Source: Butyrivibrio sp. (lineage in GTDB: Bacteria > Bacillota > Clostridia > Lachnospirales > Lachnospiraceae). Taken from it: a DNA stretch of 64,000 nt. The stretch lies in assembly GCF_017940685.1 (NCBI RefSeq), contig NZ_JAGAYD010000244.1:1-64000 (forward strand), given 5' to 3'. Both the position numbers and the translations under genes were made by a program. Below the pieces are notes generated by a model. That model was not told the origin of the DNA, made no database searches, and was given only the letters and a program-made list of their open reading frames with translations. How positions within the stretch are numbered: the first letter of the stretch is position 1; each line of letters starts with the position of its first letter. This document shows positions 1-64,000 of the stretch, piece after piece.

Positions 1-852
1 AGATGTATTCCATGTATAGTAGTGAGGATCTGTCTTGCCGGTACGCTTGTAAAATCCATCATCAGGGTCTTCAGGGAACTCTGTTGGTTCAACATCCTCT
101 TCTCCGCAAAACAGAATATATCTGTCAAAGTGAGTTCTGATAGACTTAGGAGATGCCCAGCCGTATGCATGAACAAGGTCATCAGGGGATTTTCCTATAC
201 CCACATTGTCATAGACGGCGGGTTTGTCATTAGTCGGATTTACAACTTCTACTAAAGAATGGCCGGGCCCATTAAAAGACATACCTGAATACCATCTTCT
301 AACATCTTGAAAGTTGTAGTTTTTTGTGACCATTACGCAATCGACTTTTATATAACATAGTTCACCACTTTCAAGATCCGCAAGCCAGTCTCCGCTATAT
401 GCCCCTATCATAGCTTTAATTTCATCGAGGTTAAAGCCGAAATAGGAACGTGATGTACCATCGCCCTGTACAACATTTTGCATGGAATCAATTTTATAAT
501 CAAAAGCTATCCAATCCTCCTTTATTGGAGTTTTGGTTCCCAGAGCGCATCTTGTAACTGTTAAACCGATTGTTTCATATGCTATTTTTGAAGTAAGTAT
601 TTTATCGTGCGTGTCAAGATTGTCTTGCCCGGTTATATCTTCCGATACATCATCGACGGCCCAAATTTCTCCCGAACTTGATGATAATGTAAGTCCTGAA
701 CGTGTTCGAGATGTTACTCCTGTAGATAAACTATCATAGGCTGCTTCCGCCTTAATTGTTGCATCAGGAACAATACTACCTATAGGGGAAAGCAGCGAAG
801 CTATTAGTGATGCTGTTATAGCTAATGAGGGTAATATTTTATGTTTTCTCAA
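1..852 (-). CDS. Secreted protein of unknown function, C-terminus cut by window edge
   Basis: An open frame of 284 codons runs without a stop from a TTG at 850-852 to the left edge, so the C-terminus is missing. A GGGAGA ribosome site lies about 10 bases before the TTG, and no ATG lies near it. The first 25-30 residues (RKHKILPSLAITASLIASL onwards) are a basic end plus a hydrophobic stretch, as in a signal peptide, so the product is probably exported. The mature part is polar, rich in Ser, Thr and Asp, with a few Cys, and shows no family I recognise. It stands alone behind its own promoter (900-928). Exported and extracellular is inferred from the signal peptide only. Confidence 0.7.
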   Translation of the reverse strand, partial: MRKHKILPSLAITASLIASLLSPIGSIVPDATIKAEAAYDSLSTGVTSRTRSGLTLSSSSGEIWAVDDVSEDITGQDNLDTHDKILTSKIAYETIGLTVTRCALGTKTPIKEDWIAFDYKIDSMQNVVQGDGTSRSYFGFNLDEIKAMIGAYSGDWLADLESGELCYIKVDCVMVTKNYNFQDVRRWYSGMSFNGPGHSLVEVVNPTNDKPAVYDNVGIGKSPDDLVHAYGWASPKSIRTHFDRYILFCGEEDVEPTEFPEDPDDGFYKRTGKTDPHYYTWNTS

Positions 853-899
853 AATTTGAAATCTCCCTTATGTAGATTAAAACAACCTATTACGCATTA

Positions 900-928
900 A
901 GTATATTACACCTATAGCGAATTTTCAA
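900..928 (-). promoter_or_regulatory. Promoter for the secreted protein gene at 1-852
   Basis: Read on the minus strand: TTGAAA at 923-928, a 17-base spacer and TATACT at 900-905. The spacer carries TTCGCTATAGGTGTAA, a variant of the TACRCTNATGG motif that recurs next to the -10 of other promoters in this window. Confidence 0.6.
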
Positions 929-931
929 GAC

Positions 932-973
932 TAAAAAATCTCCCGTAGTCCAATCAAATGTCGCACGGGAGAC
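932..973 (-). terminator. Rho-independent terminator
   Basis: TCTCCCGT (939-946) pairs with ACGGGAGA (965-972) around an 18-base loop. On the minus strand the stem is followed by six T. It would end minus-strand transcripts coming from the toxin locus, such as an antisense RNA, before the promoter at 900-928. Confidence 0.6.
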
Positions 974-1101
974 TTATATGCCATTCTTTTAAAGGTTATT
1001 ATTGCTTTGGATGTGTAAAAGACTATGTGTTGTAAGAATTATGGGTAAATGATAGTATAAATAATGCCGTGTACCTCCAGCAGAAAGGAGGTGGTAGCCG
1101 T

Positions 1102-1185
1102 ATGGAATCATTGATTGCTTTTCTAATCTCTGTGTTAGCAAGTGTAGTCGCCTACTACATTTGCAAATGGCTAGACAGGGACTAA
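1102..1185 (+). CDS. Type I toxin-like hydrophobic peptide (Fst/holin-like), 27 aa
   Basis: ATG at 1102 follows a strong ribosome site (AAAGGAGGTGG). The 27-residue product is one membrane helix ending in a charged tail; its second half reads VVAYYICKWLDRD, a pattern I associate with short plasmid type I toxins of Firmicutes. The leader can fold ACCTCC (just upstream) onto GGAGGT, hiding the ribosome site. The 5' leader CCGTGT can also pair with ACACGG just after the stop. Both traits are typical of toxins held silent until processed or bound by an antisense RNA. A strong terminator follows at 1228-1265. A plausible plus promoter is TTGTAA near 1034 with TAGTAT 17 bases on. The antisense RNA itself was not identified. 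It probably stabilises the replicon. Confidence 0.65.
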   Translation: MESLIAFLISVLASVVAYYICKWLDRD

Positions 1186-1227
1186 CAACACGGTACTAGC
1201 CTAAGTCTAACTCGCTTTAAAGAGCAA

Positions 1228-1265
1228 GAAACCCTCGATGCGCCTACATCGGGGGTTTCGTTTTG
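1228..1265 (+). terminator. Strong terminator of the toxin transcript, possibly bidirectional
   Basis: GAAACCCTCGATG (1228-1240) pairs with CATCGGGGGTTTC (1247-1259) around a 6-base loop, followed by GTTTTG. It ends the toxin mRNA and could be the region shared with an antisense RNA. Confidence 0.75.
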
Positions 1266-1345
1266 CCATATAGAACTATTGATTGCTTTTAATGCGTTTC
1301 CGCATATTCATAATACAATATTGCCATATATGTTTCAAGTGTTTT

Positions 1346-2224
1346 TTAATGCCTACACTTATATACTACCACTCCGACAATTATTCCGATAAGTATTATT
1401 GCACCTACTCCTATAAGGATGTAGAGTAATGTGGTATTAGCAGGTATTTCTTCCTGCTGCAAGATCTCACCACATTCAGTACACTTAATTACTCTAAGAC
1501 CAGGTTTTATAAGAGAGGCATTCTGAGATACTTCCCATTTTCCTTCAGTGTGAGGGAGTTTATCTACCATCATGGTTTCTACGGGCTCTCCACATACAGT
1601 ACAATACCTTACATTTCTACCTTCTTCGGAGCAAGTGGCTTCTTTCTCTGTCACCCAGTCTCCGGCTTTATGTCCAAGAGCAGGAATGACTGACTCTATT
1701 GTATCGCCACAATCAGCACATTCCTTAGTTTCTGTTCCGGTTTCAGTACATGTAGGCTCTTTGGTGACGGTAGATTCGTAATTATGGGATTTCATGGCAA
1801 TTACTTCTGTATAGCTATCACCGCAGGAGCAGGTGTATGTCATTTCTCCGGCTTCGGTGCATGTTGCGTCTTTTGTGACTGTAGCTGTGTAAGAATGGGT
1901 GTGAGTTTCTTTTTTCTGTGAAGCACCTGATGATGAAGTTTCTCCGGTAACATTGTTTACACCTATTTCTTCGGCGTAATCATTGTACTTTTGTTGTAAT
2001 TCATTGGCGGCAGATTGCGGATCGTTAGGATCGTAATCCACGCCCCATATTTCTTGTAAATACCTTATCTTTTCGTCTTGAGTTACAAAACCGTTTCCGT
2101 CATAGTCCATATCTCCATATTGATATGACCAGGTTTTTTTGATTGTAAAAATGGGAATTAGCATGGTAATTACAATGGCTATAACAATAACGCTAAATAT
2201 AATATTGTATCGTTTTGTTTTCAT
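1346..2224 (-). CDS. Membrane-anchored surface protein with CxxC/CxC repeats and EF-hand-like motif, 292 aa
   Basis: Residues 7-28 are a signal-anchor and residues about 266-287 a second membrane helix, so the middle probably lies outside the membrane. Residues about 37-52 contain DMDYDGNGFVTQDE, an EF-hand or dockerin-type calcium loop. From about residue 110 come about four tandem Cys repeats of the form ATCTEAG...CSCGD...GH, ending near CTECGE. The same repeats occur in the protein at 46025-47470, which lies in the pilus region, so the two may share a partner or surface role. The gene has its own promoter (2270-2298). The repeat is common in Firmicutes surface proteins, but its function is not known to me. 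Possible roles are metal binding or adhesion. Confidence 0.75.
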   Translation of the reverse strand: MKTKRYNIIFSVIVIAIVITMLIPIFTIKKTWSYQYGDMDYDGNGFVTQDEKIRYLQEIWGVDYDPNDPQSAANELQQKYNDYAEEIGVNNVTGETSSSGASQKKETHTHSYTATVTKDATCTEAGEMTYTCSCGDSYTEVIAMKSHNYESTVTKEPTCTETGTETKECADCGDTIESVIPALGHKAGDWVTEKEATCSEEGRNVRYCTVCGEPVETMMVDKLPHTEGKWEVSQNASLIKPGLRVIKCTECGEILQQEEIPANTTLLYILIGVGAIILIGIIVGVVVYKCRH

Positions 2225-2269
2225 GATTTATCCTTTCAAAATAATGTTTTACTGATTTATTACGCCTTT

Positions 2270-2298
2270 AGTATACACCATAAGCGAAATAAATGCAA
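2270..2298 (-). promoter_or_regulatory. Promoter for the gene at 1346-2224
   Basis: Minus strand: TTGCAT (2293-2298), 17 bases, TATACT (2270-2275). The spacer ends TCGCTTATGGTG, the recurring motif. Confidence 0.7.
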
Positions 2299-2303
2299 TA
2301 CAT

Positions 2304-3803
2304 TTATTGTTTGAAATGACTCTTTATTTTGTTATATGTTTCCTTGTAGTTACCGCATCTTAATAGCTCTGTATAGGTACGTTTTGCAATCATTGTATCA
2401 GATGATTTTATCCAAAGATCCAATTCTTTGTCATATACTGCATAAAAGGCATCCTGAATTGAAAATTCTGAATCTACGCCGCATAATATTGACAATCCCG
2501 TTCTGTTTATTTTGCGGATGTGTTTGTCTATATCTCTGGTGAATATTCCTTTAACCGGGGCGTAGACATATACAAAGTAGTAATTACCTAAAGCCTTAAT
2601 CAGCTTATTGTCGGCATTCTTTTCTCCGATCAATGTTAATGTTTCTACAAGATTATTCCATGCACCATCCCAAAACTCTTTTTCAGGAAAGATTGCGCTA
2701 TAGTCCATGACTTCAAATTCTCTTTCACTGTCATTTTGGTTTATCGAAGATATGAAGTCTTTAAGTGCTTCTACTTGCTCTGAGGAAATAACATCATCCA
2801 GTGATGAAAGATAATCCTCTACTCCCGTTATGTTCATGACCGGATAGCCGTTACTATTTATCGCCGTCTCAGGGTTATTGATTATTACAGCCTCTTTGAC
2901 TACTTTTATATCTGCAAGCTCTTGGAATTTTCCGCTCTGTTTCAGCAATTCTCTGATTATAAGTGCATGATACCGGGTCTGCCCTAATGGATCTTGCTCT
3001 ACAATCTTCCCATCATGTGTTCTGTATTCGGCTCTGCCAGTATCCACTGCGATTGAAGCATAATTGTTGTTCTTTACTTCAAATGTGATAATGCCTTTCT
3101 TTGAGATATATACAAGGTCATTCTCGCTCATCCTGTCATCCTGAAATGGATCATCAAATATGACGTTACTATATAAGCCCTCTGAGCCAACAACACTTTC
3201 AAGATAGCTTCTAATATGAGATTCACCACGATAGCCTTTGAGCAGCCTTTTTGCATCTTCTTCCAATTTTGTCAACGCCTGGTCTATGTATTCCATGTAT
3301 AGGACAAATTTACTGATGTTTTTAGCGAGATTAAGGCATGTTTCTTTTGCTTCCGGGTCATTTATTGTATTAAGCCCTGACAAGCTTGCAAGATAGGACC
3401 TGTAATCCTCACTATGAATGTTTCCCTCGTTCTTTTGCTCATACATGCACTGCGAAAACAGCGCTTCGCACATGAGAAGAATGTCACTAAGTTTTGCTTT
3501 GGAAATACCCTTATACTCTACTGTGCCATCCTTATTAAGGCATCCGCCATAGGCCTTTACGAAGTCACTATTGGAGGCGGTTGTCATGAAACCATCCCAG
3601 GGTGTAAGGGAAAGCTTTCTTATAGCCTGTTTATGTGATTCAAGCAACTCTTGTAGCGCAGAATATCGGGAACAGATTTTCTCAGAATACTCCTTGTTTA
3701 ATTTTATGATCTGATTCTTTGGCATTTCTGATCCGCATTTACTGCAAAAGCTATTTGAGTATTCTATTGCTTCACCACAGTTACTACACTTAGTCTTAGA
3801 CAT
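2304..3803 (-). CDS. Zinc-ribbon and NERD (nuclease-related) domain protein, 499 aa
   Basis: Start chosen at the ATG at 3801-3803 because GGAGGTAATCTT stands directly before it; a longer frame upstream has no ribosome site. Residues about 5-23 form a zinc ribbon (CSNCGEAIEYSNSFCSKCG). The middle, around residues 190-290, resembles the NERD domain: NDLVYISKKGIITFEVKN places an Asp and a Glu-x-Lys as in PD-(D/E)XK-type folds, and a later VVKEAVIINN strand fits too. NERD proteins are thought to act in DNA processing, often on plasmids; the exact reaction is unknown. The C-terminal 200 residues are not recognised. It is a single gene, followed downstream on the same strand by the Cys-repeat gene, and has no visible promoter of the shared type. 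Confidence 0.75.
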   Translation of the reverse strand: MSKTKCSNCGEAIEYSNSFCSKCGSEMPKNQIIKLNKEYSEKICSRYSALQELLESHKQAIRKLSLTPWDGFMTTASNSDFVKAYGGCLNKDGTVEYKGISKAKLSDILLMCEALFSQCMYEQKNEGNIHSEDYRSYLASLSGLNTINDPEAKETCLNLAKNISKFVLYMEYIDQALTKLEEDAKRLLKGYRGESHIRSYLESVVGSEGLYSNVIFDDPFQDDRMSENDLVYISKKGIITFEVKNNNYASIAVDTGRAEYRTHDGKIVEQDPLGQTRYHALIIRELLKQSGKFQELADIKVVKEAVIINNPETAINSNGYPVMNITGVEDYLSSLDDVISSEQVEALKDFISSINQNDSEREFEVMDYSAIFPEKEFWDGAWNNLVETLTLIGEKNADNKLIKALGNYYFVYVYAPVKGIFTRDIDKHIRKINRTGLSILCGVDSEFSIQDAFYAVYDKELDLWIKSSDTMIAKRTYTELLRCGNYKETYNKIKSHFKQ

Positions 3804-4089
3804 AAGATTACCTCCAAAAACATATATCACAGGATAAATTTGAACTTTGGTACACAGATGTGTTTGTGTATATTTCATTATAATTATTATGCGTTGTAGA
3901 ATGCAACGGATTGGAAGTAATTCTGATAATACTATTGCTTCTAGCTCTTGCACTTGATGTTTAAATACTTTAGGATTTACCAGGGCAGATATGTCAGGCA
4001 ATTAGCCTATATACTTGATAATAGGAGCGTTATCGAGGAAAAAATCCGCAATAATGGTATCGCTGATGATGGTTTAGATGATTAACATA
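3804..4089. other. Intergenic region with a weak plus-strand open frame
   Basis: Upstream region of the zinc-ribbon/NERD gene. On the plus strand a short frame from about 3958 to 4085 ends in RNNGIADDGLDD and reads like protein, but has no ribosome site. It may be the tail of a lost gene. Nothing else is supported. Confidence 0.3.
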
Positions 4090-4132
4090 TTAGAAAAGGG
4101 ATGAGGCAAACTTACATTGCATCATCCCTTAT
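4090..4132 (-). terminator. Terminator of the 4.1-13.3 kb minus-strand gene run
   Basis: AAGGGATGA (4096-4104) pairs with TCATCCCTT (4122-4130). On the minus strand the stem is followed by TTTTCTAAT. It sits 4 bases past the stop of the gene at 4136-4405. Confidence 0.7.
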
Positions 4133-4135
4133 GTT

Positions 4136-4405
4136 TTATGTAAAACTTTCGATATTCTGTTTCTTTGCCTCCAAGCTTCGAAGCATTGCTGCAAACATTT
4201 CCTGCGTGGCCCGATCAGTAGCAACAAGCTTATCCATGCGGTCTAGCTGTTCTCCGAGAGCCTGTGTCAGTGGCCCGTCACAGCCCTCATTCATAAGTCT
4301 GTTATAGAGCATTATACCTTCAATGTACGTGCTTTCTCCTTCTTTTCCAAAGGACTGTCTAAAACTATCGGCGGTTCTTGTAGTAACTCTCCTGTTTTCA
4401 AACAT
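4136..4405 (-). CDS. Small hypothetical protein, 89 aa
   Basis: An ATG at 4405 follows AAAGGATGAAGAGAT. The product is charged and helical, with LDRMDKLVATDRATQEMFAA in its second half, suggesting a short coiled coil. No family is recognised. Its first 94 bases overlap the end of the upstream gene (4312-4752) in another frame, which is unusually long. A later ATG at 4315 behind GAAGGTATA would remove the overlap and give 59 residues, so the start is uncertain. It is the last gene before the terminator. Confidence 0.5.
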   Translation of the reverse strand: MFENRRVTTRTADSFRQSFGKEGESTYIEGIMLYNRLMNEGCDGPLTQALGEQLDRMDKLVATDRATQEMFAAMLRSLEAKKQNIESFT

Positions 4406-4752
4406 ATCTCTTCATCCTTTCTATTAACGGCACCAGTCATTTTCTGAGCCGCCGGTAAAGTGATCGCATCAGTTACACTCTGATAGTCAGGGTTATCCTG
4501 CGGTACAGAATACTCTATATGCCATTCCCAGTTATAATTCTGATTATTCCAAAGGATAATATCGTTTCTTACATCTACAGCCATATCCTTCCTTGAAAAG
4601 CTTCCGAGGACAACGAAATCTGACTGTACAGAAGTACGGGCAATAATATTGTAATTACCCAGCAATGTTTTTGATGCGCACACTTCCAGTATGTAGATAT
4701 GCCTTAGATTGACTGCTATGTTTCTATCCTGCGCAATTATTATGTTTTCCAT
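4312..4752 (-). CDS. Hypothetical protein, 146 aa
   Basis: The frame begins at an ATG at 4752 preceded by an AAAGAGGTTTAAGG-like purine stretch. The product has alternating hydrophobic strands in its first 100 residues (for example YNIIARTSVQSDFVVLGSF) and a charged tail. No motif is recognised. It is soluble by composition. The end overlaps the next gene by 94 bases, so one of the two boundaries may be wrong. Confidence 0.55.
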   Translation of the reverse strand: MENIIIAQDRNIAVNLRHIYILEVCASKTLLGNYNIIARTSVQSDFVVLGSFSRKDMAVDVRNDIILWNNQNYNWEWHIEYSVPQDNPDYQSVTDAITLPAAQKMTGAVNRKDEEICLKTGELLQEPPIVLDSPLEKKEKARTLKV

Positions 4753-4834
4753 TGAACCTTAAACCTCTTTTACTTTACTCTCCTAAAATTCTCAAACTTT
4801 GACACTTCCTTCTGATACTCTTAGGCATCGTTAT

Positions 4835-5389
4835 TCATCTGTTCTGCCAGATACTTGCCAGTGCGGGTACTTTATATCTGTAAAAGCTGTCTGTTGCATT
4901 ACTTAGAGAATCTATCCGCTCTCTTAAATATCCGAGACCGCCTAAAGTATCATTCCAGAACTTCATGGCTTTCTCATTCTTATCTATCGTAACAAGTCCG
5001 ATATTGCCTTTATGCCCTGCTATGAAATCATGGATTACTGTCGTCATAAACCTCTGATCCCTGTACGCTGGCATGATGTACGCCTCTGAGATGAACCATC
5101 TGCATCCCGATTCCATCTGCTGCTCTTCATCAAGATCCTGCACCATTAGAAAGCCAATAAGTGCATTTGTGTGGGCATTGCGGATAGGTTTCACTTCCAT
5201 ATCCGGCATCGTCATCATATCTTCGAACCAGCCTTCAAGTTCGTTTTCAAAGTTTTGTCCTGTATATGTCCACAGCTCACGTTTGTAGCTCTGGTACATA
5301 TGGAACAGTTCTGTTTTTGTCTGTGAGTCCATAGGCCACTCTCCTATAATAAATGTGCCAGATTTGTTTATCAGCTCGTCTACGTTCAC
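4835..5389 (-). CDS. GNAT-type N-acetyltransferase-like protein, 184 aa
   Basis: The order of elements fits a GNAT acyltransferase. An N-terminal helix region comes first, then strands with NALIGFLMVQDL, then EAYIMPAYRDQRFMTTVIHD, where the pattern of strand, basic loop and helix matches the acetyl-CoA binding motif A. A tail with IDKNEKAMKFWNDTLGGLGY matches the usual end, where a neighbouring Phe-Trp and Gly-Tyr close the fold. The pyrophosphate loop Q/RxxGxG is poorly kept (RDQRFM), so the enzyme may be divergent or inactive. The substrate is unknown. It lies between accessory genes and probably belongs to the same transcript. Confidence 0.7.
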   Translation of the reverse strand: MNVDELINKSGTFIIGEWPMDSQTKTELFHMYQSYKRELWTYTGQNFENELEGWFEDMMTMPDMEVKPIRNAHTNALIGFLMVQDLDEEQQMESGCRWFISEAYIMPAYRDQRFMTTVIHDFIAGHKGNIGLVTIDKNEKAMKFWNDTLGGLGYLRERIDSLSNATDSFYRYKVPALASIWQNR

Positions 5390-5414
5390 TTCCAGTGTAT
5401 CTGTTTAACAATTC

Positions 5415-5654
5415 TTAAGCTGACTTTTTCCGCTTCTTTTTATCATTCTTTGGCACAGGAATATCTTTTATCAACTCCTGCACATAATCCCATATTTCCT
5501 TTGGAGCTCCACGGTCTGCTTTCGATTGGATCTGAACAACCTTGTATCGGCCTTTCTCCGTTATGAATTCCAAGGTATACCCTTTGCCATTATGCGTTAG
5601 ATGGTATATAGCGCATCTGTCTTTATTTACATATCTGCATAGCTGGCAACGCAA
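5415..5654 (-). CDS. pcfJ: C-terminal part of a frameshifted PcfJ-like protein
   Basis: This frame carries the end of the PcfJ-like domain: VNKDRCAIYHLTHNGKGY then TLEF, a QIQSKADRGAP stretch and a lysine-rich tail. In the family these residues follow directly after the HCVxSY motif, which is in the other frame at the end of the gene at 5627-7501. The first residues of this frame (from a TTG) are out-of-frame shadow of the HCVASY codons, so it is not a gene with its own start. Insertion of a single G after the ATG at about 5628-5630 would give HCVASYADMVNKDRCAIYHL and fuse the two parts. Annotate together with 5627-7501 as one broken gene. Confidence 0.8.
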   Translation of the reverse strand: MRCQLCRYVNKDRCAIYHLTHNGKGYTLEFITEKGRYKVVQIQSKADRGAPKEIWDYVQELIKDIPVPKNDKKKRKKSA

Positions 5655-7501
5655 TGCCTCATAAGCTTTCCTTCCAGGATAATGCGTTTTCTAGTCCTGA
5701 TCTGTTCGAAATCTGGAGGAAGCTGTTGCGCGAGAGCATTAAATTTTGAGTTTTTCGGAATCATTATCTTCGCCGTCTTGCTATTTTGATTGGCAAGTAC
5801 AGTGTCAATATTCTGCTGCGTCATCTTTGTTATCGAACGCCACCTGAGACTTAGTTTTTCTTTTTCATCCAGTGTGTTTATAACATAGTCTTTGGTCTCT
5901 GTATGAATGTCGTTTCGTCTATTGGGATATAAGCATTCTAATTTTTTCGTAAGGTATTCTGTGACCACGGCCTGTGCTACAGCATTTGCTTTTCTTGCGC
6001 TTTTACATGTGTATCCTGTTAGAACATGCTGCGTAAATGCGTTATATAAGATGCCTTGTGACAAATCATCAACATATGGCCTTGTCTTCATATAAGCATA
6101 GCCGCATGGAATCCCCATCTTATTAAAATCTATATCCTCGGCATTCTTGTACAGAGACTTCATGAGCTGGTTGCGGTTCTTATAACCCATGCATGAGTTC
6201 CACAGAATTGACGGGAAAGAGCTGTGAGCATTGATCGTTTCCATGCAGTCTTTCACAAGGTCTTTATAAACATAGCTATCTTTAATGGCGGGAATTTCCA
6301 GGATTTTGTCAAGAATCTCCATCCCGTGATATGCATGGAACATCATAACTATATCTCGTACTGTCGCCTGTTGGTATCTGCTATATTTCTTTATATAGAT
6401 TGAACCGTTTTCATAGACGATGATTTTGCCTGCATTCTTATAACCCTTTGTTATGATGCGTTGACCTTCATTATTTACACATACCTTTAGTAAGTTTGTA
6501 CATGCAAATTCTATAAATACTGGCTTGTCTTCATATAGCTCTCTAGGTACTGATACGGATATTTTAGTTGAGCGAATATTGAGACTGCCTGTGAGAAGCG
6601 TCTTGTCTCTCATGTATTCAACGTTTTTTCTTTCTTGTTCGTCCTGATATTCTGTATATTCTTGTTCTTCACATCCTTTAAACAGCTCATGAAAGTATTC
6701 CGTCTTTTCAGGATTAAAAGCGTCTTCTGCTGCTAATATATCCTCCATGACGGTTTTTGCGGCTGTTTCTGCGGAAATACCCTTATTTATATAATCCTGG
6801 ACATATATTCTTCCATGACACTTTTCTTTAAGAAAATCAATATATTCACTCTCTGTAAGTTCCTGACTGTTAATCCTGTCGTATTGAGCTTGTCTTCTAT
6901 CGAGTTCCCACTCTGTTCCATAGTCTTCTTCAAGTTTCTGCTTGGCTTTAATCAGAAGCAGTAATGAAAGGTCTGTTTTGTACTGACTCATAAACATAGC
7001 CAATAGTGATGAATAGAATTTTGCATAGTAAATCAGAGTGTTCTTATCGAGCTTGTAATCATCGCAATATCTGCGCCTACTAAAACGCTTGTCGCTGATG
7101 ATGTCTGGAAGGTGGAAATAACTGATACTACAAGTGCCGAATTCATTCTGGAACCACCCGGCGGTTTTGCAAAACGATTCATCAAGATCCTGGAGGTGGC
7201 TTCTAAAGCCGCGGATGCTGTTCATGGCGTCGGAGCTATTTTTGAATACATCCGGCAAAGATAGATATTCCTTATATGTTAAGAGCGTTTTTTCTCCAGT
7301 CCACAAATTGTATGCTGATCTGCCGAGTCTTACATATTCATATGCCTTGTCGGCGGGAAAGTCATTAATACTTTCAAATACTCTCAGAATTTCAAGAAGT
7401 GTATTTAACGAAAGGTCTTCCCTGGAGAGCATTGTATGCTGATCTTTATTAAGTTTTATCTTTTTTGCTCTTTCAAGTAGTTGTATCTGACCTTTTCTCA
7501 T
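5627..7501 (-). CDS. pcfJ: PcfJ-like protein, N-terminal 624 residues (frameshifted)
   Basis: PcfJ-like proteins are encoded in conjugative plasmids and phages of Firmicutes; their biochemical role is not settled. The final residues ILEGKLMRHCVASYADM contain the family's hallmark HCV-x-SY motif, and then a stop falls where the domain should go on. The missing end is present one frame back at 5415-5654. The first 500 residues are helical and basic, with ISVSVPRELYEDKPVFIEFA in the middle. Start set at the ATG at 7499-7501 behind GAGGTGAAG; it overlaps the upstream gene by 29 bases. A one-base loss near 5628 is the simplest cause. It may be a real mutation or a sequence error. Confidence 0.85.
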   Translation of the reverse strand: MRKGQIQLLERAKKIKLNKDQHTMLSREDLSLNTLLEILRVFESINDFPADKAYEYVRLGRSAYNLWTGEKTLLTYKEYLSLPDVFKNSSDAMNSIRGFRSHLQDLDESFCKTAGWFQNEFGTCSISYFHLPDIISDKRFSRRRYCDDYKLDKNTLIYYAKFYSSLLAMFMSQYKTDLSLLLLIKAKQKLEEDYGTEWELDRRQAQYDRINSQELTESEYIDFLKEKCHGRIYVQDYINKGISAETAAKTVMEDILAAEDAFNPEKTEYFHELFKGCEEQEYTEYQDEQERKNVEYMRDKTLLTGSLNIRSTKISVSVPRELYEDKPVFIEFACTNLLKVCVNNEGQRIITKGYKNAGKIIVYENGSIYIKKYSRYQQATVRDIVMMFHAYHGMEILDKILEIPAIKDSYVYKDLVKDCMETINAHSSFPSILWNSCMGYKNRNQLMKSLYKNAEDIDFNKMGIPCGYAYMKTRPYVDDLSQGILYNAFTQHVLTGYTCKSARKANAVAQAVVTEYLTKKLECLYPNRRNDIHTETKDYVINTLDEKEKLSLRWRSITKMTQQNIDTVLANQNSKTAKIMIPKNSKFNALAQQLPPDFEQIRTRKRIILEGKLMRHCVASYADM

Positions 7502-7997
7502 CTTCACCTCGTTTTTCTGTAGCTACAATCTCACCGCATACCTCAATCCCGATAATGCAATAGCCGTCCATCAAACCATATTCAGGACAATTCCTAAGAA
7601 CATACGTGACAAGACATCTTACCTTACGGCCTGTATAATCACCATCCCATTCACACAGATCCAGGATGTTTCCAACCTGGATATTATCCTCATCTTTGCG
7701 AAGTTCAAATGGTTTTACACCTGTTACTACATCCTCATAGTATTTTGGCAGGATCTTCTTTTTAATATGCTTTGTTGTGGACTGTTCATCGGATAACCGT
7801 CTTGCGTATTCAAATGGTATAAACAAAACATCACTTTTGAGAAGTTCATAAATAGTCTTTTTGTCCAGATGAAGTTCTTCCGCTGCGTCCTGTACAGTAA
7901 TCTTCTCTTTCTTAAGTAGAGAAATTACTGTTTCCAATCTCTTCTCTTCTTGCAGGGTGGCTTTATATTTACTCTCATCAAATTCTGCAAGGTTCAT
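7473..7997 (-). CDS. DUF3850 (ASCH/PUA-like) protein with N-terminal HTH, 174 aa
   Basis: Residues about 20-60 form a small helix-turn-helix (KKEKITVQDAAEELHLDKKT followed by IYELL). From about residue 80 the protein matches DUF3850: ILPKYYEDVVTGVKPFELRK, then DLCEWDGDYTGRKVRCLVTY and GLMDGYCIIGIE. DUF3850 is an ASCH-like RNA-binding fold common in phages and plasmids; its function is unproven. The Arg-Lys pair after FEL is the usual conserved point. The start overlaps the stop of the previous gene by ATGA, so the two are translated together. A role in RNA-level regulation is inference. Confidence 0.8.
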   Translation of the reverse strand: MNLAEFDESKYKATLQEEKRLETVISLLKKEKITVQDAAEELHLDKKTIYELLKSDVLFIPFEYARRLSDEQSTTKHIKKKILPKYYEDVVTGVKPFELRKDEDNIQVGNILDLCEWDGDYTGRKVRCLVTYVLRNCPEYGLMDGYCIIGIEVCGEIVATEKRGEDEKRSDTTT

Positions 7998-8272
7998 TTT
8001 TCCGCCTTTCTGATCCTTTTAATCCCTTCAAGCCCCACCTGGTATATAGCAGCCATCTGCCGCCCTTCGGGTGTCTTAAGGTCACATTTTGCCTGCATGT
8101 TTTTATAAAATCCTTCTGCAAGGTCGATTGTGTTCTTTGTGATGATCTGACCATTACAGTAAAGTGTACCGGTATCAGGATCATAACGGGACTCTTCGTA
8201 TTTTGTCTGTGCATAGTCTCCCGCACCCATTGATGCGGCGAGCTGATTTATAAGGTCTTCTCTTTGTGCCAT
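7994..8272 (-). CDS. Hypothetical protein, 92 aa
   Basis: Start at the ATG at 8270-8272, which has AAAGGAGAAACA before it. The product starts MAQREDLINQLAASMGAGDY and ends in a basic helix (GLEGIKRIRKAEK). The middle, YDPDTGTLYCNGQIITKNT, looks like a short beta hairpin. No family recognised. It ends on an ATGA overlap with the DUF3850 gene and its start lies within the end of the 57-aa gene before it, so this is a tight operon. Confidence 0.65.
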   Translation of the reverse strand: MAQREDLINQLAASMGAGDYAQTKYEESRYDPDTGTLYCNGQIITKNTIDLAEGFYKNMQAKCDLKTPEGRQMAAIYQVGLEGIKRIRKAEK

Positions 8273-8421
8273 TGTTTCTCCTTTATTTTTACTGTCGATT
8301 TCTGTCCGGTCTGCCTTGCCAGCTCCTGCTTGCTCTTTGAGAGACATTTAAGTCTGTCGTCGCATTCCTGACATACCAGGTAAACAACTTTTTTTCCTGT
8401 TTCTGGACATATTCTGCTCAT
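8248..8421 (-). CDS. Small Cys-rich protein, 57 aa
   Basis: ATG at 8421 behind AGGAGAACAAAAT. The first 30 residues hold four Cys (CPETGKKVVYLVCQECDDRLKC), likely one zinc site, then a basic tail. The start overlaps the stop of the gene at 8418-8678 by ATGA. The end overlaps the next gene by 25 bases. Probably a small nucleic-acid-binding zinc protein, but this is inference. Confidence 0.6.
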   Translation of the reverse strand: MSRICPETGKKVVYLVCQECDDRLKCLSKSKQELARQTGQKSTVKIKEKQWHKEKTL

Positions 8422-8678
8422 ATTTTGTTCTCCTGAAATGGGAATCCACATTCGATCAGTTCTTCCTTAAACTCTTTCAGCACATCATCAATGCACCCTG
8501 TATCTGTCTCGAAGTAGTGAGGTCTGTTAAAGTTATACTGCCAGACCCATTTATCATCTTCCTGATATATCATCAGTACGCTGACATGTGACTGCATGGC
8601 GTTTGGATTAGATGTTATGCCAAAATCTCTTGTGAAGTGGCATTGTTTACAACAGTCAAAAAACTCATCTCTTGTCAT
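8418..8678 (-). CDS. Hypothetical protein, 86 aa
   Basis: ATG at 8678 with a GAGAGGGGCCC purine stretch before it. The product starts MTRDEFFDCCKQCHFTRDFG and goes on with aromatic-rich strands (WVWQYNFNRPHYFETDTG) and a C-terminal helix. No family recognised. Linked to the next gene by an ATGA overlap, so co-translated. Confidence 0.65.
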   Translation of the reverse strand: MTRDEFFDCCKQCHFTRDFGITSNPNAMQSHVSVLMIYQEDDKWVWQYNFNRPHYFETDTGCIDDVLKEFKEELIECGFPFQENKI

Positions 8679-8689
8679 TGGGCCCCTCT

Positions 8690-9025
8690 CTAAGCACTTC
8701 GGAAATATCTTATTGTCGATATGATGGTGGCAATCAGTACAATCGTTACAACACAGAAGATGTAAAATCCGGGAGCCCTTAATTCAATCGCTCCGTGATA
8801 TACCTTGGCAAAAGGAGCTTCGTCAATCACAAATGCCGCCGCTGATACCAGAAATAAAGTAAGAGGCGGGATAATCTTCATGGACTGCTTTTGCTGTATA
8901 CGCGTCCTGATCGCTATTGCCAGCATAATGCCAGCAAATACGAAACATATTGCATAAAAAGGAGCTATGTGTATCGATGTCGAGTACAGGTCGATATCTG
9001 CGGGAATTGAATCAATCTCCTGCAT
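8690..9025 (-). CDS. Small integral membrane protein, 111 aa
   Basis: Three hydrophobic helices at about residues 22-42, 52-70 and 85-105, with a basic loop RIQQKQSMK between the first two. ATG at 9025 follows GGAGGTAACGT. The start lies inside the end of the previous gene (14-base overlap). No family recognised. Location in the membrane is the only supported inference. Confidence 0.65.
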   Translation of the reverse strand: MQEIDSIPADIDLYSTSIHIAPFYAICFVFAGIMLAIAIRTRIQQKQSMKIIPPLTLFLVSAAAFVIDEAPFAKVYHGAIELRAPGFYIFCVVTIVLIATIISTIRYFRSA

Positions 9026-9254
9026 ACGTTACCTCCTCAACTCTGTAATCATAGTAGTCATGGATTCCATAGGTTATCTCGTCTTCATTCTCACAAAACC
9101 ATCTGTCAGCATCTTCTTCTGAGCTGAATCTCATGCAATCCTCTTTTTCGCAGGCATTGTTTATTTCGCCTTTGTAATATCCCAGATAGCCTTCATAATA
9201 TTCCCTGTCTTCATGGTCATACCATCTGTTCCAGATGATGTATTGCTTTTCCAT
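9012..9254 (-). CDS. Acidic hypothetical protein, 80 aa
   Basis: ATG at 9254 behind AGGAGTGAT. The product is very rich in Tyr, Trp, Asp and Glu (WNRWYDHEDREYYEGYLGYY) and has two Cys near the middle. No family recognised. Small acidic Tyr-rich plasmid proteins sometimes mimic DNA (antirestriction), but that is only a guess. Confidence 0.6.
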   Translation of the reverse strand: MEKQYIIWNRWYDHEDREYYEGYLGYYKGEINNACEKEDCMRFSSEEDADRWFCENEDEITYGIHDYYDYRVEEVTYAGD

Positions 9255-9415
9255 ATCACTCCTGTGCCTCCCATGGATATCTCATTGGCATACCGCAGTC
9301 AGGGCACTTGTCCTTTCCGTAAGATTGTGGCTAATGACGGTGCTAACTCCTCCCTTCTTCGTAGAGGAAGGGGATTGCGCACCTATTTATTGTTCAAACA
9401 TAAATGATCCTTTTT
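9255..9415 (-). other. Remnant region: nested hairpin and truncated zinc-ribbon frame
   Basis: On the minus strand a short start (MFEQ, then stop) behind AAAGGATCATTT is followed by a nested inverted repeat near 9331-9382: outer arms GGTGC and GCACC, inner arms CCCTTC and GAAGGG. After it a frame without a start reads SYGKDKCPDCGMPMRYPWEA and stops just before 9254. This looks like a small zinc-ribbon gene interrupted by a small IS200-like or MITE-like insertion. Confidence 0.35.
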
Positions 9416-9595
9416 TTAATCTATATATACAGTGAGCTTCTTATTACAGCACAAGCATTCAACAGTCTGTGCCTCGACAATACCAGTCGGGGTGAACGCG
9501 TATGTAAACTGCGCACCGTCGAAAGCCTTGGTTTTGCATTGTTGTGCATGTTCATTAACCCATTTATCAATCCTCTGATCTGTTACAAATTGCAT
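9416..9595 (-). CDS. Small hypothetical protein, 59 aa
   Basis: ATG at 9595 with AGAGAGGGCC before it. The product opens MQFVTDQRIDKWVNEHAQQC and ends with a CLCCNKK cluster, so four Cys could bind a metal. No family recognised. It is spaced between neighbours like the other small genes of this run and has good codon texture. Confidence 0.6.
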   Translation of the reverse strand: MQFVTDQRIDKWVNEHAQQCKTKAFDGAQFTYAFTPTGIVEAQTVECLCCNKKLTVYID

Positions 9596-9622
9596 ACACG
9601 GCCCTCTCTTTCCCCGCGCTTT

Positions 9623-9838
9623 TTACCAGCTCCATTTATAATTTGGGCAGTTCTCAGGTGTTACATTTGTCGTCGGATCTCTATACTCACAAGGAAGCGT
9701 CCTACACGTTGCACAGCGGTAGCCTGTATGGTTTCCATACCTTTTCTTACATTCAAGGGAACAGAATGCCTGTCTGCCCTTTCTTGCTATAAACCGCCGA
9801 CCGCAGTTTGTACAAAGCCTTGATACGTTAGTGCTCAT
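9623..9838 (-). CDS. Small zinc-finger-like protein, 71 aa
   Basis: Two Cys pairs, CTNCGRRF and FCSLECKKR, form a treble-clef-like site resembling that of FmdB or zinc-finger fragments. A second set, CATCRTLPCEY and a Cys near the end, may bind a second ion. Basic patches suggest nucleic-acid contact. It lies in the accessory run beside the mini-ATPase gene. The ribosome site is weak. Confidence 0.6.
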   Translation of the reverse strand: MSTNVSRLCTNCGRRFIARKGRQAFCSLECKKRYGNHTGYRCATCRTLPCEYRDPTTNVTPENCPNYKWSW

Positions 9839-9860
9839 ATATGCTATATATGTAGCCGGT

Positions 9861-10220
9861 TTACTCTACTGCAACATGAAATTCGCCCTTGTCGCAGCTA
9901 GTCTTTACGACAATGCCTGTAAACTGAGGGAATAGAACTTTTATTTTGTCTACATCTGAGGCATGATGAGTGAAAAGCATTTTACGGCCATTTTCGAGTG
10001 TCATATTTACATAGTTCTGTGCAGCTTCTCCTGCAACTTCGTCAATAGCTGAATATGCTTCGAGAACGGTATCTGTTTCAGAGATTATTCTGAGCAGTTC
10101 CTTATATGTGGTTGTTTTTCCTGAAGCCATCATGCCTATAACGGCAATATTTTTCTGTGCCTTAACCGCTTCCTTGAGCTGCTGTTCCTGTTCGTTTGTA
10201 AAAATAGTTGTGTTTGCCAT
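9861..10220 (-). CDS. Miniature P-loop ATPase resembling the C-terminal half of CpaF/TadA, 119 aa
   Basis: Start at the ATG at 10218-10220 behind AGAAAGGAAAACACAACC. Residues about 23-31 are a Walker A loop (GMMASGKTTT). Residues about 56-90 hold AIDEVAGEAAQNYVNMTLEN and then TxHHAS, which align with IIGEIATAQAASWYVQT and GTHHAKT of the full CpaF-like ATPase at 54368-55339. The usual N-terminal domain and arginine-rich segments are absent, so it is about a third of family length. The next gene downstream on the plus coordinate (10342-10758, transcribed first) encodes a pilin-like protein, so the pair may be a cut-down pilus unit or an inhibitor of the full one. Confidence 0.6.
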   Translation of the reverse strand: MANTTIFTNEQEQQLKEAVKAQKNIAVIGMMASGKTTTYKELLRIISETDTVLEAYSAIDEVAGEAAQNYVNMTLENGRKMLFTHHASDVDKIKVLFPQFTGIVVKTSCDKGEFHVAVE

Positions 10221-10341
10221 GGTTGTGTTTTCCTTTCTGATTATTCGTGTGATTATCATTCTTCATGCGTGACGAAGAGAAAAAATTATATAAATATACT
10301 GTCGCCCAAATGTCACGACAACAGATAATTATATCTATGTG

Positions 10342-10758
10342 TTATTTGTCTGATGTTACAATATTGAATGTGAGCATGTTGATTTTATCGTCGGAACTAC
10401 GCATTACTGCGCATACATACATATCAGTAGGTTTGATATAGGTATCGGCAGCAAATTGATCTATTAACGCAGAGTTAAAAGCGTTGTACTCTTTTTTAGA
10501 TACGCCATTATCTATTACAAAGGTGATTGCGTCATCAGCAGAGCTGTTCTGAAGCAGAGATATTATATTTGAACCACTAACAACACTACCATCCCATGCC
10601 GTGTACATTGCTTCTTCTGTCGATACATAACACTGAGTTTTGTTTGTTACCGGTGCTTTCAAATAAAACAGAAAGAATATCAAGATAATAACAAGCATTA
10701 TAATGGTTATGATAAAATTCTTACGTTTAATTCTCATTTTAAAGCTCTTTCTTTCCAT
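10342..10758 (-). CDS. Pilin-like membrane-anchored protein, 138 aa
   Basis: Start at the ATG at 10756-10758 behind AAGGACAATACT. Basic start, then one hydrophobic helix at about residues 15-32, then an outside domain. That domain matches the pilin-like protein at 51811-52299: YTAWDGSVVSGSNIISLL against FTIYDGVQVKGSQVINAI, VIDNG against VVNNG, and a closing YIKPTD...LTFNIV strand set. So it is a paralogue of a structural subunit of the pilus region. Its partner downstream is the mini-ATPase at 9861-10220. No prepilin peptidase site is evident. Confidence 0.65.
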   Translation of the reverse strand: MERKSFKMRIKRKNFIITIIMLVIILIFFLFYLKAPVTNKTQCYVSTEEAMYTAWDGSVVSGSNIISLLQNSSADDAITFVIDNGVSKKEYNAFNSALIDQFAADTYIKPTDMYVCAVMRSSDDKINMLTFNIVTSDK

Positions 10759-11093
10759 AGTATTGTCCTTAGTTCTCTGTGATGCTGTAACACGCCACAG
10801 AGATATCGGCCTCACCCGAGTTGAGTGTGCACCCTCTTCTCAGGAAAGATCCAGTGAATATCGCAGCTTATTTCGCAGAGACAGTTTAGATACTGTTTGC
10901 GGGCTGTCCTCTAAGATATTCCTGGCAGAAAATCGTATAGCCAAAGTCGGTTTTCTATGCAAGGTGTCCATCGGCACCTGTGACTCCTCATGCAACACGG
11001 CATGTGAGCTATTTTGGATCGTCCACTAAAGCAGGACCTCTCTAAAGGGATTCTGTCATTTCTCGGATGGTGAGAGGACTTTCTCTCCCTAAT
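10759..11093. other. Non-coding region with hairpins next to a tRNA-like gene
   Basis: No convincing gene. Short stems include GGTGTCCATCGGCACC near 10960 and AGAAAATCG paired loosely with CGGTTTTCT near 10930. It may be a transcribed trailer or leader of the tRNA-like element at 11094-11163. No promoter of the shared type was seen. Confidence 0.3.
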
Positions 11094-11163
11094 AGGACAG
11101 ACAGGAGTTGAACCTGTATTACAACCATATAGCGGCGCGTTCTTCCACATGAACTACTGTCCT
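11094..11163 (-). tRNA. tRNA-like gene, possibly a pseudo-tRNA (anticodon UAU if read)
   Basis: On the minus strand a 70-base cloverleaf: acceptor AGGACAG with CTGTCCT (7 perfect pairs), D arm GTTC with GAAC around ATGTGGAA, T arm ACAGG-TTCAACT-CCTGT (5 perfect pairs, canonical loop). The anticodon arm is poor: GCGCC and GGTTG give only three pairs around the loop GCTATAT, with C instead of U before the putative anticodon UAU. CCA is not encoded. Either a decayed plasmid or phage tRNA or an unusual one. Confidence 0.5.
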
Positions 11164-11258
11164 AAACACTTGTGCTTTCTCATTTGTCCCGAAGGAACAG
11201 CGAGCTTTCACGGGCACTCCGAAGAGCTCCGAGGCATGTTCTATTTCCTAACTCTTTT

Positions 11259-11873
11259 TTATAAATAACTTGCGAGAAAACCCCTTCCGACAAAATCGGA
11301 TGTGGGATGAATCGCCTTTACACGAACAACTGTTCGTGGTAAAATAAGTATATCGGAACCTTGAAAACTGTATATATAGGGTTGTGCCATGAATCTAACA
11401 AACCAAGAACCTATGGCACGTAAAATATACAAGGTGTTAGTTCCCACGCGCCACAAGCGCATATATATAACACTTAAAGTATGCCGAAGGGTTTGCCCAA
11501 CGGAGTAGTGGCACCGTGAACGTGCCTTACTATACTGCTTTGGTATTGTAGAAACCATTTCTGATGCTATCAGTGATGGTGGTTCATATGTCTCCATTGT
11601 GGTGACAATGGAGTTTTTCTCTCCATAGAAGTTAAGACCATTTCCGCTATATACATCTGCATAGCAGCTCTTTATTTCATAACAAACGAATATTCCTTTT
11701 TCTATGTCTGACGCATAGGTGACGCCTGACGGCTTAAACTCCATCACGTCAATCCTCTTTGGATGTGATGTGCCATAGTCTAAAGTCACTTCCTTGGCAT
11801 AATACTTCCGGTCGGAAAGTCTTGTCTCTATGAGTGTTTTTGTCAGAAATTTGGTTGTCTGTTTTCTATCCAT
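11259..11873 (-). pseudogene. PD-(D/E)XK-like nuclease gene interrupted by a HEARO-like element
   Basis: The first 96 codons (11584-11873) look like a small nuclease of the MmcB/VRR-NUC style: PKRIDVMEFKPSGVTYASD supplies an Asp, and FVCYEIKSCYADV the Glu-x-Lys pair. At METYE the frame enters the 312-bp repeat at 11272-11583 and runs on through it to a chance stop at 11259. The same repeat stands alone at 35949-36241, so everything after residue 96 here is element sequence. If the exact 3' boundary lies one base further, a 30-codon tail reaching a stop near 11180 could be the original end. The product is probably inactive or truncated. Confidence 0.65.
11272..11583 (-). mobile_element. ORF-less HEARO/IscB-type element (omega-RNA-like repeat), copy 1
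   Basis: A 312-bp unit, about 90% like the copy at 35949-36241. On the minus strand it starts directly after ATGA and ends with CCGATTTTGTCGGAAGGGG TTTTCTCGC, a hairpin end style I know from IS605-superfamily (IscB/TnpB) right ends. Internally it holds stems such as CACGAACA-AC-TGTTCGTG and a GGGCAAACCCTTCGGCA run. Insertion after ATGA or GTGA is the reported habit of HEARO RNAs. No protein is encoded. The RNA assignment is inference. Confidence 0.55.
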
Positions 11874-11880
11874 AGCTAAT

Positions 11881-12207
11881 TCAGCCTCTTATTCTTGTAA
11901 AAACCTTATCGAGCTGCGTTTCTTTTTCAGTAAGCTTGGCACAAAAAATAGTCAGATCCTCTTCGCTTTCATGGATTGATGGTTGGATTTCATCTTCATC
12001 TATATACTCAATAGGGTCTTTATAGCCATCCTTGGCGATCATATGAACACCGGCATGCTCTACTCCTGACAAAAGAAACTGTTCTACAGCCTCTCTCCTT
12101 GATTTTGCCGGATAGAAGCCCCAGTCGAAGTGCCCATCGTCGCACTTAAATGTAATGTAAAATGGATATAATTCTGATGCTTCAGGGATTAACTTCTCAT
12201 TTATCAT
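11881..12207 (-). CDS. Hypothetical protein, 108 aa
   Basis: Start at the ATG at 12205-12207 behind AAGGAGAAGAAG; an upstream in-frame start lacks a ribosome site. The product has LYPFYITFKCDDGHFDWGFY, then helix AKSRREAVEQFLLSGVEHAG, and an acidic linker with a C-terminal helix. This is a common layout in plasmid and phage proteins with no known function. It lies 8 bases before the broken nuclease gene, suggesting one transcript. Confidence 0.65.
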   Translation of the reverse strand: MINEKLIPEASELYPFYITFKCDDGHFDWGFYPAKSRREAVEQFLLSGVEHAGVHMIAKDGYKDPIEYIDEDEIQPSIHESEEDLTIFCAKLTEKETQLDKVFTRIRG

Positions 12208-12263
12208 CTTCTTCTCCTTTAGACCCTTACTCAACATGTAGTTCTATAATAAGTTGCTTTGAA

Positions 12264-12443
12264 TCAATTATGTACTTGCCTGTTCTTGTCGAAATTTTCT
12301 TGGTGGTCGTCCAAAAGCTTTTTAATGCTTTTGGTATTAGGGTGGTGAGTCAGGACTGTCGGTGTGTATGTATTTAAGATACTGTCTATGGTAACTTTTA
12401 CATCTTGTTTTTTGATTGAAGGATTTGTTGCCGAACTTTCCAT
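12264..12443 (-). CDS. Small hypothetical protein, 59 aa
   Basis: ATG at 12443 with AAGGAGATAATATT before it, a very good ribosome site. The product (MESSATNPSIKKQDVKVTID at its start) is soluble and basic toward the end (SIKKLLDDHQENFDKNRQ). No family recognised. Spacing to neighbours fits the run of small genes. Confidence 0.6.
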   Translation of the reverse strand: MESSATNPSIKKQDVKVTIDSILNTYTPTVLTHHPNTKSIKKLLDDHQENFDKNRQVHN

Positions 12444-12455
12444 AATATTATCTCC

Positions 12456-12686
12456 TTATTGTTGACTTGTTTTTAATATTAGTAATCTTACAGTGGGCAA
12501 CAAAACGATTACGATATATATAGTTATTGAAATTAGCGCTAAAAATATAGCCATGCTTACAGACGCTGTGGTTTGGATGATTAGTAATTTGATGATTGCA
12601 GGAAGAATGTTTACAGTTGTCCACATGCCATAAGAAACAGTGCATACTGCGCTAAGAATTACTAATAGAGTTCTGGTTTTACTCAT
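12456..12686 (-). CDS. Small membrane protein, two helices, 76 aa
   Basis: Two hydrophobic helices at about residues 6-24 and 38-65, with few charged residues apart from the ends. The start overlaps the stop of the 44-aa gene by ATGA, so the two are co-translated. No family recognised. It could be a holin-like or pore-type protein, which cannot be judged from sequence. Confidence 0.55.
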   Translation of the reverse strand: MSKTRTLLVILSAVCTVSYGMWTTVNILPAIIKLLIIQTTASVSMAIFLALISITIYIVIVLLPTVRLLILKTSQQ

Positions 12687-12817
12687 ATTTTTGCTTTGTC
12701 TCCTTTGCTTTTTGCTACAACGATTTTGGCAGCATTATTCATGTCTGCAAAAAGTTTCTTAACATCCTTGTTTGATAGCTTGTGCTGAAATACAATTGGA
12801 AATGCAATACCAGACAT
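12683..12817 (-). CDS. Small hypothetical protein, 44 aa
   Basis: ATG at 12817 behind GAAGGAGCGCCT. The product begins MSGIAFPIVFQHKLSNKDVK and is basic and partly helical. It ends on an ATGA overlap with the membrane protein gene at 12456-12686. No family recognised. Confidence 0.55.
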   Translation of the reverse strand: MSGIAFPIVFQHKLSNKDVKKLFADMNNAAKIVVAKSKGDKAKI

Positions 12818-12829
12818 AGGCGCTCCTTC

Positions 12830-13288
12830 CTACCACCATTTTGAAAAGATGGATATAAACTCTTCTTTAGTTCCATAATGCTCAAGCCAGTATTCCTGAC
12901 AAAGCCTTTTTATTTTAAGATCAAGCTCTCTATTGAAGTGGATTCCATAATCCGCCATGTCGTGCCAGTCTGCACGGAGCGGGATCAGGAAGTGATACTT
13001 CTCAGAATTTGCTTTATTAGCTCCACCAAATACATGATGTACATGAATATCCGCATTATCCTTATTAGAACCGGTTATGTAGCAGGTCCTTAAGTCATCC
13101 GTGAAGATACTTGCATAAGGATACGAGGGTTTGTATGCTGCCTGTCTCGGCTTCTTTGCGCTACTATTTTTAGACTTGTTAGTCACAGAAGCGCTTGCTC
13201 TTAGCGGTTTATATGTATTTAGCCCTTTTTTTGCTCTTAGTGGAGTCTTGGCTTTTAGTGGTGTTTTTCGCTTTAATGTAGAGTACAA
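12830..13288 (-). CDS. HNH-type nuclease resembling phage P1 Ref, 152 aa
   Basis: TTG start at 13288 with GAGAGGCGATTA before it. The first 50 residues are basic (LKRKTPLKAKTPLRAKKGLN), as in Ref-like proteins whose tail binds DNA. The middle has CYITGSNKDNADIHVHHVFG, where the paired His after the Cys motif matches the HNH metal site, and then a run with WHDMADYGIHFNRELDLKIK. Ref of phage P1 is a RecA-dependent nuclease. A second Cys pair of the usual zinc site is not obvious, so the match is by layout and the HHVFG core. It has its own promoter (13327-13355) and starts the 4.1-13.3 kb run. Confidence 0.7.
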   Translation of the reverse strand: MYSTLKRKTPLKAKTPLRAKKGLNTYKPLRASASVTNKSKNSSAKKPRQAAYKPSYPYASIFTDDLRTCYITGSNKDNADIHVHHVFGGANKANSEKYHFLIPLRADWHDMADYGIHFNRELDLKIKRLCQEYWLEHYGTKEEFISIFSKWW

Positions 13289-13326
13289 TAATCGCCTCTC
13301 TTTCTTAATACGCTATCTGTATATTA

Positions 13327-13355
13327 TATTAGCACGACTATACAATTAAAGCAAT
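13327..13355 (-). promoter_or_regulatory. Promoter for the HNH nuclease gene and genes after it
   Basis: Minus strand: TTGCTT (13350-13355), 17 bases, TAATAT (13327-13332). The spacer TATAGTCGTGC is only weakly like the shared motif. Confidence 0.5.
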
Positions 13356-13381
13356 ACAAATATTACACCATTTAAGGCAAC

Positions 13382-13422
13382 AAAAAAGAGCCTTTCCGTG
13401 ATGGAAAAGCTCTTGATTGACT
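13382..13422 (-). terminator. Terminator after the gene at 13433-14170
   Basis: AGAGCCTTTCC and GGAAAAGCTCT (13387-13413) pair with small mismatch; on the minus strand TTTTTT follows. It ends the 13.4-19 kb operon just before the promoter of the HNH gene. Confidence 0.8.
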
Positions 13423-13432
13423 ATTTAAGGTA

Positions 13433-14170
13433 TTAAATATATCCGTGTTCTTCCCAGTATTTCTTGACTGCTTCTGCGGCATCTTCACCACAAGCATCTT
13501 CTATCTGCCGTCCGGTAAATCCTGCATCATACAAAAGTGAATAGAAATAATCTTCATCAGGAAGATATTTCTCTAGCCAAGCTGACAGGGCTTTGAGCCT
13601 GTCAATCTGGGTTCTCTGAGGAGATATTCCCTGAACATCCTCAAATCCCTCTACAAGCTCACTGTAATCAGCGCCGTAGATTCTTGAAGAATTGTTTTTG
13701 GGGTCATCTCCTGCTGCAATCATCTCATCGTCGGACGATGGAATACGGATATCCCTCGTCTCTAAGAAATCCTCAACTACTTCGACCATGTTTGAAGAGG
13801 CTGCCATTCTCTGTGAGTTTATCTCCCAGCACGCTGATGTGATAAACTTTATGAACTCGCCACCTCCCTGATCTTCAAGCTTGAGATAGTACTCTACAGA
13901 ATCAGCGATATCGGACACCTTAATGGTGATGTCTTCTTGGCTGCCATCGAGGTCCTTGAAAATTACAAGAAACTCTGTTACAAGTCTTCTCTCCGGCTCA
14001 ATCATGGCGTAGATGTCAACATAACCATCGCCTTCTTCCTTACCAAAAACACTTCTTGCCATATCAATAAGAGCATCGCACTCTATCATGACATCACATA
14101 CAGGCTTAGGCCATCTTTTAGCATCCATCATATATTCTGAAGCAGTGTCAAGTTTAATATCAAATAACAT
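13433..14170 (-). CDS. Hypothetical protein, 245 aa
   Basis: Start at the ATG at 14168-14170 behind AAGAGGAAAT; a longer frame upstream runs through the hairpin pair. The N-terminal half has strands (VDIYAMIEPERRLVTEFLVIF) and the C-terminal end is helical (LKALSAWLEKYLPDEDYFYS, ending CGEDAAEAVKKYWEEHGYI). The middle 140-190 is acidic and probably flexible. No family recognised. Last gene of its operon, separated from the gene before it by the TnpB insertion. Confidence 0.65.
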   Translation of the reverse strand: MLFDIKLDTASEYMMDAKRWPKPVCDVMIECDALIDMARSVFGKEEGDGYVDIYAMIEPERRLVTEFLVIFKDLDGSQEDITIKVSDIADSVEYYLKLEDQGGGEFIKFITSACWEINSQRMAASSNMVEVVEDFLETRDIRIPSSDDEMIAAGDDPKNNSSRIYGADYSELVEGFEDVQGISPQRTQIDRLKALSAWLEKYLPDEDYFYSLLYDAGFTGRQIEDACGEDAAEAVKKYWEEHGYI

Positions 14171-14184
14171 ATTTCCTCTTTTCC

Positions 14185-14231
14185 GACACTGCCCCATAGG
14201 GAACAGTGTCTTAGTTGTTCCCATATAGGGG
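14185..14231 (-). promoter_or_regulatory. Twin hairpins before the gene at 13433-14170
   Basis: Hairpin next to the ribosome site: GACACTG...CAGTGTC (14185-14210) with inner TTCCC and GGGG. A second small hairpin, CCCCTATATGGGAAC (14216-14231), equals the reverse complement of the inner part of the first, so the two can also pair with each other. The same layout recurs at four to five other gene boundaries. Confidence 0.55.
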
Positions 14232-15765
14232 TGTGTATAGTGTGAAGCCTCACACGACTAAAGTCGCGTGCTTCCATACCCCGTTTTCTAGGGCATGAAC
14301 TCATTGACTACAGGTACAGCTTATACAGCGATACCAAGTTCCGCAGAACCCAGTTCTCCATTTAAGCTAATTAATGTAGCCAACGTGCAGGTGCTTCTCT
14401 TCGCACAACCAGGGACTTTTGCCTCGATGCGCTGCCTCTCCCTTGCGGGTAAGGTCTTTAATATCTCCCTGACGAAATATCTTGCACCTATGTTGTAGGA
14501 CGCTGATAAGTCGCAGTTATAAATTTTACCATTTTGAAATTCACACAAAGAATAATTGTTACTGGTCTTTGTGGATTTATTACCCCTGAGTACGGCCCCG
14601 CTTCCATCAAAAGCAAGTTTCGATGTGCCCCATGCATTTATATGACTTACATGCATGCCATTCACATGAGCCTTATGTGTCACCATGGACTGTACGTAAC
14701 GGGCTTTCCATAATGCAAGACGCTGTTTCCTGAAACCACGTTTCTTTTTGCCGATATCAAGATGTTCGAACACTATACAGTCCACATCATAGAGGATTGC
14801 CATATCCATGATGAATTTTGCCGTCTTAACAGCAATACCATCATTGACGCCCTTTGCGTACGCCCAGAGGTTTGACACTTTACGTGAACCGTGACGCTGT
14901 GCGCGTTTTATATGGTCTATCTTATGATTCAGAGAGTCGTATTCTTTAGGAAGTTTTAAAAAATGTCTTCCTAAGACCGTGCCATCTGACTTTAAAACAG
15001 AACATGTTGCACTTGAATTTATACCAAGATCCACTGAAAGTATCAATTGTTCCATTATGGGTGTTTCCTTAAGTTTAGACTTCTCTTCAAATGGAAAATC
15101 CAGATACCACTGTCTGCCACGTTTCATGAGCGTGGGTGCACATTCCTTCATACGTCCGCAGTGATGGATTATGTAGTCTACATCTGACTTACGTAACTGA
15201 ACTGTTATCCAGTCCCATGTATTGTTACGGAACACTTTTAACTGTGCCGCATAGTCATCCTCACGGATAAACATATTGTCACGGTAGAACGCCGGGTAAC
15301 AATATCCTGCTTTTGGATATGAAGGTTTTTCTCCACGGGTACGTGGATCGGATTCTTCCCAATTTGTAAGGTTGCTCTTATAGGATGACACTTTACCTAT
15401 AGCTTCAGCTATGGCTGCACGCCTTAAGTAACAGGGGAATTTGTAAAATCCATGATTTTCCATTCCGAACGGATATTGTACATCAGGATGTTCTTTTGTT
15501 GATACAGTTACTGACTCAACCAGTGTTTTTCTTTCTGTTAGTCTGTCCGGTACTGATATCAGCTCCCATTCCTTTAAGCAGACATCTATGAAGAAATCTA
15601 CAGCGGAACGGTATATACGTATAGAATCTTTAAAGATGTGCCTATATTCTTTTATCTTCACTGAATACGCAGATAAGACTTTCATTCCGCTACTCCTTTC
15701 TTTATTGTTCTGCTTTTAGCGGCTAACTCACGACTAAAGTCACGAGCATGCGCCGCCCTTTTTGT
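14232..15765 (-). mobile_element. IS200/IS605-superfamily (IS1341-type) element with only tnpB
   Basis: tnpB lies between two hairpins typical of the superfamily ends: CACACGACTAAAGTCGCGTG at 14251-14270 (3' side) and CTCACGACTAAAGTCACGAG at 15727-15746 (5' side). No tnpA is present, so movement needs one in trans. The exact ends are uncertain by 10-20 bases. It interrupts the operon between 13433-14170 and 15777-16154. An omega RNA is expected at the 3' end of tnpB but I cannot mark its bounds. Confidence 0.75.
14321..15685 (-). CDS. tnpB: TnpB, RNA-guided nuclease of an IS1341-type element, 454 aa
   Basis: TnpB is the RNA-guided DNA nuclease carried by IS200/IS605 elements and ancestor of Cas12; it helps keep the element in place. 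The RuvC acids are visible: SVDLGINSS (Asp near residue 219), DCIVFEHLD (Glu near 309) and YNCDLSASYNIGAR (Asp near 393), so the active site is intact. The usual four-Cys zinc knuckle between the last two is degenerate: INAWGTSKLAFDGSG replaces the first Cys pair and only CEFQNGK and YNC remain. Length is normal. ATG at 15685 follows AAAGGAGTAGCGGA. The C-terminal tail (CAKRSTCTLATLISLN) is standard for the group. Confidence 0.9.
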   Translation of the reverse strand: MKVLSAYSVKIKEYRHIFKDSIRIYRSAVDFFIDVCLKEWELISVPDRLTERKTLVESVTVSTKEHPDVQYPFGMENHGFYKFPCYLRRAAIAEAIGKVSSYKSNLTNWEESDPRTRGEKPSYPKAGYCYPAFYRDNMFIREDDYAAQLKVFRNNTWDWITVQLRKSDVDYIIHHCGRMKECAPTLMKRGRQWYLDFPFEEKSKLKETPIMEQLILSVDLGINSSATCSVLKSDGTVLGRHFLKLPKEYDSLNHKIDHIKRAQRHGSRKVSNLWAYAKGVNDGIAVKTAKFIMDMAILYDVDCIVFEHLDIGKKKRGFRKQRLALWKARYVQSMVTHKAHVNGMHVSHINAWGTSKLAFDGSGAVLRGNKSTKTSNNYSLCEFQNGKIYNCDLSASYNIGARYFVREILKTLPARERQRIEAKVPGCAKRSTCTLATLISLNGELGSAELGIAV

Positions 15766-15776
15766 CAAAAATAAGA

Positions 15777-16154
15777 TTACTTATATGTCTTCCATTTGCC
15801 GTTTTCAAAGACATACACATAGTTGACATCGCACTGAAGCATATCATCTATAGTCTTGAAGAATGCATTGTCTCCCTCGCCGTCAATGACGCCTCCCTGG
15901 TATTTGTGAAGCAATAGATAACGACCGTTTGGAAGTGCTTCTGCTCTGTCGCCCTCTTTCATATAGTCGTTTATGCTTCTTGGGCCAAGGATTGTTGAGA
16001 AACTTTTTGTCTGGATCAGGCTCTTTACAGAGGCCTCATCTTTAAAATAAGTCCTGAGTTCTTTCCCAAGATGAGAAGGCCCGCCGTCATTCCAGTTCCA
16101 ACAAGTCTCATACCCGCCTTTTACGGGAAGTGCGATAATAGCTCTTGTGCTCAT
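15777..16154 (-). CDS. Hypothetical protein with STRAxI N-terminus, 125 aa
   Basis: The start MSTRAIIALPVKGGYETCWN and the later WNDGGPSHLGKELRTYFKDE match a family I have seen in phage and plasmid proteins (start STRAxIA, then a WxDG/PSHLG motif), whose function is unknown. The rest has YLLLHKYQGGVIDGEGDNAF and an aromatic C-terminus. Start overlaps the stop of the previous gene by ATGA. The TnpB element begins about 12 bases after its stop. Confidence 0.7.
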   Translation of the reverse strand: MSTRAIIALPVKGGYETCWNWNDGGPSHLGKELRTYFKDEASVKSLIQTKSFSTILGPRSINDYMKEGDRAEALPNGRYLLLHKYQGGVIDGEGDNAFFKTIDDMLQCDVNYVYVFENGKWKTYK

Positions 16155-16579
16155 ATATTTTCCTCTCTTTCATTGTATTTTCCTTCTTTAAAAAGCTTTT
16201 CTATGGCATCTACAAGCTCTGCATAGGAGTGCTTGCTGGTCTTGTAATCAGCCTGTACTTTTCCGGGCTCATACCATTCAACAACTATGCCTTTTGCATC
16301 ATATGATGCGCCGTGAAGGGCGTATGAGTTGTCAGGCGTAAACCTGTATCCGCAAAAGCCTCCAATGCCAAATTCATTTTTAAGCTTTTTGATCTTTTCC
16401 TGTTTGGAAGCGCCGTTTATGAAGAGTTCTAACACTCTTTCCTTGCTTCCAACATAGCTTCCTAAATGTCCTGCGGCGAATCTGAGAAGAGGATCAAACT
16501 CTTCTTCAATACTCTGCGCAAGACTTCCGAGATAGTCGAACAGATTTATCTGCCCGGCTATCTGAATGTCTTTTGTCAT
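16151..16579 (-). CDS. Conjugation-associated hypothetical protein with clamp-binding-like motif, 142 aa
   Basis: Near the start, GQINLFDYL resembles the QLSLF-type peptide that docks on the DNA polymerase sliding clamp. The middle, GSYVGSKERVLELFINGASK then KIKKLKNEFGIGGF, matches a segment I know from the large methylase/helicase proteins of integrative elements; here it is a stand-alone protein. It ends with a helix SYAELVDAIEKLFKEGKYNE. Linked to neighbours by one-base and ATGA overlaps. A role in DNA modification or protection during transfer is inference. Confidence 0.65.
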   Translation of the reverse strand: MTKDIQIAGQINLFDYLGSLAQSIEEEFDPLLRFAAGHLGSYVGSKERVLELFINGASKQEKIKKLKNEFGIGGFCGYRFTPDNSYALHGASYDAKGIVVEWYEPGKVQADYKTSKHSYAELVDAIEKLFKEGKYNEREENI

Positions 16580-16962
16580 TAAACACCTCTTCCTTCGTAG
16601 AACTCTGAGAATTCTCTCTCAGAAAGTCCTACGATTTTTGCTGCGATATTGCGAAGGGTGACATAAAATTCTGTCTCCCACTCGCCTCCGGTACGTTCAC
16701 AACCAAGGTCATCGTCCCACCAGGATGCACCGTAGTTATGTGCTGCCTGTTCGAAAAGCGCAACATAGGACTTTATCTCTTCCTTATCACCCTTTTCAAG
16801 AATATTCTCAAAAGAGATATAATCAGCGTATAACCGCTGACTACTGAGAACATCTTCCAATGTGGGTTCTTTGTACCACTTGCTCTTTTTATACTCTTCG
16901 CTATATCTGTCCTTTTCCTCCTGAATTAACCGATCTCGGTACTTATGAAGTTCCTGTATCAT
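16579..16962 (-). CDS. Hypothetical protein, 127 aa
   Basis: Helical and charged: it begins MIQELHKYRDRLIQEEKDRY and has a WWDDDLGCERTGGEWETEFY segment in the second half. The start overlaps the previous gene stop by ATGA. No family recognised. Likely soluble and cytoplasmic. Confidence 0.65.
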   Translation of the reverse strand: MIQELHKYRDRLIQEEKDRYSEEYKKSKWYKEPTLEDVLSSQRLYADYISFENILEKGDKEEIKSYVALFEQAAHNYGASWWDDDLGCERTGGEWETEFYVTLRNIAAKIVGLSEREFSEFYEGRGV

Positions 16963-18167
16963 CCGATATACCTCCAGATGTTACAGTCATCCATTTCCTT
17001 GATAAGAGCTCTTGTGCCGTGGTCTTTAGCATACTGAAGACATGCTCTGATATTCTGAGTGATGTCGTCAGTTTCAAGACTGTCACACCTGAAAGCTATC
17101 TCATCAAGAAGTTCCTGAGGCACGTTATCGATCTCATCAGCACTGATGTTTTCCCCATCATAGAAGGTAAACTTCTTCCATTCATCAAAGATGATCGGCT
17201 TAAGCTCTTCCTTTGAGAGAACTCTCGGTCTTAAGGTAGCCTCGATGTCATCCCCAAGAAGTGTCTCTCTATGAGTAGAATCTTCTGTGGTGGCGTCGCC
17301 CCAATTTACAATATTGATATTTTTGCCATCGGACTCAGCCATCGTCACATCAATTTCAACATCGTGCCCCTTTGGCTGAAGCATCACGCAGATGCCGGGA
17401 TGTTCAGGATCGGTAAGACGATATGCTCTTAAAGTTCCTACTTCAGTATGTACTTTAAGGTCGGCTACACATGAGAGCTGCTTGCCTGTGTATTTTGTGT
17501 ACAAAGCTTTAAGCTTGTCAGCTTCTTCGTCTACCTGAGTCTCAAAGAGCCATTTCATGTATGCAGCATCCTGATACTCTGCATCGAGGAATTCTTCCTT
17601 ATCTGCAAAAATCTGACTGCCACCGAAGCCTTCCTGATACAGAAAGATATCTCTTGCCTGCATAGCTGCTCTTTCAAGATCTGATGCATCGAACACATGC
17701 CCGTGGCCATACTCACCATCTCCAAAGTCTTCAGGATCAAACATATCCTGCTCGTACTTCAGCATTACCTTGTAAAGATCATCAAGACTATATCCATGTG
17801 ACATCATCCACTCAAGCTGATAGAGCTTATAGCAGCGGTCTTCAAAGATTGCCTTTTCAGCTTCTTCTCTAACCTTAGCTGTCACATCGTCGTACATGCG
17901 CTCAACATCCTGTACCATTTTAGTTATATCGCATGAGATATTGCCGTAAACATAGTGTTTCTTACCTATGTTCCATGAGAATGAAAACCATGAACCGGCC
18001 TCGTCCTCATGTTTAAAAACAGATATATCTTCAGATTTTGTGAGATCGAGAGAAAGATTTATCTTTCCTTCCTGCCTTGGCTGAAGGTGAATAAGCTTTC
18101 TGAGCTCTGTGCAGATATAGTCTATAGTTCCTTTTCTTACGTCGATTTTCTGTACAATTATTTCCAT
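16959..18167 (-). CDS. Hypothetical protein, 402 aa
   Basis: Start at the ATG at 18165-18167, because GGAGGAAAACATA gives the right spacing; a TTG 15 bases earlier overlaps that site. The first 110 residues form strands (INLSLDLTKSEDISVFKHED). A helical, acidic middle follows (FDPEDFGDGEYGHGHVFDAS), and a C-terminal part with LRAYRLTDPEHPGICVMLQP. No motif is recognised and the protein has no membrane helix. A hairpin (18189-18212) stands directly before the ribosome site. It is probably the main product of this part of the operon. Confidence 0.7.
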   Translation of the reverse strand: MEIIVQKIDVRKGTIDYICTELRKLIHLQPRQEGKINLSLDLTKSEDISVFKHEDEAGSWFSFSWNIGKKHYVYGNISCDITKMVQDVERMYDDVTAKVREEAEKAIFEDRCYKLYQLEWMMSHGYSLDDLYKVMLKYEQDMFDPEDFGDGEYGHGHVFDASDLERAAMQARDIFLYQEGFGGSQIFADKEEFLDAEYQDAAYMKWLFETQVDEEADKLKALYTKYTGKQLSCVADLKVHTEVGTLRAYRLTDPEHPGICVMLQPKGHDVEIDVTMAESDGKNINIVNWGDATTEDSTHRETLLGDDIEATLRPRVLSKEELKPIIFDEWKKFTFYDGENISADEIDNVPQELLDEIAFRCDSLETDDITQNIRACLQYAKDHGTRALIKEMDDCNIWRYIG

Positions 18168-18188
18168 TATGTTTTCCTCCAAATATAA

Positions 18189-18212
18189 CTGCCCCTCGAT
18201 ATCGAGGAGCAG
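18189..18212 (-). promoter_or_regulatory. Hairpin just before the ribosome site of the gene at 16959-18167
   Basis: CTGCCCCTCG-ATAT-CGAGGAGCAG is an almost perfect 10-bp stem. It ends about 10 bases before GGAGG. Same position as the second hairpin of the twin-hairpin sites, but no first hairpin is visible here. Confidence 0.55.
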
Positions 18213-18236
18213 CCGTTTACTGTTATTATTGTGGGG

Positions 18237-18584
18237 TCAGTACGCCACCTTTCCTGTTTCCCATATACCTGTTGGAAATCCTTCTCTTGAAAGATCTTCA
18301 AATGAATTGATGTTCACATGGTATGACGGGTCAACATTTCCGTTTTTCCACCAGCCCACGGAAAGCTGAACAAGGACTCCATCTCTGGGGCTTCTATGAA
18401 GACACTTGAATTCTTCAGAATCCTTTAAAGTGATGTAGTCTATCTTGCCAGCGATAAGCTCTGAAAGAAGTCTTTTCATGATCAGGTCATTCCTGTCGCT
18501 AAACTTTTCATAGGGCTTGTACTTTCCAATGCATCTGATGTTGCGACATGCTGCATCATGCAAGTTTTTAAGACGTACTTCCAT
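18237..18584 (-). CDS. Hypothetical protein, 115 aa
   Basis: ATG at 18584 behind AAGGAGGCTGCC. The start MEVRLKNLHDAACRNIRCIG is helical; the end holds CLHRSPRDGVLVQLSVGWWK, then HVNINSFEDLSREGFPTGIW. No family recognised. Part of the operon starting at the leader 18925-19112. Confidence 0.65.
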   Translation of the reverse strand: MEVRLKNLHDAACRNIRCIGKYKPYEKFSDRNDLIMKRLLSELIAGKIDYITLKDSEEFKCLHRSPRDGVLVQLSVGWWKNGNVDPSYHVNINSFEDLSREGFPTGIWETGKVAY

Positions 18585-18594
18585 GGCAGCCTCC

Positions 18595-18924
18595 TTATGC
18601 GGCTAAAGAACAGAAGTCAAGCCTCTTAAACTTCTTCTTGCCCATTATTGCATCTATACAAGCAGCAACAACAATCTTGTCTTTAACATCGTTAAAGAGT
18701 GCTTTGGCAACATCCATGGATGAGCACACCTTTTCCTGATCAAGGTTGTATCCCTTTACGATAAGAGTATTCTTCTCATCGATAGCAACATAAACCTCGC
18801 CATTTTCTGTGTCCCATGCTGCAAAAGTCTTTAATACTCTCTTCGGCATGGTCACAACTGCCTTGATTGAAAACAGGCTCTCATCAAAGAGCGATAACTG
18901 TCCCTCAATGTCATAAAGTTTCAT
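18595..18924 (-). CDS. Hypothetical protein with canonical clamp-binding motif, 109 aa
   Basis: Residues 7-13 read EGQLSLFDE, which contains QLSLF, the known peptide for docking on the bacterial sliding clamp. The rest is a compact alpha/beta domain (TFAAWDTENGEVYVAIDEKN, ending KKFKRLDFCSLAA). A neighbour at 16151-16579 has a related GQINLFD. First gene after the leader RNA, with AAGGAGGAATTTAAA before the ATG. A clamp-directed role in replication or repair is inference. Confidence 0.7.
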   Translation of the reverse strand: MKLYDIEGQLSLFDESLFSIKAVVTMPKRVLKTFAAWDTENGEVYVAIDEKNTLIVKGYNLDQEKVCSSMDVAKALFNDVKDKIVVAACIDAIMGKKKFKRLDFCSLAA

Positions 18925-19112
18925 TTTAAATTCCTCCTTATTTGGTTTGGTAGTTTATTGGTGATTTATGTAAACGCCGGAATCGGCGGATTTTTAATAG
19001 ATAGTCATATAACGCAAAAAAGAGCCACGGCTGAACTGCCATGACTCTTAAATGTTTTACGTATGCTATTTGACGTTACAAACATTATACCAAAAGTGTA
19101 TTTTATTTGCAA
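18925..19112 (-). promoter_or_regulatory. Leader RNA L1: promoter, terminator and hairpin before the gene at 18595-18924
   Basis: Promoter on the minus strand: TTGCAA (19107-19112), 17 bases, TATAAT (19084-19089), with TACACTTTTGG next to the -10. About 30 bases later comes a terminator stem (19021-19049) with six T, framed by AACGTCAAA before and TTTTGCGTT after. A second hairpin (CGCCG-ATTC-CGGCG near 18973-18986) and GGCGTTTACATAAATC follow, then the ribosome site. The layout is shared with leaders at 22960, 26977 and 39284. Transcription would stop here unless the terminator is overcome. Confidence 0.65.
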
Positions 19113-19122
19113 CTACTGAAAC

Positions 19123-20727
19123 TCAGGCTGACTTATCTTCGAGAAGTGCTACATTATTGGCATCAAACAGATAATAGCTTGTATTGGCCATTGTCTTATT
19201 GTATGATGCTTCGCCCTCGAAGTCGTCGATAACTGCCTTTTCTTCTGCATTCATCTCTGAGTACATCTTCTTTCCATAATCCTGAGGAAGCCATCCCTTC
19301 TTCTGAGAGCCGAAGATATTGAATTTCTTTAACAGCTCCTCGTCTCTGAATACGATATGGCATGTCCCCTTCTTATAAAAAGTGATGTCGAAGTACTTCA
19401 GACGAATATTTTTTGTCTGTCCGGTGCGCTTTGCATAGCTAAGAGCTGAGAATACGCTTATTCCATCAGTAAGACCACCATCCAGATAGTTAAGGGCCTT
19501 CTCGATATCTGAGATTTTCTCAACTACGCTGTAGTTATCGGGCTGATACTCTTTACTGCCCCATCTTGACCATACATCTGCATAGAAAGGTATGATCACC
19601 TTCTTGTTTATCTTCCATGCCGAATTGGTCTTCCATCCGTTGTAATAGTGGATGTTGTTTGATGAGTCATACCATGAGTACTGATGAGAAAGCTCATCAA
19701 ACAGCTCGATGATGCAGTCCTCGATGCCTTTCACAAGATTCTGATTCATCTTTATCTGCATCTGCTTTATGTTATAAACAGAAAACTCATAGTCCTTAAG
19801 CTCGTTGACTTTGCTTAAGAAGTCTGTTTGCAGATTGGATGTCATCTGTCCTGTGATCCTCTTATCCTTAAACAGAGCTGACCAGTATTTCATTCTTTCC
19901 TGTTCAACAAAACTGTTAATGGAAAGCTCATATTTGTTGCTCTTAAGTTCAAGAATCGGGTGAGAATACTTAGAGTATTCCTCATCCAGGCTATCAAGAA
20001 GCCTTGGCGCAAGTGCCCTGTACTCTCTGATGAGTCTTATTCCGGCCTCAACCTCAATCTCGTACCTCTTTACGATAGCTTCAATGAAGTCATTGGGTGC
20101 AAGATCTGTGATGTCCTCCTGATAAGTTCCCTCAGAATAATACTTCTTTTTAAGTCCATCAAGGATATCCGATGTATACTCCGGCTTATCGTAGTGTACC
20201 TTTACCACAGCAATCTCTACATTAGTCTGCCTTTCTGCTGATGAAAACTCCTGCTGCATGTACTCAATAGAAGCTCCTGCCTTTTCAAGCCTGTCTACAA
20301 GCGCTTTTCTAAGGTTTGCATAAGGATTTCTTATTGTCTCAGCATTCAGGATAAAGACTACATCGCCTCCTGACTTTTCCTGCATGTCCAATGCCTTCAT
20401 AAGGTGCTTGTCGCCTTCTGAGAAGGGCGGATTTGCAATGATAAGGTCGTAGGTCTTATTGGTCTTATAGGTAAGGAAGTTGTCATGAACAACTCTCATA
20501 TCCTGACCGATAAGTGTCTTCTGAAGTGTTTCATCCAGTTCGATGCAGTCAAAAGTGATACGACTGTTGTAGTGAGGATAGCTTCCTGCCACTTTTTCAA
20601 TATACTTTACTATATCTCCTTTGCCCGCAGATGGCTCAAGGACTGTTCCGATATAGCGGTAGTCCACCCCATCAAGGATTTTATCAAGAAGTGTTTCAGG
20701 TGTCGGGTAAAATTCTAATAATTCCAT
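19123..20727 (-). CDS. DUF4942 class I SAM-dependent methyltransferase, 534 aa
   Basis: The start YPTPETLLDKILDGVD is the usual opening of this group. SAM motif I is GTVLEPSAGKGDIV (near residue 35) and the catalytic N6-adenine motif is DLIIANPPFSEGD (near 100), so it is probably an active DNA adenine methyltransferase. From about residue 320 the protein matches DUF4942: CIIELFDELSHQYSWYDSSN and WKTNSAWKINKKVI. Such proteins are frequent on conjugative elements and are thought to protect them from restriction. ATG at 20727 behind AGGAGGTTTTAA, preceded by twin hairpins. Confidence 0.85.
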   Translation of the reverse strand: MELLEFYPTPETLLDKILDGVDYRYIGTVLEPSAGKGDIVKYIEKVAGSYPHYNSRITFDCIELDETLQKTLIGQDMRVVHDNFLTYKTNKTYDLIIANPPFSEGDKHLMKALDMQEKSGGDVVFILNAETIRNPYANLRKALVDRLEKAGASIEYMQQEFSSAERQTNVEIAVVKVHYDKPEYTSDILDGLKKKYYSEGTYQEDITDLAPNDFIEAIVKRYEIEVEAGIRLIREYRALAPRLLDSLDEEYSKYSHPILELKSNKYELSINSFVEQERMKYWSALFKDKRITGQMTSNLQTDFLSKVNELKDYEFSVYNIKQMQIKMNQNLVKGIEDCIIELFDELSHQYSWYDSSNNIHYYNGWKTNSAWKINKKVIIPFYADVWSRWGSKEYQPDNYSVVEKISDIEKALNYLDGGLTDGISVFSALSYAKRTGQTKNIRLKYFDITFYKKGTCHIVFRDEELLKKFNIFGSQKKGWLPQDYGKKMYSEMNAEEKAVIDDFEGEASYNKTMANTSYYLFDANNVALLEDKSA

Positions 20728-20740
20728 TTAAAACCTCCTA

Positions 20741-20795
20741 GTACCCCTGCCATAAGCAGGAGTACATTGAATCAATGTTTCCTGCTTTAGGCAGT
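20741..20795 (-). promoter_or_regulatory. Twin hairpins before the DUF4942 methyltransferase gene
   Basis: Hairpin 2: GTACCCCTGC-CATAA-GCAGGAGTAC (20741-20765), 10 pairs. Hairpin 1: CTGCTTTAGGCAG (20782-20794), whose halves match hairpin 2 in reverse complement. Hairpin 2 abuts the ribosome site. Confidence 0.6.
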
Positions 20796-20798
20796 TAG

Positions 20799-21455
20799 TT
20801 ACCATTCAGTTTTAATTGTATAGCGCTGCCCTCTTTCAAGGATGCAGATTTCTTCAGGATATGCCTCCATCTTGTGACCGTCTTCGAACTCGATATTCCA
20901 GGCAGGTAAGCATTCAAGATCCCACTCAGGTGCCTTGCAGCGTCCTGTTACTTTGAAAGGCTTTCCGATATAAGGAATATCTTCTTCGTTATAGCCTGAT
21001 ACATCAGGAAGTACTGGCTCAAAACCAACCTCTTCGTAGATTTTGAAAGCCTTATTTACATAGCCCTTCTCATCCTTTTCAGAAAGCTGGTCCCGACCAT
21101 CGCCATCCTTAAGATACTTGGCATCGAGCTTTTTGAACTTCTCAGAGCCTAAGTCAATGAGTATCCGTTCGAATGTGGCGATAACATCACGGTCTCTTTC
21201 AGATGGCTCATCGACTATCTCATCCTTAAAGTCTTGAAGAGCTTTGTTAGCCTTTCCTCCGGCATAGCCGATATACATTCCTGCGACTGCATCATAATCT
21301 GTGCTGTCGTTAAGGAAATGATATGTGGCTTCTTCTCTAGCATTTTCCTCGGTGTAATCTTCGTCATCAGCATTGTTTTTCATTGCCTCATCCATTGCTT
21401 TTGCAAAGACGGTCTCGAAATACTTCTGATAATCTTTTGCGTTCTTAAATTCCAT
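20799..21455 (-). CDS. Hypothetical protein, 218 aa
   Basis: Start at the ATG at 21453-21455 behind GGAGGACAAC; a longer in-frame start runs through the hairpins. Acidic, helical first half (ENAREEATYHFLNDSTDYDA) and a C-terminal beta part around IPYIGKPFKVTGRCKAPEWD, which could be a small barrel of the kind seen in DUF4314-like plasmid proteins. I do not claim a family. It shares the operon with the methyltransferase. Confidence 0.65.
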   Translation of the reverse strand: MEFKNAKDYQKYFETVFAKAMDEAMKNNADDEDYTEENAREEATYHFLNDSTDYDAVAGMYIGYAGGKANKALQDFKDEIVDEPSERDRDVIATFERILIDLGSEKFKKLDAKYLKDGDGRDQLSEKDEKGYVNKAFKIYEEVGFEPVLPDVSGYNEEDIPYIGKPFKVTGRCKAPEWDLECLPAWNIEFEDGHKMEAYPEEICILERGQRYTIKTEW

Positions 21456-21471
21456 GTTGTCCTCCAATCTA

Positions 21472-21528
21472 CAGACTCCCCATAGGAGAGTCTGCATGTA
21501 GTGTTAACAGTTACTCTCCCTTAGGAGA
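21472..21528 (-). promoter_or_regulatory. Twin hairpins before the gene at 20799-21455
   Basis: Hairpin 2: CAGACTCCCC-ATA-GGAGAGTCTG (21472-21494), 10 pairs with one G-T. Hairpin 1: TCTCC-CTTA-GGAGA (21515-21528). The halves are related as reverse complements. Confidence 0.6.
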
Positions 21529-21540
21529 CTAATAAATTAG

Positions 21541-21909
21541 TTATTTCTGAGGGTAGTCTCTCAGAAGCTGTTCTTTCTTTGCTTCGATAATCTTATCGGG
21601 ATCAGTACCAAACCTGTTAAGCGGCCCGGTAAATGGATCTCCACAATACCAGTAAGCTGTTCCGCCATTATTGATATGCTCCATGATGCTTGTAGGAATA
21701 TCCCTTTTATCAAAGTATTTGTTATCAAGCTGTTCCTGAAGGTTATCCTTAGTTACCTTTGTGAGGGTAAACAGGATCTGTCTGAACTCATCGACTTGAT
21801 ACTTGAGACGGATATACCCACCTTCATCTGAAAGAAAAAATTTTCCATTATCTTTTTCCTCAAACCCTGTATATGTTACAGGGCCGTTCTTTATCTGTGC
21901 TATTGCCAT
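21541..21909 (-). CDS. Hypothetical protein, 122 aa
   Basis: ATG at 21909 with GAAAGGAATTAAA before it. Starts MAIAQIKNGPVTYTGFEEKD, has IRLKYQVDEFRQILFTLTKV in the middle and FTGPLNRFGTDPDKIIEAKK near the end. No family recognised. One base after the previous stop, so co-translated. Confidence 0.65.
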   Translation of the reverse strand: MAIAQIKNGPVTYTGFEEKDNGKFFLSDEGGYIRLKYQVDEFRQILFTLTKVTKDNLQEQLDNKYFDKRDIPTSIMEHINNGGTAYWYCGDPFTGPLNRFGTDPDKIIEAKKEQLLRDYPQK

Positions 21910-21910
21910 T

Positions 21911-22222
21911 TTAATTCCTTTCTTCGCTAATCCTGATATGTTCTGGTCTTATTTTCATGGTGGTATAGACTTCATAATCGCTTCCTGAGTACTCCAACTG
22001 ATAATCATCCGGAAGTGTAATTTCAAGGATTACAAGGTCATCGCCATAAAAGGGTTCAAGCCATATCGGAATCATTTCCTCAGCGTCTTCTAGTGTCTGA
22101 AATAACCAAATTGCTTTTTCCGACTCGCCCATCTCAGAAGCATATGCTCCTTTTTGAGGTATAAGGCCTTTTTTAAAAATGCCATCAAGATTATGACTAG
22201 GGGTTACGTGGTATAACTTCAT
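21911..22222 (-). CDS. ADP-ribosyltransferase-like small protein, 103 aa
   Basis: Start at the ATG at 22220-22222 behind GGAGGGAACC. The opening KLYHVTPSHNLDGIFKKGLI followed by a Gly-Ala-Tyr-Ala and AIWLFQTLEDAEE has the pattern of ART-fold enzymes (a YHxT strand, a helix and GL, then a loop), as in short phage and plasmid toxins or anti-defence proteins. A Glu in DDLVILEITLPDDYQLEY may fill the catalytic place. The NAD site is not fully clear at this length. Co-translated with neighbours. Confidence 0.6.
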   Translation of the reverse strand: MKLYHVTPSHNLDGIFKKGLIPQKGAYASEMGESEKAIWLFQTLEDAEEMIPIWLEPFYGDDLVILEITLPDDYQLEYSGSDYEVYTTMKIRPEHIRISEERN

Positions 22223-22233
22223 GGTTCCCTCCA

Positions 22234-22959
22234 TCAGTCTTTCTCATAAAAAACAGCTGTATTTCCGTCAAGTGCAAGGTAATAGTAACCATTGCCACAT
22301 CCACGGTACTCCTCCCTATAGAACGCATGGTTCTTGTCGGGCTCATAGCTGAATGAGTTATCATAACTTACGATAACTCTTCCCGTGTCATAGGTTCTTT
22401 TCTCTGAGAGTGCTCTGGCGATCTCCTTCTTATAAAGTGAATTTGAATAACCAAAGTACATCGACTTGAATGTAGGATCTGAAAGTTCACCGTAGTAGTC
22501 TGAATCAACATATCCGTCCTTATCGAAAAGGAAAGGATATTTGACAGCGTAATCGCCAAAGAAAGCCTTTCTTTCTGCTGCTGTCTTTGTCTTATCAAAC
22601 CACTCATTAGGCCTGCTGTCACAGATCCTGCAAACAGCTTTGTAATCCTCATAAGTCATCTGTGAAAGCCCGGTATAGACCTTGAGAATTTCCGGGCATA
22701 ATCCCGACTTCTCCAAGATATTCTTTGCTTTGACGATCTTCTTATGCCACTTTTCTGCCTCATTAACAATTTTTACCTGATAAGGAAGCTGCACGAATGC
22801 TTCTTCAGAATATCTTCTGCCATATCTCGAACGGCGTGGAGCGAATACGAAGATTGTTCCACCCTTTTCCTTCATACATCTGACATTCTTTTTGTTTTCA
22901 TCCAATACAACAAACTTCCCATATTCAGGGATAGTGTCGAGATAAATCTTTGATACCAT
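22234..22959 (-). CDS. Hypothetical protein, 241 aa
   Basis: Start at the ATG at 22957-22959 behind ATTGGAGAAAAT. The middle is helical (SQMTYEDYKAVCRICDSRPN, then AERKAFFGDYAVKYPFLFDK), and the end Tyr-rich (YREEYRGCGNGYYYLALDGN). No family recognised. First gene after leader L2, so it heads this operon. Confidence 0.65.
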   Translation of the reverse strand: MVSKIYLDTIPEYGKFVVLDENKKNVRCMKEKGGTIFVFAPRRSRYGRRYSEEAFVQLPYQVKIVNEAEKWHKKIVKAKNILEKSGLCPEILKVYTGLSQMTYEDYKAVCRICDSRPNEWFDKTKTAAERKAFFGDYAVKYPFLFDKDGYVDSDYYGELSDPTFKSMYFGYSNSLYKKEIARALSEKRTYDTGRVIVSYDNSFSYEPDKNHAFYREEYRGCGNGYYYLALDGNTAVFYEKD

Positions 22960-23156
22960 ATTTTCTCCAATCTCCGCTTTCATGCGGTAAATCTGTTTAA
23001 TAGTTATTTATTTAAACGCCCATTAGGACGGAATTTAGGGAAATCTATTTGAAAACGTCAAAAAAGCCGCTTACAGGAATGTAAACGGCTTAATGATTTT
23101 AACTATATTTTGTTTGACGTTGCCTATATTATACTATAAGTGTAGTCTGTTTGCAA
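22960..23156 (-). promoter_or_regulatory. Leader RNA L2: promoter, terminator and hairpin before the gene at 22234-22959
   Basis: Promoter: TTGCAA (23151-23156), 17 bases, TATAAT (23128-23133), spacer ending CTACACTTATAG. Terminator stem AAGCCGTTTACATT with the matching AAGCGGCTTTTTT (23058-23092) is framed by AACGTCAAA and TTTGACGTT, a perfect outer stem. Then CGTCC-TAAT-GGGCG and GTTTAAATAAATAAC lead to the ribosome site. Confidence 0.7.
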
Positions 23157-23309
23157 TCAGTCATTTTTCTCGTCAGGCTTAGAGTGAGCAGCAAATTCAA
23201 GACCAAGCTTGATGCACCTTTTTACCTCAGTAATAAAGCTCTCTTCACTTGTTCCTGCGTAAGCGCCTGTTGAGCCATCCTTATTTACATATACGATATC
23301 GTATGTCAT
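23157..23309 (-). CDS. Small hypothetical protein, 50 aa
   Basis: ATG at 23309 behind AAGGAGGAAAACACT. MTYDIVYVNKDGSTGAYAGT at the start, then a helix with VKRCIKLGLEFAAHS. No family recognised. Last gene before the promoter of L2, so probably the end of the operon that begins near 26976. Confidence 0.6.
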   Translation of the reverse strand: MTYDIVYVNKDGSTGAYAGTSEESFITEVKRCIKLGLEFAAHSKPDEKND

Positions 23310-23322
23310 AGTGTTTTCCTCC

Positions 23323-24063
23323 TTAATCCATTCGTACACCAAATGAGAGATAGTTTTTGTTGAATTCCTTTGTATATACGAAAATCCAGTCTCCGTAGTA
23401 GTTTGCAAGGTCATCCTCGGTTTTTCCCTTGAAATGTTCCTGAGCCTCTGAGAGAGTCATGCCCTTTGTTTCCTTGGTAAGCTCCTCGATGGCCTTAGAG
23501 TATCTGTCCTTAAACGAATATGCCTCGTCATCGTCATAGGCGATCTTCATGTTGACATCTTCATTATCCAGGCAGTTTACTCCTTCAAGCCTGAAGACTA
23601 TGCTGCCGATCCTTATGGGCTTCTTTGACTCTTTCTCAATATATCCTGAGATAGGTTCTACAGGAGCTGATATCTCACATTTTGTATAACAGTCTGAATC
23701 AGGAACATAAACCTCTGAGGTATTACTGCAATCAAGATATCTGTTCAGCCATGTTACATCACAGTCAGGATATTGCTCGCAATATTCATCATATGCAAAC
23801 TGCAAAGTGGCTGTGATATCTTTCACGGTATCTTCAAGGCTTTCAAATGCATACATCTGATCATCCCCGAGATTATTTGTGTACTGGTAGCCATAAAGAG
23901 GCGTTAAGCTGAAGTGCTTCACGTTCTGCTCTGACAATGCCTTGTCATACACTATAATGTCGTGATAATTCTTAGAATGTGAATCAAGCCTTTTAACAAA
24001 TCCTTCCATCGGCTGACATCCGGGTGAGAAACCTCTTAAGCGCATTCCGTAAAAATATTTCAT
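23323..24063 (-). CDS. Hypothetical protein with RLRGFSPGCQP motif, 246 aa
   Basis: Start at the ATG at 24061-24063 behind GAGGATAATTAAA. The N-terminus MKYFYGMRLRGFSPGCQPME followed by IIVYDKALSEQNVKHFSLTP is a pattern I have seen in many Firmicutes plasmid and phage proteins (tyrosine-rich start, RGFS, then a YDxPLS segment); function unknown. The end GDWIFVYTKEFNKNYLSFGV is beta. Twin hairpins precede it. Confidence 0.7.
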   Translation of the reverse strand: MKYFYGMRLRGFSPGCQPMEGFVKRLDSHSKNYHDIIVYDKALSEQNVKHFSLTPLYGYQYTNNLGDDQMYAFESLEDTVKDITATLQFAYDEYCEQYPDCDVTWLNRYLDCSNTSEVYVPDSDCYTKCEISAPVEPISGYIEKESKKPIRIGSIVFRLEGVNCLDNEDVNMKIAYDDDEAYSFKDRYSKAIEELTKETKGMTLSEAQEHFKGKTEDDLANYYGDWIFVYTKEFNKNYLSFGVRMD

Positions 24064-24078
24064 TTTAATTATCCTCAT

Positions 24079-24126
24079 AGCATCCCCCTATGCAGGGATG
24101 CTTAAATCTATTACCCCGCATAGAGG
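24079..24126 (-). promoter_or_regulatory. Twin hairpins before the gene at 23323-24063
   Basis: Hairpin 2: AGCATCCCCCTATGCAGGGATGCT (24079-24102), about 8 pairs. Hairpin 1: CCCCGCATAGAGG (24114-24126), again nearly the reverse complement of the centre of hairpin 2. Confidence 0.55.
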
Positions 24127-24136
24127 ACGTTGCTAT

Positions 24137-24493
24137 TCAGTTTTCAAGAGCCCATTTACTATGTGGCAGAATATATGCTGCATAGTTGATTACCTCTCTA
24201 AGGGAATCCCAGTCGAGCTGCAATAAAGAAGTAATGCGTTCTTTTCTGCTGTCAACTTTCTCCCACCAGTGAGGATAGGTCTCTTTTATTTTGCCTTTGT
24301 TCCACTCATTAACAAGCCACCCAAATCTTTCCGGTCCGATATTCATATCCCACCAGTTGTTATCCTCGGTGTCTTTGTTGCCCTGCTTGTCCTCAAACCA
24401 TGTCTTGATAGTATCCGGGGAACAAACCTTAATACAGAACATCCGCTGATTTGTGGATTCTTCTTTATAAATTCCTTCTTTGATAAGCGCCAT
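24137..24493 (-). CDS. Hypothetical protein, 118 aa
   Basis: Start at the ATG at 24491-24493 behind AGGAGGTGGCTTGAA; the preceding gene stops within this spacer. Sequence opens MALIKEGIYKEESTNQRMFC and holds NWWDMNIGPERFGWLVNEWN, a Trp-rich segment. No family recognised. Confidence 0.65.
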   Translation of the reverse strand: MALIKEGIYKEESTNQRMFCIKVCSPDTIKTWFEDKQGNKDTEDNNWWDMNIGPERFGWLVNEWNKGKIKETYPHWWEKVDSRKERITSLLQLDWDSLREVINYAAYILPHSKWALEN

Positions 24494-24494
24494 T

Positions 24495-25265
24495 TCAAGC
24501 CACCTCCTGCTGTCTCTTATAGTATTCAGCTCTTGCATCCATGTAAGCTATTCTCTGAGTCGTGGTGAATCCAAGCGTATCAAAGCACTTATTGATATCA
24601 CTCTGAGAATCCTCATAAGATACTGTTCCAAATACCGAAAGAACATCCCAGTCGGCCTGAAGATTTATAGCATACTCGTGATTGTACATCTCATAAAGGA
24701 ATGCTGATTTCTGATACTCATAGTTATCAGCAACATTTTCCTTCTGAGCGTTGAGCTTATCCAAGAGCGCTATATGCTTATCGACAAAGGATTTAAGGCT
24801 TTTATCCATGTAGCAAAAACCTACACGATTGAAGATCATCTCCCCAGCCTTTTCTCTTCTTTCTTCTCTCTCCTCATCACTACCAATGAAAAACATAGAC
24901 ATGTAGTCATGCTGCTTTGCATAGTAGTTATGAAGAAAATAACTCTTCTGCTGATAATCGTCATAGCTCTTAAGTGGCCCTGCAATCTCTTCTTCTGTAA
25001 AGAGCTTGGTGTTCAGTGTGTCGATATACCACTGCCTTAAGCCTGCAAGGCCTCTTTCCTTGAGGATATAGCTGTGAAGATGTCCGAAATCATCGGTAAT
25101 CTGATTCTCATTCTTGAATACAAGATAGCTGTATCCGCGAAGAGGACCGAAATCGATGAAATATACATCGTAGCCTTTTACCTCCATAGTCTCAATGGCG
25201 ATGCTTGCTGCATCTGCCTGTGAAAGAGCTCTGATCTCGTCATATGTTAAGTTATTTTTATCCAT
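24495..25265 (-). CDS. Hypothetical protein, 256 aa
   Basis: ATG at 25265 behind AAATGGAGAAAA, itself just after a hairpin. The first 60 residues (IAIETMEVKGYDVYFIDFGP) look like a globular alpha/beta domain, then a helix-rich, coiled-coil-like region (DKHIALLDKLNAQKENVADN) and a tail. No family recognised. Likely one of the main products of this operon. Confidence 0.65.
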   Translation of the reverse strand: MDKNNLTYDEIRALSQADAASIAIETMEVKGYDVYFIDFGPLRGYSYLVFKNENQITDDFGHLHSYILKERGLAGLRQWYIDTLNTKLFTEEEIAGPLKSYDDYQQKSYFLHNYYAKQHDYMSMFFIGSDEEREERREKAGEMIFNRVGFCYMDKSLKSFVDKHIALLDKLNAQKENVADNYEYQKSAFLYEMYNHEYAINLQADWDVLSVFGTVSYEDSQSDINKCFDTLGFTTTQRIAYMDARAEYYKRQQEVA

Positions 25266-25278
25266 TTTTCTCCATTTA

Positions 25279-25341
25279 GCCCCTGTAAAAGGGCAAGGTC
25301 TCTTGATGTTATCTCCAACCTGATGCCCTTTTTGTAAGGGT
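25279..25341 (-). promoter_or_regulatory. Twin hairpins before the gene at 24495-25265
   Basis: Hairpin 2: GCCCCTGTAAAAGGGC (25279-25294). Hairpin 1: GCCCTTTTTGTAAGGGT (25325-25341), related to the first as reverse complement. Confidence 0.5.
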
Positions 25342-25354
25342 AAATGTCGTATTT

Positions 25355-25522
25355 TTAATCAAGTTCAAGGTAGTCGTTAATACGATCCGCCAGCTCGTCG
25401 CACAGGCTTAAAATTGTGTTAAGAGCTTTGTCGCCCTCTGCTACACAATCTGAAGCCTCATTACATCTGTTAGCGATGTATTGCAAAAGCTGACGGTTGT
25501 CGTCTGACAATCTTCTTGCCAT
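25355..25522 (-). CDS. Small hypothetical protein, 55 aa
   Basis: ATG at 25522 behind AAGGAGGAACTTATC. Helical and acidic, starting MARRLSDDNRQLLQYIANRC. It sits between the genes at 25536 and 24495. No family recognised. Confidence 0.6.
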   Translation of the reverse strand: MARRLSDDNRQLLQYIANRCNEASDCVAEGDKALNTILSLCDELADRINDYLELD

Positions 25523-25535
25523 GATAAGTTCCTCC

Positions 25536-25964
25536 TTATGCTACTATTTCAACTTTAGTTGCATATTCAATTCCGGCATCTGTTTTCATCTTGTTTCCAA
25601 GATAGAAGGCCTTGGCTTTCTGTGAACACAGCCTGATCTCTGTGGAAATAATCTCTCCATCAGAGAAAAATACCCGGATTTTTCTGATGGGTTCCTGGGT
25701 TGTGATTGCCTTAGGCTTAAGCGGATATATACGATCAAGGTAAGATTTCTTTACGCTTGTCGTGTCTGCGTAAACTTCGAAGTTCTCATTCTTTACAGAA
25801 ACTGTTTCCAGCCTGTAATAGTCGCCGCATCCGAAGATGTCAGCATAGAATCCCTGAAGATCGTGGATATAATCAGTCTGAGTCTCTTTGCAGAATGCCA
25901 AAAGATGCTCTGTGATTGTCCTCTTGGTGAATTTGAACTCTGTAAGATACAAATATCTATCCAT
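25536..25964 (-). CDS. Hypothetical protein, 142 aa
   Basis: Start at the ATG at 25962-25964 behind AAAGAGAGGAAAATAAA; the longer frame upstream overlaps the HAD gene. Opens MDRYLYLTEFKFTKRTITEH and has IRKIRVFFSDGEIISTEIRL and a C-terminal strand pair. No family recognised. Confidence 0.65.
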   Translation of the reverse strand: MDRYLYLTEFKFTKRTITEHLLAFCKETQTDYIHDLQGFYADIFGCGDYYRLETVSVKNENFEVYADTTSVKKSYLDRIYPLKPKAITTQEPIRKIRVFFSDGEIISTEIRLCSQKAKAFYLGNKMKTDAGIEYATKVEIVA

Positions 25965-25983
25965 TTTATTTTCCTCTCTTTCT

Positions 25984-26517
25984 TTACGCGGCTCTTGATA
26001 CAAGGGATATTCCAAGGATTGTAGTCGTAATTTCTGAAGCATCAGAAAACGCTGAAACCCTTGCACCCCTCCAAGATCTGTGAGTGTCGTTGATGCCGTT
26101 AAGAAGCTTTATAGGGATAAGACCCTTTATCTGTGCAAGTTCTACGAGATTATTTGTGTAATCGTCCAAGAACACATCACCGGGTCTTACTGTTACTCCT
26201 GCCTCTTCTATGGCTTTCTTCTTGCTCTGGCCATAAGGAACAAAAATCATGTTCTCCTTAGGAATGTCGATTCCCATTTCCTTGAGCCAGTACTTTTTGT
26301 CTTCAACAGCAAAGTCCATTGATACTACTGCCGAGCAGATGTACACATTGATCTTTTCGCCGTTGATTGTTTTTTCTTTAAGGAGCTGCTTACAGGCTCC
26401 TACAACGTTATTTAGTTTTTCTAATGTCCGTGCATAACCAGGGGCTGACCACACATCCGGGCCAGCCTCTTTATTAAACACAGACAATGTTCCGTCCATG
26501 TCGAAAAATATGTTCAT
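25984..26517 (-). CDS. HAD-superfamily phosphatase, 5'(3')-nucleotidase-like, 177 aa
   Basis: The catalytic motif I is NIFFDMDGTLSVF at the N-terminus (both Asp kept). Motif II/III region is YICSAVVSMDFAVEDKKYWL and motif IV is DVFLDDYTNNLVEL, with the acidic pair that binds magnesium. This order matches NT5C-type nucleotidases or dNMP phosphatases; phages carry similar ones. Substrate unknown; nucleotide is inference. ATG at 26517 behind AAGGAGAAAAAC. It lies in a run of otherwise unknown genes. Confidence 0.8.
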   Translation of the reverse strand: MNIFFDMDGTLSVFNKEAGPDVWSAPGYARTLEKLNNVVGACKQLLKEKTINGEKINVYICSAVVSMDFAVEDKKYWLKEMGIDIPKENMIFVPYGQSKKKAIEEAGVTVRPGDVFLDDYTNNLVELAQIKGLIPIKLLNGINDTHRSWRGARVSAFSDASEITTTILGISLVSRAA

Positions 26518-26527
26518 GTTTTTCTCC

Positions 26528-26713
26528 TTATTTGCCTATGAACAAACTGCCGATGCCGCCAAAAATCTGAATACCAGCTGCGGCCTTACCTAAAACAGTG
26601 CCCCTTACAATCGCTGCACACAAAGGGGCGTTTACGATACCAAAAACAAGAAGCGTAATTGCTTCAACTACAAGAAGTGTGATCCACATCTTGATATAAG
26701 TCTCTTTTCTCAT
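26528..26713 (-). CDS. Small membrane protein, 61 aa
   Basis: Two hydrophobic helices (TLLVVEAITLLVFGI and GIQIFGGIGSLFI) joined by a short loop. Start overlaps the stop of the 88-aa gene by ATGA. No family recognised. Confidence 0.6.
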   Translation of the reverse strand: MRKETYIKMWITLLVVEAITLLVFGIVNAPLCAAIVRGTVLGKAAAGIQIFGGIGSLFIGK

Positions 26714-26976
26714 AAAGTAGCCTCCTTTCTGTGGCTTTTGAAAGAAATGTCGAGCCTGTCTGCGATAAGCTCATAGGTTTGTCTTGTTATTATTACGTCT
26801 TCTCCTGCAATTCTTATTGTTGCGGTCTCCTTGTTCCGCCTGATGTAAGGGCGGCCCTTAGGGGAAGCGTCAACAGTAAGTCTTGCATGCTCGCCTCTTG
26901 CAAGAGCCTTTAAAAGTGTCTCTACAGAGCGGCAATGTTTTACGGGCGCCTGATACATAAATGAATAAGCTACCAT
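26710..26976 (-). CDS. Hypothetical protein, 88 aa
   Basis: Start at the ATG at 26974-26976 behind AAAGGAGGAATTACGT. Basic, with EHARLTVDASPKGRPYIRRN and then strands IRIAGEDVIITRQTYELIAD. No family recognised. First gene after leader L3; the next one is co-translated. Confidence 0.6.
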   Translation of the reverse strand: MVAYSFMYQAPVKHCRSVETLLKALARGEHARLTVDASPKGRPYIRRNKETATIRIAGEDVIITRQTYELIADRLDISFKSHRKEATL

Positions 26977-27181
26977 ACGTAATTCCTCCTTTACGCAAAA
27001 AAGACCCACCGGGCCTTCCTTTCTAAGATTTTTATAGTTATTTATTTAATCGCCCATGGGGCGTTATTTTAATGGGATTTGATAACAGAAAAAGAGCTGC
27101 TATCAAGATAGCAACTCTTATGGTTTGACGTTTAGTATTTAACTTTGAAATTATTATACTATGGGCGTAGTATAAATGCAA
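26977..27181 (-). promoter_or_regulatory. Leader RNA L3: promoter, terminators and hairpin before the gene at 26710-26976
   Basis: Promoter: TTGCAT (27176-27181), 17 bases, TATAAT (27153-27158), spacer ending CTACGCCCATAG. Then AACGTCAAACC and a terminator stem (27090-27119) followed by CTCTTTTTC. Next CGCCC-CATG-GGCG and GATTAAATAAATAACTAT, as in L2. A second GC-rich stem with TTTTTT (around 27000-27015) lies close to the ribosome site. Confidence 0.65.
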
Positions 27182-27187
27182 GCATTT

Positions 27188-27745
27188 TTACTCCAAGGAG
27201 GCATCGGAAAGTACCAGATAATATGCGCCGTTTTCCTCATACGAGCTGAATGTTCCTGTCACAGTTATCTCTTTTCCATCCTCAGGATATCCATCAAGGC
27301 TTCCTACTCCTGTAAGCTCATATTCTATGCCGTTGGCACAACAGGCTGTCGCATCCTGGATCACGCATGAATAATATGCAAGGTTCGTGGTCTCATCGAT
27401 GAAAATAGAATTATTTCCTCTCATCTTTATGGTCTTGCCGAAGTACTGGTCCGGCGATGTCATCATGTTATAAACCTCTGAATATACGAGCGTACTTGAT
27501 AGCTCTGTAAGGTCTATATCAACATCGGATGTCTTTTCTGATGACTCTATTGCCCGTTCTGCTTCGTTGACCGCAACAGCCTCAAGGCCCGGCATTGTTT
27601 CCTCAGAATCTGCTGTCTGTTCTTCAAGCACATCTTCTACAGTCTTTGTACCGTTATCTATCCGTGATGCCTGGTTGTTTTCACTCCCGCACCCTGAAAG
27701 CATTACTGCTACTGCTGTCAAGGCAAGTATCTTTCTTATTCTCAT
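27188..27745 (-). CDS. Lipoprotein in the zinc-uptake operon, 185 aa
   Basis: ATG at 27743-27745, overlapping the znuB stop. Residues 1-20 are a lipoprotein signal (ALTAVAVMLSGCGSENN, lipobox LSGC), so it is anchored outside the cytoplasmic membrane. A 60-residue acidic linker is followed by a folded domain near residues 85-180 (YFGKTIKMRGNNSIFIDETT, with two Cys in ATACCANG). It is the last gene of the zinc operon, so probably helps capture zinc or senses it; this is inference from position. Confidence 0.75.
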   Translation of the reverse strand: MRIRKILALTAVAVMLSGCGSENNQASRIDNGTKTVEDVLEEQTADSEETMPGLEAVAVNEAERAIESSEKTSDVDIDLTELSSTLVYSEVYNMMTSPDQYFGKTIKMRGNNSIFIDETTNLAYYSCVIQDATACCANGIEYELTGVGSLDGYPEDGKEITVTGTFSSYEENGAYYLVLSDASLE

Positions 27746-28572
27746 CTTTTCACCATTCCTATTCCGTGGCATATAGCAAACGCCACTACATCTACTGCTA
27801 CTATTGTTGACCCTACAGGAGTCCCCATAAGGATAGATACTATTATCCCTGTCAGTGCCGCAAGTACGGATATGATAGCAGAGCAGATGGTCACTGCCTT
27901 GAAACTCTTAAACATCTTCATTGCTGAAAGTGCCGGGAAAATGATAAGGGCTGATATCAAAAGTGAGCCCACAAGATTCATGGCAAGCACTATTATCACC
28001 GCTATAACTGTGGCTACTACAAAGTTATATTTTTCTGTTTTTACTCCTGTTGCCTTTGCAAAATTTTCATCAAAGGTGAGGGCGAATATCTTGTTATAAA
28101 AGAATATAAACAGCACCACTACTGCTATTGATAAGATAACACAGAGATATACATCGGTTTCAGCCAAAGTAAGGATTGAAGTCGAACCAAAAAGTGTTGT
28201 GCATACATCTCCTGATACATTAGATGAAGTGCTAAATACGTTCATTACAAGATACCCGAAAGCAAGTGCTCCCACTGAAATCATGGCTACAGCTGCATCG
28301 CCTTTTACCTTGCTGTTTTCATTGTTTTTAAGGAGCAGTATCGCACTTATTATCGTCACAGGAAGGGTCAGCAGCATCTTATTGGAAAGGCCTGTAACCG
28401 CTGCTACTGCCATAGCTCCGAACGCTACGTGCGAAAGTCCATCTCCTATAAAAGAAAACCTCTTAAGCACAAGCGTTACTCCAAGAAGTGAAGAACAAAG
28501 CGCTATAAGGACTCCTACAATAAGAGCATATCTGACGAAGGGATATTGCATATACATAATGAGTTTATCCAT
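27742..28572 (-). CDS. znuB: ZnuB-like permease of a zinc ABC transporter, 276 aa
   Basis: Integral membrane protein of ABC-3 type: about 7-8 hydrophobic helices. The typical LVLKRFSFIGDGLSHVAFGA loop contacts the ATPase, and the late SLLISALIIFPALSAMKMFK region is also standard. It moves zinc (possibly manganese) across the membrane with the ATPase at 28572 and the binding lipoprotein at 29261. It overlaps both neighbours by 1-4 bases. Length is normal. Confidence 0.9.
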   Translation of the reverse strand: MDKLIMYMQYPFVRYALIVGVLIALCSSLLGVTLVLKRFSFIGDGLSHVAFGAMAVAAVTGLSNKMLLTLPVTIISAILLLKNNENSKVKGDAAVAMISVGALAFGYLVMNVFSTSSNVSGDVCTTLFGSTSILTLAETDVYLCVILSIAVVVLFIFFYNKIFALTFDENFAKATGVKTEKYNFVVATVIAVIIVLAMNLVGSLLISALIIFPALSAMKMFKSFKAVTICSAIISVLAALTGIIVSILMGTPVGSTIVAVDVVAFAICHGIGMVKR

Positions 28573-29264
28573 TATATAAGCCCTCCCTTCTTTTCTGAGT
28601 GTTCAAGATATTCCCTCTTTGTTCCAAAGAACACACTTTTGCCTATATGCAGGATATGACTTGCATACTTTTCTACTTCAGATAGATCATGGGAGATCAT
28701 GATTATCGTCGTGCCACTTTTATTAAGTGATTCAATCAGCTCATACATATCTTTCATGGCATTAAAATCAAGACCTGCCACGGGTTCATCCAGTAAAAGG
28801 ATCTTATCTGTTGCACATAAAGCTCTTGCAAGAAGGACTCTCTGTTGCTGTCCTCCTGACAGTTCCCTAAAGCATTTATCCTTGAGGTCCGATATACCCA
28901 TCTTTATTATGTTCTGTATTGCGTTTTCCTTTTCTTTTTTGGTATAAAACGGCCTTAGACCACATTTATTTTGAAATCCTGATAACACGATCTCATATAC
29001 TGATGCTGGAAAGTCTTTTTGAACCGGTGTCTGTTGTGGTAGATATCCTATGTCTGTACGTTTTACGCCATCAGAAAATGTAATGTCTCCGTCAAGTTCC
29101 GGGATAAGTCCAAGGAGTGTTTTCATCAGAGTGGATTTCCCGGAACCATTCTCCCCTATTATGCACAGATAATCACCTTTACTTACTGAAAAGGTAATGT
29201 CCTGTAATATGGGCTTTCTGTCATACCCTAAAGTTACCCTGTCAAAGGTTATCTGTTTTTTCAT
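28572..29264 (-). CDS. znuC: ZnuC-like ATPase of a zinc ABC transporter, 230 aa
   Basis: Walker A GENGSGKSTL near residue 37, Q-loop YLPQQTPV, signature RELSGGQQQRVLLARAL near 138, Walker B KILLLDEPVAGLD near 160 and H-loop ISHDLSE near 195 are all present, so it is an intact ABC ATPase. Order and overlaps with znuB and znuA fix its role in the zinc importer. Confidence 0.92.
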   Translation of the reverse strand: MKKQITFDRVTLGYDRKPILQDITFSVSKGDYLCIIGENGSGKSTLMKTLLGLIPELDGDITFSDGVKRTDIGYLPQQTPVQKDFPASVYEIVLSGFQNKCGLRPFYTKKEKENAIQNIIKMGISDLKDKCFRELSGGQQQRVLLARALCATDKILLLDEPVAGLDFNAMKDMYELIESLNKSGTTIIMISHDLSEVEKYASHILHIGKSVFFGTKREYLEHSEKKGGLI

Positions 29265-30232
29265 TTCAGAGCCTCCTTTAACACTTCAAGGTTAGACGCC
29301 ATTATCCCAAGGTATGTAGTTCCGTTTTTTACATCCTGACCTGTTACCCCCTGCATTGAGTTAAGAGAGAGAACTTTTGCGGTCTTTGACTCTGAATTAA
29401 AGATAATGGTATCTGCTATCTTGTGATTAGTGCCTTCAATAGTCATGACACTATTCAGTGACAGTTCATCAAGCTTATTTGCAAGGAACGTGATCGTCTC
29501 AAAGCTTGCTTCAGTTTCGGCAGAACATCCTTTGAAAGCTGCATAATAATCAAGTCCATAATCTTCTGTCATGTATCTGAATGGGAATCTGTCTCCGAAA
29601 AGAAGCGTCCTAACTCCCGAGAATGAAACTGCTTCACGATACTTGGAGTCCAGTAGTTCAAGTTTTTTACTATAGGCTGCTGCATTGTCTTTATAGCGTT
29701 TATTGTTGACCTCATCAATTTCAGACAGCTTTTCTGCAATATAATCTGTATAAATTTTTGCATTCTTGAGGGAAAGCCACACATGTTCGTCCATCTCAGG
29801 ACCTTCTTCCTCTTCGTGATCTTCCTCTTTTTCCATGCCTTCTTTTTCTTCCTCTTCCAGGGCATTTTCTCCAAGGACTTCAAGAAGATTTATCGTTACA
29901 AGGTTTTCATTGGTGTTTTCTTTTAAGATGTTCTCCACCCATTCATCCGACTCGCCGCCAACATATATAAACATGTCGCAGTTTGAAACTGTAAGCACAT
30001 CTTCAGCCGTGGGCTGATAGTTATGAAGATCCACTCCGCTATCGAGAAGTAGGGTTAATTCCATATTAGCCGGATTGCCTCCGAGAACATTTTTTGTCCA
30101 GTCATATATTGGGAAAATGGTTGTAACTACTGATAATCTTTTAGTAGGAGCTGTTTGATTTGTATTTCCGCATGCAGAAAGTAAACCGGTCAGCATAAAT
30201 CCGGCAAGTAGTAATGATATGAATTTGCGCAT
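29261..30232 (-). CDS. znuA: ZnuA-like metal-binding lipoprotein, 323 aa
   Basis: Start at the ATG at 30230-30232 behind GAAAGGACAATACT. Lipoprotein signal with lipobox LLSAC at residue about 20. The fold of metal-binding TroA/ZnuA proteins is visible: VTTIFPIYDWTKNVLGGNPA, VDLHNYQPTAEDV (His ligand), an acidic loop (EKEEDHEEEEGPEMDEHVW) which supplies His and Glu, and the C-terminal TIEGTNHKIADTI. An acidic/His loop usually marks zinc rather than manganese. Confidence 0.9.
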   Translation of the reverse strand: MRKFISLLLAGFMLTGLLSACGNTNQTAPTKRLSVVTTIFPIYDWTKNVLGGNPANMELTLLLDSGVDLHNYQPTAEDVLTVSNCDMFIYVGGESDEWVENILKENTNENLVTINLLEVLGENALEEEEKEGMEKEEDHEEEEGPEMDEHVWLSLKNAKIYTDYIAEKLSEIDEVNNKRYKDNAAAYSKKLELLDSKYREAVSFSGVRTLLFGDRFPFRYMTEDYGLDYYAAFKGCSAETEASFETITFLANKLDELSLNSVMTIEGTNHKIADTIIFNSESKTAKVLSLNSMQGVTGQDVKNGTTYLGIMASNLEVLKEALK

Positions 30233-30286
30233 AGTATTGTCCTTTCTCAACTAAAGTTTGTAGTTATCTGCAAAGAGAGATGGGGC

Positions 30287-30610
30287 TCAACGATCTATGC
30301 GTACTTTCTGGGTTACGAGTGTAGAATTGATGAATATTTCTGAGAATATGGCTACTGCCTTTACAGCGGCGACCACATTAAGAAATGCTACAAGAGTAAA
30401 AACCTTAGCTGATGTCCTCTGCATAATGCTCTGGCACTCTTCTATCTGGGTGCATATAGGACATCCGGATTCTGCTCTTTGGTGTGTGCAGCAGATATGT
30501 CTCATGTTCCCGGCGAGGAAATAAGCTGAAAATAGCATGGTAAATACAACGGCTATAATGCCGATACATCCAACAAGGCTATTTACTTTCCTATTAGAAC
30601 TACCTGCCAT
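30287..30610 (-). CDS. Membrane protein with Cys/His motif, head of the zinc operon, 107 aa
   Basis: One helix at residues 12-32, then HICCTHQRAESGCPICTQIE with several His and Cys suited to bind zinc, then a second helix near 70-90. Proteins of this layout are found next to zinc transporter genes in clostridia (from memory). ATG at 30610 behind AAGGAGCAGAT. Driven by the promoter at 30641-30669. The metal role is inference. Confidence 0.7.
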   Translation of the reverse strand: MAGSSNRKVNSLVGCIGIIAVVFTMLFSAYFLAGNMRHICCTHQRAESGCPICTQIEECQSIMQRTSAKVFTLVAFLNVVAAVKAVAIFSEIFINSTLVTQKVRIDR

Positions 30611-30640
30611 ATCTGCTCCTTATCAATTATTGCAATCTTA

Positions 30641-30669
30641 TTATTACACCATTAGTGTATTTCTGTCAA
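30641..30669 (-). promoter_or_regulatory. Promoter of the zinc operon
   Basis: Minus strand: TTGACA (30664-30669), 17 bases, TAATAA (30641-30646). The spacer holds TACACTAATGGTGTA, a perfect TACAC/GTGTA inverted repeat and the best copy of the shared motif. No Zur/Fur box is obvious. Confidence 0.65.
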
Positions 30670-30702
30670 GAAAAAGCCCACAGGCTTGCATCCTGTAGGC
30701 TA
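30670..30702 (-). terminator. Terminator after the gene at 30708-31625
   Basis: AGCCCACAGG and CCTGTAGGCT (30675-30701) pair around CTTGCAT; the minus strand then runs TTTTT. It lies just before the zinc-operon promoter. Confidence 0.75.
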
Positions 30703-30707
30703 TCTGT

Positions 30708-31625
30708 TTAGCGGTTTTCGATTGCTTTTATCGACTCTCCAAGGAATCTTTCTTCTTTCTCAAGGATTACTTTTGGGGCTTCCATCAATAGCAGTCTCTC
30801 AAATCGCTTAAGTCTTCCCTCTAAAAGCGCATATACTTCCGGCATACCCATATCCTCTTCAAAAGACTTATTAAGGTATTTAAGAGCTTTGTAATATGTC
30901 TGCTTAGATAATCCCCTTTCTTTTATTAAGTATGGCACAAGTTCATCAGGGATATATTCCGGTCTTTCCTCCCACGGATCTGAAACATGTCTTTGTGAGA
31001 ATACTTGGACCGACGCTTTGATTCCTGTCAAAACCTGAAAGTTATCCGATGGGATATGTACTTGGTAAAGCGTGCTTCCATTTGCAATCGAGATATCTCC
31101 GTTAGAGATTATGAAGTTCTCCCTATATGTCCTATACCCTGTGAGAGTCAGAACCCTCTTATCATGGATGCTGTAAGCTGAGACTACATCATTTTCGTAT
31201 ACTCCTGTAATGATCAGTGGTCTCTTATTGTTCTTATGCGCTTCATCGCATGCCTGTGCAAACTCATCCATAAGCATCTTTTGAAGGTCAGGCTTATCGC
31301 GAGTGAGCCACACATCGGGTCTGAATGGGACGAATTCTGATACGTACAGGAATTCTGACGGGTCAATTTCATACCTTTCAGGCAGTATAGCAGCATAGTA
31401 TTCTGCATCCTTGTAGTTGTAGAATCCTGTCACCGAATACTCTGTATCGGGAATAACGTCCACGTTGAGCCCGAGGTCACAAGCTGCCAGGATGTGATTT
31501 CCCTTTTCATCAAGTTCTCCCACATAGTGCGCCATGATCTTGTGAGCCATATCTCCCTCAAATATGAGTGGTGTCTCGTCTGTAGCTTTTGTTAATAGTG
31601 ACTGTAATGTTGTGATTTTACTCAT
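30708..31625 (-). CDS. Hypothetical protein, 305 aa
   Basis: Start at the ATG at 31623-31625 behind AAGGAGGAAATCATT; a longer frame lacks a ribosome site. N-terminal part with strands (YSVTGFYNYKDAEYYAAILP) and a basic C-terminal end (ERGLSKQTYYKALKYLNKSF, then EGRLKRFERLLLMEAPKVIL) that could bind nucleic acid. Cys are rare and no motif is recognised. A leader with a terminator (31626-31810) precedes it. Confidence 0.65.
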   Translation of the reverse strand: MSKITTLQSLLTKATDETPLIFEGDMAHKIMAHYVGELDEKGNHILAACDLGLNVDVIPDTEYSVTGFYNYKDAEYYAAILPERYEIDPSEFLYVSEFVPFRPDVWLTRDKPDLQKMLMDEFAQACDEAHKNNKRPLIITGVYENDVVSAYSIHDKRVLTLTGYRTYRENFIISNGDISIANGSTLYQVHIPSDNFQVLTGIKASVQVFSQRHVSDPWEERPEYIPDELVPYLIKERGLSKQTYYKALKYLNKSFEEDMGMPEVYALLEGRLKRFERLLLMEAPKVILEKEERFLGESIKAIENR

Positions 31626-31865
31626 AATGATTTCCTCCTTGTTATGAGTCTGTGACGCTTCTTGCGCCCGTTTAATTGTTTTCATAATAAATATGGAATA
31701 TTGGTTCTCTGATAATAGCTAATTCTTATCAGTTGTTAAGATTATGTGTAAAAGAATGAGTAATAAAATTAGAACATAGAAAAAGAGCCCGGTATTCGGA
31801 CTCTTAGAGGGAACATATTATATTTATTTTTTAGCATAATATAACATAATGGGTATTTTTGCTGT
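31626..31865 (-). promoter_or_regulatory. Leader L5 with terminator before the gene at 30708-31625
   Basis: A stem of the form AAGAGTCCG...CGGGCTCTTTTT (31777-31807) lies between the gene and a weak promoter (TATATT near 31838-31843). Upstream is ATACCCATTATGTTATA, resembling the shared motif. Less certain than L1-L4; the AACGTCAAA arm is absent. Confidence 0.45.
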
Positions 31866-31902
31866 ACAGAAAATTTTTCTGTACAGGAAATTATAAAATT
31901 CA

Positions 31903-31947
31903 GCGAGAAAACCCCTTCTGATGAAGTCTGATGAAGTCGGTTGTGGG
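31903..31947 (-). mobile_element. Split 3' end of HEARO-like element copy 2
   Basis: On the minus strand it reads CCCACAACCGACTTCATCAG through GGGGTTTTCTCGC, the same end as copy 1 (11272). Its first 16 bases repeat the 35949-35964 end of the main part. The 4.0-kb transposon separates the two parts. A 10-base tandem GACTTCATCA pair is internal. Confidence 0.6.
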
Positions 31948-32142
31948 TAAATTTTTAAGGTAAATGCAACATCTTTATAAAACAGATAACGGAGCGGATT
32001 TTGGCGTAGTTTGCGCTTAAATTCACTCCGTTTTTCTATGGGAAATTTATGGTTTTTGCCGCATTTTGCCCGATTTTGTACATAGCAAGCAGGCCCATTT
32101 CTGAGCCTGTCAGAGTAAATAGTACATATTAGAGCGTTGCAG

Positions 32143-33441
32143 TTAATCTGAAGAAATAGTCTTTTTTAAGAGCTTTGGACTAAGAACTATATCCTTGGGA
32201 GAGATGTCTTCAAGACCTAACAAGGTAAAGAAATCTTCTGGGTACATTGCTCTTGCTACAGCGTAAGGAGATTTGCCGTGAAGCTCTTTTCTTGTATAGC
32301 TGTTGATGTGATCCATCATCCTGCTGATATCAACCTGAGAAAACGGCTCAAGGGAAGTACCTTTTGGTATGACATACCTGATAAATTCGTGATTTTTCTC
32401 GCAGCCGCCTTTCTGCTCGGGATGATTGGGTTCACAGAAGTATATGAACGTGCGCTCATCACCGTTTATAGAGCGCTGCATTCCGTCGATGTCAGCAAAC
32501 TCATGCCCGTTGTCAGTCAAGATATACGGAAACATCTCTTTGAACAGCTCAGTTCCTAGGGCTTCTTCGATCATATCGAGACAAGCAACCACATTCTCAG
32601 ATGTCTGGGACTCCAAGATAAATGCGAGTTGTACTCTGGAGACAGGAAAGAACAGTGTTAGCAATACTGCATCTGAATCCTTGGACCCTTCAACGCAATC
32701 CATCTGAGGTATCTCGATAGGATTATCTTTAACAAGTTCCAAGTAATTGTCGTATTTATGCCCGTCTTTTACGACCAACATCGTCTTATAATCTTTTGGG
32801 CGTTTCTTTCTCTGACGGCGCTTTACAGCGTTTCTCAGATCAATGTCCCGTGCTTCAAGCTCACAGCTCTTTATCATCCTGCGGAGCGTAGATTCGCTAA
32901 CAGGAAGGTCGTTTGTCTGAACTATGTGATAAACAGACTGTCCGTTCATTATCAATGGAGAGACTGTTTCATCGAGATTTATAAGTTCTTCCGCTGTCAG
33001 GTCATACCCGTTCCGGCTTTCTACAAGTGTGTTGCGATACTCAATATCTGCCTTGGATGCCTTGTAAAAGAACTTTCCATAATGACAGTTGTAAGTCCTG
33101 GGGCAGCCATTACAGAGCTTTAGCTTGCGGCCAATCAGTCTTTCACAGTAAGCCTTGGAATAGTCCGTACAGTACTTCCTTGCCTTGGAACATGAGCGAC
33201 ATTCTTTCTTGCAGCTTTTGCTGCCACATACATTCCTGGCTTTACAATCGTAAAAATAGATGCAGTCACAGGGCCTTGTTTTGTTCTCTGTTACATGAGT
33301 TTTTATCTCGCGGGAAATGGTTGATGGAGATTTGTCGAGACGGGCCGCTATGTATCTCAGAGACTTCTGTTCATTGAGAAGTGCTTCGATCCTGATGCGA
33401 TCATCCTCTGTGAGATGTTTTTTAGATACTGGTTTTTGCAT
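32143..33441 (-). CDS. IS30-family DDE transposase, 432 aa
   Basis: The N-terminus has a helix-turn-helix (KSLRYIAARLDKSPSTISRE) typical of IS30. Then comes a Cys-rich stretch (about 12 Cys around residues 58-115), unusual but known in clostridial members. DDE acids: IPQMDCVEG (Asp near 246), LTDNGHEFAD (Asp near 315) and EKNHEFIRYV (Glu near 350), with the IS30-type CEPNHPEQKGGCEKNHEFI neighbourhood. So catalytically intact. ATG at 33441 behind GAAAGGATGACTT. Confidence 0.9.
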   Translation of the reverse strand: MQKPVSKKHLTEDDRIRIEALLNEQKSLRYIAARLDKSPSTISREIKTHVTENKTRPCDCIYFYDCKARNVCGSKSCKKECRSCSKARKYCTDYSKAYCERLIGRKLKLCNGCPRTYNCHYGKFFYKASKADIEYRNTLVESRNGYDLTAEELINLDETVSPLIMNGQSVYHIVQTNDLPVSESTLRRMIKSCELEARDIDLRNAVKRRQRKKRPKDYKTMLVVKDGHKYDNYLELVKDNPIEIPQMDCVEGSKDSDAVLLTLFFPVSRVQLAFILESQTSENVVACLDMIEEALGTELFKEMFPYILTDNGHEFADIDGMQRSINGDERTFIYFCEPNHPEQKGGCEKNHEFIRYVIPKGTSLEPFSQVDISRMMDHINSYTRKELHGKSPYAVARAMYPEDFFTLLGLEDISPKDIVLSPKLLKKTISSD

Positions 33442-33769
33442 AAGTCATCCTTTCCACCACATAAAAGACACTCTCAGTGAATGCTCTAAAGGGTGACTTT
33501 AACCAGACCATCAGATTTTCCTTGCTTTTTGGATACAATAGTGGTACTGTATACCTACAAACAAATGAAAAACATGGTGGTTATCACCAAGGGTAAGGGC
33601 ATCAACTCAAACAGACGGCGAAATCTATGGGAGTTGGTGTCTTTTTATGTGGTTATACAAGGTTATGATACAACAGAATAGATTGTATGCGATTAATCAA
33701 TTCAGACAACTGGTTTCGGCCAAATCGAAACTAATTGTAGTTTTTGGTGATTGACGGAGGATCGCATTT
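33442..33769. other. Intergenic region inside the transposon
   Basis: No convincing gene (a 62-codon plus frame at 33493 has no ribosome site). It should carry the divergent promoters of the transposase and the XRE gene. GGTGGTTATCACC near 33571 is an inverted repeat and a possible operator. Confidence 0.35.
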
Positions 33770-34402
33770 ATGGATGATAATCAGAAAAAGCTTATTGAAG
33801 AAACTTTTAGAAAGAATACAGGAAAACTTATAAAAGACGCCCGGAAAAAGAAAGGCTGGAAGCAGGCATACCTTGCTGATAAGGTCGGTGTAAGCCCCAG
33901 TGTTATGTCGGATATTGAAAACGGGAAGATGGACATGCCACTGTCACGGCTTGCCGTAATAAGTAACATCCTTGAAATGGACTCGTATCTGTTTAAGGAT
34001 GACCTGCTCATAAGCGAGGTGCTTAAAGCCCTCGCTGAGTATGGGTATAAGGCAGAGACCCATAAGCATGATTATGCAGAAGATATTTTTATTCCTGAAT
34101 ACTACACTATGAGAATATTTGCGGTTAGAAAAACACAGGACGGACCACATACAGAAACCTTAAAACCGACAGAACAAGAAGATGCTATATTCAACAAACT
34201 GATAGATCAGGCGCAATATATTTGTCAGAAGGAAGCCCTACTAAGAGCATATACGCTTATAAATTTCTGTGGTTGGTACATAGATACAGATTTACAGACA
34301 GTTGCCAGAGCAGTTTGCAGATATGCCATCAATGTTTCAAATTCTGATGATAGGGCATGGATGAAGAATTACTTAAATAAGTGTAGGCATGGCATTGAAT
34401 AA
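33770..34402 (+). CDS. XRE-family transcriptional regulator, 210 aa
   Basis: ATG at 33770 behind GGAGGATCGCATTT. Residues about 15-70 are a Cro/C1 helix-turn-helix: IKDARKKKGWKQAYLADKVG, then VSPSVMSDIENGKMDMPLSR. The remaining 140 residues are a ligand or dimerisation domain of unknown type, helix rich. It is one of the few plus-strand genes and lies between the transposase and the Rpn-like gene, so it likely controls the transposon. Strong terminator follows. Confidence 0.85.
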   Translation: MDDNQKKLIEETFRKNTGKLIKDARKKKGWKQAYLADKVGVSPSVMSDIENGKMDMPLSRLAVISNILEMDSYLFKDDLLISEVLKALAEYGYKAETHKHDYAEDIFIPEYYTMRIFAVRKTQDGPHTETLKPTEQEDAIFNKLIDQAQYICQKEALLRAYTLINFCGWYIDTDLQTVARAVCRYAINVSNSDDRAWMKNYLNKCRHGIE

Positions 34403-34445
34403 AAAGAAAATCCCCAGATGCGATTGCATCTGGGGATATCTTTTT
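34403..34445. terminator. Bidirectional terminator between XRE and Rpn-like genes
   Basis: ATCCCCAGATGC-GATT-GCATCTGGGGAT (34410-34437), 12 pairs, with TTTTT after it on the plus strand and TTTTC on the minus strand. Both converging genes end here. Confidence 0.9.
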
Positions 34446-34467
34446 GAAAGCCATAGTTTCATTTAAC

Positions 34468-35283
34468 TCAAACGATCATTTCATTTTCAGAAAGGAGCTT
34501 CTTAGCGTCCTTATATGCTCTCTGAGAGACCCCAACAAGCTTGCAAGTGTCTTTTAATGACATTTCGCCATTACGCATTGCATTGTCAATAAGCTCAACT
34601 ATATCGAGAGCTCTCTGAAAATCAGCTTTCTCTTGTGCATAATCTTCAACTATCTGACACATACGACTTACTCCCTTCTTGTTTTCTTTGTAATACTTCA
34701 CTTCCTTTGTAAGGTTAGGGAACTTGGTATTATCTACCTTCTCTTTCTCGAAGCACTCCATGAGTTCTGAAAGAGTTGTTCCGTCCTTCACAGCAGTATT
34801 CACATAGACTTCAGATAAACCATTGTTTACCATTTCATAGCCCATGCCTTCATCTGTTATCACTGAATGTACATGATAGATATTCCTGTTCTTTTTAAAT
34901 ATATCGAACCGGGATATGAATACCATTAGCAGTGTCGGTACAGATGAAAAATCACTACCTTTTGGAGTTTTATTGGCTGTAATAAGAGATGCATTGTACC
35001 TAACACGCTTGACGTGATCATCGTTATCCGACTTTTGCACTTCTATATTACAGATCTCTCCATTTCCCAGGATGCACAGCGCATCCAACCTTACTGATCT
35101 GCCGAATAGATTTTGTATGCCCCTTTGTGCCACCACGGTTTTTACAATCAGCTTGTCATCATTTAATATTACTCTTAATATTTCCTGACAGACTTTCTTG
35201 TTTTCCATAAGTCGCTCAAAGAACACATCATCTATCGGCCTGAGTCTTTGGACTTTTTCAAGAGTTTCCTTGTTACTCATCAT
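34468..35283 (-). CDS. Rpn/transposase_31-like PD-(D/E)XK nuclease protein, 271 aa
   Basis: The start RPIDDVFFERLMENKKVCQE and then SVRLDALCILGNGEICNIEVQK is the hallmark of the Rpn (recombination-promoting nuclease) / transposase_31 group: D...EVQ corresponds to the PD-(D/E)XK acids with Gln in place of Lys, as usual. The C-terminal 60 residues form a helix-turn-helix-like end (SLKDTCKLVGVSQRAYKDAK). These proteins cut DNA and favour RecA-independent recombination. ATG at 35283 with GGAGAAAT before it. Confidence 0.8.
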   Translation of the reverse strand: MMSNKETLEKVQRLRPIDDVFFERLMENKKVCQEILRVILNDDKLIVKTVVAQRGIQNLFGRSVRLDALCILGNGEICNIEVQKSDNDDHVKRVRYNASLITANKTPKGSDFSSVPTLLMVFISRFDIFKKNRNIYHVHSVITDEGMGYEMVNNGLSEVYVNTAVKDGTTLSELMECFEKEKVDNTKFPNLTKEVKYYKENKKGVSRMCQIVEDYAQEKADFQRALDIVELIDNAMRNGEMSLKDTCKLVGVSQRAYKDAKKLLSENEMIV

Positions 35284-35948
35284 ATTTCTCCTTTTACTGA
35301 GTCTTGTTTATAGTTGCATATATAATCAGAGACTCAGCCATAGGCGGTCCCTGGAATAAAGTGTTAATAGAGACCTAATCCCTATGGTAAAGGAGATGCT
35401 CCTTTATATTGTGTTTCCGGCTTTCAATTTCTCCGTTTCCATTCTAGTTTCGCTATTAATATAGCATATTGAAACAAGAATAAAACGATAGCCTCCTTTT
35501 CGTATATAACAAGGAGCTCTTATATGCACCCTGTTCTTCAATACCTTTTGATATTGGCCTGCTTTTAAAGCATTCCTTTATACAATAATTGCCTCTCGCA
35601 AGGACTGTGCAGACTGTTCAATCGAACAGAAAGCTTCAAACGTGGTTGAGAATCCAACGCACAAAATAAGCATAAATATTATACTTATATTATAGCAAAT
35701 CCCTCAGAATACGCAATTTTCTAAAAATCGTATAAATATAGCTCCGAGAATAATTCTCCGAGCCTGTTTTATAAATCTTTATATGACGTGCTGAACTATT
35801 TAACTTTTGATTCGATAACTTATAGCTACATGTTAAAACAAAATGCTTAACATGTCAAATTATGCTTATGCAAATCAGACTAAATGCAACACATATTACT
35901 TATCAAAGTAAATCGAACAGCTTGTTGCACTTACCTTGAAAAATTACT
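35284..35948. other. Non-coding right end of the 4.0-kb transposon
   Basis: No gene of credible size. It holds a weak hairpin CTCCGAGAATAATTCTCCGAG near 35741-35761 with TTTT following, several short repeats of TTTATAT and the right inverted repeat. This may be the promoter and leader of the Rpn-like gene. Confidence 0.4.
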
Positions 35949-36241
35949 TGAAGTCGGTTGTGGGATGAATCGCCTTTACACGAACAGTTGTTCGTGATAG
36001 AATAAGTCTATCGGAACCTTGAAAACTGTATATAGGTGGTTGTGCCATGAATCTAACAAACCAAGAACCTATGGCACGTAAAATATACAAGGTGTTTAGT
36101 TCCCAAGCGCCACAAGCGCATATATATAACACTTAAAGTATGCCGAAGGGATTTCCCGACGGAGTAGCGGCACTGTGAACGTGTCTTACTATACCGCATG
36201 GTATTGTAGAAACCATTTCCGATATTGTCGGTGATGGTAGT
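35949..36241 (-). mobile_element. HEARO-like element copy 2, main part
   Basis: Starts on the minus strand directly after the TGA stop of the gene at 36242-36529, that is after ATGA. About 277 bases equal copy 1 at roughly 90%. Its 3' end is separated to 31903-31947 by the transposon. As in copy 1 there is no protein gene. Confidence 0.6.
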
Positions 36242-36529
36242 TCATGCGCTTATTTTAGTTGTACCACGGATGACTGTAGGAATACTTGTCACATCCACTG
36301 CTTCGACAATGATGCTATTGATTGAGTTTTCCTCGCCATCTTTACCTTTTAGATATGTCTCCCATGCTCTTTTAAGGGTATTCATGGCCTCATCTTCATT
36401 CTTTGCATATCCGGGCATTACCATGGATGCGGTTCCGTTATCAAAGTTGATCCTGACCTGTACAGAAATGTTTTTGCCGGTATACAGCTCATCTACTACT
36501 CTCTTACTCCAAGCTTCATCAAAATTCAT
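36242..36529 (-). CDS. Hypothetical protein, 95 aa
   Basis: Starts MNFDEAWSKRVVDELYTGKN, with strands ISVQVRINFDNGTASMVMPG and a C-terminal IIVEAVDVTSIPTVIRGTTK. No family recognised. The stop codon TGA forms the ATGA target of the HEARO-like element, so the gene is not damaged. Confidence 0.65.
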   Translation of the reverse strand: MNFDEAWSKRVVDELYTGKNISVQVRINFDNGTASMVMPGYAKNEDEAMNTLKRAWETYLKGKDGEENSINSIIVEAVDVTSIPTVIRGTTKISA

Positions 36530-36546
36530 ATATAGTTCGTATTCTC

Positions 36547-36726
36547 CTATCGTTTAGTATCAGGTAATTGTTTTCCTACAATTTTACTTGCGGGCCAAGC
36601 CACTGTCAAATTGCCATCCTTATCCAGCTCGCTGCACATGGTATCATAGCCCTCATGCATAAGCTCAACAAGAAGCGATCTTGCCTGCTCTGCGGGCAAT
36701 GTTTTGGATTTCTGCCAATCGTTCAT
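36547..36726 (-). CDS. Small hypothetical protein, 59 aa
   Basis: ATG at 36726 behind GATAGGAAAATAAT. Soluble, with MNDWQKSKTLPAEQARSLLV then MHEGYDTMCSELDKDGNLTV. No family recognised. 17 bases before the next gene on the same strand. Confidence 0.6.
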   Translation of the reverse strand: MNDWQKSKTLPAEQARSLLVELMHEGYDTMCSELDKDGNLTVAWPASKIVGKQLPDTKR

Positions 36727-36853
36727 ATTATTTTCCTATCCTTTGCATCTAAAAAGGCCTGCGGGATATACCTCACAAGCCCTTCCAGAAATAGGAGGTT
36801 TATATGCTATATGGCAAACTGCGCATCGGGGTAATACGCAGTTAAAAGCAAAT

Positions 36854-37912
36854 TTACTCTCTTGTCTTTCTTAGCTCGTACTCATAATTGGCCATAATAA
36901 GGTCTTTCTCGTCGATCCCGAGCTTTTCTGCAATCTCTTCTGCATCGCCACCATTTACCTTGAGTGCTGTGACCATAGTGGCCATATAAAGCATCTCTGC
37001 GGCTCTTGGAGCATTCTCAATAAGAGTGGCAAATACTTTCTGCATTTCCTCTGAGGAAACATCCTGATGCTTTGCGATCTGTCTGCAAAGTGCTGATTCC
37101 TTTTTAAGATCAATCTCTGCAAGAGACTGTTCCGGGCTTCCATTTACTTCTGTCAGTGCATAAAAAGCGTTTGGTTCGCCTTTTTCATTCTCAAGTGTTG
37201 TTAGTTCTACTTCGTTTGGCATTTCCTTATCATCCTCCTTGTAGTATTCATTAAGATCCTCAATAGTTTGAACCATTGTCTCTTTGGGCTGAGGAGTTTC
37301 AGCCTCAGGCTCGGAAGTGACCTCTTCTGCTTCTGAAGGTGCTTTTTCCAGCTCATCGGGAATTTCTTCAAGTTCCGGTTCTGGTTCTGGTTCAACATCT
37401 ACTGCCTTGGGCGGAACATAAACAGGATCTTTTTTCTCAGAATCATTCTTAGTATCTTCATGGACAGTAGGAGCAGCTTCCTTAGGTGTATCTTTCACAG
37501 GCTCCTTCACATCCAGCTCTTCTTCGATCATCTTCTCAAGATTATTCTTCTTTTCCGGCTCCTTATAATCGGGTCTCTTCTTAATGAAACTGCCTACCTT
37601 GTAAGGATGGAAATTGGGCTTTTCTGTATCCAGGTCTTTTCCCTGTAATGTAGCTGCAATATCAAGAGCTTCAATAACCCTGTCGATCACAACATCAAGC
37701 TGAAGAGGGGTTGTCATCTTGGGAAGCCGTACTGAATTGTCTCTTCTTCCATTAAACTCAACAAATACATAGCACTTCTTAAACTTCCTGACGATTCCTA
37801 CAACACCCTGATCTCCGTTGTAGACTCCAAACTGTGACTCCGCATAACCGTCTTTGATGGGCTTCATGAGCGCCGTGGCGATAATCTTCGCCTGTTCCTC
37901 TGTAATCTGCAT
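36854..37912 (-). CDS. Hypothetical acidic protein, 352 aa
   Basis: Start at the ATG at 37910-37912 behind AGAGGAGGATTTT. N-terminal 100 residues fold (IIATALMKPIKDGYAESQFG, VVGIVRKFKKCYVFVEFNGR). Then comes a 110-residue proline/glutamate linker (EPEPEPELEEIPDELEKAP), and a helical end (MLYMATMVTALKVNGGDAEE). No family recognised. It has its own promoter at 37961-37989 and is read divergently from 38129. Confidence 0.65.
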   Translation of the reverse strand: MQITEEQAKIIATALMKPIKDGYAESQFGVYNGDQGVVGIVRKFKKCYVFVEFNGRRDNSVRLPKMTTPLQLDVVIDRVIEALDIAATLQGKDLDTEKPNFHPYKVGSFIKKRPDYKEPEKKNNLEKMIEEELDVKEPVKDTPKEAAPTVHEDTKNDSEKKDPVYVPPKAVDVEPEPEPELEEIPDELEKAPSEAEEVTSEPEAETPQPKETMVQTIEDLNEYYKEDDKEMPNEVELTTLENEKGEPNAFYALTEVNGSPEQSLAEIDLKKESALCRQIAKHQDVSSEEMQKVFATLIENAPRAAEMLYMATMVTALKVNGGDAEEIAEKLGIDEKDLIMANYEYELRKTRE

Positions 37913-37960
37913 AAAATCCTCCTCTGATTGATACGCAAATGGTGTATTATTGATATGTCT

Positions 37961-37989
37961 AATATACACCGTGTGTGGAATAATTGCAA
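37961..37989 (-). promoter_or_regulatory. Promoter of the gene at 36854-37912
   Basis: Minus strand: TTGCAA (37984-37989), 17 bases, TATATT (37961-37966), spacer ending CCACACACGGTG, a weaker member of the shared motif. Confidence 0.65.
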
Positions 37990-38042
37990 TACTATTTTTA
38001 TGCGCATCGCATTTTATCGCATTTCTTCAAATAATAAATGTA

Positions 38043-38071
38043 TTGCAAAAATTATCCTTTGGCTGTATAAT
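38043..38071 (+). promoter_or_regulatory. Promoter of the paralogue pair 38129-38778
   Basis: Plus strand: TTGCAA (38043-38048), 17 bases, TATAAT (38066-38071). Spacer ends CTTTGGCTG, only partly like the shared motif. Confidence 0.65.
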
Positions 38072-38128
38072 ATGACTATAAAATAAATAATTGCTTTTAC
38101 GGGCATTGTCCCAGGAAGGATCATATAG

Positions 38129-38455
38129 ATGGAGGCTAAGAAAATTAAGATATATATGAGTGAAAATATGAGGGCTGAACTCGCCCAGGAAGTTGATAAG
38201 ATTGATGTCCCGGAGGTGAGGGACTTCTGCATAAATCTTATTGAGAGATTCGATGGGAACCTTGAAAAGAATAAGGATAAATATAATAGCCTTCTTAAAG
38301 ATACTGAAACCGGTTTTGAGCATCAGGAAGTTGATGAGAATGCTGAATATATGTTTATCATTGATTGTCCGGTGGCCGTGAAGGAATATATCCAAAGAGA
38401 AGAGGAAACTTTTATTCCCTTCTCTCTTGAACAGCAGATAAAAATACGTTTATGA
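38129..38455 (+). CDS. Hypothetical protein, 108 aa
   Basis: ATG at 38129 behind AGGAAGGATCATATAG. Opens MEAKKIKIYMSENMRAELAQ, then a helical segment with CINLIERFDGNLEKNKDKYN and ETGFE. The next gene has the same plan (KKIRLSSEDYAEL, NFGTGFE), so the two are distant paralogues. Possibly a ribbon-helix-helix or antitoxin-like pair; not certain. Confidence 0.65.
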   Translation: MEAKKIKIYMSENMRAELAQEVDKIDVPEVRDFCINLIERFDGNLEKNKDKYNSLLKDTETGFEHQEVDENAEYMFIIDCPVAVKEYIQREEETFIPFSLEQQIKIRL

Positions 38456-38466
38456 GAAAGGATAAA

Positions 38467-38778
38467 ATGAATATGAATTATAGAGATAGCTTTGGTGAAG
38501 TAAAGAAAATAAGACTTTCTTCTGAGGATTATGCGGAGCTTAAAAAGGTTCCTGAACAGGTCGCTGATCCCGGTCTTAAAAGTCTCGTAGAGGCTATGAT
38601 AACTGAATATGACTTAAAGAAAGCTAAGTATATTAAGAGATGTGAGGACTCTGGAAAAGAGGTTCTTGATAATTTTGGAACCGGATTTGAGATATATGTC
38701 CCTGAATATCTTAATAATAGCATCAGTAAGATTTCTGAACTTGCTCCTTCTCTTAATGACTTCGTAGAGCAGTTTTAA
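38467..38778 (+). CDS. Hypothetical protein, paralogue of 38129-38455, 103 aa
   Basis: Start set at the ATG at 38467 behind AGAAAGGAT; an ATG at 38452 overlaps the previous stop (ATGA) but lacks a ribosome site. KKIRLSSEDYAELKKVPEQV followed by NFGTGFEIYVPEYLN parallels the upstream gene. Co-translated pair, terminator directly after. Confidence 0.6.
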   Translation: MNMNYRDSFGEVKKIRLSSEDYAELKKVPEQVADPGLKSLVEAMITEYDLKKAKYIKRCEDSGKEVLDNFGTGFEIYVPEYLNNSISKISELAPSLNDFVEQF

Positions 38779-38786
38779 GAAAAAAT

Positions 38787-38826
38787 AAAGACATCCTTGG
38801 GAATAGCCCCTTGGATGTCTTTTCTT
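38787..38826. terminator. Bidirectional terminator
   Basis: AGACATCCTTGGG and the matching CCCCTTGGATGTCT (38790-38821), with TTTT on the plus side and TTTATTTTTTC on the minus side. Shared by converging genes at 38467-38778 and 38828-39283. Confidence 0.85.
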
Positions 38827-38827
38827 T

Positions 38828-39283
38828 TTACTCTACGACTGTTGCAGTAACAAAATCAAAAGGAAGTCCCGTGATTTTATTTCTGTAATCTGAATCGTGC
38901 TTCTGAAGAACGAACTCATAAGCTGATACATTCTTAATAGCTCCATTCTTCTTTATCATGCGTCCGAGGTTTTCATCAACAAAATCTTCTGATGTAAGTC
39001 TTGGTGATGCGGCAGGATCTAAAACCCATTTTGCCAGCCTCTTAGCCTCATACTGTGATGAAAACATGTTATCAAGAGCAATGTTGAACTCATTTTTGCT
39101 GGCAAATGTCGAACAGATTTTGTGCTCTCTTTTTGCTCTTCTAACTAGCTCTTCATCTGTGAGGCCGATGTGATACATTGACATGTGGCCGCCTGCTGCC
39201 AGGTCAATAAGCTCATAATTTACGAGCTCACCTTTACGCATGATTTCTTTTGCGAGTGCTTCAATTCTTTCTTCTTTAGTCAT
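38828..39283 (-). CDS. Hypothetical protein, 151 aa
   Basis: ATG at 39283 behind AAAGGAGAATAAATT. Helical, with LVNYELIDLAAGGHMSMYHI early and YEFVLQKHDSDYRNKITGLP FDFVTATVV at the end. The late part has a pattern of polymorphic nuclease-toxin cores, but I cannot name a family. First and only gene after leader L4. Confidence 0.6.
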   Translation of the reverse strand: MTKEERIEALAKEIMRKGELVNYELIDLAAGGHMSMYHIGLTDEELVRRAKREHKICSTFASKNEFNIALDNMFSSQYEAKRLAKWVLDPAASPRLTSEDFVDENLGRMIKKNGAIKNVSAYEFVLQKHDSDYRNKITGLPFDFVTATVVE

Positions 39284-39497
39284 AATTTATTCTCCTTTGA
39301 CTGTAAAAAGAACCCACGCCCCCTGTAAGGCGTAAGGTTTAACAAACGCCTTTGGCGTGAACACTCATTTTGGCAGGAAGTGTTCTGTAACTAACGTAAA
39401 AAGAAGCCATGAGAGGTTAATCGTCATGACTTCTTTGGCTTTTACTATGCTATTTTTACGTTAATATAATATTACTACGCCTGTAGCATATTTGCAA
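39284..39497 (-). promoter_or_regulatory. Leader RNA L4: promoter and terminator before the gene at 38828-39283
   Basis: Promoter: TTGCAA (39492-39497), 17 bases, TAATAT (39469-39474), spacer ending CTACAGGCGTAG. Terminator stem GAAGTCATG...CATGGCTTCTTTTT (39400-39436) is framed by TAACGTAAAAA and TTTTTACGTTA, an 11-bp perfect outer stem. A GC-rich pair (ACGCC...GGCGT near 39313-39360) precedes the ribosome site. Confidence 0.7.
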
Positions 39498-39818
39498 ATG
39501 AAACTTAAAGTTTCCGTACACTATTCATGACACTTATCTAAAGCAGATAGATACTGGGTTAGAGGGATAATGTACGCTTTTTCTAAATCGTACATTAAGG
39601 TAAAACATACAAATGGATTCTGATACAGAACGTACATTAAAATGGCAGGGTGCCGAGTCGGTTTTAATGTATGTTTTTCTATGGAAATATTATAACACTA
39701 TTCTGTCATGGCTGGCGGTTTTTAAAAGCCAGTTTCATTCAAGATACACTTTGGGGAAGAATATTGAGGTAAGATGCTTTATAATATAAAATCAGAAAAC
39801 AGATGGAGGTTATCACGA
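39498..39818 (+). promoter_or_regulatory. Leader region with four GTACATTA copies, upstream of 39819
   Basis: GTACATTA or its inverse occurs near 39563 (inverted), 39588 (direct), 39644 (direct) and 39667 (inverted, part of TTTTAATGTATG). A stem ACATTAAAA...TTTTAATGT spans 39646-39675. Probable operator or leader RNA of the gene at 39819; no -35/-10 of the shared type is clear here. Confidence 0.45.
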
Positions 39819-40430
39819 ATGTTATCACTTGATGAAAAGATAGATGCAATAAACGAAATACTCGGCTTAAAAAGCGATATCACAGACAGTAATATATCAA
39901 AACTTCATGAGGATGAAAAAGAGTCATGGTTTAAGGGATGTGTAATTTCGTTATTTGCTAAAACCATAATGCATGATAGAGCTAAAGAACAGATTGAAAG
40001 TCTGAATCTTTCGATTGAACCAAAAAGACAAGAGGCTTTTATTGATAAGGTCTGCTCAGAGTCACTCCTGCATTATGAGGATAAGATTTGGGATAAGGCA
40101 CTGAACAGCATTATAAAGAATATTGCTAAGAATGAATGGGCAAAAATAGAAGCCGGACCTGAAAGGAAAATATCGTCACCGCAGCAGTTCAAGGCCTACT
40201 ATAATGTCAAAGGAGACTATAAATGGCTTTCGTGGAATCAGGAAGGCGAAAACAAGATGGATTTTGACTATATAAGAGAAATAACACCAAAGTCAGTGAG
40301 GTACTCCTTTGCTGGAAAAGATAATGCAGAAAGAACATTTAAGCTTGATTTTCCTTTTACCACAGAGGAATACGATGATTTCATGGTAAAAGTAAGGCTT
40401 GAATGGATAAAATACTGCGCGAAATATTAA
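39819..40430 (+). CDS. Hypothetical protein, 203 aa
   Basis: Start at the ATG at 39819 behind ATGGAGGTTATCACGA; an earlier in-frame ATG at 39774 has no ribosome site. Helical, with NSIIKNIAKNEWAKIEAGPE and a C-terminal YCAKY. No family recognised. Overlaps the next gene by 28 bases. Confidence 0.6.
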   Translation: MLSLDEKIDAINEILGLKSDITDSNISKLHEDEKESWFKGCVISLFAKTIMHDRAKEQIESLNLSIEPKRQEAFIDKVCSESLLHYEDKIWDKALNSIIKNIAKNEWAKIEAGPERKISSPQQFKAYYNVKGDYKWLSWNQEGENKMDFDYIREITPKSVRYSFAGKDNAERTFKLDFPFTTEEYDDFMVKVRLEWIKYCAKY

Positions 40431-40639
40431 AAGAATGGGATTATCTCAATAACTGTGCTCTATGTAAGCCTACTGAAGTATCTGATAAGGCAGAAAGAAC
40501 CGTGTGGTGGATATGCCCCAATGACACATCTCATCATTACCCTATGTTTATATCTCAGAGGGTAGAAATGGCGTATCGTGGCAGAGAAGCATGCCCGTAT
40601 TGCAGAGGCCATCGCATTAAAAAGAGGCATTTTTGCTAA
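40403..40639 (+). CDS. Small zinc-finger protein (DUF4379-like), 78 aa
   Basis: Cys pairs CALCKP, then ERTVWWICPNDTSHHYPMFI with Cys, and ACPYCRGHRIKKRHFC form a treble-clef knuckle as in DUF4379/zinc-ribbon proteins. One copy only, so about a third of the usual length. Function unknown; nucleic-acid binding likely. Confidence 0.65.
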   Translation: MDKILREILKEWDYLNNCALCKPTEVSDKAERTVWWICPNDTSHHYPMFISQRVEMAYRGREACPYCRGHRIKKRHFC

Positions 40640-40644
40640 ACTAA

Positions 40645-40685
40645 AAGGACTATCACTTTATGCATCGGTGATAGTCCCTTATTGT
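40645..40685 (+). terminator. Terminator after the zinc-finger gene
   Basis: GGACTATCAC-TTTATGCATC-GGTGATAGTCC (40647-40677), followed by CTTATTG on the plus strand. Confidence 0.7.
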
Positions 40686-40802
40686 TTTCAAGAAATAATG
40701 TTCATTTTTGCCCCGAGAGTTTTAAACCATACTTTTAACTTTTTTTATTAAATAATGTTCATAAATGGCTCAACCATGCGGGGTGCCAGATTTTTTTTTA
40801 TA

Positions 40803-41087
40803 TTATTTCTTGCTGCCGTTTACAAGATCCTTAAGCGCCTTACCTGGCTTAAATTTAGGTGCTGTAGAAGCAGGAATCTTAAGTGTTGCGCCAGTCTGAG
40901 GATTCTTACCAGTTCTTGCTGCTCTCTTAACTGTCTCGAATGTTCCAAAGCCAACGAGCTGAACCTTATCCTTTTTCTTAAGGGCCTTTGATACTGTGTC
41001 TACAAAAGCGTCAACAGCCTTACCAGCATCCTTCTTTGTAAGTCCCGTTTCCTTTGCAATTGCTTCGATGAGTTCTGTCTTATTCAT
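40803..41087 (-). CDS. HU-family DNA-binding protein, 94 aa
   Basis: MNKTELIEAIAKETGLTKKD, then KVQLVGFGTFETVKRAARTG and TGKNPQTGATLKIPASTAPK are the standard HU/IHF features, including the Arg-rich arm and the Pro at its tip. Length 94 residues, normal. It bends and packs DNA and may help conjugation or transposition. ATG at 41087 behind AAAGGGAGATCGAGA. Confidence 0.93.
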   Translation of the reverse strand: MNKTELIEAIAKETGLTKKDAGKAVDAFVDTVSKALKKKDKVQLVGFGTFETVKRAARTGKNPQTGATLKIPASTAPKFKPGKALKDLVNGSKK

Positions 41088-41175
41088 TCTCGATCTCCCT
41101 TTTAATACTTAGATTTCTTGGTTAATAGTTACGTGTAATCGCTTTACTGTTGGGTTCTATCACTCAACTAATAGT

Positions 41176-41203
41176 ATTTTACCACGATTAGTGTACTTTG
41201 GAA
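41176..41203 (-). promoter_or_regulatory. Promoter of the HU gene with operator-like repeat
   Basis: Minus strand: TTCCAA (41198-41203), 16 bases, TAAAAT (41176-41181). Spacer contains TACACTAATCGTGG. An inverted repeat TTAGTGT...ACACTAA spans the -35. Confidence 0.45.
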
Positions 41204-41229
41204 CACTAAAATGTATAAAAATAGCGGAT

Positions 41230-44028
41230 TTATGATGATTTTTCATCAGTCAATTCTTTATACATCTGCATCAGCTTTGCCACACAGTCAGCTTCAGTTG
41301 TAGTTTTGATATCAAACCCATAGGCCTGCATTACTGCCCGGTCATTCGCCGTATGAGCTTTCTGAAGTTCTATTGGCATCGTCAGAGGATCATATAGATC
41401 TGCGAGGCTGCTATCAGGGTATAATGCTCTTGCATCTAATATCCCCTGTGCGGTTTCTTCGATCTTTCTTTTCTGTTCATCTGTCGGCGAGGGCCATGGG
41501 AAGTTGTTGTAGACAAGAGTATTCGAATAGCTATAATCGCTCTTTAATCTTCCGCATATTGCTCTTGTCCATGCCATGTGTATATTTGATGTTATAACTC
41601 CGAAATGGTATATACCAGCATCTTGCATAGCGAATATTTTATCTCCTGGAATAATATCTTTTGAGAGGTAATCTATTGGAATATACCGTCTATTCTGAGA
41701 AGAAACCTTTGGAATTGCAATATAGTCACTTTGGGGTTCCAACATAGTTCCGAAAAGTGTCGGAGCAGCGGCAGCTTTTAAGGTGTTATCTCTTTTACTG
41801 TTCTGCCTAAATTCTTTAACATTCTCAACCCTTTTAAGGATTAAGGGGCATTTCTTTATAAGACTTGGATCTGCTTTATTTAACCAAATGCAATACCTGG
41901 GCTTTCTATCTATAAAGTCCTTTCCCATCATATAGGGTTTTATTAAGCTTGCAGCTTGTGGTTCGGAGCGTAGCAATTCTGTTTTTTCTTCAGCTGTAAG
42001 AATGTAGTTTCCATCGTCCAATGCCTGCCCGCCAAGATTTATTACCGGTACGTCCGATATGGGTTTTGTTCTTTTGTCTATGAATATATTGTCAGCATCT
42101 AACAAATATCCATTTATATTATGAGCTATTATTTTATTATTGCCCTCATAAATGTGTTTTTCACAAGATGAAACAGTTTTGCTAAATCCTACAATGACGC
42201 AATGAACATGTGCTTTGGTTGATGCCTCACTATCCCATATGAATGTGCGATATGCAAAGTCTATATGCAGTCCTTCATCAAATAATGGCCTCCAAAGGTT
42301 TGAAACACTAACGCCTTGGGTTATAGAATTTGTTGAAACCAAAGCAGCTTTTATATTGGTTCCCGTCATGTAATCAGCTGCTTTTTTATACCAACAACTG
42401 ACATAATCAAGATCCCCAACACTTTTCCATTTACTTCCAAATATTGACAAAACGTCTGCTTTTTGTGCAGGATTCATCCATCTTGCTCCTACGAAGGGAG
42501 GATTGCCTATAATATAGCTTAATTCTGTGGGTGGAATTATTTCATTCCAGTCTATTTTTAGAGCATTGCCTTCATGGATATTAGCATTGGTCTTAAGTGG
42601 AAGAAAATCAAGACTCATAGATATGATATCTTCTGTTTCCTTCATCATCTGAGATTCAGCAATCCAAAGTGCAGTTTTTCCCACAGTAACAGCAAAATCA
42701 TTTATCTCAATGCCATAAAATTGCGATATGCTGACTTTAATAGGATTGATGGCAGCTCCAAATATAATCTGACCATCTATTTGTTTCCTATCACAATCAA
42801 GGATATCCCTTATTACAAGATTTTCTAATCTTCTTAGGCTTATATAGGTTTCCGTAAGGAAGTTGCCGCTGCCGCAAGCCGGATCAAAGAACGTCAGCTT
42901 TGATAGTTTATCCTGGAATGCTTCCAGTTTTGCTTTTCGGGTCTTTTCAATCTTTATTTCACTTATCTGAGCATATTCATCCTTAAGGGCATTAAGGAAT
43001 AATTCGTCAGTTATTTTATGCAGGTTTTCGATGGATGTATAGTGCATACCACCGGATCGCCTTGTTTCTGGATTGAGTGATGATTCAAAACAAGCTCCAA
43101 AAATTGTTGGTGATATGGTAGACCAGTCAAAACCTTCACTTGCCTTATTGAGCAGAATGTCCCTTATCTCGTCTGTAAAGTTTGGAATTTCAATGTCTTC
43201 CTTGGCAAATAAGCCTCCATTGACATAGGGGAACTTAGATACCTCAGAATTATCATATGGATCTCTGTCTTCTATCTTTGTATCAAGCACTTTAAACAGC
43301 TCTATAAGAGCTTTTCTCATATCCTTTGCTTCAAACTGCTCCATATAATCGTGGAACATGTGACCGTTAGAGCCAAATATATGTGCATCTTCCGCATAAA
43401 GGCAGAATACAAGGCGGACACAGAGCATGTTGAGGCTCTTTAATGATTCTTCGCTGTCAGGATTGATATATTCCTTATGGAGAGCGTCATACATAAGGCC
43501 TACGAATTCCCCGGCTTTTACTGATATCTCCATCTCTGTGTTGTGGATGATTTGTTGCTTTTTATTAACCAGGAACTCAAAGCTGCTGTACTTATTCGGA
43601 ACTTCTGACAACAAGAACTTTACAGGTTCAGGTTTCTTTGAATCCATGTCATAAACCCATATTTCGCCAAAGTTTGAAAGAACTATCCATTTAGCTTTTT
43701 CAGATACCGGAAGTGAATTGTCATACATCTTGGCCTGCTCATAGGGAGTCATCCCGTCATGTCCCTGTTGTGGTTTTGAAAGGTCTATCTTTAAGCTCTT
43801 TTGCTCGATTAAAACCCTTGTCTCGGGGATATAGGCATCAATGCGCTTGGTGTTTCCATCCGGTCCTATTACCTTTTTCTGAAACTCTATCCTATCGGTA
43901 ACATTATCCACTTCTAGGATATTCTGCAAGAATTCGATCCAGTATGATCTGTCGTCTTCATCTTCTTTTCCTCTATTGTTCCACTTATTAAAAAACTGTC
44001 TCGCAGCTTCTCTCCTATCTGATTCCAT
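41230..44028 (-). CDS. MmeI-like type IIG/IIL restriction-modification enzyme, 932 aa
   Basis: Single-chain enzyme that methylates and cuts DNA. Start at the ATG at 44026-44028 behind AAAGGAGAATGGCG. N-terminal nuclease: KRIDAYIPETRVLIEQKS, with Asp and Glu-x-Lys as in MmeI. Then a helical linker, then the adenine methyltransferase: motif I FFDPACGSGNFLTETY, motif IV SYIIGNPPFVGAR. The target-recognition part begins near residue 600 (RTFIWDSEASTKAHVHCVIV), and YSNTLVYNNFPWP closes it. About 30 residues longer than MmeI. It likely defends the host or the plasmid; target site unknown. Overlaps the regulator gene in front by 14 bases. Confidence 0.9.
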   Translation of the reverse strand: MESDRREAARQFFNKWNNRGKEDEDDRSYWIEFLQNILEVDNVTDRIEFQKKVIGPDGNTKRIDAYIPETRVLIEQKSLKIDLSKPQQGHDGMTPYEQAKMYDNSLPVSEKAKWIVLSNFGEIWVYDMDSKKPEPVKFLLSEVPNKYSSFEFLVNKKQQIIHNTEMEISVKAGEFVGLMYDALHKEYINPDSEESLKSLNMLCVRLVFCLYAEDAHIFGSNGHMFHDYMEQFEAKDMRKALIELFKVLDTKIEDRDPYDNSEVSKFPYVNGGLFAKEDIEIPNFTDEIRDILLNKASEGFDWSTISPTIFGACFESSLNPETRRSGGMHYTSIENLHKITDELFLNALKDEYAQISEIKIEKTRKAKLEAFQDKLSKLTFFDPACGSGNFLTETYISLRRLENLVIRDILDCDRKQIDGQIIFGAAINPIKVSISQFYGIEINDFAVTVGKTALWIAESQMMKETEDIISMSLDFLPLKTNANIHEGNALKIDWNEIIPPTELSYIIGNPPFVGARWMNPAQKADVLSIFGSKWKSVGDLDYVSCWYKKAADYMTGTNIKAALVSTNSITQGVSVSNLWRPLFDEGLHIDFAYRTFIWDSEASTKAHVHCVIVGFSKTVSSCEKHIYEGNNKIIAHNINGYLLDADNIFIDKRTKPISDVPVINLGGQALDDGNYILTAEEKTELLRSEPQAASLIKPYMMGKDFIDRKPRYCIWLNKADPSLIKKCPLILKRVENVKEFRQNSKRDNTLKAAAAPTLFGTMLEPQSDYIAIPKVSSQNRRYIPIDYLSKDIIPGDKIFAMQDAGIYHFGVITSNIHMAWTRAICGRLKSDYSYSNTLVYNNFPWPSPTDEQKRKIEETAQGILDARALYPDSSLADLYDPLTMPIELQKAHTANDRAVMQAYGFDIKTTTEADCVAKLMQMYKELTDEKSS

Positions 44029-44224
44029 CGCCATTCTCCTTTATCGGGGTGTCTTTATACCCAAGTTTGTTTCTTATATAGCTACTAAGGCTCTTGCCTT
44101 CTGCTTTAGCTTTTCCTTTGACTTCTTCCTTTTCTTCAGGTGTCAGCCATACATCCGTGCGCGAAAGCTTTTCCATGTATCTCTTATTACTTTTTTTTCG
44201 TTTTTCTGTGTACTTATTCGACAT
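44015..44224 (-). CDS. Ribbon-helix-helix-like small DNA-binding protein, 69 aa
   Basis: Basic start, then VWLTPEEKEEVKGKAKAEGK SLSSYIRNKLG, which has the ribbon-helix-helix pattern seen in mobC-type and antitoxin proteins. It precedes the restriction enzyme with a 14-base overlap, so probably controls it. A GCGCATA-TCCC-TATGCGC inverted repeat lies close upstream at about 44277-44294. Confidence 0.65.
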   Translation of the reverse strand: MSNKYTEKRKKSNKRYMEKLSRTDVWLTPEEKEEVKGKAKAEGKSLSSYIRNKLGYKDTPIKENGDGIR

Positions 44225-44613
44225 AAAATACCTCTTAATAGGTCTGCATTAACACATATACTATACCACTTATGAGCGCATAGGGATATGCGCCATTATA
44301 TACAATCTAAAAAGCAGTAAATTGTGCATTCTGATATGGTTATCAAGTTGCTCTTTCCTGCCGATATATGTAGTGAAAGGAGAGATTGCTTATGATTCTT
44401 TCAAACAGCTAAGATAACGTCACTGTGGCAAAGTTCCCGGTGGCGGTATTTTATTGCCAAAAAGGCCTGTACAGAAACTGCGCTACAAAATCAGATATCC
44501 CAAATTATAGGTAAAGGCTTAAGTGTTATTATGCCTCCAATATCCCATATTATAAGTGCAAACAAAAACCTGATGCTATAAGCATCCAATCACCCTACAA
44601 GGAGGGCTCTAAA
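44225..44613. other. Intergenic region with operator-like repeat and a tiny interrupted frame
   Basis: Minus strand: GCGCATA-TCCC-TATGCGC (44277-44294) before the RHH gene. Plus strand: a start with AAAGGAGAGATTGCTT at about 44392 codes MILSNS and then a stop; the same frame continues afterwards as DNVTVAKFPVAVFYCQKGLY to a second stop near 44513. The ribosome site can pair with CTCTTTC upstream. Function unknown; could be another small toxin-like locus that has decayed. Confidence 0.35.
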
Positions 44614-44787
44614 ATGATTAAAAAATTCAATGAAACTGTTGACAGAATTGAAGGAAAGCCGATTTCACGGGATATGGCAAAGTTAATAACTATCGTTCCG
44701 ATAGTGATTGCCATTGTATTGCCTACGATAATACTAATGGCCATGGCCGCTTATGAGGTTGGCCGTATAAGCATGATGGTGGGCTAA
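44614..44787 (+). CDS. Small membrane protein, 57 aa
   Basis: ATG at 44614 behind AAGGAGGGCTCTAAA. A helix at about residues 25-45 (ITIVPIVIAIVLPTIILMAM) with a basic N-terminus (MIKKFNETVDRIEGKPISRD). Terminator directly after. Small single-helix proteins with their own terminator are often toxins or regulators of transport; not resolved. Confidence 0.6.
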   Translation: MIKKFNETVDRIEGKPISRDMAKLITIVPIVIAIVLPTIILMAMAAYEVGRISMMVG

Positions 44788-44796
44788 AAACTGCAA

Positions 44797-44826
44797 GAGC
44801 TCCTGGGGATATCCTGGGAGCTTTTT
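44797..44826 (+). terminator. Terminator after the 57-aa membrane protein gene
   Basis: AGAGCTCCTGGGGATATCCTGGGAGCT with TTTTTT after it. A separate minus-strand terminator (AAAGACCAACAG...CATTGGCCTTT, 44836-44868) lies next to it for the gene at 44970. Confidence 0.7.
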
Positions 44827-44969
44827 TGCCATAAAAAAGACCAACAGCTTGTGTGCCATTGGCCTTTATAATCTAAAGAAACTATAAATTATTTTGTGAA
44901 TTTCATGCAGCTTTTTCGCTGCTCTCTAAAAAGTTTTATAATCTTTTTACTTTTTAGATCTGCTAGTGT

Positions 44970-45206
44970 TTACCGTATGAAGGCTAACACCTTTTTATGG
45001 TCTTCTGCTTCTGTTTTTGTGATATAGGAGACAGAGCTCACAGGGTACTCTGACTCTTCAAAATCAGGTCCAAGTCCTGCCTGAAGATAGCCGTAGGATA
45101 TGCCGCTTTCTTTGGCAAGAACAGCTTCCTCGCTCATGAGCTGCATGCTCTGCCTGTTGTTCTTTGACTTAATTTTCTCAAGTTCACTACTATAGCTTCG
45201 TCTCAT
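44970..45206 (-). CDS. Hypothetical protein, 78 aa
   Basis: Start at the ATG at 45204-45206 behind GGAAAGGAAATC; the longer frame has an upstream ATG but no ribosome site. Charged, with MRRSYSSELEKIKSKNNRQS and then EAVLAKESGISYGYLQAGLG, which could be a short basic helix-turn-helix. No family recognised. After the HD-GYP gene in the same transcript. Confidence 0.6.
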   Translation of the reverse strand: MRRSYSSELEKIKSKNNRQSMQLMSEEAVLAKESGISYGYLQAGLGPDFEESEYPVSSVSYITKTEAEDHKKVLAFIR

Positions 45207-45364
45207 GATTTCCTTTCCTGTTGGCTTCACCATATCTCTATGGAAAAGAGCCGCCTTCCGGGGGTGGTGGAAGGATGGCTGAAAACCGTTAGCCAATACG
45301 ATTTTCTGTGTTCGTGTGGTATAGGGAACGGATAGTTTTAAGGCATACCGCATCGGCCAATTAC

Positions 45365-45991
45365 TTAGCTTACTGCCATGAGATTGTCTATGATAGACTC
45401 TAAAAATTCTCCATAAGCTTCAGGGATATGACCTTCTTCTATCTCAGAATAAATAATGTCTATTCCGGTCTTTACATCTTCCCTGTCCTTATAGGACCTC
45501 TTTTCAGTAATGGCACTGAAGATATCCGCTGCCGATACAAGAAGAGCTCCTTCTGATGGGAAATTACCATTATAGGGATATCCTGAACCATCCATTTTCT
45601 TGTGATGGTTTTCAATCATCTCACAGATAACTTCCGGTATGAGATAGATCCTTGCCATGTCAGCTCCAAGTTTGGGGTGCTGTTGTATTACCCTGAACTC
45701 TTCTTCTGTCAGTCCTGATTTCTTATGGAGTATTGAGTGAGGGACAAACATCTTTCCGATATCGTGAAGAAGAGCAGCTGCAACGACGTACTTTTTATTT
45801 GTCTTTTTCACATCAAAGTAGCCTTCATCAACTGCGGCATCATACATATGCATTGCTATATAGGCTACCCTTATAGAGTGTTCATAGGTCTCTTCGTCGT
45901 AAAAATAAAGCATTTCGAGAAGCTGTTTAATCCTCTCACTCGTCATGAGCCTTCTCATAAAAAGCTCGTCTTTTCTTGTGTTTTCAAACAT
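45365..45991 (-). CDS. HD-GYP-like cyclic-di-GMP phosphodiesterase, 208 aa
   Basis: HD motif ALLHDIGKMF, then ENHHKKMDGSGYPYNG supplies the HHExxDGxGYP signature (Glu replaced by Lys), and LLVSAADIFSAITEKRSYKD follows. So a stand-alone HD-GYP protein without a sensor domain. It would cleave cyclic-di-GMP. Placement beside a chemoreceptor and pilus genes suggests that this messenger tunes the pilus. Start is the ATG at 45991. Confidence 0.8.
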   Translation of the reverse strand: MFENTRKDELFMRRLMTSERIKQLLEMLYFYDEETYEHSIRVAYIAMHMYDAAVDEGYFDVKKTNKKYVVAAALLHDIGKMFVPHSILHKKSGLTEEEFRVIQQHPKLGADMARIYLIPEVICEMIENHHKKMDGSGYPYNGNFPSEGALLVSAADIFSAITEKRSYKDREDVKTGIDIIYSEIEEGHIPEAYGEFLESIIDNLMAVS

Positions 45992-46024
45992 CTTAATCCA
46001 ATTCCTTTTCCTTTTTACTGCTGT

Positions 46025-47470
46025 TTATGGGTCTGTTGGTTCTTCTGCACCGCATCTTATACATGTGCCATTGACATATGTGTGTCCAAGCGCGGGGAGC
46101 ACAGTTGTAGTTCTTGATATTTCGGTGCCACAAATCGTGCAACGGATGATTGTGTCATGTGAACCTTCTGTTGTACATGTAGCTGACACAGTTTCTTCTG
46201 TTGTTTCTTCGTCATGTCCGAACATGGGAAGAACTTCATTTTGAACGATTCCGCAACGCTCGCAGTTTCTTGTGCGATAGCCATCCGCCGTACATGTTGC
46301 TGCCTGGGTGATCCAGTTACTCCAATCATGGCCAAGGGCTTCAATCTCTTCTCCTGCTTCCTTGTTACATACTTTACAGAAATGATGTCTGTATCCGGCC
46401 TCTTCACACGTTGCCGGATCATCAATTATCCACCCATCCCATGTATGGCTGACCATTTCAAGAACTACGTTTTCTGTAGTTCCGCAGACTGTACATGTGT
46501 GTGTTCCAGAACCTTCTGAATAGCATGTTGGCTCTACAAGAACGTCAACATCACCCCATGTGTGGTCGATCTTGGCAATGGAGGCAGTCTGCTTTTCCTT
46601 GCATACAGAACATGTCCTTGTCTTTACACCTTCTTTAGTACATGTAGCTGCGGTTGTGACTTCGTACTCACCCCATGTATGAGCGAGCTTGTCGGTCTCT
46701 CTTGTCTCTTCCTCATTACATACAGAGCATGTCCTCTTTTCTTTACCCTTTGCAGCGCATGTGGCTTCCTTAGAAGTCGTCCATTTGCTCCAGGTATGTC
46801 CGAGCTTTGGAATCTCCTCTGTATAGGTTGCTCCGCAGGAACACCTGAAGGTATACTGCCCTGCCGTAGTACATGTAGCTTTTTTCGTAGTCTCCTTTGA
46901 ATAGCTGTGGGTATGTGAAGCTGTGCTATTCGTAGAAGAACCTGAGCTTGTAGATGTTGTCTGCCTTGTCGTAGTTGGTGTCGTGGATGCTGTTGTAGAT
47001 GCTGTCGAAGTAGATGAGCTTGAACTACTCTTACTTGAAGATGATGAAGATGAGCTCTTTGAAGAGGTATCTACGGTAGTACCACTTCCCTGCTTCTGGG
47101 CGCTTGGCATATAATCAGGTATCTCCGTTCCTGATGACGCAGTAGTTTTAGTTGTAGAGATGTAAGCGGGAGCTGTGTACTCAGGCTTTACAAGCTCTAC
47201 AATCTTAACGTTCCCTGCGCCTGCCCTTTTTGCCGTTTTTGTTACCGTTTCTGTCTGTACCTCGCCCTGCAAGACATATTCTGACTGGTCAAAAGAGGCT
47301 TCTCCTGACGCCAGGTTAGTCTGCTTACTGGATGGGATGCTCTTTGCCAGGGCAAAAGCTATTCCCATGACAACAAGTATGCCTGCTGCCATTCCAATAA
47401 TGAGCTTTGTAGTGCCGGACAGAGTGGTGAAAAACAGTGGGAGTTTGATCTTTTTAAGGAATTTTTTCAT
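46025..47470 (-). CDS. Membrane protein with eight Cys repeats, 481 aa
   Basis: Residues 20-45 are a membrane helix; then a Ser/Thr-rich linker (about residues 130-185), then eight tandem repeats of 30-40 residues ending CSCGATY, CSVCNEE, CSVCKEK, CTVCGTT, CKVCNKE, CERCGIV, CTICGTE and CIRCGAE. Each repeat has the ATCTxxG and LGHxW surroundings also seen in the protein at 1346-2224. Probably surface-exposed, binding metal or a partner. Promoter at 47513-47541, so it starts a separate transcript. Confidence 0.75.
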   Translation of the reverse strand: MKKFLKKIKLPLFFTTLSGTTKLIIGMAAGILVVMGIAFALAKSIPSSKQTNLASGEASFDQSEYVLQGEVQTETVTKTAKRAGAGNVKIVELVKPEYTAPAYISTTKTTASSGTEIPDYMPSAQKQGSGTTVDTSSKSSSSSSSSKSSSSSSTSTASTTASTTPTTTRQTTSTSSGSSTNSTASHTHSYSKETTKKATCTTAGQYTFRCSCGATYTEEIPKLGHTWSKWTTSKEATCAAKGKEKRTCSVCNEEETRETDKLAHTWGEYEVTTAATCTKEGVKTRTCSVCKEKQTASIAKIDHTWGDVDVLVEPTCYSEGSGTHTCTVCGTTENVVLEMVSHTWDGWIIDDPATCEEAGYRHHFCKVCNKEAGEEIEALGHDWSNWITQAATCTADGYRTRNCERCGIVQNEVLPMFGHDEETTEETVSATCTTEGSHDTIIRCTICGTEISRTTTVLPALGHTYVNGTCIRCGAEEPTDP

Positions 47471-47512
47471 AACTCACTCTCCTTATGCTGCAATGATTTT
47501 TTCTATACACTT

Positions 47513-47541
47513 AATATACCATTAGCGTATTTTTCAATCAA
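47513..47541 (-). promoter_or_regulatory. Promoter of the operon 44970-47470
   Basis: Minus strand: TTGATT (47536-47541), 17 bases, TATATT (47513-47518), spacer ending ATACGCTAATGG, a good copy of the shared motif. Confidence 0.7.
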
Positions 47542-47676
47542 GAAAATATTTCTAGGGCGGTCTGGAGTCCAAATTTAGGTTTGTTTTTTGACACAGTAAT
47601 ATTGTATATATAAACAGAAACCTGCCGGCCGCCGAAACAGCCTCCTGCTCATACCAAGTTAGAGGTTGAAAACGTC

Positions 47677-49698
47677 TCAATCTTTAAAAAATTCCATTTC
47701 TTTATTAAGCTTGTTGGCAACTTCTTTAAGATCATTTGCTGATCCGGCAAGAGTAGTAACTGTTGCAGAAAGTTCCTGCATTGAAGCTCCGGTTTCCTCG
47801 GAACTTGCAGCATTTTCCTCAGAGATAGCAGAAAGAGCACTCATTACATCTACAACAGCATTCCTTGATGTATCACACTGCTGTGCTCCATCTGAAATTG
47901 TCTTGACGCCGCCTACGGTCTCGTTGATATCATCTATCATTCCGCCGATTGCTTCTATAGTCTCGCCAAGGGATGACTGCTGCTCAAGGTTTGCATCTTT
48001 TACGAGCTTCGCTGCATCAACGGCAGCCCTGCTCTGCTCAAGAAGTTTTTCCATCTCAGCCTTTATATCGTCTGCCATCTTTTTGGAATCTTCTGCGAGC
48101 TTTCCTATCTCTTCGGCTACTACGTTAAAGCCTCTTCCGGCTTCCCCTGCTCTGGCTGCCTCAATAGATGCGTTAAGTGATAACAGATTTGTCTGTGTGG
48201 CAATAGCTGTAATACCCTCTACTTTTTCAGATATCACATTTACTGCATCCTGTGTTGCAGATATGGTATTTGAAATGTCATCTATCTTATCTGTCATGTC
48301 AGCGCTGGATGATTGAAGCTCTGAAAGGGATTTTGATGAAATCTCCGAGGCTTCTTTCATCTTTCCGGCAAGGCTTTCAAGGCTTCCTGCTGAGGTCTGA
48401 ACTCCTGAAACTGCATCTCCTATATAACCCACATTGGTTGAGGCATTTTGTATCTCGTCTGCTTGCTGGGTTGCGCCAGATGCTATCTCCTGTACTGCAT
48501 TGGAAACATCTTCTGCTGTCTGTGATATCTGACCTGCCATGTCTGATAGTTCTTCTGATGAACTGCCAACCTGGGATGCAGATGACTTTATATTGCCTAC
48601 AATCTCGGAAAGCGTATCAATAACAGAGTTTGTATCTTTCGATATATCTCCCAGTTCGTCTTTTCTTTTATCGTGCTTATCAACCTTTACAAAACGCCCA
48701 TCTGAGAGTGCCTTTAAAGATTTGCTTATATCAAGGATTGGAGCTGTGACTCCTTTTGCAAGGCCGAATGCAAGTACCGCTGCAATAACAGCCATGATGA
48801 TGCCCATTATCACAATGATGGTTGCTGATCTTGTAGCCTCTGCCAGTACCTCTTTTGATTTTGCTGCTACTGCTATGGAATAGCCTGTGTTTGGTTCTTT
48901 TACATAGGCTACGTATGCTGCATAACCTTTCCCGGTATTATTATTGACATAAAAGCCTTCTTCCTTGCCTTCTGTCATAATAAGTGATTTAGAGCGGTCT
49001 TCTTCATCGTGGTCCTTTCCAATGATGTACTGTGAATGAGCCGCAACTGCTCCTGTTCTGTCAAGAACAAAGGCATCATCAAACTCCGCTGCAAGAATGT
49101 CGTGGAGATCTTCCATGTCGTAGTTTCTCTGCACACATCCAAGGATTTCTCCTGTCTCATTATCAAATACAGGAACAACTATTGTTATGATACGTGAGCC
49201 TGTAGACTTTGATACCTGGACATCCGAAACATAGATAGGAGTACCGGACATGGCCTGTTTGTAATACTCTCTGTCGGATATATCAACGCAATCACCTACT
49301 GTTCGTAGAAGCTGCATACCTTCTGTTCCGCTTAAGATGGTGCCGTTCCCGTCTGCAAGGGAGTCATCAATCTTTTTAAGTGAGTCAAACATTACCTCGT
49401 CAGGAATACTTGTGCCAGGTGACTGAAGGTAATTGATCGTGGCCGGTGATGTGGCGAGTGTCTGCATGGCGATAACGTTTTTATCTATCATCTTGGAAAA
49501 CAGATCTTCCATATACCACGCCTGCCACTCAAGTGAGTCCTGTGCATCTGCCTTGGCTTTATCTGTGGATGTGACATAGCTCACTATCACAGCAAGCGTC
49601 AGCGGAATAATAGCAATAGCCAGGATTATTGCAATAAGTTTTGTTTTAATACTGTTTCTGAAACTGATTGCAGACTGTGTTCTTTCTTTCCCTCTCAT
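47677..49698 (-). CDS. Methyl-accepting chemotaxis protein with dCache sensor, 673 aa
   Basis: A membrane receptor. Helix at residues about 16-38, a 240-residue outside part with a dCache layout ([20 protein letters not shown] and a later [20 protein letters not shown]), a second helix near 290-315, HAMP ([20 protein letters not shown]), and the long signalling hairpin with the conserved tip [20 protein letters not shown] followed by [19 protein letters not shown]. Length is normal. It could report to a host CheA. Its place at the end of the pilus operon is unusual. Confidence 0.9.
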
Positions 49699-49725
49699 AA
49701 GAATAAACCACCCCTTTTCTAAAAA

Positions 49726-50760
49726 TTACGGTTTGCAGTATGGACACGGCCATGCCCCTCTTTTTGCACATTCTTTCTTGGATGCATATTTACCTACTAT
49801 CTGAAGGGAATTGACCCTTGTACATTCTTTCTGATGATAGGTGTATGAGCCGTCTGTTTCCTTCATGATCACATATTCTATTCCTTCCTCAAGCTCATAC
49901 CCTGAAAATGAGTAGATATTTAGCTCTTCAAAATTAGAGTAGTCAGATACCTGAGGTCCCTGCAAGAATCCAAGAACAGACGGCTTATCCATGAGGTTTG
50001 CCCAATTAGCTCTGTCAACGGTAGGGAGCGTGAAATCATAATGAAGCGCCTTCTCAGAATCTCCGCTCTTTCCATTTGCCACATAGTTATACTGATCTAT
50101 ATAAATATCCATTACTTCTGTCGTATCATTCATTACAAGGTCAAGGCGGGCATCCATATACTTTGTTTTTGACGAGAGCATTTCAAGACTTGCTGGTGAT
50201 CCAAAATACTTATAAGCCTGTTCATATGTGCCGGTATATGATTTTCCGGTTGTCCTGTCGGTTACTGTCACGTTACAGTCGGGTCCAAGATAATATTGGA
50301 TAATGTATGTTTCATCCGCATCGGCAGATACATCTGTCCAGGTATTTATGTTTGTTGTAACAAAATGTCCACTCCTGCCTTCTTCTGCTGAGTTATATCC
50401 AATGTAATAGCCATCATAGTCCATAAGGCAGAGCATAGGAATACGGTACTGCATCTCTGACTGTCCTACGGAATCATACTGAAGGTTAAGAGACTGGTAT
50501 AGAGTTGTGAAGAATGCGTTTGTGGCATCATTTCTTGCTCTTTCCGTACCAAAAAGACGCATTACAACGTCGTTGTTACCTTCGGTGGCATTCCTTTTGG
50601 CAGCTTCAAGGGCTGCATTGGTAGCGCTTCGAAGGTCTGCAACATATCTTGTTGTCTGCGTCTTATATTGAGTTTTTATATCTACCCTGTAACCAAAGAA
50701 GAATATCATTACAGAGAGCATTCCAAGGAAGAAAATCCCTAAGATATTTCTTAAATTCAT
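49726..50760 (-). CDS. Pseudopilin-like / secreted-component protein with C-terminal Cys motif, 344 aa
   Basis: One hydrophobic helix at residues 7-24, then an outside domain of strands (about residues 100-300) and a last 30 residues with CTRVNSLQIVGKYASKKECA and CPYCKP, so two Cys pairs. Joined to the previous gene by one base. Likely a minor pilin or tip component. Family not recognised. Confidence 0.6.
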   Translation of the reverse strand: MNLRNILGIFFLGMLSVMIFFFGYRVDIKTQYKTQTTRYVADLRSATNAALEAAKRNATEGNNDVVMRLFGTERARNDATNAFFTTLYQSLNLQYDSVGQSEMQYRIPMLCLMDYDGYYIGYNSAEEGRSGHFVTTNINTWTDVSADADETYIIQYYLGPDCNVTVTDRTTGKSYTGTYEQAYKYFGSPASLEMLSSKTKYMDARLDLVMNDTTEVMDIYIDQYNYVANGKSGDSEKALHYDFTLPTVDRANWANLMDKPSVLGFLQGPQVSDYSNFEELNIYSFSGYELEEGIEYVIMKETDGSYTYHQKECTRVNSLQIVGKYASKKECAKRGAWPCPYCKP

Positions 50761-51309
50761 TCAGTTTACCTTCTCGTTTACTCTTGATACGAATGCTGAA
50801 TACTTGGCAATAATCTTGTTGTCCTCACCTGAAAGGCTAAGAAGTGTGAGCATCCTTGAGCCAAGTGTAGGAGTCTTGTTTATAGCTGTGCAGTAGAATG
50901 AATCACCATAGCTCATGTAGTATGGTCTGTCCTCTGAGCCTGTATTGTAGATGGTGTAAAGGATCTCATCTGTTCCTGTTGCATAGTAGTATGATACAAA
51001 ACCGTCTTCATAGCTGCTTGCAACTGCTGAACCTGAGGAATCAACTGTAGGCTCATATACAAGGTGTTCATGGGTAAACTCTACATCATAGGCTACTCCT
51101 GTCGCATCAAGCTTTGATATGAATTCCATATAGCTTGCCTGGTCAATCTGTCCTGTAGTTGCTGCCTTAGTGACAAACTCCTCAACTACTTCCTGTGCAT
51201 TTGACTGTATAATCTGGTCAGACTTTACTCCGACAAGAAGGATCGGTACAAATATTGCAAGGATAAGGCCAATCATCCATTCAAGTATTTTTCCTATAGC
51301 TCCATACAT
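50761..51309 (-). CDS. Pseudopilin/TadE-like protein, 182 aa
   Basis: Helix at residues 8-28 followed by a long helix SNAQEVVEEFVTKAATTGQI and a beta part (VAYDVEFTHEHLVYEPTVDS and on). The layout resembles class III minor pilins (TadE/DUF4320). No recognisable prepilin cleavage motif. Confidence 0.6.
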   Translation of the reverse strand: MYGAIGKILEWMIGLILAIFVPILLVGVKSDQIIQSNAQEVVEEFVTKAATTGQIDQASYMEFISKLDATGVAYDVEFTHEHLVYEPTVDSSGSAVASSYEDGFVSYYYATGTDEILYTIYNTGSEDRPYYMSYGDSFYCTAINKTPTLGSRMLTLLSLSGEDNKIIAKYSAFVSRVNEKVN

Positions 51310-51321
51310 AAAAAATTCCTC

Positions 51322-51753
51322 TTAGTTCATAGTATATTCAACGGTAGAAAGGTTTCCCTCGGAATCATAAGCGTATGTCTTTGTGTATTTCCTTGATACG
51401 TTTATGCGGGCAAGCACGGGAGTTGTATCTCCCTTGTTTCTCATAGCTTTTCTTTCATCTTCTGAAAGAGTGTTTGAAAGCCCTGATGCATTATTTATTA
51501 TTACGGTCACATCATCAGAAGTATTAAGGACATCGCTTACTATGCTTGAACCATCAATAAGTATCTCCCTGTTGGTATATCCGTATGTTCCAAGGTCTGA
51601 TACGTCCTGATAAACATGGGTCTTATTGTTGGTTTCTGATGTCATGGTGTCCGCAATAGCGTTGCCTTCCATAAATAAAGACCTCATAAAGAGGACTACT
51701 ATGATAAAAGCAACAGCTGTAAGTGGCCAGTAGATCATTTCGCTTATATGCAT
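51322..51753 (-). CDS. Pilin-like membrane-anchored protein, 143 aa
   Basis: Start at the ATG at 51751-51753 behind GAGGTTTTAT. Helix at residues 7-26, then REILIDGSSIVSDVL and DDVTVIINNASG, paralogous with the proteins at 51811 and 10342. A later beta part (KYTKTYAYDSEGNLSTVEYT). Confidence 0.65.
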   Translation of the reverse strand: MHISEMIYWPLTAVAFIIVVLFMRSLFMEGNAIADTMTSETNNKTHVYQDVSDLGTYGYTNREILIDGSSIVSDVLNTSDDVTVIINNASGLSNTLSEDERKAMRNKGDTTPVLARINVSRKYTKTYAYDSEGNLSTVEYTMN

Positions 51754-51810
51754 ATAAAACCTCACATGCCCCGAGGGAAGAATCCCCCGGGGACTTATCT
51801 TAAGTTAAGG

Positions 51811-52299
51811 TCAAGGTGTTGCGTTTGAGATAAGTGTGAACTTGATACCAACAATGGTGTTGGTCTTATCATCCCTTACAACCACTCCTGAGAAGTTAGC
51901 TGAAGGATTGATGTAAGTAGACATATCAGACTTATCGTTGTAAATCTTCATGTTGGTAGATGAATTGGTAGAGTCAATCTTTGTCTTTAAGTCTGACTGA
52001 TAGCAGTAATTGGTCTCTCCTGAACCGTTATTTACTACTACGTTGATCTGTGTGTCCTGTGACTCGAAGTTTCTGATAGCATTGATTACCTGGCTGCCTT
52101 TTACCTGCACACCGTCATAGATGGTAAACTGTGATTCAAGGAGCGCATTGTTCATCTGTGCTACCTGAGCAAGAGCAGCGTCACCGGCTTCTTTCTCTTC
52201 TCTTACTGAGTTGTAGATCCAAAGTGCAAGGATGGCTGCAACTACTACTCCGACTACGATGATGATCGCGGTTGATACTGTGTCTTTGTTGTCTTTCAT
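51811..52299 (-). CDS. Major pilin-like protein, 162 aa
   Basis: ATG at 52299 behind AGGAGGAAATCCAC. Residues 8-30 are a membrane helix (TAIIIVVGVVVAAILALWIY) with a long helix after it, as in Flp/Tad-type pilins, then FTIYDGVQVKGSQVINAIRN and VVVNNG, a beta domain, and a C-terminal YINPSANF strand pair. Placed right after TadB/C as in Tad loci. Confidence 0.65.
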   Translation of the reverse strand: MKDNKDTVSTAIIIVVGVVVAAILALWIYNSVREEKEAGDAALAQVAQMNNALLESQFTIYDGVQVKGSQVINAIRNFESQDTQINVVVNNGSGETNYCYQSDLKTKIDSTNSSTNMKIYNDKSDMSTYINPSANFSGVVVRDDKTNTIVGIKFTLISNATP

Positions 52300-52346
52300 G
52301 TGGATTTCCTCCTGTTAAATAAATTTAGACTCGTTTTTCCTTTTAT

Positions 52347-54371
52347 CTATCCTGCAAATGATTGGTTGAGCTGGCGGAGCATGTCCGTACTCATTGCCAT
52401 CATAGGATATACGAGATATCCGCCAATCTCTATTGCAAGTGGTACGAGGGCTATAAGCTTTGCCCTGTCGGCCTTTTTCTCGGCACGCATCTGGTTATCT
52501 ATCTTTCTCTCTTCGTTGGAGTTTGCCTTTTCTGAGGCTATATCTTCAAAGGCTGCTACAACGCCCTGAGAGTTTACGTTGAGCATGTTGTTAACGAATC
52601 TTCTGAATGGTTCGAAAGGCTCAAGACGAAGCTCTTTGAGCGCTCCCTCTTCATCAAGTGGAAGCTCCATGATACATTTTGATATGGGCTCCTTGAAACA
52701 GTAAGCAAATCTCTCCATCCATTCAAGGATTGTTGCAACAGACATGTTATCTACATTCATCAGAATGATTACTATAGTCTGGAACTGGTTAACCTCATCT
52801 TCCATTCCTTTTCTCATCTCAGATGCCCTGTATAAAAGGAATGCGTATGGGAGCATATATCCTGCGATTCCGGCAATGAATACGATAAAGAGATAAAACC
52901 ATTTGTAGTAATTGACTGACAGCTCATGAGATCTTGTTAAAAGCTCTGCTGCTATCATCTGTGCCTGGTCTCTTCTAACGATTCCCTGCTCTTCCTGTAC
53001 CTTGTCGGTCAGTTCGTCGATGTCGAGGTTTTCGATACCGGCTTCTTTTCTCTCGGCAAGATAGCTCTTGGTGACATATTCCATGGCCTCAACATCTGCA
53101 TCAGTGAACTGATAGGATGTATTAAAGGCATTAGAGAAGTCATTCATAAGCCTCTTGGTCTGTTCCATCTGTGCCCCGATTATAAGTATCTGAGCTGCTG
53201 CCATAAGGACTGCTGCCCAAATGATCCTCTTTAACAGGAACTGCTTATAACCGATCCTCTCACCGTTAAGCTTAAGCTTTTCAGTAGTCCTCTCTGCCTT
53301 TGAGAAATTCTTATTGGCAAGGTTTGTAAGAAATACTGATATAAAGCCCCAGTTTGATATCTTGGTAAGAATTGGCTGTTCCTCGGGCTCTTTTCTCATG
53401 ATGTCCTTAGAACCCATGATGAGGTTGTAGCATATAAGGGATGCTGCAAACACGATAACCATCATGATCGTTCCAAATGAGCCTGTATAGTAATCTGAAA
53501 GCTCTGTGATACCTCTTGTTCCAAAGAGCTGAATGGGTTTTAAGAAGAAGATAGGTCCTATTGCTACCCATACGAGGTTGGCAAAGAGGTACATGTTACG
53601 CTTTATCCTCTGAAGCTCTATGTCAACTTCGTTCTTAAGCTCATTCATGGAGTGGATGAAGTTTGATGTTGTTGTGCCTTCCACTCCTGCAATCTCCTTA
53701 TCACCGTACTGCCATGTGGTTGTTGCTATGGCAAGGAATGTGGTGAAGTAGGAGTTTGGTGAGATATCATTGTACTTGGCAGCCTCAAGCTCCATGTCAT
53801 CACTGTTTAGGATGTCGTAGAACTTCTGTGCGTGAAGACTCATCTCATAAGGAGATTCATCTACTGTCATGTATATGGCTGTATCAAGCTGACGGTTTGC
53901 TGAGTAGTAGTTACTCTTTACATCTGACAGAAATACCTTGAACTGCTGTAAAAGCTTTACGTATAGGTTTTCATATCTTGTATTGATGATGTGAGTATAA
54001 GTAACGTAGGTTGCCACAAGGCCCATTCCAATGTAGAATATCGAGCCGCCACTTGATAGGATCACGAAAATCGCAGCGGCAAGTGCTATTCCAAGGCCAA
54101 GGGTCATGTCCTTTGTGACTTTGTTATTTACTACTGTCACATCAGCCGGATATAAAAGTGATGTTCGTGAATACTGCTTTTTAAATATCCTTCTTAGAGG
54201 CGGGATCTTCTGATAGAGCAGGTAGAACGTATACAGGTAGTTCTTTCTGTTCCTGGTCTTTACGATTACTCTCTCAAGCTTCATGCGTCTGTTTCTTGCG
54301 TAGTTGAAAGCAAGAAGAGCTGTAACGAGCATCAGACCGCCTATGGTTATTATTAAAAGCTGCTGGTTCAT
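52347..54371 (-). CDS. Fused TadB/TadC-like membrane platform protein, 674 aa
   Basis: Two halves, each with the type II secretion F-like layout: membrane helices near residues 5-22, 97-140, 263-285 and 305-330 in the first half, and near 380-400, 487-510 and 640-660 in the second. The T2SSF-like cytoplasmic core of the second half includes VNQFQTIVIILMNVDNMSVA and the later FRRFVNNMLNVNSQGVVAAF. In most Tad loci the two proteins are separate. Overlaps the ATPase gene by 4 bases. Confidence 0.75.
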   Translation of the reverse strand: MNQQLLIITIGGLMLVTALLAFNYARNRRMKLERVIVKTRNRKNYLYTFYLLYQKIPPLRRIFKKQYSRTSLLYPADVTVVNNKVTKDMTLGLGIALAAAIFVILSSGGSIFYIGMGLVATYVTYTHIINTRYENLYVKLLQQFKVFLSDVKSNYYSANRQLDTAIYMTVDESPYEMSLHAQKFYDILNSDDMELEAAKYNDISPNSYFTTFLAIATTTWQYGDKEIAGVEGTTTSNFIHSMNELKNEVDIELQRIKRNMYLFANLVWVAIGPIFFLKPIQLFGTRGITELSDYYTGSFGTIMMVIVFAASLICYNLIMGSKDIMRKEPEEQPILTKISNWGFISVFLTNLANKNFSKAERTTEKLKLNGERIGYKQFLLKRIIWAAVLMAAAQILIIGAQMEQTKRLMNDFSNAFNTSYQFTDADVEAMEYVTKSYLAERKEAGIENLDIDELTDKVQEEQGIVRRDQAQMIAAELLTRSHELSVNYYKWFYLFIVFIAGIAGYMLPYAFLLYRASEMRKGMEDEVNQFQTIVIILMNVDNMSVATILEWMERFAYCFKEPISKCIMELPLDEEGALKELRLEPFEPFRRFVNNMLNVNSQGVVAAFEDIASEKANSNEERKIDNQMRAEKKADRAKLIALVPLAIEIGGYLVYPMMAMSTDMLRQLNQSFAG

Positions 54372-55339
54372 AGAAGTTTTCCCTTTCCTGCAACCTTAAG
54401 GATTGCGTTCATATCCTGTACGAAGAGCTTTTCTTCGTCAGCGGGTATGTTTGCGAGAATTCTCTTAATGAATTCATCCGAGAACATTGATACGAACTCG
54501 TAAGTCTTTGTCTTTCTGTCAAACTCACAAAGATTGTGGTAGGCAAATGTTGATCTGTCAGTTACTCTCTTGTAGTATTCCTGCTCATTTACAAGTGCTG
54601 CCTTTTCAGGTGCTACAGGAGAACCTTCAAATTTTGCCTGTGTAATGTCAGGGAATGGATAAAGCTCCTGCTTGATAGCACTTATTTCAGTGATTCTTTC
54701 GCAGAATCTGTCTCCCCTGTCTCTTGTCATGTGGATATCAACGTCGATCGCATCTGCAACCATGACTTCTACTGATTTCTCATTGTTATATCCATCTGTA
54801 CTCATCATGTTCATAGCAAATGCTGTGATAAGGTCGGGTACTGTCTTTGCGTGGTGTGTACCGGCACCGGCCCTTGATGCAACTTTACATGTCTGTACAT
54901 ACCATGAAGCAGCCTGGGCTGTTGCAATCTCTCCGATGATATTGACCGTACCTGATGTTTTCTTCTGAAAATCAAGTCCGTCCTGCACTGATACAGAACC
55001 TGTTTCGGCAAATGCAAGAATGTTGCGGTTAGGATAAGCAAATCTTAGGTTTAATTCCGGCTGAAGCTCCGAAACTCTAAGTGCTGCTGATGGTGGGTAA
55101 AACCTTGCGATTGACTTCATGTATGTGGTCTTTCCACTACCCTGATCTCCTGTTACAAGGAATGAGAGATATCCGTATACCGTCCACTTTGAAAAGAGGA
55201 TGGGGATTATGTTGTTGTTTGAATTTGTGTAGTACTGCTCCGGTGAGATAAGTGGCGCAGGGCCTTTATATATCCCTGAGTTATGTCTGTCTTCTGCCAT
55301 CTTATTTTCCGTGGCAATTCTTTCATGTCTTTCATCCAT
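54368..55339 (-). CDS. CpaF/TadA-like ATPase, C-terminal half, 323 aa
   Basis: Walker A VTGDQGSGKTTYMKSIARFY near residue 66, Asp-box and Walker B region NIIGEIATAQAASWYVQT, His box AGAGTHHAKTVPDL. This is only the RecA-like catalytic half of a secretion ATPase; the N-terminal half is the separate gene at 55346-56443. ATG at 55339 with AAGGAGGGTTAATCCAAA before it shows that it is a genuine separate gene. It powers assembly of the pilus. Confidence 0.85.
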   Translation of the reverse strand: MDERHERIATENKMAEDRHNSGIYKGPAPLISPEQYYTNSNNNIIPILFSKWTVYGYLSFLVTGDQGSGKTTYMKSIARFYPPSAALRVSELQPELNLRFAYPNRNILAFAETGSVSVQDGLDFQKKTSGTVNIIGEIATAQAASWYVQTCKVASRAGAGTHHAKTVPDLITAFAMNMMSTDGYNNEKSVEVMVADAIDVDIHMTRDRGDRFCERITEISAIKQELYPFPDITQAKFEGSPVAPEKAALVNEQEYYKRVTDRSTFAYHNLCEFDRKTKTYEFVSMFSDEFIKRILANIPADEEKLFVQDMNAILKVAGKGKLL

Positions 55340-55345
55340 TTTGGA

Positions 55346-56443
55346 TTAACCCTCCTTTTTCCTTGTAGTAAGGAGCTGTTCAGGCAAGATAGAAGGCGTT
55401 GAATCAAACTTACGGCACAGGAATGCGAATGAATCTGAAAAATCAGGACACATTACCGCCACACGGCTTCCATCCTTCATTGTTGATATGATCTTGGGGT
55501 CTTTCTGAGTAAGTATCGTAGGTGCGTTGTACCTGTAGATATTCCTTGTTACTCTCTGAAGCTCTTTCTGAGTTTCAAACGTAGTACACGATAGGTGTAT
55601 ATTTAGACCATGGAAAACTATCCATACCGCTTCGAATGAATATCTTGGCTCATCAAGTGACTTTTCATAGTCTGATACATCCTCGGGATAGTCATCATCA
55701 GACTGGCTGTGAAGAGTGATATCATATCTACCCGAAGGGATTCCTGATGTGCCACCCTGATACTCATCTATCTCTATCTCATGGAGAAGATCCACGGGCC
55801 CAAGTCCGAATCTCTTCTCATATACGAGCTGTGTAAGGAAGTCGATCTTTTCTGCGTAGTCGATTCCGCCACGCTCCTCGATATATTCTTCATATACCCT
55901 TGTGATATCTTCCTTTGTTACGTCGTATACATCTCCGTACCTTGTTTTCTTTGGCTTATCGAGTCCAAATCTTGAGAAGTTCTTAGAAAATCCTCTCTCA
56001 CCCTCTTCCATCCAGAGCATTGTAAGGATCTCGAACTTATACCGGGGCTTAAGCTTGTCAGGGTCATTGAACGGGATGATGGAATCGATGTTGTAAGGAG
56101 AAACCTTACCGATCCTTTCATCTGTTATAACGTCCTGCGTGTACTGCTTAACGAATGCCCTTGCAGCAGCGTCACCATCTGCACATTTGTGGATGGAGCT
56201 CTTAAGCTCTTCCTTATTGGCCATCTTTTTCTTGTACTGCTCAGAATTAAGGTTCATATCATTAACTGAGCGCTTAATGGTCGCTGCAAAAGTTTCATTA
56301 ACTTTCTGCATCAGGGATTCTACCGTTATAAGCTCTTTTTCTTCGATATCATCACTGTCTTCTGTGGTCTTCTTTACGAAGTAGATAAGTCCTCCAAGGG
56401 CCACAACAAGTATAAGGATTATCATAAGTGTGTTATTAAGCAT
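55346..56443 (-). CDS. CpaF/TadA-like ATPase, N-terminal half with membrane helix, 365 aa
   Basis: A hydrophobic helix at residues 5-23, then a coiled part, and from about residue 250 the N-terminal domain of CpaF: YSFEAVWIVFHGLNIHLSCT, LQRVTRNIYRYNAPTILTQK and MKDGSRVAVMCPDFSDSFAF with the DGSRV motif. It ends exactly where the catalytic half should begin. In other CpaF proteins the two are one chain of about 450 residues, with no membrane helix. Anchoring the ATPase is inference. Confidence 0.8.
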   Translation of the reverse strand: MLNNTLMIILILVVALGGLIYFVKKTTEDSDDIEEKELITVESLMQKVNETFAATIKRSVNDMNLNSEQYKKKMANKEELKSSIHKCADGDAAARAFVKQYTQDVITDERIGKVSPYNIDSIIPFNDPDKLKPRYKFEILTMLWMEEGERGFSKNFSRFGLDKPKKTRYGDVYDVTKEDITRVYEEYIEERGGIDYAEKIDFLTQLVYEKRFGLGPVDLLHEIEIDEYQGGTSGIPSGRYDITLHSQSDDDYPEDVSDYEKSLDEPRYSFEAVWIVFHGLNIHLSCTTFETQKELQRVTRNIYRYNAPTILTQKDPKIISTMKDGSRVAVMCPDFSDSFAFLCRKFDSTPSILPEQLLTTRKKEG

Positions 56444-56445
56444 CT

Positions 56446-58077
56446 TTACCCTCTTTTAGTTCCGCATTCCTGGCAGAACTTTCCGGTGTTTACTGTTCCG
56501 CAATCAGGACAAGTCCATTCAAGTATTTTCTTTGTGCCGCACTCTGTACAGAACTTTCCTGTATTTTCTGTTCCGCATCCGGGGCATACCCATGAGTCTG
56601 ACATGCGGATTGTCCTCATTGTCTTGATCTTTACAGGCTCTTCCTTGATGACTTCTGCATCAATCTTCTCGTACTTTTTGTATACGGGAGACTCGCTTGG
56701 AGCTTCTTCTGCGGCTTCTGCCTTTTCCTCGCCTCTTAAGTATGCTTCCTCTTCTTCTCTTAAGCGCTCTGCTTCCTGTCTTGCGTCTTCGGGTTCCTCA
56801 AAAGCCTCTTCACTGGGATCAAGGAAGTCGTACTCGGCTGCGTCAGCTCTCTTTTTCTTTCTTCCAAAGAGGCCTCGCCTTTCCTTTTTCTCTTTCTTTT
56901 TCTTGTCCTTTGCAGGCTCTTCAATTTCTTCGGGTTCTTCTGATGGTTCTGATGGAGCTACTATTTCCTCAAGGCCTTCAATACTTCCGGCTGAGAGGTC
57001 ATCATCAACCTTTATCTCACCCTCGAAAGGATCTTTTGCTGCTTCCCTTAGCTTTTCATCAAGTTCATCCTTTTTTCTAAAGAACGGTCTTCTCTTGCTC
57101 TTTTTCTTTGGAGCATCATCATCGATGTGAAGAACCTCCTCCTCGATTGATTTCTTAAGGAAATGCCCTCTTGTTGTTGTAACCGTCTCTATCTCAAAGT
57201 TTGAAACCTCTGTAAGCTCGTTCTCATCAACTTCGTCATCTCTTACGAAGTTTTCGTTTTCAAACTTCTCCAGGGCTTTCTGATCAGCGGTCTCTTTATC
57301 GCTTATGACTGCATCTGTAAGGTCCATGATGGCCTCACGAAGCTTTGAGTTGTCATCTTCCTTCTCGGGAACATTGTTTTTAAGCATGAACCTTAAAAGT
57401 GTGCCGGATATCACTGCATCGTGATATTCCGAATTATAAGGGATCGTATAGAGATTGTTTGAGTTATAAATCTTCTTAAGGTACTGAAGATTGTACTTTG
57501 AGTTTGAGTCAAAGTCTGCTACTGCAAAATAGCTCTTCTTTCCATCTACGGTATTGAGAGCATGTGGAGCAGGTGCCTGGCGAATGCAGGTAACATATGC
57601 ATCACACAGTTCAAGCATCTCTGCCATTATCTGTTCATTCTTTCCATCGAGGATGATGATGATCATGCCATACACATCATTTGCATACTTGAGGATGTTC
57701 TTCATTCCGTTTACGGAAAGAGTCTTGGTAAAGTCGTTTTTCTTTGTGATATCTGCAACATCGAGATAGTTCTCGTATGAGAGCATTGGCTCTGTTGAAG
57801 AATCAAAGGTTTCCTTTACGAGCTTTATGGAGCTTGCCCTTCTAAGGAGTGCGTCGATACCCTTATCCTCAATCTGATATGTACCAAGCTCTGTAATCGT
57901 GTTCTCTGCTATCTCTTTGCCCTTAAGGATAGTAAGGGCGGATATAGATTTATTGTCTGTAAGCTGCATAACAAGTGTCTTATGATTATTGTTGATGGCT
58001 GCTGTAACAGCTATAGAAGCTGCTATTGCAGTCGCCTCATTTTCACTTACATATGAGCCCTGTACCATTAGTACCAT
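56446..58077 (-). CDS. TadZ-like degenerate ParA protein with zinc ribbons, 543 aa
   Basis: The first 200 residues have the alpha/beta ParA fold (AIAASIAVTAAINNNHKTLV), but no P-loop lysine is evident, so it may not hydrolyse ATP. A long charged linker follows (Lys/Arg-rich, about residues 300-490). The last 60 residues are two zinc ribbons (CPGCGTENTGKFCTECGTKK and CPDCGTVNTGKFCQECGTKR). TadZ places Tad pili at the pole. Fusion to zinc ribbons is unusual. ATG at 58077 behind GGGAGGACATTAA. Confidence 0.7.
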   Translation of the reverse strand: MVLMVQGSYVSENEATAIAASIAVTAAINNNHKTLVMQLTDNKSISALTILKGKEIAENTITELGTYQIEDKGIDALLRRASSIKLVKETFDSSTEPMLSYENYLDVADITKKNDFTKTLSVNGMKNILKYANDVYGMIIIILDGKNEQIMAEMLELCDAYVTCIRQAPAPHALNTVDGKKSYFAVADFDSNSKYNLQYLKKIYNSNNLYTIPYNSEYHDAVISGTLLRFMLKNNVPEKEDDNSKLREAIMDLTDAVISDKETADQKALEKFENENFVRDDEVDENELTEVSNFEIETVTTTRGHFLKKSIEEEVLHIDDDAPKKKSKRRPFFRKKDELDEKLREAAKDPFEGEIKVDDDLSAGSIEGLEEIVAPSEPSEEPEEIEEPAKDKKKKEKKERRGLFGRKKKRADAAEYDFLDPSEEAFEEPEDARQEAERLREEEEAYLRGEEKAEAAEEAPSESPVYKKYEKIDAEVIKEEPVKIKTMRTIRMSDSWVCPGCGTENTGKFCTECGTKKILEWTCPDCGTVNTGKFCQECGTKRG

Positions 58078-58091
58078 TTAATGTCCTCCCT

Positions 58092-58778
58092 TTACTCGAT
58101 CTTGCCTGACAAGGCACGGCTAAAGAGTCTTTTTGCTTCTTTTTTATCGATCTCCGGCATGAACTCCTCATAAAGAGTCATGAGAAATGCCTTGATGTCT
58201 CCAGAGAGCGGTGAAAGCTTCTGATGACCGTTTCTTACGAAATTGATGTAGCAGGAGTAGTCCTGCATGTCGTATGAAAAGATATATGACTCCTTTACGG
58301 CCTCGGGAATGAATCCCAGCTCGTCAATGATTATCTTCTCAGAGACCTTTCCTGAAGGTTTGTCGCGGTAGATGATCTCGTAATCGCCTTCAATGTCATC
58401 TGACAAAAGCTTTGATATATCCTCTGCCTGATATGGGCTGTAGGATGTCTGTACGTAGATGATATCTGACTTATTCATTATCTCTGTCGCATCCTTACCC
58501 TTGCTCCTGCCGTTGTAGCAGATGACAATATCGAACTCATAGAAGAAGTCGTAGCTCATCTTTCTGTCTGCTACACATGTGATATTACCCACCTTTGCGT
58601 AAGGCTCTCTCTCAGGCTTTGGAATAGACCTGAAGAAGTCATGGGAACAGGAGTTATCTACTACAAGTACATCTTTTCCTGCTGATGCAAATACCGCTGC
58701 TGAGTAGTAAACGACATCGCATCTCTCCATTCCAAGGAAAGTAATGAGCTTTACGTTTTTGTCTTCATAACTAAGCAT
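58092..58778 (-). CDS. ParA/TadZ-like protein, 228 aa
   Basis: A Rossmann-like start (VKLITFLGMERCDVVYYSAA VFASAGKDVLVVDNS) has the ParA/CpaE topology, but the P-loop GKGGVGKT is replaced by a GMERCD loop. The strand and SDIIYVQTSYSPYQ region fits the family's switch. Likely a degenerate partner of the gene at 56446. Confidence 0.65.
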   Translation of the reverse strand: MLSYEDKNVKLITFLGMERCDVVYYSAAVFASAGKDVLVVDNSCSHDFFRSIPKPEREPYAKVGNITCVADRKMSYDFFYEFDIVICYNGRSKGKDATEIMNKSDIIYVQTSYSPYQAEDISKLLSDDIEGDYEIIYRDKPSGKVSEKIIIDELGFIPEAVKESYIFSYDMQDYSCYINFVRNGHQKLSPLSGDIKAFLMTLYEEFMPEIDKKEAKRLFSRALSGKIE

Positions 58779-58792
58779 CCTTTACCCTCCTT

Positions 58793-59890
58793 TTAGTTTC
58801 CTGTAGTTGACGTGCTTGTTGCTGCTGCCGACGTATCGGTACTTGTTGTGCTCTGTTCTGTTGTTGCCTGTGATGTTAAATCTGATAAGGCTGCATCATT
58901 TTCTGCCTGTGCTGTTTCTTGGTCTTCGTCATTTGAGTATGTATCAAGACTTCCTGTCTCAGGTGCAAACTCTGTATCAACCGGAACATCCATGAGCTGA
59001 ACATTACCCTTTGTAAGAACTGACTGCTTTGCGGTATCTGTAAGGCCGTGGCCATCGTTTACTGCCTTAAGCTGTTCCTCTGTCAGGGATGCGAGCCTTG
59101 ACTCCAGACTCATTCTTGCCTGAAGGTTCATAGTATTCTGAGCAAGTGTGAGTACGTTAGGGTCTTTAGCAAGTCTGTCCAGTGTCTCCTGCTTTACAAG
59201 GTAATCAGGTGTTCCTGCATTCTGAACTGTTCCTGCAACGTATCTTGTTACATAAATCTTTGTTCCTGTGATCGTATAAGCATCGATCGTAGCTGATGCA
59301 AGTCTTAAAATCTCTTCTTCTGACATATATGTGTAGAAGAGGGAAGAATTAAGAACGAGGTTCTTCACCTGCTTCTTTGAAAGTACAAGGTAATCATCAC
59401 CGGTAGGGAACATGATACGGACGTCGATGTAGTCATTTGGCTGCTGGTCAACCATAAGGTCCGCAACTGAAATCTCATACTCTCTTGTGTCCTGTGTGAT
59501 TTCAAGCTTTGTTACCATATTGGTCATTACGGGCTCTTCGGGCTCGATATCGATAAGGGCAGTATCACCAATGTTCTCAGCAGTGATATATGAGCCAGGA
59601 TTAAGACCGGTATAGATTGTCTGAAGCATTACGTTTGCATTATCACCGATATCTGTGACAATCTCTCCTGCCTTGATACCGACCATATTGCCTTCCTCGT
59701 CAAATCTGTCGTTTCTTACAACGTAGACTGTCTGAGTGTTAGCTGCAAGTTCTGACTGAAGTTTCTTTGCCTGATCCTTATATTCATCAATCTTGTTCTT
59801 CATAAGGAAGATTGCACAGATAGCAACTACAATAAGAAGTCCTGCGGCTATTAAGAATCTTATGAGCATTTTTACTCTTTTTCTTGTCAT
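58793..59890 (-). CDS. CpaB/SAF-domain protein (pilus assembly), 365 aa
   Basis: Helix at residues 8-29, then a coiled segment. The SAF/CpaB-type domain near residues 50-200 begins VYVVRNDRFDEEGNMVGIKAG, with GDTALIDIEPEEPVMTNMVT and LMVDQQPNDYIDVRIMFPTG. The tail is Ser/Thr-rich. CpaB proteins bind the wall or pilus. Fits the Tad operon order. Confidence 0.75.
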   Translation of the reverse strand: MTRKRVKMLIRFLIAAGLLIVVAICAIFLMKNKIDEYKDQAKKLQSELAANTQTVYVVRNDRFDEEGNMVGIKAGEIVTDIGDNANVMLQTIYTGLNPGSYITAENIGDTALIDIEPEEPVMTNMVTKLEITQDTREYEISVADLMVDQQPNDYIDVRIMFPTGDDYLVLSKKQVKNLVLNSSLFYTYMSEEEILRLASATIDAYTITGTKIYVTRYVAGTVQNAGTPDYLVKQETLDRLAKDPNVLTLAQNTMNLQARMSLESRLASLTEEQLKAVNDGHGLTDTAKQSVLTKGNVQLMDVPVDTEFAPETGSLDTYSNDEDQETAQAENDAALSDLTSQATTEQSTTSTDTSAAATSTSTTGN

Positions 59891-59960
59891 TTTTTCTATA
59901 ACTCCTCTTAGTAAGTGCCAGTACCCTTAAAGCACTGGCACCTTTACTTGGTTAACTGTG

Positions 59961-61166
59961 TCAGATAGGTTTCTTATATACCCTTGAGATTCTTCCCCAG
60001 AAGAGGAATCCATCTTTTTCCTTGAGGGTGATTGAAACATCACATCTGTCTCCGATATCAGGGTTCTCTTCTCTTCCGGGAAGCGAACAAAGGACTGAGA
60101 TCTTATTGGCGAAGATAACGAATACTCCCTTATCGGTGATCTGTGTTACCTCTGCGATTCCATGCTGCCCTTCCTGATACTTGTCAAAGTACAGTTCATT
60201 AGGATTGTCTGTCATCTGTTTGATGGAAGCCTTGAGCTTGATAACGTTTGTGATCTTGCCATCCTGTGTGATCTGATGAGGATGAACTTCCATGATGTGA
60301 ATGAATACTTTCTGCCCCTTCTGATACTGCTCAGAGATATCGGCACGTCTTAGCCAGTCAATCTCATCTGCCGTAATGAAGGCCTCAGCTCCAAAACACT
60401 CAACCCATACACCGATACGGTTTGTCTGAACAATCTGAGCTTCAACATTCATGCCGGGGCGAAGAGTAGGTGAGTTGCCATGACGGGCTGTGTAGTACTC
60501 CCTGCACTCGCGGCTCATTGCCATAAGGTGATCTCCGAAGACAAGTCCTGTTCTCTCATCTGCATATCTTACGATGAATGAAACCTCTGAATCGAATCTG
60601 TTCTGAATAATCATCTTAAGGCGATAGTTTCTTGCCTCTGATGTTCCATGCTCAAGGTCGTAAACAACCTCGGGTGGCTGCTGTGAAAGGTCACAGAACC
60701 TCTCAGCCGGGATATCAACGATGAAGTGCTTTCCAAAGTTAATACATGCAAGTACCTGGCCGTTCTCTGTCTCTCGGTAGTTCTTACATACGCCGGTAAG
60801 GATCTTTCCTGCCTTGGCTGATGCTACAATCTCAAGGTACTCTTTTCTTCTCTCGGAGTTGGAGATGTTCTGACGAACAAGGCCGTCTTCCTTGGTGTAG
60901 ACCATACCGTTGTTGTAAAGTTTTCTCTTGGCTTTCTTTCCGGCAGCTACGACACCGCGAAGCTCCTTGTTCTTATTGCCTTCCTTTACACTCTTGATCT
61001 TCTCCTCTTCGCTTACCTGCTCAGGAACTGATTCCTCTTCTCCTGTATCAGGCACTACGAATTCCTCATTGTCATCCACTTCCTGTGCAACCACTGTTGC
61101 AGGAGCCTCGTTAAGCTCTTCATTGGTTACATTTACTTCTTCTGTTGTCTGCTTTTTTCTTGGCAT
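59961..61166 (-). CDS. S1 RNA-binding domain protein, 401 aa
   Basis: An acidic N-terminal 60 residues, then two S1 domains near residues 230-300 and 300-400. Each has the beta-barrel pattern: RPGMNVEAQIVQTNRIGVWV and QEGQHGIAEVTQITDKGVFV. It also holds KGQKVFIHIMEVHPHQITQD. S1 domains bind RNA. An RNA-binding protein within the pilus operon could act on its mRNA; this is inference. ATG at 61166 behind AAAGGAGAGACAAA. Confidence 0.75.
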   Translation of the reverse strand: MPRKKQTTEEVNVTNEELNEAPATVVAQEVDDNEEFVVPDTGEEESVPEQVSEEEKIKSVKEGNKNKELRGVVAAGKKAKRKLYNNGMVYTKEDGLVRQNISNSERRKEYLEIVASAKAGKILTGVCKNYRETENGQVLACINFGKHFIVDIPAERFCDLSQQPPEVVYDLEHGTSEARNYRLKMIIQNRFDSEVSFIVRYADERTGLVFGDHLMAMSRECREYYTARHGNSPTLRPGMNVEAQIVQTNRIGVWVECFGAEAFITADEIDWLRRADISEQYQKGQKVFIHIMEVHPHQITQDGKITNVIKLKASIKQMTDNPNELYFDKYQEGQHGIAEVTQITDKGVFVIFANKISVLCSLPGREENPDIGDRCDVSITLKEKDGFLFWGRISRVYKKPI

Positions 61167-61204
61167 TTTGTCTCTCCTTTCATAAGAGATATATATTTTG
61201 ACCG

Positions 61205-62998
61205 TTATTGTAAATAAAATGCGTGTTCATTAACGGCTGTGAACCATGCGTGCTCTCCCCAATCAACGTGTGCTGCTGCGGGGATATTACTTGTGATCAT
61301 GGGATTTCTGAAATATAGAACGTCTGAGTTGTTTAGTATCGATACCCTCCCAAGGAACACATCCTTTGCTATTGACAACATTTCTTCTGACGGTGTTATG
61401 GTCTTTAGTTCTGACCTACCCGTAAACTGCCCATCCTGATAGATGACTTCTTCGTAGGTTGATGGGAACAGTGCTGATAAAACTCTGTTTCTGACTACTT
61501 CACCCGCTGCTACCCATCCGTTATAGCCCTGGTTAAGTGCTTCATGGGTCATGAGCTGTGCGAGAAGATAAATGCTGCTATTGTCTTCCGGTGAGAGGTT
61601 TATGTCTGAAATATACTCAGATGCTATGCTCTGTTCTTCAGCTACAAGCTCCTCTTCGGAAATTGGCTCTGCTGTCTCTTCTTCGCTAATGGTGTAATAA
61701 TCATTATCATAATAATCCTCTTCTGAATTATTGTCAATAGAAAAATACACTCTTGGCGTAATCGACTTGTAATATTTAAACGGGAACTTGGAAAGTGTGA
61801 CTGTTCCCTTACCTGATGAACAGTGGATATAGTAGCCTGCACCTACATAAATTCCGCAGTGGTTTATGCCTTCACCCTGACCGTTATATAGAAGGCCAAT
61901 GTCTCCGGGCTGTAACTGATCCTCAGAAATATCATAGAGGTTATCTACCATACACGATGTTGATACAAGCTTTGATGTTATATCCGGTGAGTACCCTGCT
62001 GTCATGTATATCCACTGAACAAAACCTGAGCAGTCGAGTCCTCTTTGTTCTCCATTTTCATCGTATGTCCACCATGCGTTGTTATATCCTCCCATCTCAG
62101 CTTTGCCGCCCCACTGATAAGGGATCTGGCCTATGAACATTTTTGCAAGTAGGATTATCTTTCTCTGTTCCTCTGTCATGTTCTTTATATAGCTGTTTAG
62201 TTCCTCAATGCTCATCTCTGAGATGAAATCAAAGCTTCTTCTCAGCTCGATGAATGTATTCTGCGTAAGTGTTGCCGGGTTAAGGATCGAGTCTATGGCA
62301 TCGTAGTATTCTTTGTATCTATCCTCTATAGCGTCAAAGGTGAGCCCAAAGTATTCTGTAATGGTATCAAAGGATGCCTTTACAAGTGTGGTCTCAAGGT
62401 AAGAGGTTGTCTTTTCTTCTGGGGCAACTGTAGTTGTTCCTGTTATCTCATAGCAGCCCTTTTGGCCTTCTACTTCCGTGTAAACCGGTACGACAGTTTC
62501 TTCCTTGATGATCTCATTTCCTACCTTGTGGAAGTAACCGTCCTCTCCGGTCTCATACTTTGGAATTAGTGCGGGGATATCTTCCGTAACGGACTCTTCT
62601 TTAAGGTCCATGGTGATGAACGGAATTCCTGCAAAGCCTGTCTTTATATCCTTACCCTTTAGCTGGCAATGTTTTTTGATGGCTGAGTAGAGTGCGATTA
62701 TCTCTATGTAGTTAGTTCCGATAAGAGGGTTTTTCTGATTATCAAAGCTCATGAGTGATAATGTCTCATCAAGCTCTTCATCTCTTACCTTGGTCACAAG
62801 CTGCTGCCTTGCCGTCTCATATTCGCCTATGAAAACCTTCTCGATTTCCTTTGTGGCGTTATAGAGGTTTTTTCGCATCTCTTCCTGTGCATCTGTATAG
62901 GCATTTACTATCATCTTTGTACTGAAAAATGATGATACTGCCATGACAAGTGCAAGACTACCGCCTAAGACTCTTCGCTTTAACAACTTTACGTCCAT
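61205..62998 (-). CDS. NlpC/P60 plus SleB-type cell-wall hydrolase, 597 aa
   Basis: Start at the ATG at 62996-62998 behind GAGGAGAATGTCA. Signal/anchor at about residues 10-30, helical linker, and near residue 290-450 the NlpC/P60 domain: IPYQWGGKAEMGG, LDCSGFVQW (catalytic Cys) and GINHCGIYVG (catalytic His). Near residue 480-597 a SleB-type hydrolase: LLAQLMTHEALNQGYNGWVA and AAGEVVRNRVLSALFPSTYE. Two wall-cutting activities in one protein suit opening the wall for a conjugative pilus. Overlaps the VirD4-like gene end. Confidence 0.85.
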   Translation of the reverse strand: MDVKLLKRRVLGGSLALVMAVSSFFSTKMIVNAYTDAQEEMRKNLYNATKEIEKVFIGEYETARQQLVTKVRDEELDETLSLMSFDNQKNPLIGTNYIEIIALYSAIKKHCQLKGKDIKTGFAGIPFITMDLKEESVTEDIPALIPKYETGEDGYFHKVGNEIIKEETVVPVYTEVEGQKGCYEITGTTTVAPEEKTTSYLETTLVKASFDTITEYFGLTFDAIEDRYKEYYDAIDSILNPATLTQNTFIELRRSFDFISEMSIEELNSYIKNMTEEQRKIILLAKMFIGQIPYQWGGKAEMGGYNNAWWTYDENGEQRGLDCSGFVQWIYMTAGYSPDITSKLVSTSCMVDNLYDISEDQLQPGDIGLLYNGQGEGINHCGIYVGAGYYIHCSSGKGTVTLSKFPFKYYKSITPRVYFSIDNNSEEDYYDNDYYTISEEETAEPISEEELVAEEQSIASEYISDINLSPEDNSSIYLLAQLMTHEALNQGYNGWVAAGEVVRNRVLSALFPSTYEEVIYQDGQFTGRSELKTITPSEEMLSIAKDVFLGRVSILNNSDVLYFRNPMITSNIPAAAHVDWGEHAWFTAVNEHAFYLQ

Positions 62999-64000
62999 TG
63001 ACATTCTCCTCATGTGGTCTTCTTTCAGGCCTCTGCTCGCCTGAGTCTGTTTGGGATGAAGTCTGTCCGCCAAGGGATATTGTCTTCATTCCGGTTTTTG
63101 AATCTGTGGTCTGAGTATTGGATGATGTAGATGACTGGTTAAATCCTTCAGAATTTTCTCCATTCTCTCCATATACTCTCTTACTCCATTCAGGGGTTCT
63201 GTGTTTTGTAAACCTTTTGGTCTTGATGTTATCAAGGTGAAGAAGTTTATAGTATGGATGCAGCCACCACATAAACATATCAAGTCTCGTTACTCCTGCT
63301 CCGTTTATGATGGCCAGCAGTTCTTCATCCTTAAGTCCTCTTTCGCCATTACCCTGTAATTCCTGTGGAGTCATAAGGGCTCGCTTACCTCTTCCACCTT
63401 TTACTCCGTAATGCTCATGCAAATGTATAGGGTCTGCTACATTTTCATCATATGATTCGTTCTCTTCGTAGTAGGTAAAGTCACCAAGTCGTTTTGAGAT
63501 ATATTCTGCAAACTCATTATCATTACCTATTCTGAGGACAATCATTGTGGTACAGTCTGATATTACTGTTCGCCATTCGTCATTGGGGTAGAGCTGCTTA
63601 ACCTGGGAAAGATCCTGAAATACTGTTTTGATATTGATGCCTCTTGATCTTACTGAGGAAAGCTTTTCTACAAACATGGAGAGCTTACCGACCTGTTTAG
63701 CCTCATCAATCTCAAAATTGACGGTTACAGGAAGTCTCATTTCCCCTGCTTCTTCCATTGAGTCTGCTGCCGATGTAAGCGCCCTGAACAATTGTTCAAT
63801 GAACAGTGTTGACAAAACCTTGTTGGTATTATCGTTATCAGGGATGACTATGTAATAGATGCATTTTTCAAAGCCCGGTGCTGAGAATGAAATCTCTTCG
63901 TTTGAAAGTATCTCTCTTACATCTTCGGATGACATGAAGTAAAGGGCTGTCATAAGTCCGCCATACACGGACTCTTTTACGATTGGTGTCGTACCTGAGA
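62958..64000 (-). CDS. VirD4/TraG-like type IV coupling protein, 3' part (5' end beyond window)
   Basis: The frame is open to the right edge, so the start and the Walker A are outside the window. Within it, VNFEIDEAKQVGKLSMFVEK (Walker B region) and RSRGINIKTVFQDLSQVKQL match the coupling-protein hallmark, followed by SDCTTMIVLRIGNDNEFAEY. The last 80 residues are a charged Ser/Thr/Gln-rich tail. It moves DNA to the transfer channel. Its gene stands directly before the wall hydrolase and the Tad genes. Confidence 0.8.
   Translation of the reverse strand, partial: SGTTPIVKESVYGGLMTALYFMSSEDVREILSNEEISFSAPGFEKCIYYIVIPDNDNTNKVLSTLFIEQLFRALTSAADSMEEAGEMRLPVTVNFEIDEAKQVGKLSMFVEKLSSVRSRGINIKTVFQDLSQVKQLYPNDEWRTVISDCTTMIVLRIGNDNEFAEYISKRLGDFTYYEENESYDENVADPIHLHEHYGVKGGRGKRALMTPQELQGNGERGLKDEELLAIINGAGVTRLDMFMWWLHPYYKLLHLDNIKTKRFTKHRTPEWSKRVYGENGENSEGFNQSSTSSNTQTTDSKTGMKTISLGGQTSSQTDSGEQRPERRPHEENVNGRKVVKAKSLRR

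Follow-up and report, generated by a model that had tools for sequence, protein, structure and literature searches.

Operons on two related conjugative elements of Butyrivibrio are preceded by homologous leaders, which we read from their sequence as transcription attenuators in which a factor recognizing a box at the transcript start would license read-through, while an XRE regulator would gate the promoter (probability roughly 0.5). Each leader consists of a promoter of the sigma-A type that includes an operator-like dyad, a start-site box, a second box and a predicted intrinsic terminator, followed by the gene. More than 12 operons per element are preceded by such a leader, and many of these operons are devoted to DNA handling.

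All four leaders described in an earlier note on this DNA (L1-L4) are present in the window, the whole stretch of 64,000 nucleotides that was analysed, on the minus strand (Table 1). Their promoters have the 17-bp spacer claimed for them, with TTGCA(A/T), 17 nt and TATAAT in L1-L3, and TTGCAA, 17 nt and TAATAT in L4, and the perfect 11-bp outer arm of L4 proved correct by reading. The left arms that the note had assigned to the leaders exist as boxes, but in L3 it is the second box that reads AACGTCAAA, whereas box 1 reads AAAGTTAAA. The tail TTTAAATAAATAAC ascribed to L1-L3 is exact in L2, with one mismatch in L3 and two in L1; taken alone, its occurrence in the window does not reach significance, since 11 of 100 shuffles reach four matches. 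AACGTCAAA occurs four times in the window, always within L1-L3 (once as the right arm of L2); shuffles give an expectation of 0.47 and none of 100 reaches four. A possible fifth leader, mentioned by the note with no position, was not recovered, as the R1 search at E up to 1 yielded no additional leader in the window. The most similar spot, 31685-31860, has a terminator (AAGAGTCCG...GGGCTCTTTTT, 31805-31783) without a matching promoter or box. By gene order, the L2 operon extends to a DUF4942 methyltransferase (19123-20727).

Table 1. Leaders L1-L4, their parts and associated genes in the window. Terminators of L1 and L3 come from a scan; the L2 and L4 terminators were identified by reading the letters.
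Feature	Position	Strand	Details
Leader L1	18955-19112	-	R1 148.8 bits
L1 -35	19112-19107	-	
L1 -10	19089-19084	-	
L1 box 1	19077-19069	-	AACGTCAAA
L1 terminator stem	19049-19020	-	
L1 right arm	19015-19010	-	GCGTTA
L1 GC hairpin	18988-18975	-	
First gene after L1	18595-18924	-	109 aa; no Pfam match
Leader L2	22997-23156	-	R1 137.7 bits
L2 -35	23156-23151	-	
L2 -10	23133-23128	-	
L2 box 1	23121-23113	-	
L2 terminator stem	23091-23064	-	
L2 right arm	23062-23054	-	TTTGACGTT
L2 GC hairpin	23030-23017	-	
First gene after L2	22234-22959	-	241 aa (249 aa with earlier start); no Pfam match
Leader L3	27031-27181	-	R1 135.6 bits
L3 -35	27181-27176	-	
L3 -10	27158-27153	-	
L3 box 1	27146-27138	-	AAAGTTAAA
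L3 box 2	27132-27124	-	AACGTCAAA
L3 terminator stem	27119-27092	-	
L3 GC hairpin	27063-27051	-	
L3 second terminator-like hairpin and T run	26997-27019	-	Immediately upstream of ribosome site; by reading, paired in fold
First gene after L3	26710-26976	-	88 aa (99 aa from earlier GTG); no family match
Leader L4	39284-39497	-	R1 50.1 bits
L4 -35	39497-39492	-	
L4 -10	39474-39469	-	TAATAT
L4 box 1	39462-39454	-	AACGTAAAA
L4 terminator stem	39436-39400	-	
L4 right arm	39401-39393	-	TTTTACGTT; 11-bp outer arm
L4 second terminator	39336-39313	-	
Gene after L4	38828-39283	-	151 aa; RNAse_A_bac domain, E 4.5e-8
TraG/VirD4-type coupling protein	62958-63968	-	Portion within window

The proposed homology of L1-L4 holds within a larger family. 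This genome has 13 members, on contigs C96 (the one containing the window) and C24, and Butyrivibrio sp. M55 has 15, distributed over contigs C14, C16, and C21. All 28 of these type I leaders are confined to the five contigs, within each of which their orientation is uniform. A core regular expression found 30 sites in both elements, 28 of them followed by a hairpin and corresponding to 27 leaders, one matched twice, against 0-5 sites and none with a hairpin in 10 Markov simulations. The leaders are paralogues, and their common spacing therefore reflects descent in part. Among 80 genomes of the genus, no convincing type I match was found in other genomes. Wider searches scored just 7-9 candidates per genome and thus had low sensitivity: R1 matched only the window's own genome among 397 genomes of the family, R2 added to it one weak match (E 0.0097, unconvincing when read) among 392 genomes of the order, and R3 returned nothing in the 397 family genomes, which is uninformative without a known positive. 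Candidates in G013:C10 (R2, E 0.036) and in G031 and G099 (R3, E 0.008) were rejected as leaders after reading, and 10 pattern matches in viral contigs, none with an R1 E-value below 0.4, were regarded as chance. In agreement with the view that no named RNA family has this layout, Rfam gave no match in the window and none at the gathering score in the 13 leader-bearing loci (best, RF02353, 29.3 bits versus 39 required).

The start-site box (RNA 5' AACGUCAAA) lies at a constant distance from the promoter: in 28 of 28 leaders, the -10 element is followed by 5 nt, a pyrimidine, and the box. A+1, G+4, T+5, and A+7 are likewise found in all 28, the first three being search conditions that no leader failed. 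This conservation exceeds what a promoter and a terminator account for. Box 2, the dyad resembling an operator, and the invariant distance to the start site are additions of the present analysis to the earlier description. The operator-like motif occurs 20 times, whereas 20 simulations yielded 0-1 each; 15 occurrences are in leaders and five precede other genes, including an HTH_3/XRE regulator gene (C96:83560-84069) that has the dyad upstream. Judging from these sites, the element-encoded XRE repressor probably gates the leader promoters.

Predicted intrinsic terminators between the promoter and the first gene, as the earlier note had them, are found in L1-L4 and kept across the family, ending about 55-72 nt from the inferred start (one T run is slightly shorter) and upstream of the ribosome site. 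Selection on RNA structure is well borne out for the terminator stem, where both sides have changed in 11 of 12 pairs; with the GC hairpin included, to which 21 of the 28 homologous leaders align, the count is 13 of 17, and in either case none of 500 shuffles does as well. A terminator that simply leaks, with no regulation, would leave a similar picture. The outer stem reported earlier survives in part: arm complementarity is far above that of shuffled letters, and in swap tests with box 1 alone the native right arm is the better partner (p=0.001; 0.024 within the 13 leaders of this genome and 0.022 within the 15 of M55), but the effect is modest. Swapping right arms has no significant cost for the whole left segment (p=0.18), and box 2 shows no own-pair advantage with the right arm (p=0.81 and 0.66). 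The box 1-right arm pairing reaches -9 kcal or better in 13 of 28 leaders and is weak (above -3.7) in 8, including L3, where the left box is still kept; the box thus looks conserved first as a transcript-start sequence, and only in part for pairing within a stem. Some leaders could have a further promoter beyond the terminator (TTGACG...TAAATT, at 23061), but its -35 part is not kept in others; at C96:92830 and its M55 counterpart, the ribosome site immediately follows the terminator, leaving no room for one.

The element is conjugative, as indicated by its TraG/VirD4-type coupling protein. Its conjugation and partition genes include TraG/T4SS-DNA_transf, a TraG P-loop protein, and an MreB-like protein, and it carries relatives of the ParA, ParB, ParM, and transfer genes of pCY186. 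The elements are most likely plasmids rather than integrative elements; both forms are compatible with the data, since no end overlaps join C96 and C24 and a tyrosine recombinase gene is present. Scans of chosen proteins against Pfam, PHROGs, and NCBIfam detected no antiterminator, and no NusG paralogue was found on the leader contigs, the sole NusG-family match per genome (E up to 0.01) being on C101 and C19. An S1-domain protein encoded at 59961-61166 of the window is a candidate for the read-through factor on the strength of its annotation.

Distant leaders, present on pCY186 and others in 10 of the 80 genomes, have the same layout with a different box, 5' GUUUAGUAGU. These type II leaders begin with TGTT and precede YqaJ and SSB genes, among others; YqaJ relatives also occur in phages (8 records, 24-30% identity). 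The recurrence of one layout with other letters suggests an element-specific switch that would allow transcription past the leader terminators. A more general proposal, which we offer tentatively and hold to be rather doubtful, is that conjugative elements of Butyrivibrio tag the 5' ends of the transcripts they start with a code particular to the element (AACGUCAAA or GUUUAGUAGU, by lineage), that a cognate factor gives read-through of the terminator after each such promoter, and that the tag separates the element's own starts from upstream transcripts, with codes differing between elements.

In the mechanism that we propose, the XRE repressor would bind the TACRC-type dyad between the -35 and -10 elements. 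Given the invariant promoter-box spacing, transcripts should open with approximately AACGUCAAA, followed shortly by CGUnAAA. The predicted terminator, backed by sequence and covariation, should stop most of the leader's own transcripts before the ribosome site, and would also confront transcripts arriving from the preceding co-directional operon. An element-encoded factor may then recognize the start-anchored boxes and let polymerase pass, possibly while the element is being transferred or is becoming established, a phase in which genes for DNA handling and anti-defence would be needed. Because this factor would read start-anchored boxes, the licence would be restricted to transcripts begun at the element's own promoters.

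Alternatively, the leaders could be unregulated insulators, whose terminator serves chiefly to close the operon before it and to keep out stray transcripts, while their own promoter leaks enough for low expression. We consider this unlikely, although a co-directional gene lies upstream of 24 of the 28 leaders, within 70 bp in 17 of them (ORFs from our own caller), and EGeRS1-B of pLS20 is described as stopping read-through from upstream promoters (PMC8708921). An insulator would not call for a terminator in the four leaders with a divergent upstream gene, all of which retain it, and placing the promoter upstream rather than downstream of the terminator, as in 28 of 28, would be wasteful. The box conservation beyond promoter and terminator, and the recurrence of the layout in a second family, also argue against it.

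Less probable again is promoter-loaded antitermination of the Q/AlpA type, in which a spacer-bound factor would catch RNA polymerase at a sigma-dependent pause (TAACGT, -1 to +5) and ride through the terminator. AlpA is described (PMC9371919) with a pause hexamer at -1 to +5 that requires A+1 and T+5, a binding element between -10 and -35, and a terminator after it; type I leaders have Y-1, A+1, and T+5 in 28 of 28, a conserved spacer motif, and a predicted intrinsic terminator shortly after the promoter. However, the spacer motif is not an oriented element, being reversed at C16:5738 (a pattern match on the opposite strand) and, by eye, in L4, C96:92954, and C14:50000, and it also lies ahead of five genes that lack these leaders, a distribution expected of a repressor operator. 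Type II leaders, starting with TGTT, have no pause hexamer, and no Q or AlpA homologue was found among the 10 proteins scanned with PHROGs, of the 180 ORFs called on C96 and C24.

It is improbable that the product is the short RNA ending at the terminator, some 55-72 nt long, as a small RNA family or sponge, with the gene expressed by leak. The similar start-and-terminator modules, 13 on one element and 15 on the other, and a start sequence steadier than the outer pairing would fit such a role, but an operon lies behind every leader and the terminator stem letters differ among leaders.

A similarly poor prospect, slightly poorer still, is a 5'-end stabiliser, in which the outer arm would fold the 5' end of read-through RNA into a protective stem and leave the terminated RNA unprotected. 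The preference of box 1 for its native right arm and the 13 leaders with strong pairing would fit this, but box 1 is kept in the 8 that pair weakly, and a stabiliser leaves box 2 unexplained. A single-strand, Frpo-like promoter active only on incoming DNA would suit a conjugative element with unidirectional leaders on each contig, yet it is highly implausible, as promoter pairing in single-strand folds is no higher than in flank-shuffled controls (mean 0.54 versus 0.56, 28 leaders).

In the HutP, TRAP, and LicT systems, an RNA-binding protein relieves or enforces a leader terminator. The attenuators proposed here differ in that no antiterminator hairpin was seen by eye, no such protein was found, and the boxes have a fixed position at the start of the transcript. 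Among the closest known systems, EGeRS1 and EGeRS2 of the pLS20 family are likewise conserved sequences that recur ahead of several operons on a single conjugative plasmid, and EGeRS2 combines strong promoters, that of the repressor gene among them, with operators for the repressor (PMC8708921). The available text of that source assigns EGeRS2 the RHH repressor Reg with TTATCCC dual motifs (p576 type) and mentions no terminator, whereas the dyad-bearing regulator here is HTH_3/XRE and the leaders include a terminator; EGeRS1 is given as 420-750 bp, the one tested lacking a constitutive promoter, in contrast to a single unit of promoter, boxes, and terminator that spans about 100 nt, or 150 nt if the GC hairpin is counted. 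The ConAn system of pLS20 and the canT system of Tn916 also license chosen polymerases past terminators inside operons of Gram-positive conjugative elements, but through a single antiterminator situated close to the start of a long operon and acting on many terminators (PMC8955417, PMC11658703), whereas each of 13-15 operons here has its own start box and terminator. Lambdoid Q and AlpA share a promoter-embedded element, a conserved initial transcribed sequence, and a downstream terminator, and are described at a phage late promoter and the alpB promoter (PMC6606751, PMC9371919), in contrast to 13-15 promoters per element with a reversible spacer motif.

If the attenuation reading is correct, conjugative elements would carry a distributed attenuation regulon, in which many operons, including those for DNA handling, each have a start-anchored tag and a terminator, rather than one antiterminator heading one operon; attenuation and antitermination as such are already known in conjugative elements. 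The repeated modules and the two codes would make the factor findable by box swaps, and would provide a handle on how large plasmids of Clostridia silence, and then express, their genes.

Reading of the sequence placed four homologous leaders (L1-L4), as the earlier note had claimed, on the minus strand at 18925-19112, 22960-23156, 26977-27181 and 39284-39497 of the window. The promoter pattern alone, with up to three mismatches, occurs at nine sites in the whole assembly, seven of which are leaders, and the reversed pattern used as a control occurs at none; the remaining two sites (contigs C10 and C67) proved on reading to be palindromes at contig ends. The covariance model R1, trained on five leaders, recovered 13 leaders in the same genome, on contigs C96, which holds the window (8), and C24 (5), and 13 more on contigs C14, C16 and C21 of the relative Butyrivibrio sp. 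M55, where a core regular expression added two further leaders and missed the known leader C14:6231. A second model, R2, trained on all 28 leaders (hereafter type I), recovered the 13 and 15 across 80 genomes of the genus; its sole other match, G013:C10 (E 0.036), was not accepted on reading. The YqaJ gene of this element has 89% identity to a gene on a 57,711-bp M55 contig, and C14 carries a YqaJ gene as well.

In the 28 type I sequences, a TTGNNN or TTANNN -35 element is separated, in most cases by 17 nt, from a TATAAT-like -10 element, which is followed by 5 nt, a pyrimidine and the start box (box 1) A A C G T C A A A. Numbered from the predicted start (A = +1), positions A+1, G+4, T+5 and A+7 are invariant (28/28), the first three being required by the search expression and failed by no leader, and A+2, A+8 and A+9 are each found in 27; position +3 is C in 24 and A in 4, and position -1 is T in 23 and C in 5. 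A CGTAAAA-like box 2 lies, by reading, about 14-16 nt past box 1, and the T run of the 12-bp terminator hairpin ends 55-72 nt from the predicted start. The GC hairpin aligns in 21 of the 28 leaders. At loci L011, L025 and also L033, the stretch between this hairpin and the gene holds a further conserved segment, whose end before the ribosome site is TTTCTTTTTT; no Rfam family reached its gathering threshold there.

The proposal that pairing of the terminator stem is kept while its letters differ was borne out, as 11 of 12 pairs are changed on both sides, and the double changes are evident in the raw stems (e.g., AAGAGTCATGGC, AAGCCGTTTACA and AAGAGTTGCTAT). Over the terminator and GC hairpin together, 13 of 17 pairs show both-sided changes, a value reached by 0 of 500 shuffles. 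Paired cells make up 95.2% of 436, a percentage that leans upward because the alignment was fitted to that structure, against 33-55% in slid controls. The outer arm, described earlier as a matching right arm closing the terminator, held in part. With box 1 alone, own arms pair better than swapped ones (-6.42 versus -5.40, p=0.001) among 28 leaders that are not fully independent, owing to orthologous pairs, and in each subset (p=0.024 for the 13 own leaders, p=0.022 for the 15 from M55). With the whole left segment, own arms pair far better than shuffled letters (-6.72 versus -3.5 and -3.3) and not distinguishably better than swapped arms (-6.43, p=0.18). Pairing reaches -9 kcal or better in 13 of 28 leaders and is weak in eight (L3, C16:27921, C16:5738, C21:31998, C14:6376, C21:9970, C96:99417 and C14:53513); L4 and C16:15363 both combine an A at +6 with a matching TTTTTACGTT arm. 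Outer-arm pairing is thus a modest, non-universal feature of type I leaders.

By our own ORF caller, the upstream gene is co-directional in 24 of the 28 leaders and lies within 70 bp in 17, so that upstream transcripts would meet the leader terminator. This terminator is not simply that of the upstream gene: four leaders (L4 at C96:39497, C96:99417, C21:41428 and C14:53513) keep it behind a divergent gene. In C96:92830 and in C14:50000, the corresponding M55 leader, a ribosome site and the start codon come immediately after the terminator and GCGT, and expression from the leader promoter would therefore need read-through. Between C96:39497 and 89932, an interval containing the T4SS block, neither R1 nor the core expression found a leader. 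Many leader-controlled genes besides those tabulated have no assigned family.

Genes behind type I leaders (assigned by gene order and family scans), type II leaders, and other window features
Feature	Location	Context
YqaJ-type recombinase, then RecD2-like helicase		type I leader
Small gene; SSB further on (third in operon)		type I leader
NAD-dependent DNA ligase		type I leader
WGR + PARP-domain protein (L010), then 501-aa gene	C24:9351-10568 (L010)	type I leader (bacterial conjugative element)
Anaerobic ribonucleotide reductase		type I leader
RNAse_A_bac (CdiA-CT type) domain protein	window 38828-39283	directly behind L4
DUF4942 methyltransferase		L2 operon
DarA_C protein		L3 operon
Methylase-like gene, below family cut-off	M55	type I leader
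Type II leaders	pCY186 (NC_014390.1) 52352, 54564, 57101, 73075, 79872, 166729, 168311, 170276	
Type II leaders	G056:C11 76619, 78292, 80253, 91242	
Metal ABC transport cassette (binding protein, ATPase, permease), by eye	window 27188-30610	upstream of L3
IS605 OrfB/TnpB-like gene and IS30-type transposase, by eye	window 14321-15685 and 32143-33441	
tRNA-like gene, anticodon unresolved (ARAGORN)	window 11092-11164	

Relatives of YqaJ are also encoded by plasmid pCY186 of B. proteoclasticus B316 (33%) and by contig C11 of genome G056. R2 found no match in G056 or G100 at E up to 0.05, and parts of pCY186 scored only 26.0 and 23.2 bits; upstream regions in pCY186 and G056 have the type I layout in different letters. 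In these type II leaders, the -10 element is followed after 5-6 nt by TGTT(T)AGTAGT, ATTRTTG, an intrinsic terminator and the gene, with GUUUAGUAGU as the start box at the predicted RNA 5' end. The corresponding expression matched 11 sites in pCY186 and G056:C11 and none in 10 simulations; hairpins are weak at 73075 and 79872. TGTT is invariant in the 10 leaders used to train model R3, which at E below 1e-6 matched 10 of 80 genus genomes, eight of them outside the training set; many of the matching contigs are short and may not all be plasmids. Of nine loci read in these eight genomes, every one has the promoter, the start box and the terminator, and seven have a called gene behind them. Behind type II leaders, as behind type I, stand YqaJ (pCY186, G056), SSB (pCY186, G115) and, by reading, primase-like genes (DUF3854 in the pCY186 annotation). 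Both kinds of element share a backbone that includes the XRE gene (30-33% identity), its divergent neighbour, ParAB and T4SS parts. An S1 RNA-binding-domain protein is encoded in the transfer gene block of both (window 59961-61166, pCY186 35633-36901; 28% identity).

The operator-like dyad TACRCYNATRGTA has 20 occurrences in the two elements together, whereas 20 simulations gave at most one apiece; 15 of the sites are in leaders and five before other genes. One of the five precedes the XRE/HTH gene C96:83560-84069 (HTH_3, E 5.3e-7), which also has TATAAGTGTACACTTATA upstream. One of the 15 leader sites (C16:5738) lies on the opposite strand, and by reading the dyad is reversed in L4, C96:92954 and C14:50000 as well; occurrence in either orientation is compatible with a repressor operator and incompatible with an oriented antiterminator-loading site. 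We infer that the XRE protein binds the dyad.

The closest systems in the open-access literature covered are pLS20-family EGeRS (PMC8708921), ConAn (PMC8955417), canT of Tn916 (PMC11658703), 21Q (PMC6606751) and AlpA (PMC9371919). The AlpA pause hexamer, at -1 to +5, strikingly matches type I leaders in position but is absent from type II (PMC9371919). The open-access literature covered on Q elements, leading regions, conjugative antitermination, pCY186, LoaP and attenuation leaders in conjugative plasmids, the last yielding small-RNA work only, contained no mention of this layout, and nothing turned up on Butyrivibrio megaplasmids; this is weak evidence of absence.

The fixed distance from the -10 element suggests that the start box functions either as the first part of the RNA or within the initiating complex, and the common order of start box, box 2, terminator and gene points to conditional termination. 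We favour attenuation in which an element-specific factor would read the start-anchored boxes and relieve termination, with an XRE repressor above it. The sequences, their spacing, conservation, covariation and placement are direct observations; the start site, termination, read-through, the factor and the repressor are predicted. Read-through of these leaders would presumably be timed to transfer or establishment of the element.
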